Shown here: one piece after another, positions 1-64,000 of the stretch
How positions within the stretch are numbered: the first letter of the stretch is position 1
Layout: each line of letters starts with the position of its first letter
Origin: Loripinus fragilis
Taxonomy: Eukaryota; Mollusca; Bivalvia; Lucinida; Lucinidae
Direction of reading: 5' to 3'
DNA length: 64,000 nucleotides
Assembly: GCA_964019695.1 (NCBI GenBank)
Contig: OZ026527.1
Span: 71,945,471-72,009,470, forward strand
The notes under the pieces: generated by a model
Databases searched by the model: none
The model's input: only the letters and a program-made list of their open reading frames with translations
What the model was told of the DNA's origin: nothing
Position numbers and translations under genes: made by a program

Positions 1-51
1 AATTAAATTCTCAAAGATTTGCACATATGTACAGGTATTAATAAACCATAC

Positions 52-249
52 CATTTGGACATGTTGCATCAACTGGTGAAATGCAACTGACATTGTTGGT
101 AGCTAATTCCCCCGCCCAGAATGTTCCATGTGAACACACCCTCTTTGTCCCATGGAAACCAATATTTGTCCACTCGCATGTTAGATATGTCACACAATCA
201 CTGGCAAATGGCAACTGACAAAACACAGAATAGCATTTCTCTGTACAGT
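52..249 (-). CDS. Exon A6: eight-cysteine ChtBD2-like domain, cassette 6
   Basis: This 198 bp exon has an acceptor ending TTTTTTCAG and a donor GTATGG. It encodes CTEKCYSVFCQLPFASDC, VTYLTCEWTNIGFHGTK, VCSHGTFWAGELATNNVSC with an N-V-S sequon, and ends DATCPNG. The C-P-H-G motif is C-S-H-G. It is the last exon in view; C6 and B6 would lie beyond the left edge of the window. Confidence 0.87.
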
Positions 250-3200
250 CTGAAAAAATATCATAAAAATGATTTGTTGATTGCATGCTTGGTAATTTTT
301 CATGATTTTTACTTTTTCAAAAAAATCTTTCATATATACTATTGAAGTGTCTCAACTGTTTGGTTCCAGATCAGGACCAACAGGAAAAGGTTATCAGGAG
401 ACAACAAAAGTCAAAATTTTGAGTCTCAATATAGTAAACAATTCAATGTCATAAAGCAAACATCATCAGCTAAATTCTACTTTAACATTAAGGCAGTCAT
501 AAGATTCATAGCAAAGCATTCCTCAATATTTTGTGACAAGCTTATTAACAGTTCATCTGATATTTAAACCTCAAAAGCAGCTGAGCCTAAACTAAGTTGT
601 AGAAGAACGATAGTTTCATTAATTGATTAAACGAAAATGTATGCTTAATTATTTAACTAAAAGATCAAAGATACTTGAAAGAGCAAATCAAAAAATCAAA
701 TATCCCATCAATGACGAAAAATAAACGCTGGTGAGTAAATACGCATTATGTAATTTTAGTTTCACATTATCAAAGCTATGTCAATATTATGGTTTAAACT
801 TGTTATGGATAGAGAGTCTTATAGAAGAAAGTGTAAGGGTCCTGTCATGAGAAAGCATTACCCCTGTAACCGACCAAGTAAGACTTAAGCACGCTCGCTC
901 AGCTATATAGACTATCTGATTTTTTTTAACTTGCATGAAGCAAATTTAGATTTTAAATTTTTCGATAAGACGATAACAAAGGTGCTGATCAGATGCGCAG
1001 GCTGTACTGCATCTCTGTTTTCCACATGTTACAAAGTCATGTTTTCTAATGAGAAGACCAATATAGAGTACAGTATCATAAGCACTATAGGGTAAACGCG
1101 CAACTGGTATGCTAATTACATATCATACTGATCTTATTTACAGTCTAGTCTTTAAGGGTTTGTATTAGGATGTTTTGCTAATGCATATTGATACATGTAT
1201 GGGACTAGTCCATTGTGTAATTAAAGGGGTCACAGATAGAATTTTTTAAATGATGATGTCTTTCTGTCCCTGGAGGTTGTTTCAATCTTAGCAAACAGTG
1301 CAGACCCTGATAAAATGCAGCATTATGCTGCATTTCATCTGGGACTTCACTGTTTGCCAAAGTACCCAATTAGGGATTTCCAGTATACAAATGATTAATG
1401 GGTCAATAGTTGTACTAAACTAATTTAACTATTTGAATTTAATACACATAAAGAAGCTGCACTTACTTCCATTCATCCAGATTTGTTCTTGAGAGTGTGA
1501 CGCTGTATGAAAAGACAACTTTATTTATAAGAGAAATGACGACAACATTCTTATGCATTAAATCAAAAGCAAGATAGATGAGTGTAAATAGTTCATTTTA
1601 TGTCAGCCGCAAAGAAAATTTTGGTATTTATTAAATTTGCAAGCTGTCATAAATCATAGCCTTTGCTGCTCACAAACACCAATTTTGGAGGTAGTTGAAG
1701 GCTTTCATTGACCTCTAGCAACACTAGAGTGATGCGTATGCATATTAACTCTTTGTATTTGAAAACAGTAAAACCCTAGATGATATACAGTATAACGCTG
1801 CATTAAATCAGGGTCTGCACTATTTGTAAAGGTAAAAGCGATCTTTAGACAAAAGAATAAAAGAAAATTAACTATAACCTGACATCCCTATATATGTATA
1901 TGGAATGTTGCTAGGATATTGTATCAAACTAGAAGGAAGAATCCATTTTATATAAAGGGTTAAAAGTTGATTTACACATGTTTGATGGGTGCCAAAATCT
2001 CATTACCTGACTCAGTTGTACTACAGGTATGGATAAAAAGTCACATCTTAGAAAAGTAAATGCATCAGGCTAAATATTTTTTTCGTATTCAATCTTACCT
2101 GGTTCATAGCCAGATGGGCAACTTTCATAACATGGTGTTATTTTATCATCCTCGCACATCTTCGACGTCAGGCTGAAACGATATCCTTCAGGACAGCAAG
2201 TTGGTTTAGGCTGTCCATTCGTGCATTTCCAATAAGTACCACAATGTTTGTCAGTGACAGGCTCATCTTGTAGACATATATCTAGAGACAAATAGCATAC
2301 ATAGATGATCATACATATAAGTACCACAATGTTTGTCAGTGACAGGCTCATCTTGTAGACATATATCTAGAGACAAATAGTATACATAGATGATCATACA
2401 TATAAGTACCACAATGTTTGTCAGTGACAGGCTCATCTTGTAGACATATATCTAGAGACAAATAGCATACATAGATGATCATACATATAAGTACCACAAT
2501 GTTTGTCAGTGACAGGCTCATCTTGTAGACATATATCTAGAGACAAATAGTATACATAGATGTCAGTGACAGGCTCATCTTGTAGACATATATCTAGAGA
2601 CAAATAGCACACATAGATGTCAGAGACAGGCTCATCTTGTAGACATATATCTAGAGACAAATAGCACACATAGATGTCAGTGACAGGCTCATCTTGTAGA
2701 CATATATCTAGAGACAAATAGCAATAAGTACCACAATGTTTGTCAGTGACAGGCTCATCTTGTAGACATATATCTAGAGACAAATAGCACACATAGATCA
2801 TCATACATAAGTACCACAATGTTTGTCAGTGACAGGCTCATCTTGTAGACATACATCTAGAGACAAATAGCATACATAGATGATCATACATAAGTACCAC
2901 AATGTTTGTCAGTGACAGGCTCATCTTGTAGACATATATCTGGAGACAAATAGTACACATAGATGATCATACAATAAGTACCACAATGTTTGTCAGTGAC
3001 AGGCTCATCTTGTAGACATATATCTAGAGACAAATAGCATACATAGATGATCATACATAAGTACCACAATGTTTGTCAGTGACAGGCTCATCTTGTAGAC
3101 ATATATCTAGAGACAAATAGCAATAAGTACCACAATGTTTGTCAGTGACAGGCTCATCTTGTAGACATATATCTAGAGACAAATAGCAATAAGTACCACA

Positions 3201-6200
3201 ATGTTTGTCAGCGACAGGCTCATCTTGTAGACATATATCTAGAGACAAATAGCACACATAGATGTCAGTGACAGGCTCATCTTGTAGACATATATCTGGA
3301 GACAAATAGCACACATAGATGATCATACATAAGTACCACAATGTTTGTCAGTGACAGGCTCATCTTGTAGACATATATCTAGAGACAAATAGCAATAAGT
3401 ACCACAATGTTTGTCAGTGACAGGCTCATCTTGTAGACATATATCTAGAGACAAATAGCAATAAGTACCACAATGTTTGTCAGCGACAGGCTCATCTTGT
3501 AGACATATATCTAGAGACAAATAGCACACATAGATGTCAGTGACAGGCTCATCTTGTAGACATATATCTGGAGACAAATAGCACACATAGATGATCATAC
3601 ATAAGTACCACAATGTTTGTCAGTGACAGGCTCATCTTGTAGACATATATCTAGAGACAAATAGCACACATAGATGATCATACATATAAGTACCACAATG
3701 TTTGTCAGTGACAGGCTCATCTTGTAGACATATATCTAGAGACAAATAGCACACATAGATGATCATACATATAAGTACCACAATGTTTGTCAGTGACAGG
3801 CTCATCTTGTAGACATATATCTAGAGACAAATAGCATACATAGATTATCATACATATAAGTACCACAATGTTTGTCAGTGACAGGCTCATCTTGTAGACA
3901 TATATCTAGAGACAAATAGCAATAAGTACCACAATGTTTGTCAGTGACAGGCTCATCTTGTAGACATATATCTAGAGACAAATAGCAATAAGTACCACAA
4001 TGTTTGTCAGTGACAGGCTCATCTTGTAGACATATATCTAGAGACAAATAGCACACATAGATGTCAGTGACAGGCTCATCTTGTAGACATATATCTGGAG
4101 ACAAATAGCACACATAGATGATCATACATAAGTACCACAATGTTTGTCAGTGACAGGCTCATCTTGTAGACATATATCTAGAGACAAATAGCACACATAG
4201 ATGATCATACATAAGTACCACAATGTTTGTCAGTGACAGGCTCATCTTGTAGACATATATCTAGAGACAAATAGCACACATAGATGATCATACATATAAG
4301 TACCACAATGTTTATCAGTGACAGGCTCATCTTGTAGACATATATCTAGAGACAAATAGCATACATAGATGATCATACATATAAGTACCACAATGTTTGT
4401 CAGTGACAGGCTCATCTTGTAGACATATATCTAGAGACAAATAGCACACATAGATGATCATACATATAAGTACCACAATGTTTGTCAGTGACAGGCTCAT
4501 CTTGTAGACATATATCTAGAGACAAATAGCATACATAGATGATCATACATATAAGTACAACAATGTTTGTCAGTGACAGGCTCATCTTGTAGACATATAT
4601 CTAGAGACAAACGAGCCAGTGCATGTGATTTCCAACAATTTGACATTTTGACAAGTGTAGACTCAGATGAGCCTGTGCAGCCTCCTTTTAAGTTTAGAAA
4701 CTCCAAATGACGTTCGGTCAGTAGCTTAACACTCATAAAATACTCAAGCGACTAGCAAAGACTCTGATCAGACTGCGCGTATGCGCAGGCTGGTCTGAGG
4801 CTTTGCTGGTCGCACATACCAAATTGTTGGAAATCTCATGCACTGGCTCAAATAGCATACATAGATGCTCATACACGTGTACTCACGTTTAATTGAATTT
4901 ATTAAAATAGTTTAGGTGAAGAGATAAAATGTGAGGCTTGCCAACAATTTATCTTTTTTGGCAATCAATTTAATAAATTCGATAGTACAGGAACAGGAAT
5001 GTTAGTTCCAATTTATCACATGAGTTTGTCATCTTTAATGCAACATTATCAGGGATGACATATCTTAACGTTACTAAACCTGTAGACCACTAGTGGTTTA
5101 TCGATTTTTATGCACATTGCTATATTACTCCCATCCGCGACGTTTATGATAAAATAAGGCATTTGAAGTTAGCTTTATTTCATTGCAAGAAAGTAAAAAA
5201 AAATAGCATAATATGTCATTTTTACAAGAGTTTATCTACCAAACATATCATGGATTATAGATTGCACTCGTTATGTTATAAGTTTGTTAGTGTTGATGCT
5301 GTGCTTAACAGTCAACATTCGTTAGTCATATTGAAATGATTTTCTTCTTCCTGTGTAGAAACAGTACAAAGCAGTGGATAAAATGTCTTGCTCAAGGACG
5401 AACAGAAATTTATCCTGCGAGTCTCATGCTAAGAACAATTCCATCCCCTGTCTAATGCCCTACCAACTGAGCCACTGCAAACCGCAACGAAAATTGATTA
5501 ATTGTAATGTGCACTCATAGAATAGAGTGAATATCCCAAGCATGCTTCATGTAGACAATGGAAAGCTCTGATTATATAAGGCAGATACAAGGACCAGGTT
5601 GATGCATTTGTGCTACTACATCAGTCATTGTTTTAATTTAGAATTGGCAAGATGCATACGGCTTAAAGGACAAAATAACACAAGTGAATTAAAAGTGAAT
5701 TTTCACATGTATTTTTATATACATGTATGCTGTATGGAAACTAAAATAATAATAAATTTCATGGGAACTTTGGTTAGCTATCCTTACTAATACTTTTAGG
5801 CCAGTATTTGCATTCCTCCAAATATTCATGTTTAGGTGCTCAATTGAGGTGCCTCAAGATAAAGTGGCACTTAAAAAATGTAGCTGAATAAAATACATCT
5901 TAATATGAGCCATGACATGAGATTTCCAACAATGTGGTATATGCGACCAGCAAAGCCTCAGATCAGCCTGCGTATATGCGCAGTCTGATCAGAGCCTTTG
6001 CTAGTCGCTTGAATATTCTATGAGTGTTAAGCTACTGGCTGAACACCATTTGGAATTTCTAAGCTTCAATAGGAGGCTGCATAGGCTCGTCTGAGTCTAT
6101 ACTTGCAAAATGTCACATTGTTGGAGATCACATGTCACGGCTCATATATGGATCTTGACGCCAGAAAACCTGTCTTCCCGGTTTGCGAACAACACAGGTG

Positions 6201-9200
6201 CAGACCAGCCTGCGCATACGCGCAGTCTGATCAGCTCCTTTGTTATTCACGTTTTGTAAAGTACCATATTTAAGCTTGCTACAAGCGAAATTTCATTTTT
6301 CTAGCTAGTCTCTGTAGCTGAGCAGGCTGGTTTGAATCTCACTTTGCCGGAAACCCCAAAGACAGGTTTTGTCGCGTTGAGGCCCGTATGTTTTCATGTA
6401 CATGTAAGTACCTGGTACAGAAGTGTTGTCACATTCCTCAGGAAGACAAGGACTATCTTTCTGAAACTCACATTCGCCAGTTGTTGCATTGTACCTCTCG
6501 AGCCCTGGACAGCACTTTGGAACTGATGTCCTATCCTCACACTCCCAGTGTTTCTTACAACTTTGGAAATGGGGATATGTAATCCCTATATTTGTGGGAT
6601 TTCTACATGGATCTGAAACAACATGTTGTATTTTTTTAACCGTCTATACCATAAAAGGGAGTCATTAAGCCAGCAAATGGGAAAAGTGTGCCTATTAATA
6701 CTGCACAAAATCCCTTAAACTTCTCTGTTCTTGCTAACTGCGACATTTGTCATTTACTAATAACATTTGCAAACAGTTCGATCCAGGTCAGGACCAAGAG
6801 AACCTCAGTCCTGATCTGGATCTAAACCGTTTGGCACTCTGATAGTATTCATGACATATTTTAAATATGTGCTTAAAATGTCAGCAGACAACAGCAAAAC
6901 CATGAAAAATTACCAAGCATGCAAATTGATAGACGTATGTGAAAGGCTTTCCAGTGTACTCAGAAGTCATATATTTAGCCAGAGCCCTAAGAGCAAAGTC
7001 TGATTATCGCCTTTGTTATATGCTTTCTTGTAGGTGCAGTTATCAAACGTATTATAAAGCAATATTCTAGGTAATCTCTTGATCTAAACAAAATAGTCTT
7101 GCATAGATGGAAACCAGTAAGACAGATTTTCTTATGATGATGCCTATATACACATTTTTAAGATGATGTGTGCATCGGTAGTACATAAGCTATCAAAAAT
7201 ATGTAAGCACTGAAAAAAGTGTTTATTTATGCTTTGCTACAAAAATGGCAATACATTTACAAAGCCATATTTTTTTCCTTTTAAGCGATTTTAACAGTTC
7301 TGATATGTTAAAATATAAGTGAAATTAATATACTCAACAGAAAAAGTTAAGGAAAATGCGTTTGAGAGCCTATGACTAAAGATCTAAAACATTTAAAGAC
7401 TTTTGAATTTCACAATAGTATATTGTGACCATTTTTCTTGATAATGACACTTTATCTGGGTTTGTAGCGTCCATAGCAGCTTAGTAAATCTATGTCAAAG
7501 TTGACTGGTCTTCACTCCATTTTTCGCAAAAATTCAATTTAAGGAGCAAACATAGGTTTTCATACATTAACATTCGCCAGGTCCCTTGGGAGATGGAGAT
7601 GTTTAAAACCTAGGACGACAGAACTGGTTGTTATAGAGGGACACCTGATCAGTCAAGTGTACATTGGATGAGGTGTTGAGGTCTGTTGTCCTGCCTTATT
7701 GTGCGAAAACCAGTGACAGTACCAGGCCTAGGATGACAATGTCAGAACACACCTCACTAGAATCAGCAAAACAATGTTGTGCCCATTGACTGGACAGTTC
7801 GCTCATCAGACATGTCTACAATTTTAACAGATCTATGACATTTTTGGACAGAGGGTCCAACGCATAATAATGGCATCAAAAAACCGCCAGCCTCTCGATG
7901 CAGTGTTGCAGGAGATATTGATGCTGATCCCTCAGCACCAAACCACCAGTATTCAGAGTATGCGAAACTGGTGCTAGTCCTAATTTGCCGCTGACTTGGG
8001 ACACACTCGTTACTGATGAAGGCATTTTCATCTTCAAAATGTGATGTTAAAGGCTATCAAGTTAATTTTATGTGACATTCAAAGGAATTGCATTTCGAGT
8101 TATGAACTGACATGCTTTTCATGTGTTTATGAGGGAATACTCTGTAGTCATTTTTGCGAAAAATGACTTTGACCCCTGGGTTACTTGACACTTTGCCACA
8201 ACAAAGGTACTGGTGCTAGCAAACTAAAGTAAACATTTTTCCTAACCGATGACATGTATCTAAACAAATAAATAAAAATTGAATAATTGTTGGCTTTGGT
8301 GTTCTCATGTTGCATGGTTTTCTGAGATTTCCTTAACTTTTTTGTTGAGTATAATTTAATTTACCTTGTCCGATGTGCATTTGATCAGTTGTAGTTAATC
8401 ATAAATTTTCATGAAGGACAACAAAAGTGTTTAAAATGAAATGGGCCTCAACGCAATAAAACCTGCCTTCTGGAGTTTGCGAACAACACAGGCGCAGACC
8501 AGCCTGCGCATCCGCGCAGTCTGATCAGCGCCTTTGTTATTCGTTTTTTGGAAAGTATCATATGTAAACTTGCTTCAGGTAAAATTTCAATTTCTTGCTA
8601 GTCTCTGTAGCTGAGGAGACTGGTTTGAAACTCGCTTTGTCAGAAACCCAGAAGACAAGTTTTCTCGCAACGAGGTCCATTTATGCTTTGCTACAAAAAT
8701 GGCAATACATGTACAAAACCGGTTATGTTATTATATAAGTGAAATTAATAATTTGATTTACCTTATCCGATGTGCATTTGATCAGTTGTAGTTAGTCATA
8801 AATTTTCATTAAGGACAACAAAAGTGGTTAAAATGAAATACTATTGATTACTGTCGTGCCAGCCAAAAGTGACAGTGACGTAATATTTTGTTCACAATGG
8901 ACAAGTAAAACATTAACTAGACACTCAACTTGGGCTAACGCGAATCGATAGATCACGTGTGTATTAATCCTATCCTATGGATAGGATTAATACACAAGTG
9001 ATATATCTACTCTAAGGCTCTGATAACGTTATAAACAAAACATGGCGTCATTGTCACTCTTGGCTGGCAGGATAGTACCTCTTCGACACCTTGCTTCAGC
9101 TGGTAGAACACAACTATTGGTCCTGTTTGCCAGGTTTCGTGCAAAGAATCTACCATGTGGACACACCATCTTTGTTCCATGGAATCCATTGTTTGTCCAC

Positions 9201-12200
9201 TCACATATGAGATATGTCATGCAGTCACTACCAAAGGGCAACTGGCAGAAGTTAGCATTACATTTCGATGAACAATCTAAAATGAAGTGTAATGGCAAAT
9301 ATAAGAATGCAAGGATTACTTAATTAATGATCATTTTTGATATAGGTAATAGAAGGCAATTTTTTTCACGGTAGATCTAGGAAGGTAAAGTTTAATGCCC
9401 GATATATGAGCAGTTCCTTATGCCGATAATAGTGTGATAACTGTATTTAAAATGGTCCATTAGGGAAGTTTATTACCAGATAAAGGGTATGCAATTTAGT
9501 TTTCTGCAATTTGTGAGTAGAGCAGAAAAAGCTTATTTCCAACCATATATCCTATAATTAACCTCTCCAAACAAAAAATTTGAGCATATTTGTCCCATTG
9601 CAATGCACATGTAACATTTATCTAAAAATGTACAAACTTGTACTTGCTGTCAGTGGCTACCAACAGCATGGAACTACTTACAGGCCAATGAAAATAAATG
9701 TTACTTAATGGTGTCAAGCTCCAGACAAATAGTCACAGGATTAACTTTAAAAATGGTTTACGTTAACCTATGGAATTGTGCATTGCTTTCCTATGTGCAC
9801 TATATTTCAAAATTTAATTATGTGTTATTGTATGGGTTGTACATATTGGAAGACCGACTGGTTTGATGCATGCTTGAATAATAGTAGAAATGATTATATA
9901 AGCCATCAAATGTATTACAAGTATTCAAATTTATCAGTATAAAGTAAATTAAGTGTACTGTGTTATTTGATTTTACCAATAACTGAGTCAAATTGATTCT
10001 TTACTTGTAAATTTTTTATATCGTCGATCTGGAGTCAAAAACTCGTATCTTTGATTTTTACATTTTTCAGGAGAAACAAAAAACTAAATAACTTTTGCTA
10101 GGAGCGACCTTTATTGCTGAAAATCAGACAGGATTATGTTTAGTAACATCCAAATTCACCCTTATTGGTGTTTTGAACTTCCAATTAAGATTTTATGAAG
10201 ATTATGAAGAGTTTCACTTGAGTTACGTCATTTTGACCATTTTTTTGTAAAAAACACCCAGTTACGACATTTTAAGCATCTTTTGCATGGCAAAACCTTG
10301 TATCTTGGCAAAATGAGCACAAAAATAATGACATTTTCATAGATACGATATATTGAATCATGATTAATGCTTTTTAAGGGGATTATAATTAGTCTAGAGC
10401 TACGAGAATTTGACAGAATGTGTGCCATGCGTTTGGTATTCCCGCTTTGACAAAAAGCTGTTTTGGTAAAAATCAGAGTTACGAGGTTTTGACTCCAGAC
10501 CGACGATATGTCTTCAATTTCACATTTTACCCTTAACGCATACGTATAATGCATCTGAAAATGATGTCTGCTCACACCGTCTGCTCACACCAATATAGTG
10601 GGTAAACAATATTAACAGGTTTTACTGTAGAGGTAAACAGTGCAGACTCACGGACCACTCTGATTTGTTTCTTCACTATTTAACTGAGAGGCTCCTAAAA
10701 TAGTTCAGCAAATGACAAAAATCTATACTTACTTGCATTTAGCCAGATTTGTTTTTGGGAAATTCCTGTTGAAAACGAAAATAAAAGAAATGAAAAAAGT
10801 CAATAAGCAATGCTTATTAGATACTCCCGGCACAGTAAGGAAAGGGCACAGTAAGGAAAGGTGAAAAACTTACGTTTTGGCAAGCGATAGTTCAAACCAG
10901 CAGACCTTAGTTTTGAAAACAAGATTTCAGTAGAATATGTGCAATAATTTTAGACCATTTGTCAAATACAAGAAATTATTCATACCCGAAAGCTCTATAT
11001 ATCAAAGCTTATATCAGAAAAATAGTATATCAAACTTATATCGGAAAAATAGTCCAAGTTCTCATAGATGTCATTTTATCAAAAATTATTTTTCCAAACC
11101 AAACTCCTTCATGCATATGTTTAATGTGTCTATATTGTATAGGCAACATATCAAATTGCTCCATTTAAAGCTGTAGTAGGAGTTGATCGGTCCATGAAGG
11201 CACTATCTATGCATATACAATAGCATTGTTAGGGGAACTTGTCTAAGCTCTAACAGCTGTAATTTTGTCAAAATATATTTTTTCAAACCAAACTCCTTCA
11301 TGCGTATGTTCAATATGTGTACATTGTAACAGCAAAGTATCAAATTGCTCCATTAAAAGCCGCGGTAGGAGTTGGTTGGCCCATGAAGGCACTATCCATT
11401 CATATACAAAAGCCATATAAGGGAAAAGTTGTCTCAGTTCTCATAGCTGACATTTTGTCAAAAATCTTTTTTTAACCAAACTTCATCATGCATGTGTTCC
11501 AATCGTCTAGATTGTATAGGCAAAGTATCAGTATCAAATTGTTCAATCAAAAGCTGTGGTAGGAGTTGATCGGTCCATGAAGGCACTATCAATGCATATA
11601 CAAAAACCTTATTAGGAAAAATTGTCTAAGTCTCGCAGCTGTCATTTTGTCAAAAAATATTTTTTCTGACCCAAACACCTTCATGCATATGCTCAATGCG
11701 TCTACATTTTATAGGCAATGTATCAATTTTTTCTATTAAAAAGCTGTGGTAGGAGTTGATCGGTCCATGAAGGCACTATCAATGCATATACAAAAGCCTT
11801 ATTATGGAAAAATTGTCTTAGTTCTCGCAGCTGTCATTTTGTCAAAAATATTTTTTCTGAACCAAACTCCTACATGCATATGTTCAATGTGTCTGCAATT
11901 TATAAGCAAAGTATCAAATTGTTCCATCAAAAGCTGTGGTAGAATTTGATCAGCTCATGAAGGCTCAATCAATGCTTATAAAAAAGCACTATTAGGGAAA
12001 ATCCTCTAAGATCTCACAGCTGTCATTTTGTCAAAAATTATTTTTTCTGAACCAAACTTCCTCATGCATATGTTTAATGTGTCTACATAGCATATGAATG
12101 GTATCAAATTGTTCCATCAAACGCTGTTGTGGTAGGAGTTGACTGGCCCGTGTATGGACTATAATAGCATAAGCATAAAACCATTTATAAAAAAACGTTT

Positions 12201-15200
12201 AGAACTACAAAGGTAGATAACTCCCATAGAATTAGCCACTAGCCCTTGCTTTTTTGTTTTCAGTATTTGTCTTGCATATATTAACATGTTTGCAAGGTTT
12301 GATGAAAATCCAGCAATGACTCTTCAAGTTATTAAGGAAACAAAACGTTACAGACAGTAGCACAGAGGGGAGGACGCACGCATCGCCAGCCAGAAAAAAG
12401 TATACACACCACAAACGAAGTTTGCGGGGGTAAAATTAATGCTACACTCACCATTTCAGAAACTAAGCGAACACATTAGATAATGCTGTGCATTTCATAT
12501 GCTCAAAAGCGCTCATTAACACTTTTGCTGTTAAGAAATAATGCCTTTCATATGTTTTTTATTTAATTCTTAAAGTGTAATAATTGCGTTAGGAAGGCAC
12601 CATATAATAAATGAATTTCTGGAGTTAGGCCATTTGTAGCATAAGCATTACAGCTTGTAGTTAGGACCTTTAAGTTTATGTTAACAGTTGAATTCTACTT
12701 TATTCAACTTCTATCAGTTGTTCTGTGGTCAAAAGTACCTTGTTGAACTGATCCCTTGAACTTTTGGTCGCTAGGAAAGTGTATCCGAAGAATTGTAAGT
12801 GAGTATGATCAGGAAATACCACAATCACAAACTGCAGACAACCCCGTGGCATTGTAAGGAAAAGCCACACAACAATCACGAGACACCAGGAAGACAAACA
12901 AAGCAAAGCAACCTGATCTCTCTTCCCCATCAAGATGATTGCAAAACTAGATATGACATAAAGTAACAAAAAAAAAAACATAGAACAAATACATAATCGC
13001 ACAATGGGAAGCACAATCAACAACAAATCAACAACCACTGCCTTAGAACGGACAGCAGCCAAAGTCACTGGAGGGGGGCTTAAATGCATTTTACTGGTAC
13101 CAAATCTTCGCCCCACATTCTGCTGTTGTTGAAGCACAAACTTTTAAGCTTGCAAGGAGGAGTCCTAACTATTGCAATGCATCATCATGGAGAAACAATA
13201 TAACCAATTAAATGCGCTATGATGAAACAGAGAAAAGGGCTCACGACTTTCAGCTAGTCAGATGTAAAGAAAACCTAAAGTTGAGCCATGGAGGGCCCAG
13301 CTACAGCCAAGCATCAGGCACCAACCCATCGATTAAAGTTTTGAGTCAGAACCGTCATTGAGTTTGAGGCCTAAACCACCGTCGTGCCATTAAAAGAGGA
13401 AACCATAGCTATAAACCGTGATTAGGATTACAAACAGGCATGCAGACTGTCTCATGATACCCAAATTATATCCAACTATTTTATAACGTTTGATAATCTT
13501 TTTGAACTGATCACTAAAATTAGGTTTTCCAACAATTATTTTGAATTTATAGACAAAATCACCATAAAATTTAGGTTATGATATGCCCTGTTGCAGAAGA
13601 ATTTTTTAAACCTATAATGTTTATAATAATTAATTTTGAGTGTCTGTGGTAGAATTTAGAACATGCTTTTCGAATTTTATGACCTTGTTTTAATATCTAA
13701 GCTGTCAAAAATAGATTTCTGTTAGTGAGGTCATCAACATAAGAACACATTCTTGCAAAACAAATAAGTTGCAAAATATATTCACCATAGGAAGGAGAGC
13801 GAGGAATATCTCCATCAAGAAATGGGAAATTAACTATTTTAAAATTTAAATCATCCGGCTTATCATAAATCTTAGATGAAACTCTTCCATTCGTAATAGA
13901 CAAGTCCAAGTCCAAAACGGGGCTTCATTATCAGCAGAATTCGCTTTATTTAACTGAAGTTTTTGGGGCTATTGCTGACCTAGCATATGTTCAAAATAAG
14001 AATTATCAATATTAAGTAAGTTATCTAAACATCTGGAGGTGGATTTAAAAGCTTTAATAATATCAGTTTGATTATTGTCTGACAGAGACAACATGAAGTC
14101 TCTCTCATAACAAAACAAACACATCTTCAACAAGAGGAGCACAATTAGTACCCATTGGAATACCTGCAATTTGTCTATATGATTTTGAGCCAAATCTTAT
14201 GAAGATATTGTCCAAAAGATAATGGAGAGCATCTTTGGACATACATACTTTGCTTGGGGCCCAGTATAGCTGTATTGCAGTAAAGATCAGGAAAGGCACA
14301 TTTATAGTAAACCAGGAGTACACTTACCAGGTGTGTAGCCTGGTGGACAAGGATCACCACATGTATTCAAAAGATCTTCTTCACAATTCTTTGTCACTCT
14401 GTTGAATCTCTGACCAGGACTGCAACAAGTTAAGGCTGGTTGACCAGCCTCACAATTCCAAAATGTAAGGCAGTTGTTGTCATTGACAGGTTCTTTTCTC
14501 AGACATATATCTAAAACAGTAAATTGACAAAGGTAGTTTACACAATTCAAACACAGAAGGACTTATTAAGGTGTGTCGATAGATATGTGTGTAGTCTTAT
14601 GAAAAATCAAGTGCGCTACATATTAAACTTATAAAAAAAAAATTCAAACCATTTAACCAATCTAGCACTACTCAAGCAATGTGAATACAGGTTTTAAAAA
14701 AGTTAAATGCGTATGTGATTATTGCCAGATTTATATGAAACTAGTAGATGCATTACCAGTAAAACGCAAAACACAGATCACAGATTAACTCACGACCCAG
14801 AAATAGAGAATACTAGGTGAGCGTCTTTTGATATCAAAGTAAGTAAGGGTGCAAAGATCAGGAATCGATACAATCAAGTACCACACCTGACCCAGGATAC
14901 CAATGGGAAAGTGACAAACTCACAGCAGACACCACAAACGAGAGCCAAGAGGTCAGCCCTTTCCCAGTAGGTGACCACAAAGCACATATTAACAGACGCA
15001 ACACAAAGACATAGCAAACACAAGACAGAACAAAAACATAAAATATCCACAAAAGAAGTACCGCCTTGGAACGGTCAGTAAAATATTTTACTGAAGAGCT
15101 TAAACCAGTTTAACAGAAAGTTTACCAGGCAAGACTTTGAGAATGCTTATTGACATTTCGAGGCCTGCTGAGATATAGAGAATACTAGGTGAGTGTCTTT

Positions 15201-18094
15201 TGATATCAAGTTTACCAGGCAAGGCTTTGAGAACGCTTGTTGACATCGCAGAGCTTGCATAGCAATTCAACATGCATTTTCAAAGCCGAGCCTGGTGAAC
15301 TTGATATAAAATGGCACTAACCCGGTATTCTATTGATCAGTTTACACATTGTTTCACTCTTCAAACTTGCAGCTATGACTTAATTTTCAATTTTTGTGTA
15401 GATGCAGCGTCATTAGTTACGTAATTCAAAAAGTGCAACGTCATCATGACCTGATAAAGGTAACATGTCGTGAGATAGGAAACGCTTACTAGGTTATGTT
15501 GAAGCAATTCAGCTATTATTAGGGGTGTCTGGTAAAAATAGAACACAGGCATTAAATTGTTTTGTTATATTTGGAAATGCTAAAACTTGAGTACTTATAC
15601 AATACTGATTTCTTTTTGCTGTGATATGTGATTTGCAATTTGACAGAGCTTATCAACATATAAATGAGCAGTAGACCTCTAATGGCTATTTCTATAAAAA
15701 TAGCCTGTCTAAAACACTAGAAAAATATATGAATAACAATGAAGCTAGTAAGAGAATTTAAACTTTGCTATGTATGAATTTAAATAGAAGTGGATAAAGT
15801 TAGTAAAAGTCTAAAAATCAAATACTGTAACATCTATTAAAATGGATAGAGATAGTAAAATGCATTCAATGGTAATCAACTCAAATGAATGATACTACAT
15901 TTTATAGTTAAAATATTGTGTATGTCATTTCCCCTCTTGATGTGTCAATGAGAAGTAAATGAACAAAAAAGCATGAAGCAAAAAACATGAAGCAAAATAG
16001 ATAATGCTGCATCACTGTTTAAAAAACACTTCTTTATCACTATTTAAATTGGACACGCTGATAACGCATTTGATAAAGACAAAGCAGAGGTAAAATGTGT
16101 CACATGTCTTTGGGGTTTCTGACAAAGTGATACTCTCCTCAGCTACAAATACTAGCTAGTCCATTGAAAGTTAGCTTATAACAAGTTTAGATATAATGCT
16201 TTTCAGGAAGAAAATGACATAGGCGCTGATCAGACTGTGTGGATGGGTAGGCTGGTCTGCTCTTTTGTTGTTCACTTGCCCCCAAAGACAGGTTTTCTTG
16301 CATCGCATAATACATACCAGGTACAGAAGTATTATCACACTGTTCTGGTCCACAGACTGCATTATCTTGATATTCACATTCTCCTGATGTCGCATTATAT
16401 TGTTCATATCCTGGACAACATTGAGCTATTGAATAGCCACCATCACACCGCCAGTATTTTTTGCAGCTGTCGAAGTAAGGATATGTAGTTCCCATGTTTT
16501 CAGGCAATGAACACTGGTCTAAAAATAAAAACTAATGATTAACAAATTAACTTGTTCAGTCAGTGTTTGTGGCAAGGCTAACCAGCCAAAGATTTCACTA
16601 CAGCATTTAATGTATTGCTATTGTTTATTTAGAACAAATCTAGGTTTTCTGTTGAACACTGTACTCAGTGTATTTAGATTCCATAGATTTACTCAAACTG
16701 AAATTGTGTTTCAAATTCACCTCCATGCCTATTTTGACAGCATTCCTTACTGGGCCCCTCCAAACTGTTTATGTAAATAGGAAAATGAGTGCATATTTTC
16801 AGGAGAACAAGGGAACCAGTACATTATCACGCATTAGGAGAACATGGTTACATAGACAATTTTAGGGAATAGTGAATCAATATTTTGTTTTGTGAGCAGA
16901 GGTAATGTCTTATCTAAGTGAAATGAGGAAACTGGTACCCCCATAATATAGCTCCTGTACTGCTATCAGGGGTTTAATCAATAGGTATTTTTGAAAAATT
17001 ATCTTATTTTATTACCAAAATCCAATTGTAAAGTTCAATAGAACTACCCCGCTTATTATGTTATTGATGAACCCAACCATGTAGTGTTGGTTTGTACCAC
17101 ATACTGGTCAAAAAGTAGACTCACATCTGAACATCCATTTCATGTAATAAGTACCATTCTATTGCAATTGCTTTTGTATCGTGACGTCTGATAAGATGAC
17201 ATAAAAAATATGTGACCTGCGATATATTGTCATGAATAATTTGACATCATTAATTTTGTCACATTTCGTTGGATTATGTGCAATTTTATGTGACTTGCAA
17301 CGCTCAAATTTGAGACAAAGCTGCAAAAGTGCATCAGAATAGGTATGACCATATTCAAACATTTCATTTGGAGAGGTATATTGTCGTTTATATGTTCGGA
17401 AATCATCTTTTACAACTCCGCTCGCCTGCCACAGTAAAACAAAATTTTGGACCATATATCAAACGATAAACCTAAACCTTCCCAAATTAAAATTTTGAAT
17501 ACAGTTATCCCATAATTGTTATTTTTAAAAGCCTACATGTCTCACTGATCTGATTAAAACCTAATAATTCATTATACTTTAGCCCTTTTTCTACTATAGC
17601 TATAACTGTATGCTATAGCAGACCTGTTTTTTTCTTTTCCAATTAGAGGACAGGAAATTTAAATATATGAAGAACCTTAACTCAAAAATATGTTAACCTA
17701 TATTTTAAAACTGATTAACTAAATAAAAATTCCAAAGGGAATTTAATCACACTAAAACACTATGTTTACTCTGTTTCAAATTTTCGGCCACTTGGCCTTT
17801 GTCAAGAAACAAATAACTGAATTAATGTTGTGAGCTACATCTCCATTGTCTAAGCCATCCAGTAAATATAAATAACGTTATGATATTGCCATGGGCAACA
17901 TGACGTCACTTCTAGTACGCCAAAACGAAACGTCCTGATGCATAAGCGCCAAATGAGGTCACATCATTAACCAGACAAAATCACATCCCAAATACCTGAA
18001 CAAATGCATAAACTACAATAAGAATAATAAATAAATAAATAATAAAAGATCAATTAATTAAATAAAATATAAATATTTAAAAATGATTATTTAG

Positions 18095-18139
<45 letters not shown>

Positions 18140-21100
18140 TAATAATAATAATAATATATATAAAATTTTCATTATAAGCATTATAGAGTAATAAATTGCT
18201 GAACTGTTCTCATCTAAATTATATACATCTACTACTTGTCAAGCACAAAAAGTAAAAAAAGCTTGGATCATTATAAGGCCCTACATTTAGTTGAGCCTGA
18301 TCTGGATCCAAACCGTTTGAAATTCAATATTTTGATCCATAGAAATCATCCAAAATGGAACACTACCACCTTTAACCCTTTGCTTAGAGGAGACCCCCAA
18401 ATGGCCACATATACAAACAGTTAAGACTCAAATGAAATGCCGCATAATGCGGCACTTCATCAGGGTCCACACTGAATGTTAAGACTAATAAATAAGAAAA
18501 TAATCACATTTTTATGCTTACATTGTTTGCTTAACTGGTCCTATAATTATTTTTACATTCAGTGTGGACCCTGGTGAAGTGCCCCATCATGTGGCATTTT
18601 ATTTGGGTCTTAACTGTTTGTATATGTGGCCTATTGGGGGTCTCCTGTAAGCAAAGGGCTAAAGGTGGTAGTGTTCCATTTTGGATGATTTCTTTGGATC
18701 AAAATATTGAATTTTAAATAGGCTGGATCCAGATCAGGCTCAACTAAATGTAGGGCCTCATATGATGATCCAAGCTCTTTGACATTTTGTGCTTGACAAG
18801 TAGTAGATGTATATAATTTAGATGAGAACAGTTCAGCAATTTATCACTCTATAATGCTTATAATGAAAATTTTATATTATTATTGTTATTTTTATCATTA
18901 TTATTATTATTGTTATTATTTTTATTATTATTGCATTCTTATAATTATTATTATTATTTTATTATTATAATTATTATTAAATAATCATTTTTAAATATTT
19001 ATTATTATATTATTAAATTAATTGATTTTTTATTATTTATGTATTTATTATTCTTTTTGTAGTTTATGCTTTTGTCCAGGTATTTGGGATGTGATTTTGT
19101 CTGGTTAGTGATGTGACATCATTTGGCGCTTATGCATCAGAACGTTTTGTTTCGGCGTACTAGAAGTGACGTCGTGTTGCCCATGACAATATCATAACGT
19201 TATTTATATTTACTGGTTGGCTTAGACAATGGCGATGTAGCTTACTACATTAATCCAGTTATTCGTTTCTTAACAAAGGTCAGGTGGCCAAAAATTGAAA
19301 CAGAGTAAACATAGTGTTTTAGTATATTCTAAAAGCATATATAAACCGAATATCCAAACTAACTAACAATTTTTACATTCCTATCTCTTAATTATTGTAT
19401 TGTAGCAGTACATTATGAAAACCTACATGGTCAATTAAGCACTTCAATAAACTTACATAGTAAAGCCAAACTACAACATGTTTTATTTTAGATGATTCCA
19501 TTTACTATCGGTTTTTAGGCTATATCGATCCTAGACAAGAGCAAAAATCAAATGCTGCCTTTTTTATACAGATCAATACATAGTATATACAGGTGCTTAA
19601 CTGATTTAAACATTCCATTTTGGGTTTTTGAGAAACATTGCCTACGTGTATGTTAACCCTTTGTATTCTGGAAACCCCTAAATGCATACTTTTGCAAATC
19701 AGTGAAGACCCAGACGAAATGCCGCATAATGTTGCATTACTTATTGCTGAGGTCAAAACAATCTTCAGGAGCTTAAATACATGCCTATCAAAACTAGTAA
19801 ATTCCAATCTGTGACCCATAAGCATATATAATAGACAATATCGTTATTATTGCATTTACTCATAATAATAAATTCATCAGAATACAAAGTGTTACGAATT
19901 GGTCTAATATGCTGCCCAAAAAATGGAGGTAGAAAGATCCATGTGCTATGTCAGAACCTACCAATAGGACAGTTGGCCTCTGCTGGTGATAGACAGCTAG
20001 CTGTTGGATTGGCTAAAGGTCCCGCAAAGAAGGTTCCATGAGGACATACTTTCTTCACTCCCAGGAATTCATTCAGTTCCCATGTACATGTAAGGTACGT
20101 TGAACAGTCATCTCCAAATGCAAATTGACAAAAATTGTCAAAGCATCTCTTTGAACAATCTGAAATTAAGTGCAGTATGCTTAGGCATGTAAAACTGCTT
20201 GTCTTGACATTAAGGACAATAAAACTGGTTAAGTGTACAGAGAACATAATATTACAAATCTCAGAACAGCAGACTCAGTTAAATGTAACCTTAATTAAAT
20301 AACAGGTAAACACCAGGCAACATTGACAAACATTCTAAGCCATTACATAGTAAATAGTATATTTTGACAATAGATGCAAATAAGATGATTCATTTAGATC
20401 AAATATTGTTTTACTTTTTATTCACGGAATACAGCTGTTTGATTTCATGGCAAATACTTGATAAAAAGATTGTATTCTTCTGATTTCAAACATTCTGCAA
20501 GTATTGGTATCATCAAGGAGAAAAACAGGAATGACATAGGCTGCTCCAAACAAAAAGTTTAGGTCCTGACAATGAAGGAATATCTGATTGATTTTATTTA
20601 AACACAATAGCCTCCTTAAAGCACATATGCGGACACCTCATGCATGTCTAGAAATCTGCATTTTGGTCTGAGTATCATCTAGTTCCACATTTTGTGTTCA
20701 CAAGAAGTAAATGATTTATTGAGATACACTGGCTTGTCTTGGCCATAACTACTCAATGACGAAATAAAAAACAACACCTCATGCATTGGTTCTAAGGATT
20801 ATGAAAGACATGAATGAATGCGCTTTACCTTGGTAGTTTCAGAATAAAATTGTCATTTGTCTCGAGAAATAATTCACATAAGTGGCTCACTGTATTTATG
20901 TAAACTTACTTGCATTCAGCCATATTTGTTCTTGTTCCTTAGGATCTACAAATATAAGCAGTATCTCAGATTATTAACAAACATGCTACAAGAAACAACT
21001 TAGTAATAAGACAAATAATGTGTAGCCCTTGAATGCTTAGCTACATTTTAAAAAACATACGAGCAGATGCATGATACTAAATTGTAGCAACAATGTACTC

Positions 21101-24100
21101 AAACCAGAAAACTAAACATATGGATATTAAATGAATGGGATTGCATATAATTTGACTCTCATATGTACCCTACGTACACCAGTATATAGGGCCTATCAAA
21201 CAAAGTATTATAATTGTATAGTTGATTAAAGTTAATTGCAAATATGCTTTAGAGATGAACCATGCCTTGTATGTTGCTTATGTCTATAGATCAACGCCAA
21301 CCATTGTATACACGTAGGTAAGATTTATGATAATCTATCAGAGGTGTGAGGGTGAGAAAGAAAAATCCATCCAGAGGATCACCAATTGGGATCACGAGGC
21401 TTGCCGAGTGATGACAAATGGTGATCCCAAGGGAAGGATTTTTCTATACCACCCTTACACGACTAAAGGATTATTTTTCTTGTGCAACATATTTTCATGT
21501 TTAAAAAGGCTCCCAAAAGTATCTAAATACACTGAGATGCAATATGATATGATGAGGTCACTTTCACATGACAATTTTGTCACTAGATGAAAGTCCTCAC
21601 GCGACGGCCATGGTAAGATAACATTGGTAAGATAAGATTTTCTATCCCAGGATAAAAAACTAGATATCCTTATCCGGTGTGCAATACATTTTGATCTTCT
21701 CTGCAAAACAAATGCAACATACTTTGTGTTGATCTATTGCTTAATGCACTAACCATTGTTTGTTGGGGGCTCTGTGTTTATCTTTGTTTTTTATGCATTA
21801 CTTTGTGTACTTTATAGTTTTGCAATCATATTGAAGAGGATGAGATAGCTGCTTACTTTGCTTTTGGTGTCTTGCGTATGACTTGTTACTGTAAATGTTC
21901 TGTTTCTATTCCTCACAGCACCGTGAGTTGGTCTGCAGTGTGTAATTGTGGTATTTACTGATCATAATCTCTTACATTTTTACTTGCAACATCCACATAT
22001 AGTCTTTTTAAATAGACATGCTAGTTTGAGTCTGGTCTAGTAGCAAATCTAATGACGGTTTTATTTTTGCAGCGCTAACCACATATGCTGCTACACAGAC
22101 AAGGAAGACACAATGCTCTGATTTATGTATTAAATGAGCCGCAACATGTGATTTCCCACAATGTGGCATTTTGACAAGTGTAGACTCAGACATGCCTGTG
22201 CAGCCTCCTGTTAAGCTTAGAAACCTAAAAATAAGTTCAGTCAGTAGCTTAACACTCAAAGAATATTCAAGCGACTAGCAAAGGCTCTGATCAGACTGCG
22301 CGTATGCGCAGGCTGATCTGAGGCTTTGCTTGTGTCACATACCACATTGTTGGAAATCCCATGCCATGGCTCAAACTTAAAAAAAATGCAATACCTATGG
22401 TGTCAGATAAGCTGTTGTCGTCAACCAAGTCCTTAAAACGTTGCTCTTATTTTTTATAGAATATTGGTTTAGGTATAATGCATTTGAAATCCATCTCTAC
22501 ATCAGACATCACTTAACCTTAATTGCTAAATGCTTCACCTGGTTTTGTGATAGTTTTTCTGTGTGTTTTGTTCTAAATTAGCAATCATTTTACTAAGTAA
22601 GAATAGTTGAGAGTTTTGCATGTTATGTTGTTGTGTTTGTGTGTATGAATGATAGTTTTTACTTATCTCTATTCTAATCTGTCTTCCTGTTGATGACTTA
22701 GTTGGGTCTTTTGATCCATGAATGTAGCATTTTCTGGTTATACTCACTGGGGTTTATAGTGGGTCAAGGCGTTTGTGACAAGTTAAGACTCCTATCTATC
22801 TTTAGAGATACAGATATAAGCTAGAATGTTGTTACCTGTAATTGGATGTATTTATCATTGTCAGATTTTCCAGACGAGCAACGATAAAATACTTGATTAG
22901 AATTTGCAGATATAAAAGATGTTTTTGTTACATGGCTCAAATAATAATATATAAATGTTTACCAAGTTTGTATCCAAATGGACAAGATTGAAAACAAGGG
23001 TTCACCACATCTTTTTCACATCGAAGTGAGGTATCATTGAATCGTAATCCTTCTGGGCAACAATGTGGTGCTGGTTGTCCTAATTCACATGCCCAGAATG
23101 TTCCACAGTTGAAGTCGTTCACAGGCTCTCTTTTGAGGCATATGTCTGCGAACAGAAAGAGTATGCATTAAAAATCAATCTTCACATAAATTAAAAAGTA
23201 CGTCAGTATGACCAGCGAATGCCATATTCCCAAACACTCTGTTGTGTTATGAATATTTGATTCATAAGAAACCCACCCTAAGTATGCAAAACATGAACAC
23301 TAGTGTGCATCCACCTGCATATTAGTTAAGTATGATCAGCATACTGTGGTTTGTCGTTAATATAAAGAAATGGTACCATCAACCAAAGTTTCAAACTTTT
23401 TAAGTAGTCTTTGTAGCTAAACAGACAAAGTTGAATGTTATTTAATCGCAAACCTCAAGAGTAAAAAAAGAAATCCTGTACGAGCTGCATGTTAAGAAGA
23501 CTAGCTGGCTTTCACAGAGATCGCGGATCACTTTGCTTTTTGTATTTGTGCGCTCGTGCGTGCATATGTGTGTTAGAGTGTATCTTAGATCTAGTCTTTC
23601 TTCCTCTTGTTGTCATAGGTTGTTCTATGATTATGATGATTATATAATTTCTTGTTCAAGACATAATGCTACACAGCAATCAAATAATCTTGCACAACAA
23701 CATCTATATATATGTATTACCTGGCACTGCTGGGCTATCACAATTCTCAGGTGAGCATATGGCCCCAGGATTGTACTCGCATAGGCCTGATTGCGGGTTG
23801 TACATTTCAAGACCGGGACAGCAGTAAGGAACTGGAAGATTTCCCTCACAACGCCAGTACATCTTACAGCTATCAAAGTGAGGTAATGTAGTTCCAACGT
23901 TCTCTGGCAGCAAGCAGGGGTCTGTAAAAAGAAAATAGGTCATTTACTGTTAATTCGGATATTTTCACGAGAATTTTATTTTCGCGAATAGCGTTAAAAG
24001 ACGTATTTGCGACTTAAAAATTCGCGACTATGATATGATTTACTTTTATCAGTAAATGACAGAGTAATTTCGCCCTTTTGCGAGGATTTTATAAAAAAAT

Positions 24101-27100
24101 AAAATAAAACCCTCACGAATATTTCCGAATTTACAGTATTGAGATGTATAGATAAAGAGGATCCGAATAAACCCATAAACGTCTAGTTACAAAAAAGAAA
24201 ATCAAAGAATAATTAAATCTGATTTCAAGATTTGAACACTGGACACATTATCACTCTCTGGATCCGCGCATTCATGAAATAACAGTACGTACAGCATATG
24301 CTTAAAGTCGTATTGCAAAGTGGCATACTTGGCTATCCATTTGGGATAGAAGTCTATAATTTATCCAAGTCGATATTTTCTACCACCTGAAATTATTGTG
24401 AGCAGAAAAGTTCTGACAAACTTCAGATATGCGCATCTCCTCTGGGCCTTTGCTTGTCGCCTTTTTGAGAAGTGTAACACGTAATTCCATTGTTACCTCT
24501 GCGATGTTTGCCTATGTAATATCTGTTAATATCATGCCATGAATACCCAGAACAGAATTTCAGACTGTGTGACGGCGCTAGAACGTCTCCCTGCCCTTCA
24601 CTATAGTGTTGATTTTATTTTCTTGTCCTTTGGGATCATGGGTATCATTGTGGAGGCCTAAATGGCCAAAACTAGCAAGTCTCCATCAGAATTTTTGCAC
24701 GCTCTAGTTTCAGTTCTTTGTTGCATTCTTTGCTTCCAAAGGATAGCCTTTTAAGAACATAATTTGACTTCACTACAGCTGGTGATTGGAACTGTGTGGC
24801 GGCAGTAGAACGTCTCCCTGCCCTTCACTATAATGTCAATTTTATTTTTTTGTCCTTTAGGATAATGGGTCTTATCATGGAACTTTGAAACTATTAGAGG
24901 GTTACTGATGAGGCCTAAATGTCTGAAACAAGCAGAAAATTAGCACACTCTAGTTCCAGTTCTTTGGTGAAATCTTTGCTTCCAAAGGATAACCTTTTAA
25001 AGGTCATATTTGACTCCACCACAGCTGGTGATTGGGACTGTGTGGCGGTAGTAGAACGTCTCCCTGACCTTCACTTTAGTTTAGATTCTTTTTATATTGT
25101 CCTTTGTGATCATAAGTTCCATTGTTGAAATTTGAAACCATTAGTGGGTCACTGATGAGGCCTAAATGGCCCAAACTAGCTAGTCTGGCCCAGACAATTT
25201 TGCACACTCTAGTTTCAGTTCTTTGGTGTATTATTTGCTTCCAAAGAATAACCTTTTTAAGAACATATTTGGCTTTACTACAGCTGGTGATTGGGACTGA
25301 TTAGCGGCGGCAGAATGTCTCCCTGCCCTTCACTATAGTGTTGATTGTATTGTCTTGTCGTTTGGGATCATGGGTTTTATTGTAGATCTTTGGAACTATT
25401 AGAGGTACTGATGAGGCCTAAATTGCCAAAAACAGCTAGTCTGGCCTAGAAAATTTGCACACTCTAATTCAGTCCTTTGGTGCATTCTTGTCTTCCAAAG
25501 GATAACGTTTTAAAGAACATATTCATATAAAGCATACACTTATTGATAGGCTCATAGTGTAAGTAGAGATTTATTTGTAGTTTTTTACATTCTGGATACC
25601 AGTAAACAGGTACTTCTGGCTAACAGTCAAGACCAAGACAAAATGTCAATTTAATCGACATTTTATCAGGGTCTGTACTGTTTTCAAAGGTAAAAAGGGA
25701 AATAGCAGAGATGCATAAATATAAAGAACATTTGACAGCAACTCCTTAAATACTAATTGGACAGTCACATACTTATTGTAACTCAATATCTTTAGGATAA
25801 TATACCATAATAAAAATGGATCAATTCCTTAGGCATAGAGTTCAGCATTGGCCAATTTGTCCATATTACCATGAATTATGTATGCTGCTATAAGGATATA
25901 AATCTCATTTAGTAGACTAGTATTAATGTTTATAAAAATGTATTTTCAAAAGATTACATGGATTTAAAGCTGGGACTGTTTTGTAATGTAACATTCAACC
26001 CGTTGTATTCTGATTTGATTTTCCCATAAATATTGAAACAATAAGTACAAGACTGCCCATTGTGTACTTAAAGCGGTCACAGGTAGAATTTTCTTAATTC
26101 TGATGTATTCCTGTCCTTGAAGATTGTTTAAATCATGGCAACAGTGTAGACCCTGGTGATATGCAGCATTAGGCTGCATTTCATCTGGGTTTACACTGTT
26201 TGCCAAAGTACCCATTTAGGGGTTTCTAGTATACAAAGGGTTAATGCCCATTCAGAGAGCTGACTACAGTGCTTCTATACTTAAGGAGTTTTAAAACGCA
26301 TCACCCAGATTAAATCCTTTATTTCACAAACCCTGATAATGTCAGCGAGATAATTGTTATTGCATATCATAGTCTGACCAGCTTGTAGTGTGTCCTAGAA
26401 AATTCATGGTTGTAACTTTACTTTAAGGTATTAAAAAAGTATCCATTTTAAGATAGGGGTGGTCACCTTTGAAAGACACAAATTTAGCTGATAGTTAACA
26501 CACGTTAGTTTTGATTCCTGACTGAACAGATTTGCGCCCTTTGCTTCTTTCACGATTGCACATTCATCATTGAACGATTATAAATGAATTGACAGTTCTG
26601 TTTTCTCAAAATTACACCCCTGTAAAAATACGGACATAACCAACCCACTGTGATTACTATAGACTAGTAATAAAATTTAACGTCTTGGGGCTTTCAAAGT
26701 TTCGATTATTTACGTCCGGCTTTATTGGAAGAGGCTAAGGGCATACACAAATGACAGATAATGCATAAATAACGCTTGTATCGCGTGTCTTTTGTATTGT
26801 GCAAGTGACGTTAACGTAATGTTTTAAGACGTTCTCGATCACATGACAGCAATATGAACATCAACAAACATAAATCAAAACAAACTGTTGTTTGAACACA
26901 CTACCATTGTTTTACTTGTAAATAGGCAATGTATCATACAGGGGAAACTAACTAATTTAGTTGTCACATTGTTGTTCCTAGTGCTAAAGTTCCTGATACT
27001 AGGACATACTCTAGAAAAACAGGAAATATGCAAACTATGTTTATACATCATTAGCAGGAGAGTGAGGAATATCTCAGTTCAGAAATTAGAAATAAACTCT

Positions 27101-30100
27101 TTTAAAATTAAATGCATATTGTGTATCATGCATTTTAGATAAATATATAAAAAAGTAAATCATTAGGGACAAGTAAAATACAAAAGGGGGTTTAGTATGA
27201 AAAAAAAAACATGTGCTATTTAATTGAAATTCAGCAGAATTTATCTGACTAACCAATTATTTTGAAATGATTATAATAATTAGTAGCTGCTTTTAATATC
27301 TTGGAGTAGACATTAAAGCTTCCATAACATATTTTAGGTAACCTCAGAAAGAGACAAAATAAAGTCTTGCTCATAATAAAACAGAAACAAATCTGCAACA
27401 ACATTGAAAACAGTTTTTGTAATAAAATATATGCTTTAACTTTGGTCAATTTTAATTTCTAAAAATTGCTTCCAAAGTAAGAATGAGGGCAAAGATAAGG
27501 AATCGATACAATCAAGTACCACACCCTACCCAGGATACCAATGGGAAAGTAACAAACTCACAATTAGACATCTTTAGCTTTAACTAGTATCAACTTTAGA
27601 AAAGCAATATACTAAATGGCAAACCTTGTGAAGTGTTGATATTATTTATTAACCCTTACCAGCAACGAAAAAATGCATCTAGAAATGTTGACTGCTGAAG
27701 TCCTTTGCCTCACATAATTGCTTATGTCAAGGGTTGATTATGGCATGAAACACCAATGTGACTTAGATCAGCACTAGAAACAACTACAGGAACAGTCTGA
27801 TCTGGGTCCAAAATGTTTGTCACCGAAACGTTTTTAAAAGACAAGCATGCAATATTTAGTTACAAAGCATTATCAAGGCAGACAATCACTTACTGTATGG
27901 ACATTCCGCTTCAGCAGGTGTGATACAAGTCAAGTTCTTGGTAGCCAAACCTCTTGCAAAGTGACTCCCATGAGGACATACAGATTTTGTACCATGAAAA
28001 CCATTCATAGTCCATTCACAAGTGAGGTACGTCATACAGTCTTCACCAAATGAAAGTTGGCAGAATGTTGAGAAACACTTTGAGGAGCAATCTGTAAAAT
28101 AATTGAATTTGAATCTTGGGATAATCTTACGTGTGAATGAAACATTTAAGAATTGACGACGCTGTAAGATGTCTGATAAATAGAGGATCTTGCTTGAGTG
28201 GTCATGTTTTGTTGAATAAATTAAACGAGTTGGTGGAAAGCTATAAAATGCTTAGCAAGCCTCGCATCGATTTTAATAAATTTATAACTACAGGAGCACG
28301 AATAATAGATTATATTTATCATATGACGTCAAATGTACCTTGAAATAACATTTTGGCCTGAAATATTAGGTTATGTCAGATATATGCGAGGTTTGTATTG
28401 GCGCCATTGTGTAATGTTACTAGTGGTTTACTGATCTTTTATATGGCGTTATATCACTCCCAGACGCAACGTCATATAAAAATGTCGAATAAGATTTAAG
28501 CCTTTTAAAGGATATTAAATTTTGATTATAATCATGAGTGGTTAAATAAACTTATCCAAATTTAGCAACTATCTTATGAGTCAAATTGTGATCAAGTCAA
28601 TTGTTGTTGTTGTATGCAAGCAGCCTGACAAGTTTCATTGTAATTCACTTTCTGGAAACATCTAAACCAGTCAAGGCACACATGCATATTCGAATACTTT
28701 TTAATTTACGTATGATTATCATTTTGATTATTAAATGTTACCAGACTTAGGTAAAATCAGGAGTAGTTATCAGGCCTAACAATATGTGTACGTTATAACA
28801 ACAACATAATCTAGCATTATGCTTATGTCAGCTAGATACGTAAACCCCCTCCCCTAGCAGCTATGGCAAGTTACAGCTCTATGTTTGGCTCTATGTTGAC
28901 GTTTGTTATTTTTTTGGGGGGAAGGGGGGTATGTTGAGTTTTTGTCTCTTGTGTGTTGTAGTCATGTTTGGACCTGTATCCAGGGTTTTTTCATTTTTTT
29001 AAACTTAAGAATGATCTCATTGGAGATTGTGTGCCCTGGGTAAGGAGTGGTACTTGATTGTATCGATTCCTGATCTCTGCCTTCTTCCTTACTTTAAAAG
29101 CATAATGTTTTGCGTGTATATGCATTTTCTGTGATGTTGTGATCATATTTGTTGTCACCAGTTTATATGTTAGCCATCATCCGTGATTGTGTCAGCTTAG
29201 GTCATATTCATTTTTTATAATAAAATAAAGCCTTAAATATACTGGCTACCATGAAACAGTTTGTCAATTGAAGATATGCAGACATATTTATATTTCATGT
29301 ATATAAGTAGCATTTAGACTTAAGAAGACATCATTTAAGATACAAAAAGTAATTAAAATATGCTGACCTGTGTATGTTGGGCAGGGGTAATATCTATTGA
29401 AGTATACAAGTATATACACATGTGACGTAAAAGGCAAACTGTTTTAAAAAATATGAAACGTAATTTGTTTAATATATAGAGATACTTTATTTCCCCATGG
29501 ATACCAATTTTCACTAGTTTTTGAAGTAATTTATTCACTGATTGAGATATGATGTTTAAATAGAGAGAGAAAGCAATCCACACTATACAAAATTTGTTAT
29601 AACACAAACATTGAATAAGGCTCTCTACTTACTCATATCTGAAGAATCAATGAAAATCAGGAATTCCTTATCTAAAAGTACCATTTTGTATACTTAATGA
29701 ATATATTACCCTAGAATTCTAAATTTTTGTAAGCAGCTTTCTGTGCCAGTTGACAGAATCAAACGTTTTTTTAGTGAAAGCGACTGAACATATAATTTTT
29801 GAAATTGAAATACCAAAGCAATTTTTTTACCCAAATGTCATTATAATTTACAGCAAAAAAGTAACATTGCAAATGTAAATTTAGATATCGTCATAGAAGC
29901 AGATAAGACAGAGTCGCTTTTGTTTGAAGCCAAACTTAAACCCATTCAAAATGCATAAAACATGATAAATAATTGGTCAAAATTATGCTTGAAGTAAAGT
30001 CAATAGAACAATGCTTAGATGCTTATTTTATTTAAACGCATGCATAAGCTGCATCTTTTGAGGAACACATCCATTTGTTTTATTAGGTACAAAAAATAAT

Positions 30101-33100
30101 ATATGGACCCAAAATGAAACCTCACACTATTTTGTTTAAACATATGTTTTGTTAGCATACATGTTGCTGTAAGATTTACACATGCAAAGTAAGGAACAAG
30201 TTTTTCAGGCTTTAGCACGTAAATAGACCTGGAATTTGTAAAATAATTGCATAATTGTTATCCTAAATGAAATTGTGACGATAATTTGTAAGTCTTACTA
30301 CAACAGCGACAAAACAGATATCCAGACAAATAAAATGTAAAGTTTTCATGACTCAACATAAACAGTTTTTATCAAATATTTTTCAACGTTTCAGGTCCTT
30401 ACTCATACTATGGTATGCATGAGATGTAAGAAGGTCTATACCCTTCCCTTGCATATTTTGTCTAAGAACCAAAGGCTGAGCAGAATACTATTGTCATTGC
30501 TTTAATAGGCATAATCATGTTATTATAGGGTTTTAATTGACGACTGAATACATTTAAATCAGTGCCAGGTTATCAAAAGACAAAATGCAAAAAATGGTAC
30601 AAAACGTATTCAGATGTATCATCAAATAATTACACAAATACATATAGACTCTTACGCAAGTTCTCATGTTTGTTTTGAATTTATTAAATGAGCTGCAGAA
30701 AAGAGATAAATTGCAAGGCGTGCTGGGCTTTTTTTTCCGTTTTTTGGAATGAGTTTAATAAATTTATATTACAGAAAAACAAATGAAATTTATCATATAA
30801 CCAAAAAACTACTTTGAAATAGTGTTGTTGCGTGAAAAACAATCTATAAACGAGGTATAACAAATGGCAATACATAACGTTACCAAAATCTGTAAACCAC
30901 TTGTGGTTAATTAACTTTAATGGATGGTGTTATTTCACTCGAAAACGCGACATCCTATAAAAAACCAATATACATCATGCATTGAATCATTAAAAGAGAT
31001 GGGGGATAGCGATAAAATGCGAATGCAGCAGAGTCAATTATATTGTTTTTATCATATGACACTAAGCTTACCTTGAAATCGCGCATTTTTTACATTAAAA
31101 TGTCAAATTGTTGCAATACATGCATGGGGTCTTTCATGCAAACCAAATATCTATGTGTCTTATACTGTTCATGCAAACCTATGTGTCTTATACTGTTCAT
31201 GCAAACCAAATATCTATGTGTCTTATACTGTTTTATCCTTGCTTTATCTCCTTGTTATATCTTGATTTATATGTTTTAGGAGATGATGCATTGATAAGTT
31301 AGGGGTCTTTCATGCAAACCAAATATCTATGTGTCTTGATCCACATCTGAATTAAGGGTGAGGTTGGCGCCGTTAAACCGGTTTAAGCCCTCCAGTAAAA
31401 TGTTTTACTGACCGTTCCAAGGCGGTACTTCTTTTGTGGATCTTTTATGTTTTTGTTCTGTCTTGTGTTTGCTATGTTTTGTGCGCGTCTGTTTATATGT
31501 GCTTCGTGGTCACCTGCTGGGAAAGGGCTGACCTCTTGGCTCTCGTTTGTGGTGTCTTCTGTGAGTTTGTCACTTTCCCATTGGTATCCTGGGTCAGGTG
31601 TGGTACTTGATTGTATCGATTCCTGATCTTTGCAACCTTACTTACTTTGTAATGACCATCATTGCATTACATTGCTAAATATACTGACGTCAAGAAAAAA
31701 CGCCTCATCTAAAAGTAAACGTAAATATCTCTTAGACTGACAGACTTAAGCTCTGAATTTTAGTGCATTATAACATCTAATCAGTCAAGCCTTTCTCATG
31801 AAAGCATAATTGCTGAAAGAATATTTGAGGCTGCGAAAACAACCTTGGTCTGAACAGGGGTCACCAGCTTCGTGAGACACAAGATTTTAGTTACATTTGC
31901 ATTGTTTCCAGACACAATCCATCGACAAGAAAATTGTGTTTTACCATTGTAAAACAGTCTCTATTTTACCAAAAATGCGTTTATGATGTTCAGACAATGT
32001 TTGTATGCGTCTGCTAAGCTAAACAACATACCCCAACCACCTTTTTGCCATGCATTTCAATAAAACTTAAACGTCATGAATTTGCAAAATGGGTGAAAAT
32101 ATTGTTGCGAATCATTAGTTAAAATCTTTAGTCTTTAACCAGCGACAATTGCTGATGAAACGCAATCTGGCACGTGTTCCAGACAGCCATTTTGGATAAA
32201 GTCAGCGTAGACCAACGACTGGCCAGTAAGCGTTACAGCTCATCTTGAATTTCGTAATTTCATGTAGGGATATTCTGTGTACATTACCTAATGTACCCCT
32301 ATATCATTTTTTCCATCACTTAAAGCAAGACGAGAATGTTGGGACGTTTTGTAAAAGGACCTTACATTTTGGCTTAAATAAGACGTAATCATTTCATAAA
32401 GTTATTACTCGCAAGGACAACTTTTTGAAAAAATGATCCAAAATGTGTTCATTGTTTAGCGAAACATTAACGGCACTAACTGGGTGCAAATTCAAATTGA
32501 AATTATAAGCAATTAATGCATAATGCCGTCATGTGTACGTTGGTGATTTATGGCTCCCAGATGCATCGTCATATGATAAATGCAATATGCGTATAAGAAT
32601 ATAGGAATTCCATTAACATGCATGTGCATATTGCTTCTTTTCAATGGAACCAGATACAAACATTTTGTATAACACTTTATACACTTTCGTACTTTGTCAG
32701 CTATGTATTAGCCTATCAACTATGTTATGCCCCTGTTCCACAAAGACCACGAATCATCAAGAATAAAAAATATCAGGATTCGTAAAGAATTGCAATTGTT
32801 TTGCCCCATTCGTGATGTTCTACGTTTCAGTACGAAAGTAATAGTTACAAGTATTTGTGGAAATCGGCTGGGTTTGATTCCTGATCTTTGCACCCTGACT
32901 TACTTTGGCCTTAATTGCCACAATGCTGTGATTAATTCACTGCGATGTGCAAAAATCTATTAAGAAATAGTTCAAAAAAGTTAAGAATTGGTCGTGAATT
33001 AGTTAAGAATATGCGGAATGCATATCGAATCAGGCACAAATAAAAGAAAAGTTTGTGACTATTCTTGACAAATTTGGGGCATTTTCTCTCACGAAAGGTA

Positions 33101-36061
33101 TAAAAAGGCACCATTCATGCTTCAAGGGCTTCAGTTTTAAAATGAATGTTTCTCAAATACATGTAGCAGCTGTAGTATTGACACTTCAACTTGAGTGTCA
33201 ATACAGCTGCTTCTATAGCTAGAAGAAAACCACTTCTTAAAAGGAGAGAGGCCCTGGCCCTTACTCTTTGATTTGGATAAAAAATTCTTGTTCACCATCG
33301 ACAACATCACCAGTCAGGAGTCACTGACTAATTGTGTTTGTGCTCCTGTGTTTGCCACATCTGTTTCAACTTTTTGGACTGGCTCACATGCACATGATGT
33401 GGTAGTTATTCTAAGGGGACCACCTGCTTCTATCGCTTTCTTGGTTGAATTGCTTGTCTTAATCTTCTGAATCACCCCTAAGAGTTAAGAGTACCTACGA
33501 ACACCCTTAGAGTGGCTTCGAATCAATTACGATTCAGTAAAGATGCTTAAGAATGCACCACAAATTGGTTAGGAGTCAACTACAATTTTTTGAATTGGGG
33601 AGTTCGTGGCCAAAGTTTTGAACCATTCAAAACTTTAGCCACTAATTCCCGATTGACTCTTGAAAGAATAGCAAGAACTGTCTACAGACTATAGGATTCA
33701 GTTATGAACTCTAGGAACTGATAACAATTCAGCTAAGAGTCCTAGAATTTATCGATTTCGTGACAATGTATAGGATTCGTGGCCTGTGTTGAATATGGGT
33801 ATTACATACTTACTGTTATTGAGCCAGACTTGTTCTTCAGTTATGGGTGCTGAAATGTAAATATTTACATATAATACACAACTGCAAATGGGTTGTTTGT
33901 TTACAAAATCAAATTATACAATACAAGACAAACCTGCTCTGCAAGAAGGAGCAGTCTTAATGGGATAACGATTTTGAAATAATTTTAATACTCAATGAGG
34001 TAGTCAATTGTTCTTTCTGTTGGTTCTTATGTGAAAATGAAAGAAATAAAGTTTTGGAAAGTTCAAGATAAGTATAGTTATAAATAAAGTAGATTGAACT
34101 TTACTTATTACATAAAACCCAGCACATATCCGCATTCGTTCACATGATGGCATTAACGTATAGAAGACAATACGCTCATAAAAATCACAAGGTTTATTCA
34201 GCAACAAAGATAAACATATGATACAGGTAAAAACTAATATTTTGCATTGCCTGTTTGCATCTTTGTTTAGAAAACTGGATAATTTACACTGATTTATTTT
34301 AGCAGGAAAAGAAATAACCATGAAGCAGTAAATATAACAATTGCAGATGAGAAGCAATGAAAAATGTGTAGATAATCAATAAATAAATATTTTCCAGCCT
34401 TGCATAATGTTTAGATTTTACTTGGATAATGTTGATTGCATAATCCACAATGCCAAATGACTTACAATGTCAGAAACCACTATAAGGGGTGCTTTCTACC
34501 AGAAACATCCACAGATTTTCGAAGTTCAAATGCTCTGTTTATAAATTATTTGTAGAGCTAGGTCGACACAATGACATCCCTTATCAACAACGCATTTGCC
34601 CATTTGTAGTTAAAACGAAATTGATAATGAGTATCATTTTGTATTTATACGTCCTTTGTATGCATATATATGGGATTCCAGAAAACTATAAATATTGCAT
34701 ACCATCCCTAGAAATCTTCTACGAAATGATGAAATCAAAACATGAATATATTATATCATATGTCATGAAATATATATTCCTTGCCCTCATAAAGAGACAA
34801 GGGCACACAGAGAACAGAAAAGCATCGTTTGCAGGATCAGTTGATCCACGTCATAAGAGGGCCTGCTTTTGTTGTTCGAAATCCCAAATAGGTATTCTCA
34901 TGAAGTGACCAAATGAAATTGTGTGTCTAATAGTAAAATGGTTGAGCATAGAATATCAATTTGGAAAGCTCTCGTACTTTTCAATATATATGTTTATTTT
35001 GTTCTACAATGAAAGGGCTAAGTATTTGAACATGGTAGCTTAACCGATATATCCATCCATATCACACTCAAACTGGCTAGGGCTTTATGGATTTTTGGCC
35101 ACTCTGAATGCAATATGACTCTAACTGTTGAAAGCTCTTGCACTTCTCAAAACATATGTTTATTTTGTTTCACAATGAAAGGGTTAAGTATTTGAATATG
35201 GTGCCTTAATGCATTTATCCAACCATATCCCACTCAGACTGGCTAATGTTCTATGGAGGTTTGGTCTCTCTGAGTGCAATATAGCTCTCACTGTTGGAAG
35301 CTCTTGTACTTCTCAATATTTAAGTTTTATTTTGATTTAAAAGGAAATGGTTTAGTATTTGAACACGGTGTGTTACCGTATTTATCCACAGCCATATCCT
35401 AATTACAAATTGGACAGACAGCTGTATGCGAATTCTGTACAATGTAAATAGAAACTTTTAACCGTCGATTTTGGGAATGTATCTATGTACAACATATTTG
35501 GACAAACCTGACCATGTTTTTTGTTGAGAAATAACATAACAATTCAGTTGAGTGTGCATTATGTTACATTTGGTATCACGGAAAGAACACATTGTTTGGA
35601 AACCAGGTTTCAAGAGAGTTTCATTATATTGCTTATTTATTATTTATAATAAATGCCTAAAACTCAACCAACATTAGCATATTTTAATTACATCAATATT
35701 TCCAAATAATAATTCCTAAGGGAATAACACACTATAAAGTCAATGTTCCTTAGTCAAAGATTGGGAGCACAGAGGCTCAGTGGTAGAGTGCTTGACTCAA
35801 GACCAAGGGGTTGCAGGTTGAGCCTCGCCAACGTCACTGCATTGTATCCTTGAGCAAGACATTTAAATCCTTCCTTAGTACTGGCTCAACCCAGGAAGAT
35901 CTGTCCTGGCATAACTGAAAGATTGTGGACTGGGATGTAAAGAATCAAATCAAACAAACCAAAAAATAGTCAAAAATTATACAAACAATGGACTTGCCCA
36001 AGTTAACAGAAAATGGGGGAATTATTTGTAGATAACTAATGCATAAACAAGATAGCGACTC

Positions 36062-36120
<59 letters not shown>

Positions 36121-39100
36121 CTCTCTCTCTCTCTGTGGTGTCAATAATCACCCTGCTGTGCTACTGCTGTTAACCAAATACATAGCATACTTTAAGTTCT
36201 TTTTTATTAAATCAATATTTTCCCTGAAACTCCTTCATCTTTTTTTTATCTACATCCCCTCCCTTTCTCATAAATTGTTTCTAAAGCCACCTTGTAAAAC
36301 ATATGAAGCTTTAATAACAAGCGGTCATCTACTAGTCATACATTTTATTTACATAAACGTGACAAAATATATCTCTTTGCCATTGCAAACAATGCATGTA
36401 TAGAACCTATCTCAAAATTGTCCAGGGTCTCTGTTTTCTGCTGATACATTGCGCCCTGAGGTATCTGTCAGTACATGTTTATTTTTGTTGGAGTTGAAAA
36501 AATATATTGAGAAACATTTTGTCATGCTTTATCGTTAATGTGATACCTGAATATTCATATCCTATAGTATGACTACCTTATACACGTACTTGTGTATATT
36601 AAAATGCCCTCTGCTTTTACATGATGCATGATGTAATTTCTGAATTGAAATAATAAATAACAAACGATCATCTCCCACTAAGGCTGGCTGAGGCTCTATT
36701 GAGTTTTGGCCACTCTCAGTGCAATATGACTCTTATTGTTGAAAGCTCTCTTGTTTCTCAATAAATACGTTTATTTTTTTGACAATGAAAGGATTAAGTG
36801 TTTGAAAATAACACAAATGTTCTCTTAACGCATTAATCCAACCATATCCTACGCAGACTGGTAAAGGCTCTATGGAAGTTTGACCACGCTGAGTGCAATA
36901 TGACTCTAACTGTTTATAACTCTTGTATTTCTCAATATATACTTATATTTTGTTTTACAATGAAATAGTTAAGTATTTGAACTTTGTGTCTTAACGCATT
37001 TATCAAACCATATACCACTCAGACTGGCTAAAGCTCTATAGAGTATGGGCACTCTGAGTGTAATATGACTCTAACTGTATTTGTTTATCTGTCAAAGAAC
37101 TTAAAAAAGAACACTGTAAAAGTATGCAAAAGTTGATTATGATGTGTATGTGTATTGTATTGTATCAAGGGCTGCTGGTATAAATTACAAATAAATTGTA
37201 ATTGTCATAGTCTTGAGGGATAATTTAAGAGTGTTTATATCAATATTAAATGAATCAAACAATTAAGTGAATCAAACAATTTAAACAATTATTAAAAAAG
37301 ATTTGTATAAAACTCTTCTGAAACAAGGCATATAAGCACCTATATTGTATGGTGATTTAGTTTATAAATTCAAAACATTTATTGGAAAAATAATTATAGT
37401 GATCAATTCAAAAAGATAATTAAACGTTATATAAAGATCAGGTATAACTTGGATGGCATGCGACAGTCTGCATTCCTGGTTTTAAATCCAATCACAGTTT
37501 ATAGCAATGGTTTCCTCTTTAATTGCATAATGATTGGTCAGGCCTCAGACTCTATGATATTTCTGACTTCAGGATTGGTGCCTAATGCTTATCTGTAATT
37601 GGGCCCACCTTGGCTCAACTTCAGGTTTTCTATAGCTTTGACCATCTGTGAGTCATGAGCACTTGTCTTTGTTTCATCATAGTGTGTTAATCTGATTATA
37701 GCGTGGCTTTATGATGATACATTGCAAAAGATAGATGGCTTCCATGCAAGCTGAACGTTTCTTGTACTTCACAACAGCAGAATCTAGGGCGAAGATTGGG
37801 TACCAGTAAAATGCATTTAAGCCCCCCCCCCCAGTGGCTTTGGCTGCTGTCTGTTCTAAGGTGGTGGTTCTGTTATTGTTGAGCTGTTGATTCTTATTAC
37901 TCCTATAGTGGGAGTCTGTAATTGTTCTTTGTTTTGTTGTACATTATTTTGTGTCCATTCTAGTCTTGCATTCATTTTGATAGGGACGAGAGGTCTGATT
38001 GATGTGCTTAGTTTGTCTTCCTGGTGTCTAGTGATTATTATGTGGCTCGTCCTTGCGGTTCCATGGCTTTGTCTGCAATTTGTGATTGTGGTATTTCCTA
38101 CTATTTTTGTTTAGCAGAATTAGCATTTTGTAGACGCACTTTGTCCACTCAAAAGCTATTATCTTCAACAAAATATCAAAAAACGTTTTATGTCACAGAA
38201 ACATTTATTAACTAGAGAATCTTAGGTAAACAAAAATTCAGAATTACTTTAAGTGCTAAATTTAAGAGTGATATATTCAGCTATTTAATGTAATGACAAG
38301 GGATTAAAAATTAAATACAAGTAATTTCATTAATTATACATACGTGGATCATATCGTGGAGGACATTTGTCTAAGCAAGGATTCATTGAATCTGAATAAC
38401 ACTCTCCAGACGTCTGGTTAAAACGCTGGCCTGCAGGACAACATGATGGCACAGGCATTCCTGAATCGCAATTCCAGAATGTACCGCATAAATAATCGTT
38501 TATTGGCTCATTCCTGATGCAAAATCCTGAAGAATAATGTTGTGAAATGTTATATACATGACATGAGACAATAAAACTTAACTTATAACAAAAAACAACA
38601 AGTGAGTATGACTTTTTAATCCGTTTATATCAAATCAAACTTTCCAATCGTAATGTACTAGGTTGCCCAATTCCATTTCACTGGGTGGTATTCTTAATCT
38701 ATTCAAAGTATTAAAAAGCATTTTGGATTTGCAATAATGCATCTGTAATGCTTTTATATGTGTCATTAAAGAGAGGCTTGGCTAATATGGGCTAAAACAT
38801 AGGCTCACTCACTATTATCTATTACTTGACTTTTTGGTTACTGTAAAGGCAGCACCTCCTGAATGCGTAATTAAGACTGGTCAACCTTAGACGTAGGTTA
38901 AAGCTGAATTATTCAAAAGTAACTGTATTATCTTGTGCCATTACCTTAGTATAGACGCAAAACACGTTATTTAGTCCTTAAAACTGCATCTGAAATGTCT
39001 ATTTATAACTGCATCTGAAAGGTTTATTTAACATAAGCAAAGTGGCAAACATTGTGGAGCAGTCTGATCTGGGTCCACACTGCTTGTCTGTGAGGCTTCA

Positions 39101-42100
39101 AATATTTTAGTGGTCGACAAAAGCATTCATTTTGTGATTATGTGCTGTAAGGGTTAAGAAATGTGAGTTCAGTGTGTATACAATTAGGATTTTCATGAAA
39201 TGAACACACGTTTGCGGGGCCCTAAAAAGCTGATTAACTCTTTACCAAATTATAAATATAATCTGATTCCCCTTCCTTAGCAGTTGAAATAGACGAACAA
39301 CGCCCAGATATGGATATTAAAGTTGCCACCTTTACAGTAAGCGAAAAGTCAAGTAATACACAGTTAGAACATTGACTTTTTTATTGACTTGTAAGTTATA
39401 AATCATAATGTTTGAGTTAAACATCAACAATATACCAAGCCATTTGTAGGAACTCATCAACAATGCTTGATTATTTGCAGACATGATATGCTTTATTTGT
39501 CTACCCTTGGCCCTGTTTGTTTATGTTGGATACATGTAATAGTAATATTTTATTAGATGCTATTCTGATTGCATATGCAATTGAAATGGTACAGTAATTT
39601 AAACCTGACTATTATGTCAACGAATGAATCCATTAACAGCTTTGACCAAATATCTTGGCATGTATCACATATGAGCAGAAACATTTTATACCACCTATGA
39701 TGGTGTATCCAGCGTCATAGAGGGCTTAACCCTATAATTGGTATACTAAATTTTGTTTTAAAAATTTCAATAAATATTTAGACAAATTTAGTATTAATTA
39801 AGGTTTATGCTTTTTATTAAGCTTTTAACTCCACCTCTTGGTATTAAGATGACTTACTTAATATTGATATTACTTATTTTGAATATATGGTAGATCAGAT
39901 ATATCCCACCGAACTTCAGGTAAATAAAGTAAATTCTGCTGATAGCGAAGCCGCGTTTTTGGTCTTGGACTCGTCCATAACAAATGACATAGTTTCATCT
40001 AAGATATATGATAAACCGGATAATTGTTCTTATTAGATAGTTTAATTTCCCATTTATTGATGGAGATGTTCCTCGCTCCCCTTCCTATAGTGTATATATT
40101 TCGCAACTTATTCGTTTTTCGAGACTGTGTTCTAATGTTGAAGACTTCAACAAAAGAAACTTATTTTAGACTGCTAAGTTATTTTAACAAGGTATTAGAT
40201 ATCATAAAATTCGAAAAGCAGTTTCTAAATTCTACCACAGACACCCAGGTAATTGTTAAATACAATATTGGTTTTAAAACTCTCCTGCAACAGGGCAAAT
40301 CAGAAACTATATTTTATTGTGATTTAGTTTATAAATTCAAAACAATTCTTTGAAACCCTTATTTTAGTGATCAGTTCAAAAAGATTACCACGTTATAAAA
40401 AATTGGACATAACTTGGATATTATGCAACAGTATGCATGCCTGGTTGTAAACCCAATCACGGATAGCTATGGTGTCCTTTTTTAATTGCATGATAATTGG
40501 TCAGGCCTCAGGCTCAATGACAACACTGACGCAAAGCTTTAATTGGTGGATTTGTTTGTTTGTTTGATTTGATTCTTTACATCCCATCAAAAATCTTTCA
40601 GTTAAACAGTGGTGGATCTTCCAGGGTTGAACCAGTACTAAGCTAGAATAAGTATGTCTTGCTCAAGGACCACAAAGCAGTGACGGCAGTGAGGCTCGGA
40701 CCCATGGCCCTTCAGTCTCGAGTCAATCACTCTACCACTGAGCCACTGCGCTCCCTAATTGGTGGGTTATTGTCTGATGCTTGGCTGTATCTTGGCCAAC
40801 CATGGCTTAACCTCAGGTTTTTTTAAGGTCTGACTACCTATGAGTGGTGTGCCATTTTCTATGTTTCATCGTAGTGCGTTGATTTGATTATATTGTTTCT
40901 CTATGATGATATATTGCAATAGTTCAGGATCCTCCATGCGAGCTTAACATGTTTTGTGCTTCAACAACAGCAGAATCTAGGGCTAAGATTTGTTACCAGT
41001 AAAATGCATTTAAGCCCTGAGTGGTTTTGACTGCTGTCTGTTTTAAGGTTGTGGTTCTGTTGTTGTTGATTCGTTGTTGATTGTTACTCCCATTGTTGGA
41101 TTCTGTAACTGTTCTACGTTGTGTCTATTTTAGTTTTGCAATCATCTCGATGGGGTAGATAGCGCTGGTTAATTTGCTTTGTTTGTCTTACTGATGTCTC
41201 GTGATTGTTGTGTGGTTCTTCCTCACTATGCCACAGGTTTGTCTGCCGTTTGTGATTGTGGTATTTCTTGATCACATTCACTTACTATTTCTAATAGTGT
41301 TTATAGTGTTGATATGGGTTTTTTTCAAATTCTGGTCCTCCAGGAATATTGGGCTATGATGGAATGCATAATACTGCTTAAGCTGGTGCCAGAGGGCGTG
41401 AGAATTAATGCACTTTCCATTAGTTCTCATGAATAGCCTCAATAAAACCGAGCCTGCTGTTTTCTAATATTGTAGGTATTCTCTATTTTTGAAGGATCCG
41501 TTTTTCCAGATTATTAAGAAATAAATTTGGACTTTGCATTCACTGTGCACAAAACAATTACCAAAAACTAATAGTCAGATTGTAGTATATAATGAGCAGG
41601 ATAAAATATAAATTAATTAAACAAACGCCAGATTATGCTGGTAATAATATGGGCGTATCGATATAGCAATGTGAAAGCTCACCTGAGTGTCAGTTAAGTT
41701 TTATATGCACCATTAAACCACCTTAGAGGACTTGCAAATTTTGGCCTCGTCGCGAGAAAACCTGTCTTCGGAGGTTTCCCACAAAACAGTCTCCTCAGCT
41801 ACAGAGACTAGCTAAACAATTGAAATTTCATCTGTAGCAAGTCTACATATGATACTTTTCCAAAAGCGAATAACAAAGGTGCTGAACATACTGCGCATAT
41901 GCGCAGGCTGGTCTGCGCCTGTGTTGTTCGCAAACCCCTGAAGACAGGTTTTCTCGCCTTGAGGCCCACTATACACACACATTTCATGTGAGGTCTTGAC
42001 AAATATGTGTAAAATGAGTGCTCAAAAGTAAAAGGCTGTTGATATGCACTATTACCTGGCAATAAATCGCTTTTACACTGCTCTGGGAAACATGGGTAGT

Positions 42101-45100
42101 CCCTTTCAAAGTAACACTCTCCAGTGGTATCATTGTAGTGCTCTAAACCAGGACAGCATCTCGCTGAGGACATGGTTCCTTGACACTGCCAATACTGCTT
42201 ACAGTTATCAAAATGTTTGTATGAACCACCGTTATTTTCAGGCAGCAGACATGGATCTACAGGTAAATAAAAAGCATTATAGACATAGGTTGAAAATGTC
42301 ATACTTTTAAGCTTAAATAGAGGAACTTACATGAGTGCTCATGTTTTATTGAATTTATTTAATGAGTTGGGTAGAAGAGATAAAATGCAAGGCTTGCCGA
42401 GCATTTAATCTCTTTTTGCAACGAATTTAATAAGTTAAACAATACAAGAGTTCGAATGTTAGATTCTTTTCATTATATGACATTAAGTTTACTTTGAAAT
42501 CTCATTTCTGCCATAAAAAGTTTTATTTTGTCATTATGAAGCAACGCTGTTATGGACGTCATAACATTACCCGAAAATCTGTAAACCACAAGTGGTTTAT
42601 CGATTTAATTGCATGGCGTTATTTCACTCCAAGGCGCGACGTCATATGATAAACATTGATATTTTTATCGTCAGTCAGCCTCGGTGAGAAGGTTCTGTTA
42701 AGTACCAACAACATATGGCTTGTTTAAAAACTATGAAAATGAATGCGTAATAATTCGTCTTGTTCAATGACCTGCATTGACCAATCCAATGCTTACAGTA
42801 TTTATATAAAAGACATTTACATCAGATTTCTGAATAGTTCTATTTCGTAACGTGTTTTAAAACAATGGAAATAACTTGGAATATAATCAAAAAGCTTCTA
42901 CAGGACCGGGTCTGATGTGGTCCTACTTTATTTCTAAGAGATACTACGTATATCTGGGATCAATGGAGAAAAAATATGGATAATGATTAGTGTATGAACC
43001 CTTTGTATTCGGGAAACCCCTAAACAAATACTTTTGCAAACATTGAATACCCAGATAAAATGCCACATAATGATGTATTTCATCAGGTTCTACACTGTTT
43101 GTAAAGGTTTAAAAAGATGTTCAGACAAAATAAACATAATATTTTTTTAAAAATTAATACCTGACACCCCTTGATATGTACAATGGACCTCCCAAGTTTA
43201 TTGTATTGAACCAGAAGTAAGAATACATACGTATACAAAGGGTTAGGTAATTAAGTGGTAAAGTACTAGTAAATATTACCAAGAAAATTCAAAATTGAAA
43301 AACAATATGCACGCACTGTGTATGTGTTATTTATTCACTTTAATTGAAGAGTGTATTGGACACTTTATTTTAAGCTAATACTAATGGCTTTGTGAACTAG
43401 GGAAGATTGATGCAACTCCTCTTTGCCATGAGGTTTCGCAGGAGTATAACCTAGTCTGTGAAATTACAAATATTTAGGCATACCACTGGGCGTTTAACGG
43501 ATTGTGATACTCAAGCCTGTATGTTAAAGGCAGGTCCGCAATTTACCGACCCAGCATTCGGTTTCTATGCAACCAAAATTTCTGACTGTTTTTCAATCAA
43601 AGTAAGGCGAGAAGAAATACCACTTGTTATACAACAGAGATGCTCTATTGAAGCCTAAAATTATGGCTGTAGAATTTTGACAGGAGCTACATTTGAGCAG
43701 GGGGGTACAGAAAAATAGCTGTCCGAGGGCTGAACAATAGGTGAAATAGTTCAGAGTTCATCAACTAGTCTACATGATATTTCATGAACTGTCAATTAAT
43801 CCAACATGTAATGATTAAGGCATATCAGGTGAGATCAGTCACATTTGCCACCACAAGCTGTGTGTGAAACTAGAACATCTTGTTCTTGAGACCCATGATG
43901 TGAATATGGGCAGATTACATTGCAAAACCAGGGATTCTACTCCAGAGGCCATTAAACACATTGCTTAATAGTGAGTCCTGTAATACTTTAAATAATGTTA
44001 CTGGCTTTGAAGACCTTTCACCGATATTGGCTCGTAAGGGCATATCAAGAAATTATTATGATACTGTTCGAGCAAGCAACTTTTTTAGTTCAGATTTATC
44101 TTTTACCATATTTTTAATAGATTATAGGACTTCCTGTTTAGTGAATAGTCTCAAGTAAGATGATTCACAGACTCTTAGGGTTTTTTTTCTGAAAATTTAT
44201 ACAAAAAATTCAACAAGATATTCTGTGGACATTATTGTTTGCATTTTAAGGGTAAATTATAAATTAACACGTGTGATTTGTCTTATTTTGCCTTTTGCTG
44301 TTGTTTGGCTTTGAGTGTTTTTTCTATACCCTATCTGGCAATGGATAACTTTATTTTAGCCACACTGTAGTTTAAAAGTTACATTTCTGGTCCAAGTTAT
44401 GTGGAAGGCTGATGTTGCATTTCCCCCAAAGTCTTGATTTGCCAACAATAGATCGCTCAAAAAGGAAATATCCATTATAAGGAATGGAGTATTTCATTCA
44501 GATTGTTGAACTGAAGCTTGGGTCTTCTTTTCTAACTACAAGTGGCTAATGGTACCATAACATATCATTACTGCCACTAGACATTTTTCAGGTTTGCATA
44601 AAAATAAGAATCCAGATCAGCTAGCTCATTTTTGAAAAATCTGAAACTGATTCAGTACTGTACAAAAAGGCTACTTCTAGGTATAAATAGGCTGAATAAA
44701 CTATATCAGCACAAATTTATCCTTCTGATAGCATGTTTTGCTTTCATTATGGTCATATATCTTATATGTTCTTCAATTCTAAATGGTTCAGAAGCCTCTT
44801 GACCAAACAGTGAAGACCCAGATCAGACTGCTTCTTTAGGAGCAGTCTGATCTGGCTCCACCATGTTTGCCTATATGTTCTTAAGATAGCCAAAATGAAA
44901 CAAATGTATATACAGCAGATGACTTAAGTTGACGGCACTTTTTAAGGGCTAATACATTATTTTTGAATTAAAACCAAAACGATTGACTGTACTATGAAAT
45001 CTAACTTGGGTTTACTCAGCTCAAAGAATATATTGAAATGAGCCAGATTTTCAAAAATATGCATTTTCGTAATATACATTTGGAGATAAATGCCCTGTAG

Positions 45101-48100
45101 CCTCATTTATGTGGATGTATTGAGAAAAATGCAGTAATATAAAGCTGTAAGAATTTTTTGCGGGTATGTATACCCAGCTAACACAAATACGTTTCGAAAA
45201 TAATTTAAAAACGTTATAGATAACGTAACATAACGCTTTATGGGACGTCTGAATGATGCTAAAATGGCAAGTTTTTTTGTACGACCTAATAACATTGTAG
45301 AAAGACTTTATGGAAACGTTATATAATGTTCTTATAAAGTTACTGATTTGTTTTTGAAAACAGTATAGGAACGTTTTCAGAGACATTCTATGGATGTTTC
45401 ATATTTGATACGCAGGTAGAACCTGCAGAGTCTGCTTATGAAGCAAACATTTAAAATATAATACATCCGACATGTTAGCGGTACATTAACATCTTCAAAG
45501 CAAGTCCAATTTCGTTATGTGAAGGAAAACATTCCTCAAAATTATCAAGAATGTGTCAGCCTTTGTTCTAAAAACCATGTGCTTAAATTGATGGGAAAGA
45601 GCAATGTGTCGAGTCGGATACAAAACATAGGATAAATTGCGATAAACAGGAGTGTGTGTACAAAGCGTATTTATCACAATAGCAAATTAAATCTGAATAC
45701 GAATAATGAATAAGATTTTGTTACTTAAAACACATTTGAAAATGCGACACTCAGACATTGTTGGTCAAGAACGTCCTTTGGACGTCAATTTGACGTTTTT
45801 GTGTTTTCTAGGTAAAACACTATTAATGACCACTTCCGTGCAAATAAACTTGTTTCTACATGATTTTAGACTTTCTTTATATACCAGAACATCGTTCTCA
45901 TAATTGTTTAACCTGATGCAGGCTACAACATGTTTTGAGCACGTACACATTACTGACGTGATAATAATGATATTAAAATGTTGCACTTGAATGAGCAACA
46001 TCTATATATTAACAATTTAAAGGGTCTTTCAAACGTCCCTCATTCTTTATATCAGATAATTCGATTTCTTAAACTACTACAAATGTTTATTATTTATTTT
46101 AGCATGATATAAAGAACACGCGATTTGTCTAAATAGTATATGAAAAACAACAATAAGAGTTACGTCTATAAAACGTTATTTAAACGGCAGGTCCAACCAA
46201 ACTATTTTGGGATCTTTTGCAAACGTTACATTAACGTTATGTGTTAGCTGGGTATGTTCTTAGATGCTGATTTTCTTCAAAATGCCAATATATGACTTCA
46301 GGAAAGGCATTCAATTATTTAAAGCACCAATTTTCTATAGGAGGGTGGAGTTAAACTGTTTAATAGGTCATAGCTAATGGGCATTCGAAAATCCAATGAC
46401 ATATTTTCTGGAAGGTGTACTTGTGCTTCACCACTCCTTATAGAATTTTAATCAGTTAAGTTTCTTTTCTCTCCTTTTTTTTTTTTTTTTTTTTGCTACA
46501 GACAGCTAAAATTTTGTTCAATGGTAACATAGCTTATTTTGCCCCCAATAAATGCCTTTTATATATATTTAAGATTACATGTAGTAAGATATAAGGTTCT
46601 TTTTCATGCATTTTGTAAGAAAAACAATCAAAAGTTAATCATTTTAATTAGAGAGAAGTCTGTGCACACAAAAAGGTCTATCAAACTCATAACAAACAAT
46701 ATATGTTTTTCTTTCAGTTTATGCTCCTCTGTTATTGACCATTCAGATGCCTGTGGTCTGTAGACTGAGCTTACAGTTACAAGTGTACCCCAATCTTATT
46801 GGATAAAATAATGAAACAAGTAAGTTAAGTTCTTCTTCTTTAATCAATTATTTTAGGCTGTGGTAGTGGCATTTGGAATGATAGAGTCAGAATATTCGAA
46901 CTTGAGTATTCAATGTGAGGCTTAAATTTTTAAATACAGTCACTACAAAAAGAAATGCAAACTTTTAAATAAATTTTTGGGGGGTAAAAATAATTGATGT
47001 TCAAAATGATTCTATATCAGTGGCTTTGTCCTTAAATAATGAGCTTTACAACAGAGTTTCAACACAGTTTTGACTTTGAGTTCCGTTTTGGGACTGAAAA
47101 TTTAAAATCATGACTTTTGCCCCAAAATTTCCTAAAAATACCTTTATTTGTAAAATTTCATTTTGATCTTGTTTTTTCCTGACCTAGCAAATGCAAAAAG
47201 CAGCAAAAAGTTTAAATTTTGCAAAATTGAAGGCTTTACTGGGATCGTAAATAAACTCATTTTCTTAAAAATCACCAGTGATTTTAAAAATTCGCTATTT
47301 TACCTTTTCTCTCTCAACTGACGAGCTTTTTATGACCATTTAATGAAAGCCTATATCACACTCTTCCTCTTAATGCTTATCCATGATTCACATTTACAAC
47401 CAATTTAAGGAACTTCCGGTTAATAGAAAAGCATTTTCCAAGGCAATAACATCGACATCAAAGCGATTTTTTTAAATTTGATAATATGCATATTTTCTTC
47501 CATTCATGACATTTATTATGCATTGATTTTAATTCTTAATTCGACGAACTGTAAATTTTAGAAGCCCTTTAAATTTTGTCCATTAATCTAAAATTTTTGG
47601 TTCGTTACTTTTTATAGACAGTTTAAAATTGTGTTTTTGGACGTTAATATTCTACTAGAGAAACTCGTAATCGTAAGCGTATGTGTCTGAAAGCGATATT
47701 ATTTCATTAGGACACTCGTTAACTTGTACTTGATAAAATTCTAGATTGGCCATTCTTTGGCTATTCCTTGCCTATCTTCTTTACAATGTTTTTGGCAATG
47801 ACTTCAACAGTGCCCATTTGTCTGAACGATTCGCAAACGTTGTCAAGATATCAGACGGACATTTGAAAATAATAAACAATCGTTTGAAAAGTGTGAAAAG
47901 GCAAATAGCGTCTGTAAAATTAAAGGGTATGAGGACTGGTCATCACATATTGTGTTTGTGCCTTTTTCGTTTTATGGGTACCCTTGCATGACGAAAGAAA
48001 ACATGTTGTGAGAATGCTTGAAAAATATAGGAATTCAATTTGCCGACTATAGACATAAAGATCTAAGTATACTGCAAGTTAAAAATGATTATCTTTAAAG

Positions 48101-51100
48101 GGGCTCTAGTTATCAAAGAGTATGCATAGTTTGCGTTTCTTTTTGTACAGACTGTAGATATGTCTGGGCTGTCAGTTATCTCTGAATCTTTACTGCAAAT
48201 AATGGTTACCTCTCTTTGACAGTCTATGGTGAATTTGAGAGCAACGCAAGGTCTTGATTTTATTCAACAATTTGAGAAAGCATAGGCTTTTTATATCAAA
48301 GGGTGAGAAAGACCTGTTGAATTATACTAAGGGCAAGAGTAAAATATTTTCTCTGTTTTGAGGTCCATGGAAAATTGATACAGGCTCATTACCTTAAAAT
48401 GTTAACGCCTATATCAAAAGTACTGTTATCTAATAGACTGTTCTAAATAGACTATATATTGAGTGATAATTTATTCTAGATTATAACTACAGTTTTCAGC
48501 TTTACGTTTATGTTCATTCTGAAAACATTGTAAATTGATTAACCTCAAAACTATTTTGAATTTATCATGGAAGTATTTGTTTGTTATTTTTGAAAGTGTT
48601 TCAAGAGGTTTCAAATGAATGAGGACATAAACAGATATGTTCGAAAATGTAGACTACCCAAATGTTCTATATATTTACTTTAATTGTGTTATATACCTCT
48701 GTTGACATTTGTACAGATATTTTTTCTGTGTTGGTTTACAGAAGGGAATTACAAAGTGGCAGTTGTACTGTTTTTTGTATACATAGCTTCTACCGTTTTT
48801 CATCTTTTTTACCAGATTGTGACTTAGTGGTGCTTAAAAATGTGGATTATTATCGAAATTGCACATAATTCGCTATTATTTTGGTTGAGAACGTCTAGCG
48901 CAGATGATTTTGCTTTAATGAGTGCAGTGAGATAAAGCGCTTACATTCAATATAAAATTATAAAGTGAGCTTAAGAAATAACATTTTTTATATAAAGTGA
49001 CCAATTATAAGAGGATTTGTTTATCATATTAATATTTTAACCAGGGTTTCAGAGTTTCAGGTTTTAAAGGGACAATTATTCCATTTTAAAATGTGACATC
49101 GTCAAGAACGTCCCCATTAATTTACATTAACATTGGTTCAAATATATATTGCTGCCATAAAATTTGAATTGCAGGGGTTATATGTCATTATCTGATCAGA
49201 TAGTTTACTTACTATTTCCTAAGAGTTGGTTGAGTGTCCTGAATGGCGTTTAAATAGTTTAAGAGTTTATAGTATACGACAAACTGTTGACATATTTTAA
49301 AATCATCAAGCAATTGCAAAAGCAAATGCTTTTACAATTGTCATTAATCATCAAATACGAAACATAAGATACCGTAAAATGGAATATTTTCGCGTCGCCA
49401 AATTTTTGCGTTTTTGCCTAAAATCATGAGTATAAATATTCGCGGTTTTTAATTTTTGCGGTAGTTTGTACCCACGAAATTATAACTGCAATTCAAATGG
49501 TCTGCGAAATGTCTGAAGTATAAGTTTAGTTTCTCAATCTAGGTGCTTTCAGTATTTCATCTGGATGATGAATCGTAGTTTCTCGTTGTTATTAAGTTGT
49601 ACCTAGTACAAAGAATAGCTGTGCATGTGTCTTTTTCTCTCCAAAAAACTAACACTTTTTTCGTAGGGTTTATTTAATAATTATGTGAACACGCTTGAAA
49701 GTAAATTATAGATATTTAACAAAATATGTGAACACATACTGACAATCACTGGTCCAAGTCTGAATAAATGATCAGGTGTATTTAAGGGTAATTAATCAAT
49801 TATCTTTCCAGCTTGTCCAAGCGGTCTATTGTACAACGGTTGAACGCTCACGAGCATGGCCTTGATTGACTTATTCATGTTCAATGAACAGTAAGCATGT
49901 AGGTTGACCTGTAAACTACGCTGGTCAGTCTATGAAAAAAGGTGTTTTTTAACACAAATGAATACACAATTATTGTTCTGTATAAAGGCAAATAAACAAT
50001 TGGTCCAACTTGGAAAATATTTTGCAGATTTTAATTTTCACAGTTCACGACATACCGCGAAATACCGCGAAAATTGGACGACACAAAAATTTCCCATTTT
50101 ATGGTAGATAAAATGGCTATGATAAATATACTTACAAGATTTCTAAAGCATATCATTTGTAGTTCCTGATTTATGGCAGCTATGATTGATACATGAATAG
50201 ATAGACTTATATATTCATAGTAAACATAAAACACAATATGCTTTATTATCTTGAAGGAGTATCTGAGTGTAATGACTTACCACTAAGGCATGATACTTGA
50301 TCTGCGGGAAGACAGCTTAGAGTTCTATTTGACAACTCTCTGGCAAAAAACTTTCCATGGGCACATATATGTCTTTTGCCCATGTATCCAGATGGTGTCA
50401 GTTCACACCAGATATATTGTCTACAATCTGCGTCATCAGCGAATTGACAGAAATCAGCATTACAGTTGAGGGTGCAGTCTGAAAAATAACCCATAAATGA
50501 ACGCATCATAAAAGCCATATATGAATTCCAAAATGGCATTTTTTATTATAATCTAGCTGATTAGGAGCCTTTTATCGCTTACCTTGTAAAGAGGACATGT
50601 TGGATGCATCCCCTAATTTTCCAGTCTGTCTGATAAGGATTTTCAGCCAAGGCCTCATTGCCATATTACCTTAGCTGAAGTTGGCTTTAGTGGGACGTTA
50701 AGAAATAACACACATATATATACTGTCTGATTAATAACACCCTACAAAATAATCAGACATAGCATATTATTTACATCATTTTAACAAAATAAATGTCATA
50801 GTTTCTCTCTTTGTAAGCACCATATAAAGTGTACTATCAATTTACTAATTTAAAGAATCTAACATTCGTGCTCTTGTATTATTGAATTTATTAAACTCGC
50901 TGCAAAAAGTGATAAAATGCTCAGCAAGCCTCGCATTTTATCTCTTTTCCCCAACTCGTTTAATAAATTCAATAAAACATAAGCACCCATGTAAGATTCT
51001 CTATATATTACAAACTTAACAGGAAATTACCATTTTTCATCAAGCGCATAAACTCTATAATTTTTTTTAGGTTTTAAAAAATTTATCTCCTCTGGGGGAT

Positions 51101-54100
51101 AAATCTCTTTAGCTGGAGCTACTTTGTGCACACAAATTATACAGTCTATTTATCTATTATATGACGTTACATAACGTTTGTGATGGCATCGCACAACGTT
51201 TCTGTCTTCCAACATAGTTTGAGGTACAAAAACGAAAAAATGTAGAAGCGCACAATACTTGTGGTACCATAAATCCTTATGATCTAATTAAGAAAACGAG
51301 TACCCACACTTTATGTTTTTGTTCATTGATTAGAATGTAACAGTTGTTTGAAATTCTAAAATGGAGTCATGACGTAGCTGATGGTCAGGTGTGGTACTTG
51401 ATTGTATCGATTCCTGATCTTTGCAACCTTACTTACTTTCAAAATGGCGGTCTTCCATTTTTCAGCATGGAACAGCTGATGTGTAACTTAGCAGGTTCAA
51501 ATAAGTTGAATGTGCAAACACAGCGTCATTAGTAGACTTCGTTTTCATAAATTGATGTGATGACCGTAGCAGAATGCATGTACTATACAATTAATTGAAT
51601 CATTCCATTTATAATATGGGAATTATAAAACTTGGAAAGTGGAAAATACAATAAAGAAACTTGTATATGCACACTCTTTTCTCTATTTGATGTCCCACCT
51701 CCCTTGATATATAAATCCAATACCTAAAATGGAAAAAAAATAATAAACTCTGTATATCATGGTCATCAGAGATTCTGAGGGCTGACCCATCAATGAAACC
51801 ATAGTTAAAACTGTGATTTTGTTTCTAGCCATGTATGCTGACTGTCACACAATATCCATGTTCTGATTTATAAATAAGAGACACATATATTAACAGTGGA
51901 ATAGATATAAAAAAAAACTTGTTTTAATGTAAGACCACGACTTCCTTTGGTGTGTTTATAAATATATAATAATACTTGTATTATTGTTTGGATTCAAAAT
52001 TATTTTGTTTTGTGTTTTATTTCAAAGATAACTTCTTTCCTATACTATCAAAAGTGCATCATCTTCAAATACTATATACTTTCAAAATTGTATCATCTAC
52101 AAATATTATGAATATATAAGATTTGGAGAAAAAATACAAACAAGAGGACCCATGGGCCCTGAATCGCTCACCTGAGTTCTTGTCACAAGGAGAGGATGTT
52201 GACCATAAATATAAATTCCATTTCTCAAACACCTTAGTCCATCTTAGGTATCACTCAGACCATAATCAAAGACTACCAATTCACTAAGTTCAATCAAAAT
52301 ATACTTATCTGCAAAATTTCAATGTCTGACCTATCAGGAGTGTGCACAAGGACAAACTTGGATAATGTTTTACAAGTATTTCCCTTTAATTTGATATAAT
52401 ATGCTTTATGGCCTACTTCAAAGAAAAATGTTTTGACATTTTTAACCCATCTGGGGGCTGTGGGTGTATAAAATGGCAGAATATTTACTTGCATTTTGTT
52501 ATCTGCTTCATTATTGTTTAATTCGACACACAAACGTGACTACCTACAGAAAAAATGACCTTTTGTTCCAAACAGGGGTCAAGGATGTTTGTAAGGGCAA
52601 AATATTAGGTTGCATGTATGTATGCTTCATCTTTTTAATTTGATAAGCAAAATGACCATATTCTGAAAAGTAATTTTTATATAAGTCTATGTGACTACTG
52701 GGGCAGGTCCATTTTTGGCCCCAGGGGTGTAATTTGAACAAACTCGGAAGTGGTCTACTAGGTGATGATGCATTCCAAATGTCAAGGCTTTAGTTTTTGT
52801 GGTTTCAGACAAGAGGATTTTATGATGTTTTCCCTTAAATAAGCCTATGAAAACATGTGACCCCCGGGGCGGGCCCATTTTTAGCCCTAAGGATATAATT
52901 TGAATAAACTTGTAGAGGTTTACTAGGTAATGCTACATACCAAATATTAAGGCTCTAGTCCCCGTGGTTTCAGATAAGAAGAGTTTTTCCTGTTTTCCCT
53001 ATATAAGTCCATGCAAAACATATGACAACCGGGGCAGGCCTATTTTTGGCCACAGGAACATAATTTGAACAAACTTGGCATAGGTCTACAAGGTTATGCT
53101 ACATACTAAATATCAAAGCTATTGGCCTTGTGGTTTCAGACAAGAAGATTATTTCATGTTTTCTCTATATAAGCCTATGTTAAACATATGACCCCCGTGT
53201 CGGGGCCATTTTAGACCAAGGAGCATAATTTTAATAATCTAGGTAGAGGTCTATTAGATAATGCTTCATACCAAATATCAAGGCTCTGGGCCTTGTGGTT
53301 TCAGACAAGAAGATGTTCTCATGTTTTCCCTATATAAGCCTAGGTAAATTATGTGACCCCTGAGGCGGGCCCAGTTTTATCCCCAGGGGCCAAATTCGAA
53401 CAATTTTGATAGAGGTTTACTAGGTGTTGCTACATACCAAATATCAAGTCTTAGGGCCTTGTGGTTTCAGACAAGAAGATTTTTAATGTTATCATTTCAA
53501 AATCTATTTTAGCCTGTGTGACCTAGATATTCAACGGACCTAAACCATCTGAACAATTATTAAAGAGGATTATATAAGGATCATTTCTGCCATTTGGTCA
53601 AAATCCAACCAGTAGTTTAGGAGAAGATGTCATTTAAGTCAATTGTTCACGGACGACAATAGACGACGATGAACGAAGACGACAGACGGACAAAGATCAA
53701 TCACAAAACCTCGTCTTGTTACTACGTGATAGGTGAGCTAAAAAGCAGGGGAGTTTGACAAGAAAATGTCAAAATCACACATCACAGTCCAACCTGTGCG
53801 TCCAGAGGAAGATACATGATAAAACAAACTGAGGTCAAATATTTAGAAATAACAACACAATAGGAACACCAATCAATTTAAACAAACCACAACAGAAGCA
53901 CTTGCTTACATTAGACAGCAGTTGCAGCCTCAGAGTAGATAGGGGAATTAGGAGGTTTGGTCAGTAGTTTAACAGTCATGTAATATTTAAGCGACCGGCA
54001 AAGGCTCTGATCAGTCTACGCATATGCACAGGTGGGTCTGAGCTTTTGCTAGTCGCACATACCAAATTGTTGGAAATCTCATAACACAGCTCAATTTTAC

Positions 54101-57100
54101 TAACCATTTCTTCATTTTAGATTTCGCAGTTATAAAACACAAACATGAACTTTGTTATCCTGCATGAGGGTTTCAACTGTATCACTGTATCATCACTGAG
54201 ATCAATTAAATCGAAATAACTTAATGTGATAAAACAAAGAGAAGAGTTCATAACAAACTAGAGCTAAAGAAGATCTTGTTTAATACATGTAGTTGTATGC
54301 TACATAAAAAGCAATGTAATTGACTTCTAGAAGATGCTAAGAATCATCTCATCTTATAGTTATCTTATCTTTGCAAGAGACTTAAACATATACTTACTGG
54401 CATTTAACCATTTCTGTTCTTCAGTTAAAGCTGAAAAATACAGAAAAAAAAATCAAATACAGTAGAAGTATCAAAATACTTTACTAACTCAAATATTTCA
54501 ACATATTTGCTCTTCACCATTTTATTCAAAACTTTTGAAATGTAATCCAATCTTTTGATTTTTGTACATTATGATGGCAATGGGTGGTAATCGGGCCTCC
54601 ATAAAGAAAATGAATACCAAGTTCTACAAAATGGAACATCATCATGCTCATAAATGTTAAAATGCCAATAATTGTTGGTATTTAAACATTCATTAGCATG
54701 GTAAATACGAAATTTGAGTGTTTGAATTCTAGAAAAGTCTTTATCGCATGACGTCGCGTCTGGGAGTGAAATAACGCCATGTAATAAAATCGATAAACCA
54801 CTTGTGGTTTACAGATGATCCGGAAACGTTATGACGTCCATAACAACGTTGCGTTCATAGTGACAAAATTGTAACAATTTTACGGCAGAAATGAGATTTC
54901 AAAGTAATCTTAATGCCATATGATAAATAGAATCTAACATGATTGTTCCTGTTTTATTGAATTTATTAAACTCTTTGCCAAAAAGAGAAAAAATTGCTTG
55001 GCAAGCCGTGCATTTTATCTTTTTTCCCAAACTCGTTTACTAAATTCAATAAACCATGAGCACTAATGTAAGATCCTCTATTTATTTTTCGTAGTACCTT
55101 GGGTATGCGCAGTTACACCTTTATATTCAGTTAAAGTGAGCATTACGAAGTTTAATAACCTCAGCTTTGGGCTTGTCTTATCTGTCTAAACACTAAGGAT
55201 AAATATAAGCGCGGATCTGAGAAAAGGGTCCTCAAGACATTCCAGCAGTTATTATATAATATACATTTGAAAAACGCCTAAAAATGACAAAAATTTCACA
55301 TGCTTTTATATTACCACGACAATATTCTTATCGCTTGATGTCATCAAAGTAAGTAAGGGTGCAAAGATCAGGAATCGATACAATCAAGTACCACACCTGA
55401 CCCAGGATACCAATGGGAAAGTGACAAACTCACAGTTAGACACCACAAACGAGAGCCAAGAGGTCAGCACTTTCCCAGCAGGTGACCACAACGACATATA
55501 AACAGACGCGCACAAAGACATAGCATACACAAGACAGAATAAACTATAAAAGATCCACAAAAGAAGTACTGCCTTGGAGTGGTCAGTAAAATATTTTACT
55601 AGAGGGCTTAAACCAGTTTAACGGCACCAACCTCATCCTTAATTCAGATGTGGATCAAGACACGGAGATATTTTGTTTGCATAAAAGACCCCTAACTTAC
55701 CCATGCATCATCTCCTAAAACATATATACTCAGCGTCAATGAAAAGTTACCAGTATCGAAAATTCCATATTTCGGAAAATATATAATACAGCTCTTTGGC
55801 TACAGTTATGCTCAAGTTTCTGGTCAACGACAAGCTGTGTTGGAGAGATAAAACAGTAACACGAGCCCTGGAACTATGATGCACGTGATGCACGTGCATT
55901 TTATGTTTTTTCGCAGTTTTTAAGAATTTGAAATCATCATTTTCAGGAGACAACATGCCAGGATATGCCCAAGACATTTTTATTGAAAACGCCACCAAAA
56001 TGGTTTAGATTATCCCATTAAACGCGAAAAATGAGGATCAAACTTTAAGGTAGCAAAACAACTTTGCATTTTCCTATACAATGCAATGGAAACTACAGGG
56101 GTCAATCAAGGAATGATTATAATGCATCCGGATGGAATGGATACTGTTTTCCATAGTGGTGATGCATGGGACTCTATGCCATTAAATTGAGTGTTGATGT
56201 ATCCGCCGTTCTACGTTCAGAATGGACTAAATATTGTCCTATGTTAAGTATATGTGATTTACTGGTAACTTTTCACTGACGTTGAGTATAAATCAAGATA
56301 AAACAAGGAGCTAAAGCAAAGATAAGGACTCAAAGTAGCAAATGTTTCAGATTATAGTTAAAGTGTTGTATGTTGCCTGTTGCCATGGTAACAATTAGAC
56401 CATAACAGATACAAGGGCTCATATTGAAGAGTGGGCCACTTTAATTACCTATAAAACAAATAAGAAGGTATAAATTCATACATTCTTATTTGCATTTACT
56501 TAACAACATAGATAACGCTTGTGAATATATTATATTTGTTAGATGTTTATACTCAGTCAAAAATAACCAACAAGCAACTGGAGACCAGCTCTTTTTGACG
56601 TGACATTCCAAACCTGACTACATATGTTGCTTCAAACCTCAATAAATTCGTCAATATTAAAGATTACCACTTCAAATTTTCAGGAAATGCTCTTAAGAGT
56701 TAGTACTTTGCAGCTGCAACATTAGCTAGATTTTGATAGACACAACCATAATTAAGGTACCTGTTGTCATATACTGACCCATATACATTAAGTATACACA
56801 AACTTTACATTTTCAGCATAAATAAATACATTACATTTATCAATTTTATAATTAGACAATTGTTTACTTATGTTTGTGTACGCATGAAGTGTAATTAAAA
56901 CTTAATCATACTGGCCTGCTGCTTTTGTTTGGCCATGTGTATTTTACTGTATTAATCAATGTCCACCACAGAATAAATTAATATCGTATATTACACGAAA
57001 ACATTAAACTATGGATGACTTTTCATTGTAGGTTTGTGTCTAAGGTTTGCATGTAGCCTACATCTACTGTAATAATTTGTATATGAAAGCAGTATTTTTT

Positions 57101-60100
57101 CATGTGAGACATGGATGTTAAGGCGTGTTTGAATCTTAACTCCTAATCAATGTTTCATTTTACCGTCTTATGTAATTTATGCATTGCAGTAATATGCTAT
57201 TGCAGTAAACATTATCAATAGAATGGAAATATTTTTCTGGCATGCATGCAGATCATTCAGAACCAAAATGAAAGACAGTTCTTTTCCAATACTATCCAAT
57301 GACTTGTAAAATCTACTGTAAAAACGTAATACATGTATTTGGGAAATAATGAAGACCTACTTAGTTTATAGCCTGCAGGACAACCATCAAGGCATGGCGT
57401 AACTGGATCTTCAACACATGCATGCAGTGTATTATCAAAGCGTAGTCCATGTTGACAGCAAGTTGGTACTGGCAAGCCATTTTCACAGGTCCAGTATGTA
57501 TTGCAGTGGTGGTCAGTCACAGGTTCATTTTTCAGGCAAATATCTGAAATTATAAAAAACAGAGCATACTTAAAACTTTTCAGGAAGCAGCGTATTATTT
57601 TGTTTTCACTAGAATAAAATATCAGTGTATACACTGTATGTCCAATAGTCAGAATAAGCAAATGTCACTCATGTAGAGTAGTCTTTTCACTTAACAGAGG
57701 AACAGATATTTTGCCTTTTGGCCAATTAAAGCAATGCAATTCTTGAAAAAAAAAAAACAATTGTTTTACAAATATTAAATGTGGTAATGCAAAGAAATAT
57801 ATTTATAGTTTTTCTTATCTGTAGCTGGGTCTACCGTAGCTCAATTTGAGGATTTTTTATCTCTGACTGTCTGTGAGTCGTGAGCCCCTTTCTTTGTTTC
57901 ATCATAGTGTTTTAATTTGATTAGAGTGTTTCTCCATGATAATACATTGCAATTTTTAGAAGGCTTCCATGCGAGCTGAACGTTTCTTTCGCTTCAACAA
58001 CAACAGAATCTAGGGCGAAGATTTAATACCATTAAAATTCATTAAAGCCTCCTGGTGGCTTAGGCTGCTGTCCGCTCTAAGGTGTTGGCTCTGTTGTTGT
58101 TGACTTGTTGTTAGTGTTACTCTTATTGTGGGAGTCTGTAATTATTATATGTTTTTGTACGTTACATTATGTCCATTCTAGTTTGCAATCATCTTGATGG
58201 GGAAGAGAGAGCTGGTTGTTTTTCTTAGTTTGTCTTCATGGTGTCTCATGTTTGTTCTGTGGCCCTTCCTTATGGTGCCATGGGTTTGTCTGCAGTTTGT
58301 GATTGTGGTATTTCCTGATCAAACTTCCTTACTATTTGTGGTAAAAAGAGAACTAATTAAAATAGGCTTGTAATCACAATTATATGTTAGAGACCAAGAG
58401 GTAGCCAGTTTGAGCTACCTCTTAGCATAAAAAGTGTCTGTTCAGATAGACATAATGTTGTTTGAATGCTGCTTTGAAATAAATTTCATTGCTTCCATTC
58501 ATTTTAACTAGATTCAAAATAATTAAGTAGGCATTTATTGCTATTCTCACGATGTTGCTCTTTTTAAATAATAATGTCATTTTATGTAAAATGTAGACAG
58601 TTTTATGTCTGTGTGGGAGATACTACATGCATGTGTAAATTATTAAATGACTAAGAAATGTTAGGTAATTATATATATGAGCCAGCATACTCGCCAGCGT
58701 TATCGTTGCTAGCATACACAAAAGGTGAAAAACAATATAAAAAAAGTTCCGACAAATTATCAAATGTTAACCACGCTTCACATTTCCAAATTTAGTGTTT
58801 AATTGTTCCATATTTATCGCATGACACCGTGTCTGGGAGTGATACAACCCCATATAATAAAACTGATAAATAATTACTTATAACCTTTATGTAATGACTT
58901 CAATAACAATGCCATGTATATAATGACACATTTAATACAGAAAATGAAATTAGAAAGTAATTTTGATGCCATATGGTAAATATAATCTACCATTCGTTAT
59001 TCAACACGTTGTGAAAAATGATAAACTGTCCAGCAAGTCTCTTATTTGATCTCGTTTCCCCAACTTGTTTAAAAAATCAATAAAACATGAGCACTCATGC
59101 AAGGATCTCTGTTTATATCATGCTTGAAATATGGTATAAACGATCTCCTCAAATTGTGGTACATTTGGCATAGGTGACCAGACAAAGCTCAGGTTCAGAG
59201 GTCTCTCCTCATTTTATGTACACAGAATGATAGAAGATCACATGTCCAGATGCGCAACTTTTGGTGTGAAGTCTTTTCTAATACATTAGTTTAAACAGGT
59301 ATTATGGGAGCTCAACAAAACATGGCATTATGACGGTTTTGTTAAGTACCCACAAAATATATTTTAGTTGACAAATAGTAAACCATTTTAAATAAGGCTT
59401 AATTACTTGAGGTCTTGAAGATGAAGTTTCAAACCATTGACTTGATACTTAGCCTGACTTGATAGCTGTTAAAAACACATTGCTTAACGCATGAACAAAC
59501 ATTGCTTAACGCATATATATACAATAATAACGAGTATCGCCTATATTCTCTCTTGTAAATTGGGCTGAGAAAAAACATTTTGGAAAATACATCGTATTAT
59601 CTTTTAAGTATTCCATTGCATATTATATGTTAAGTGTTAAGTGTTAATGTGTTAAGTTGAATTGTTACCTGGAATAAGCGTGGCGTCACATTCGTGTGGT
59701 GAACAAGGTTTGTCTCTGTTATAATCACAGTCTCCTTTGCTGGCATTATAATGTTCGAAACCTATACAGCATCTTGGCACGGATGTTCCTCCCTCACAGT
59801 GCCAATATTGTTTACAGTTTCCAAAATGAGAATAGGTCATGCCTTCATTGGTTGGGTTGGCGCATACATCTAAAAGAAAACAACAAAGCATGTCATAAAT
59901 GATATGTCAAATATATATTTCTAGGTTAACTCAGTGTAGATATTTTTCTAATGCACATTTCATCAGATGTAGCCGCAGTTTGTATTAGACAGAGAATTGT
60001 GGAGACATGGCTGAGTTTAAGAGCGCTGTTTAAGACTCAGCAATTTTCATGCAACCAATTTAATCCCGGGGATTTGTATTCAATTTCTTCCAACAAAAGG

Positions 60101-62485: not shown

Positions 62486-62884
62486 CTGAAAAAAACAAAC
62501 GAGGACACTTATAAAAATTAACTTTACTGAGACGACTAAATAATTTTAAGCATATAAAGACAGACTTGAGCAGTAGATATTGTCTTATAATTATAAAGTT
62601 AAATCATTCTCGAGGGGGATAGATGTAAATTGACAAATTAAAGTAGCTGATTTCTGTGGTTTATTACTTTTGGTATACCATGTATATACAAAAAAAATGA
62701 ATTTGTATCTTCACCATTTGTGCACTGAATGTCTATTTACTGTTGATGCATTCTCCCATACTTATAAGTGTATGCATCGTATCCGCTTTCACTAGTGTTC
62801 AGATAATCAAACATTTGCTGGTTGATCAGGATATAAGCTCAATTGTTTTATATGTGGTGGTTTAATTGCAGAAAAAAGAGCGTA

Positions 62885-63270
62885 AATATCAAGATTCGAT
62901 ACAATCAAGCACCACACCTGACCCAGGATACCAATGGGAAAGTGACATCTTCACAATTAGACATCACAAACGAGAGCCAAGAGGTCGGCATTTTTCCATC
63001 AGGTGACAGAGAGAAGACAGAAATAACACAAATGATCCACAAAAGAAGCACCTCCTTGGAACTTGGAATGGTCAGTAAAAATATTTTACTGGAGGGCTTA
63101 AACCGGTTTCGTGGCGCACCCTCACTTTAAGTTCAGATGTGGAATCAGACACATAGATGTTTGGTTTACATGAAAGACGAAATAAATTTATCCATATATC
63201 ATCTCCTAGAACATATAAATCAAGATATAAAAAGGAGATAAAGCAAAGATAAGGACTCAACAGTAAATAA
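62885..63270 (-). repeat. Tail-type repeat, uninterrupted copy
   Basis: Carries GATTCGATACAATCAAGCAC, CCAATGGGAAAGTGACATCT, GGTCAGTAAAAATATTTTAC, TTAAACCGGTTTCGTGG and ACATATAAATCAAGATATAA. It supplies the empty site for the 55727-56288 element. Confidence 0.72.
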
Positions 63271-63384
63271 AGCTGAATAGAGTGATAGGGTTTCTTAGTT
63301 TACGTACACATTGTCTTAGTAAGATACTTCCAATGAGCAGCATACTATAAAAATAATTTGGTTCACTGATAGGCACAGTTGTGA

Positions 63385-63600
63385 AAAAACTGATTTTTTT
63401 TTTCGTTTGTTTGTTTGTTTTTTATATGCGAACAACAAATGTACGGATCAGCCTGTGCATTAGCACCGGCTGATCAGCGTATATGATGGTCATTCGATGT
63501 AAAGTATAATATCTTAATTTGTCATATGCATAGCCAGTCTCTTTAGCTGAGTAAACTGATTATAAGTCTTTATCGGACGGAGACACGCTTTCTCGTATTG
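63385..63600. mobile_element. Decayed GGCCTCAACGCGA-family element
   Basis: ATGCGAACAACAAATGTACG, GATCAGCCTGTGCATTAGC and CTCTTTAGCTGAGTAAACTG follow the family order. The left terminus is replaced by T-rich sequence. Confidence 0.5.
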
Positions 63601-63748
63601 GTCAAATTGACGAACTTTGGAAAATCGTCTCATCGACATCACAACGAATGTGAAAAAATAATTGACGATTTTAATAAAGCAGGCCTCCACATGAGAGTGT
63701 GTACTGGACTTTTTTATTTCTCAACCAAAACATATGTTGTGGGTACTC

Positions 63749-63780
63749 AAAAGAACCGTCTCAGTGAGACGGTTCTTTTA
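63749..63780. repeat. Perfect short hairpin
   Basis: AAAGAACCGTCTCA and TGAGACGGTTCTTT are perfect inverted arms. No role is evident. Confidence 0.7.
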
Positions 63781-64000
63781 AGCACTAAAACTCATGTTTC
63801 AAGTGATAGGTAAGGAAATAAATGCAATTTATGGTGCACAGACTATCCTTATCTGGACCTATGATAAAAGGCTATCTATAGATAATGCAAAAAAAGGTTC
63901 TTACATTGTTCGTAGTCGCTGGGACATTGTTCATTGCATGGGATTAAAGGGTCCTCCTCACATCGTCTTGTCGTCGTATTGAAACTCTCACCAATGGGAC

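What the first reader, a model, noticed from the sequence alone, without database searches (positions are those of the whole stretch)
52..62485. Strict four-exon cassette (L-A-C-B) repeated six times in one minus-strand gene
Twenty-two exons of four types occur in an unbroken L-A-C-B order over 62 kb, with A always 198 bp, C 201 bp, B 183 bp and L 33 or 36 bp. Duplication therefore acted on whole four-exon blocks, introns included, rather than on single domains. The result is a roughly 206-residue protein repeat made of three different eight-cysteine domains plus a linker. I do not recognise a described gene with this architecture.
Basis: partly seen in the sequence, partly recalled or inferred. 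Interest (0 to 1): 0.88.

Follow-up and report, generated by a model that had tools for sequence, protein, structure and literature searches.

The report
Tenfold-repeated chitin-binding-domain gene cassette
An animal gene, probably from a mollusc, appears to code for a very long secreted protein built by repeating one four-exon block of three cysteine-rich chitin-binding-type domains, and the gene next to it seems to carry the same block only once, which may show how such giant matrix proteins grow.

Summary
All 22 exons, minus strand, in L-A-C-B order, check base for base. Each is phase 1-1 and the joined frame has no stop. The window holds five complete cassettes plus L6-A6, and part of a 23rd exon, B0, at its edge. 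In the held genome the gene goes on at both sides: a predicted signal-peptide exon, A0-C0-B0, L-A-C-B nine times, and a divergent terminal domain: 41 exons, 135 kb, 2,170 residues, no stop. Tail exons follow. A neighbouring paralogue has one A-C-B cassette and the same tail in the part held. Exon lengths are constant only in middle cassettes. C and B are peritrophin-A (CBM14) domains with an extra cysteine pair; A is a remote relative, found only in this gene pair so far. Block duplication is supported. That introns were copied too is not shown; intron sequence has turned over. I judge it a secreted, multivalent polysaccharide-matrix protein, a new variant of multi-peritrophin matrix proteins. 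Function, transcript and species are untested. Exon B5 is preceded by 31 extra copies of its own splice acceptor.

The parts
63905..64000 (-). exon B0, 3' part, cut by the window end (whole exon G000:C16:72009375-72009563 with one of two possible tandem acceptors)
   Evidence: B profile hit E 4.3e-9; donor GTAAGA at 63904, phase 1; whole exon
62450..62485 (-). exon L1, 36 bp
60413..60610 (-). exon A1, 198 bp
59669..59869 (-). exon C1, 201 bp, CBM14-type
57361..57543 (-). exon B1, 183 bp, CBM14-type
54398..54430 (-). exon L2, 33 bp
50281..50478 (-). exon A2, 198 bp
   Evidence: near-identical copy P0003, 64 of 65
42056..42256 (-). exon C2, 201 bp
   Evidence: near-identical copy P0002, 60 of 64
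38344..38526 (-). exon B2, 183 bp
33814..33849 (-). exon L3, 36 bp
27894..28091 (-). exon A3, 198 bp
23721..23921 (-). exon C3, 201 bp; Pfam CBM_14 E 7e-6, above cut-off
   Evidence: near-identical copy P0001, 65 of 66
22963..23145 (-). exon B3, 183 bp; Pfam CBM_14 E 1.4e-5, above cut-off
20910..20945 (-). exon L4, 36 bp
19962..20159 (-). exon A4, 198 bp
16318..16518 (-). exon C4, 201 bp
14328..14510 (-). exon B4, 183 bp
10733..10765 (-). exon L5, 33 bp
9079..9276 (-). exon A5, 198 bp; Pfam CBM_14 only E 0.022, below cut-off
6412..6612 (-). exon C5, 201 bp
2282..4611 (-). tandem array: 31 extra copies of the end of the intron plus the first part of exon B5, acceptor AG kept in all 31; spacing 57-85 bp
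2099..2281 (-). exon B5, 183 bp; the only one of 32 similar acceptors whose reading stays open to the donor
1467..1502 (-). exon L6, 36 bp
52..249 (-). exon A6, 198 bp; gene continues into C6 outside the window

Best explanation
One gene on the minus strand codes for a secreted extracellular-matrix protein of at least 2,170 residues (SP to D; about 2,350 by adding the tail exons). It is a predicted signal peptide, ten cassettes of three eight-cysteine domains (30 peritrophin-type domains), a divergent terminal domain, and a tail that recalls laminin G to the eye. Seen in the sequence: exon order, phase, open frame, domain types, constraint, and a neighbouring paralogue with one cassette and the same tail in the part held. 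Inferred: each cassette is a three-headed polysaccharide-binding unit, most likely for chitin, set off by a conserved, perhaps glycosylated linker. The disulfide-locked string would act as a many-handed cross-linker of a chitinous layer such as shell matrix, periostracum, byssus or gut lining. The gene would have grown by unequal exchange or replication slippage copying whole blocks; because every internal exon is phase 1-1, gain or loss of any exon or block keeps the frame.
For: Exons, phases and open frame. Array continued in the held genome: A0-C0-B0 plus nine L-A-C-B, 41 exons SP to D. Signal-peptide-like first exon 2.5 kb before A0, AG|ATG, phase-1 donor. Pfam CBM_14 above cut-off on C3 and B3; 10 stretches in the first 1,344 residues, E 2e-41; 11 of 18 rows of a mixed alignment at E 0.01. 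A profile of all three types finds the three-domain protein EHEP of Aplysia kurodai, E 5.7e-13, 3 stretches. C spacing equals the published CX15CX5CX9CX12CX5-9C plus two extra cysteines in 10 of 11 copies, C8 having four extra (passages of PMC10619976). 9 of 10 database proteins found (P0009 is the window's own, P0006 is C0 of this genome) match one cassette exon at 60 of 64 or better; P0004 does not. Paralogue with cassette -1, D, E1, LG1, LG2 in the same order. Cassettes -1 and 9, the two just before D, pair at 91/86 or 89/86, and cassettes 3-7 group at 94/92 or 92/92. N-C-[S/T] at 9 of 9 L-A joins. Lottia shell proteins include one with 10 peritrophin-A domains, and doublet-cysteine domains in Pif/BMSP-like proteins (passages of PMC3374290).
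Against: No transcript or protein evidence. No binding test: EHEP, the best solved relative, does not bind chitin (passage). The A model was useless (pLDDT 38). The C model was weak (pLDDT 52) and its best structure matches, though CBM14 folds, had E 0.58 or worse. A is below Pfam's cut-off. B histories agree only weakly with A and C and B is not one group in the domain tree. Tree forks named here are all below the starred level. The signal-peptide exon is a prediction; the same scan found one distinct start outside the B5 array in the 64 kb window. Pfam found no family in the laminin-G-like tail. The last coding exon was not found; 200 N lie just past LG2.
Confidence: 0.6

Rival explanations
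1. Same gene, but the domains bind something other than chitin, as in EHEP of Aplysia: a soluble gut or mucus protein that traps plant phenolics or other ligands between the three domains of a cassette.
For: EHEP is the best solved relative, has three peritrophin-type domains in a triangle with tannic acid in the centre, and shows no chitin binding (passages of PMC10619976 and PMC5271319). A cassette too has three domains.
Against: EHEP has six-cysteine domains, is a single 229-residue unit and matches the C and B columns of the cassette profile, not A; the A profile alone finds no solved chain. Ten linked cassettes suit a matrix better than a soluble trap (inference).
Confidence: 0.2
2. Mucosal or immune barrier protein: many domains bind chitin or glycans of microbes or algae, and copies diverge to widen recognition.
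For: Cassettes 0-9 are only 36-60% identical, so they may differ in ligand; peritrophin-type domains occur in antimicrobial proteins (passages of PMC5271319).
Against: Third codon positions differ most and cysteine spacing is nearly fixed. Diversifying change was not tested for.
Confidence: 0.15
3. The exons belong to several neighbouring genes of one or a few cassettes each, not one long gene.
For: A neighbouring gene with one cassette exists upstream, so this family does form tandem genes; no transcript was seen.
Against: From SP to D every internal exon is phase 1-1 with no stop. A strict scan found no signal-peptide exon in the window introns; a looser one gave one distinct start outside the B5 array, in the A2-C2 intron, not at a B-L junction. 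The tail exons E1, LG1 and LG2 were found only after B9 and after B-1; the search compared the DNA after D with the DNA after D-1, not with the array itself. Profiles at the thresholds show D-like exons only after B9 and B-1.
Confidence: 0.05

Closest known systems
CBM14 / peritrophin-A (ChtBD2) domain, Pfam PF01607
   Same: C3 and B3 match above Pfam's cut-off; C keeps the canonical six-cysteine spacing
   Different: Two extra cysteines: one makes a CC doublet, the other follows the canonical last cysteine; B has mostly 10 instead of 15 residues in the first gap; A has longer gaps (16-5-13-16-7 in the common form, on my reading) and two extra cysteines in the first loop, and misses the cut-off
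EHEP of Aplysia kurodai (PDB 8in3)
   Same: Mollusc protein of three peritrophin-type domains; best solved-structure match of the joint profile
   Different: One unit, six cysteines a domain, no chitin binding reported; here ten units, eight cysteines, a linker exon and a tail
Pif/BMSP family of molluscan shell matrix proteins
   Same: Peritrophin-type domains incl. a form with an inserted cysteine doublet (passage of PMC3374290), with a laminin-G region after them (passages and section 12 of PMC11291548); here a tail after the array looks alike in order
   Different: No von Willebrand A motif found in 264 kb; likeness to the published laminin-G piece not significant and no Pfam hit; [quoted passage not shown]
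Multi-peritrophin shell proteins of Lottia, e.g. Lotgi1|231869
   Same: 10 peritrophin-A domains in two blocks in a shell protein (passage of PMC3374290)
   Different: No three-type cassette described in the passage seen; sequence not compared here
CPAP3 / obstructor proteins of arthropods
   Same: Three tandem ChtBD2 domains with small conserved linkers (passages of PMC3504105)
   Different: Six cysteines a domain and one triplet; here eight cysteines and ten triplets

Membership tests
CBM14 / peritrophin-A domain (C and B types) | Pfam PF01607 score above the curated cut-off | tested here: met
   C3 26.5 and B3 25.5 bits against 22.1; 10 stretches pass E 0.01 in the first 1,344 residues, which hold 12 C or B domains and 7 A
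CBM14 / peritrophin-A domain (A type) | Pfam PF01607 score above the curated cut-off | tested here: not met
   A3 no match at E 1; A5 15.3 bits; 4 of 8 A-type rows match at E up to 10, best 0.0027
CBM14 / peritrophin-A domain (C type) | Cysteine spacing CX15CX5CX9CX12CX5-9C | tested here: met
   11 of 11 C copies, last gap 7 in nine, 8 in C7, 6 in C9, counting the second C of the doublet. B differs in the first gap (10 in most, 9 in B6, 14 in B9); A does not fit
CBM14 / peritrophin-A domain | Binds chitin | not testable with these tools
   needs protein
CBM14 / peritrophin-A domain | CBM14 fold | tested here: inconclusive
   C model pLDDT 52; Foldseek ranks 1-6 are CBM14-type chains but E 0.58-1.9; A model useless; B not folded
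Pif/BMSP | N-terminal von Willebrand A domain | tested here: inconclusive
   no MIDAS-like motif on either strand in 264 kb; a motif of my own, not a profile, blind to split exons
Pif/BMSP | CBM_14 domain(s) | tested here: met
Pif/BMSP | Laminin-G region after the CBM_14 domains | tested here: inconclusive
   tail exons LG1, LG2 shared with the paralogue; no Pfam family; likeness to the published Pif LG piece reached by 298 and 1,678 of 5,000 shuffles
EHEP | Three six-cysteine peritrophin-type domains as a whole protein | tested here: not met
   eight cysteines a domain, 30 domains
CPAP3 / obstructor | Three six-cysteine ChtBD2 domains | tested here: not met

The most novel reading that the evidence does not exclude
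A lineage-restricted giant chitin-matrix protein whose length was set by repeated copying of a whole four-exon block inside one gene, with the single-cassette ancestor form still next door. The A domain would be a new eight-cysteine peritrophin-like subfamily tied to this gene pair, and L a linker micro-exon added with the expansion, carrying a glycosylation site made only by splicing. In addition, one exon (B5) is tuned or made skippable by a minisatellite of 31 competing copies of its own splice acceptor; skipping costs no frame.
Probability: 0.3. Interest if true: 0.7.

Novelty: new variant of a known kind. Interest (0 to 1): 0.5.

Why it matters
It shows a matrix-type protein that grew by copying a whole multi-exon block, with a presumed one-cassette form beside it, so before and after can be compared in one genome. 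It adds an eight-cysteine A domain that the main family library misses. If the protein binds chitin, about 30 domains in one chain would make a strong cross-linker for shells, threads or gut linings. The B5 acceptor array, if real, is a natural test of how the splicing machinery picks one site among 32 near-equal ones.

Tried and rejected
Separate genes: judged unlikely on phase, open frame and lack of internal start or tail exons; the looser start scan gave one distinct candidate outside the B5 array, in the A2-C2 intron. Intron homology: no signal beyond dispersed repeats. Full-length protein search: 984 candidates, none at E 0.001; the cassette profile gave 8 exon-sized hits among 305 candidates, the A profile 4 among 106, of which two were already in the query and one is the window's own; none has a name from its source. 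Bacterial, archaeal and viral collections, C profile only: 47 and 44 pattern matches, none a relative. Rfam: 0. Structure of A and C: too weak to use. The weak match to TGFBI/periostin (E 0.025-0.19) I took as chance. Organism from repeat words in print: 0 papers. An early note that the window lies on a 1.75 Mb contig is wrong for the held genome: it is on C16, 94.5 Mb; P0006 and P0009 carry that contig length in the protein database. A first joined tail for Pfam held intron letters and was redone; 0 families both times for the laminin-G-like part; of the two D exons, D-1 passes the CBM_14 cut-off and D does not. In one search B-1 and D-1 were cut at a nearer acceptor, which dropped the first cysteine of each; redone with the farther one: eight cysteines each, and the same two groups in the tree. 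P0004 fits no cassette closely (best 39 of 71) and is unplaced. Profile hits in the window at E 0.05-0.9 were dropped as noise. Rows left out before counts: L exons in both trees; flanks under 60 nt.

Full report
What is there. The minus strand of the window carries 22 complete exons in the order L1 A1 C1 B1 ... 22 of 22 have AG and GT borders and fit phase 1-1; joined they give 1,105 residues without a stop. Part of a 23rd exon, the end of B0, lies at 63905-64000 with a phase-1 donor. At E below 0.01 profiles of A, C and B find no further copy in the window on either strand, apart from partial B copies in a tandem array and cross-matches between C and B; a few hits at E 0.05-0.9 look like noise. 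The longest open stretch that is not one of these exons has 147 codons, so I see no sign of another gene in the window; splice-broken genes were not sought otherwise.

Is it more than chance. Cysteine spacing is the same in all copies of a type in the window (16 of 16 domains). The L motif with its donor is found 6 times, at the six L exons it was drawn from, and never in 100 shuffles. Third codon positions differ nearly twice as often as the others. Scores within types exceed all scores between types. Near-identical copies of C3, C2 and A2 exist in other sequence records (65 of 66, 60 of 64 and 64 of 65 residues).

The whole gene. The held genome places the window at C16:71945471-72009470 of a 1.99 Gb assembly. 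Flanks of 100 kb each show the array going on at both sides. My gene model runs from a signal-peptide-like exon (72024274-72024385, starting right after an AG) through A0-C0-B0, where no L was found, then L-A-C-B nine times, to a divergent domain exon D at 71888884-71889096: 41 exons, 135 kb, 2,170 residues, no stop, every internal exon a multiple of three. Outer exon borders were chosen by me among a few possible sites. Lengths are constant only in the middle: A is 198 in 7 of 10, C 201 in 7 of 10, B 183 in 7 of 10. After D come E1, LG1 and LG2. The end was not found; 200 N follow LG2. Of the ten database proteins found, P0009 is A6 and P0006 is C0 of this genome; P0010 matches A7 (61 of 62), P0005 C8 (73 of 74), P0007 and P0008 C0 (61 of 63 each); only P0004 is unplaced. 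Those matching C0 and C8 (P0007, P0005) share one longest-contig length, and A2, C3 and A7 (P0003, P0001, P0010) another. That fits one contiguous array in other assemblies; equal length is not proof of the same contig.

The neighbour. Upstream lies a paralogue with A-1, C-1, B-1, D-1, E1, LG1 and LG2 in the same order; its nearest exon, LG2, is some 62 kb from the signal-peptide exon. In 24.7 kb beyond A-1 no A, C, B or L copy was found and only one weak start candidate, so in the part held it has one cassette. Its cassette pairs with cassette 9, the one just before D in the long gene (91/86; 89/86 with the longer B-1), while cassettes 3-7 form a group (94/92; 92/92); no fork reaches the starred level. 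I read this as: an old gene with one cassette before D doubled, and one daughter then grew from the middle. Six further C/B-like exons with the CC doublet and one E1-like exon lie in the 30 kb fetched from C16:70.27-70.345 Mb, without A. In the whole genome a single A query found 9 matches at E 0.001, all in this array, and missed A0 and the paralogue's A-1, which the profile finds. A B query found 17: 10 in the array, 1 in the neighbour and 6 elsewhere. The tool says such counts are lower bounds.

What the domains are. C and B are CBM14 domains by Pfam (10 stretches in the first 1,344 residues). C has the canonical spacing plus a doublet and a last extra cysteine; I infer a fourth disulfide between these two. 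A is a remote relative: A and B profiles align at 20% probability and A and C at 2%, against 97% for C and B; Pfam stays below cut-off; yet its cysteines can be laid on the same plan with two extra in the first loop (inference). The joint profile finds EHEP of Aplysia best among solved structures; the A profile alone finds none. Structure prediction did not help.

How it most likely works. A secreted, disulfide-locked chain of 30 domains with 30 N-glycosylation motifs and 251 cysteines in 2,170 residues. The linker L ends so that its join with A makes N-C-S or N-C-T in 9 of 9 cassettes that have L; A0, without L, lacks it. Whether it is glycosylated, given that its middle residue is a cysteine, is open. 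I propose that each cassette grips a polysaccharide, most likely chitin, and that the chain cross-links a matrix. This rests on family knowledge, not on a test; EHEP itself does not bind chitin (passage).

Where it stands against what is known. A molluscan shell protein with ten peritrophin-A domains, and Pif/BMSP proteins with doublet-cysteine domains and a laminin-G part, are in print (passages; section 12 of PMC11291548). The tail here recalls the latter, but the laminin-G likeness is not significant and no von Willebrand A motif was found, so I do not file it there. A three-type cassette repeated ten times was not found in 8 literature searches. Papers seen: passages of PMC10619976, PMC5271319, PMC3504105 and PMC3374290, passages and section 12 of PMC11291548; all others only as search listings with the start of the abstract. 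Hence: new variant of a known kind.

A second point. Exon B5 is preceded by 31 further copies of its own acceptor, at 57-85 bp spacing, with 26-52 nt of exact exon start in 30 of 31 (one has a change at the third base); all 31 keep AG and 12-13 pyrimidines of 17. Reading from any of the 31 meets a stop after 17 to 112 codons; only the last of the 32 stays open. None of the other 21 exons has copies within 5 kb at up to 8 changes in 50. This may cost or regulate B5, whose loss would keep the frame; or it may be a neutral minisatellite or an assembly error. One literature search on such arrays brought no clear precedent among the 12 of 124 papers listed.

Noticed in passing
window 2232-4611: Minisatellite made of 31 extra copies of exon B5's own 3' splice site and exon start, upstream of the real acceptor; of 32 near-equal acceptors only the last reads open.
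   Followed up: partly
G000:C16:72086650-72104777: Neighbouring paralogue with a single A-C-B cassette and the same D-E1-LG1-LG2 tail; its 5' end was not found.
   Followed up: partly
G000:C16:70272001-70345000 (L031-L033): Six further exons of eight-cysteine doublet type and one E1-like exon (E 0.00077), no A type, in 30 kb fetched.
   Followed up: partly
joins of L1-L9 with A1-A9: N-C-[S/T] glycosylation motif created across the splice junction in 9 of 9 cassettes that have L; absent in A0, where no L was found.
   Followed up: partly
G000:C16:71927503-71927727 (C8): C8 is longer (225 bp) with ten cysteines and is followed by a 17 kb intron.
   Followed up: no
G000:C16:72036679-72057305: Long open stretches that read like pieces of LINE-type retrotransposons (recognised by eye) in the gap between the two genes.
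   Followed up: no
window introns, e.g. 52692-53490, 34964-37078, 11035-12142: Dispersed and tandem repeat families (units of about 165-190 bp) in introns, some shared among introns in both orientations.
   Followed up: no
G000:C16:72009563 region (B0 acceptor): Two in-frame acceptors 6 nt apart for exon B0, giving a possible two-residue splice variant.
   Followed up: no
C columns of cassette profile against PDB: Weak match to the N-terminal cysteine-rich part of TGFBI and periostin (E 0.025-0.19); probably chance.
   Followed up: no
P0004: A-type exon with a six-residue insert on a 990,927-base contig that matches no cassette of this genome closely (best 39 of 71); perhaps another species.
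   Followed up: no
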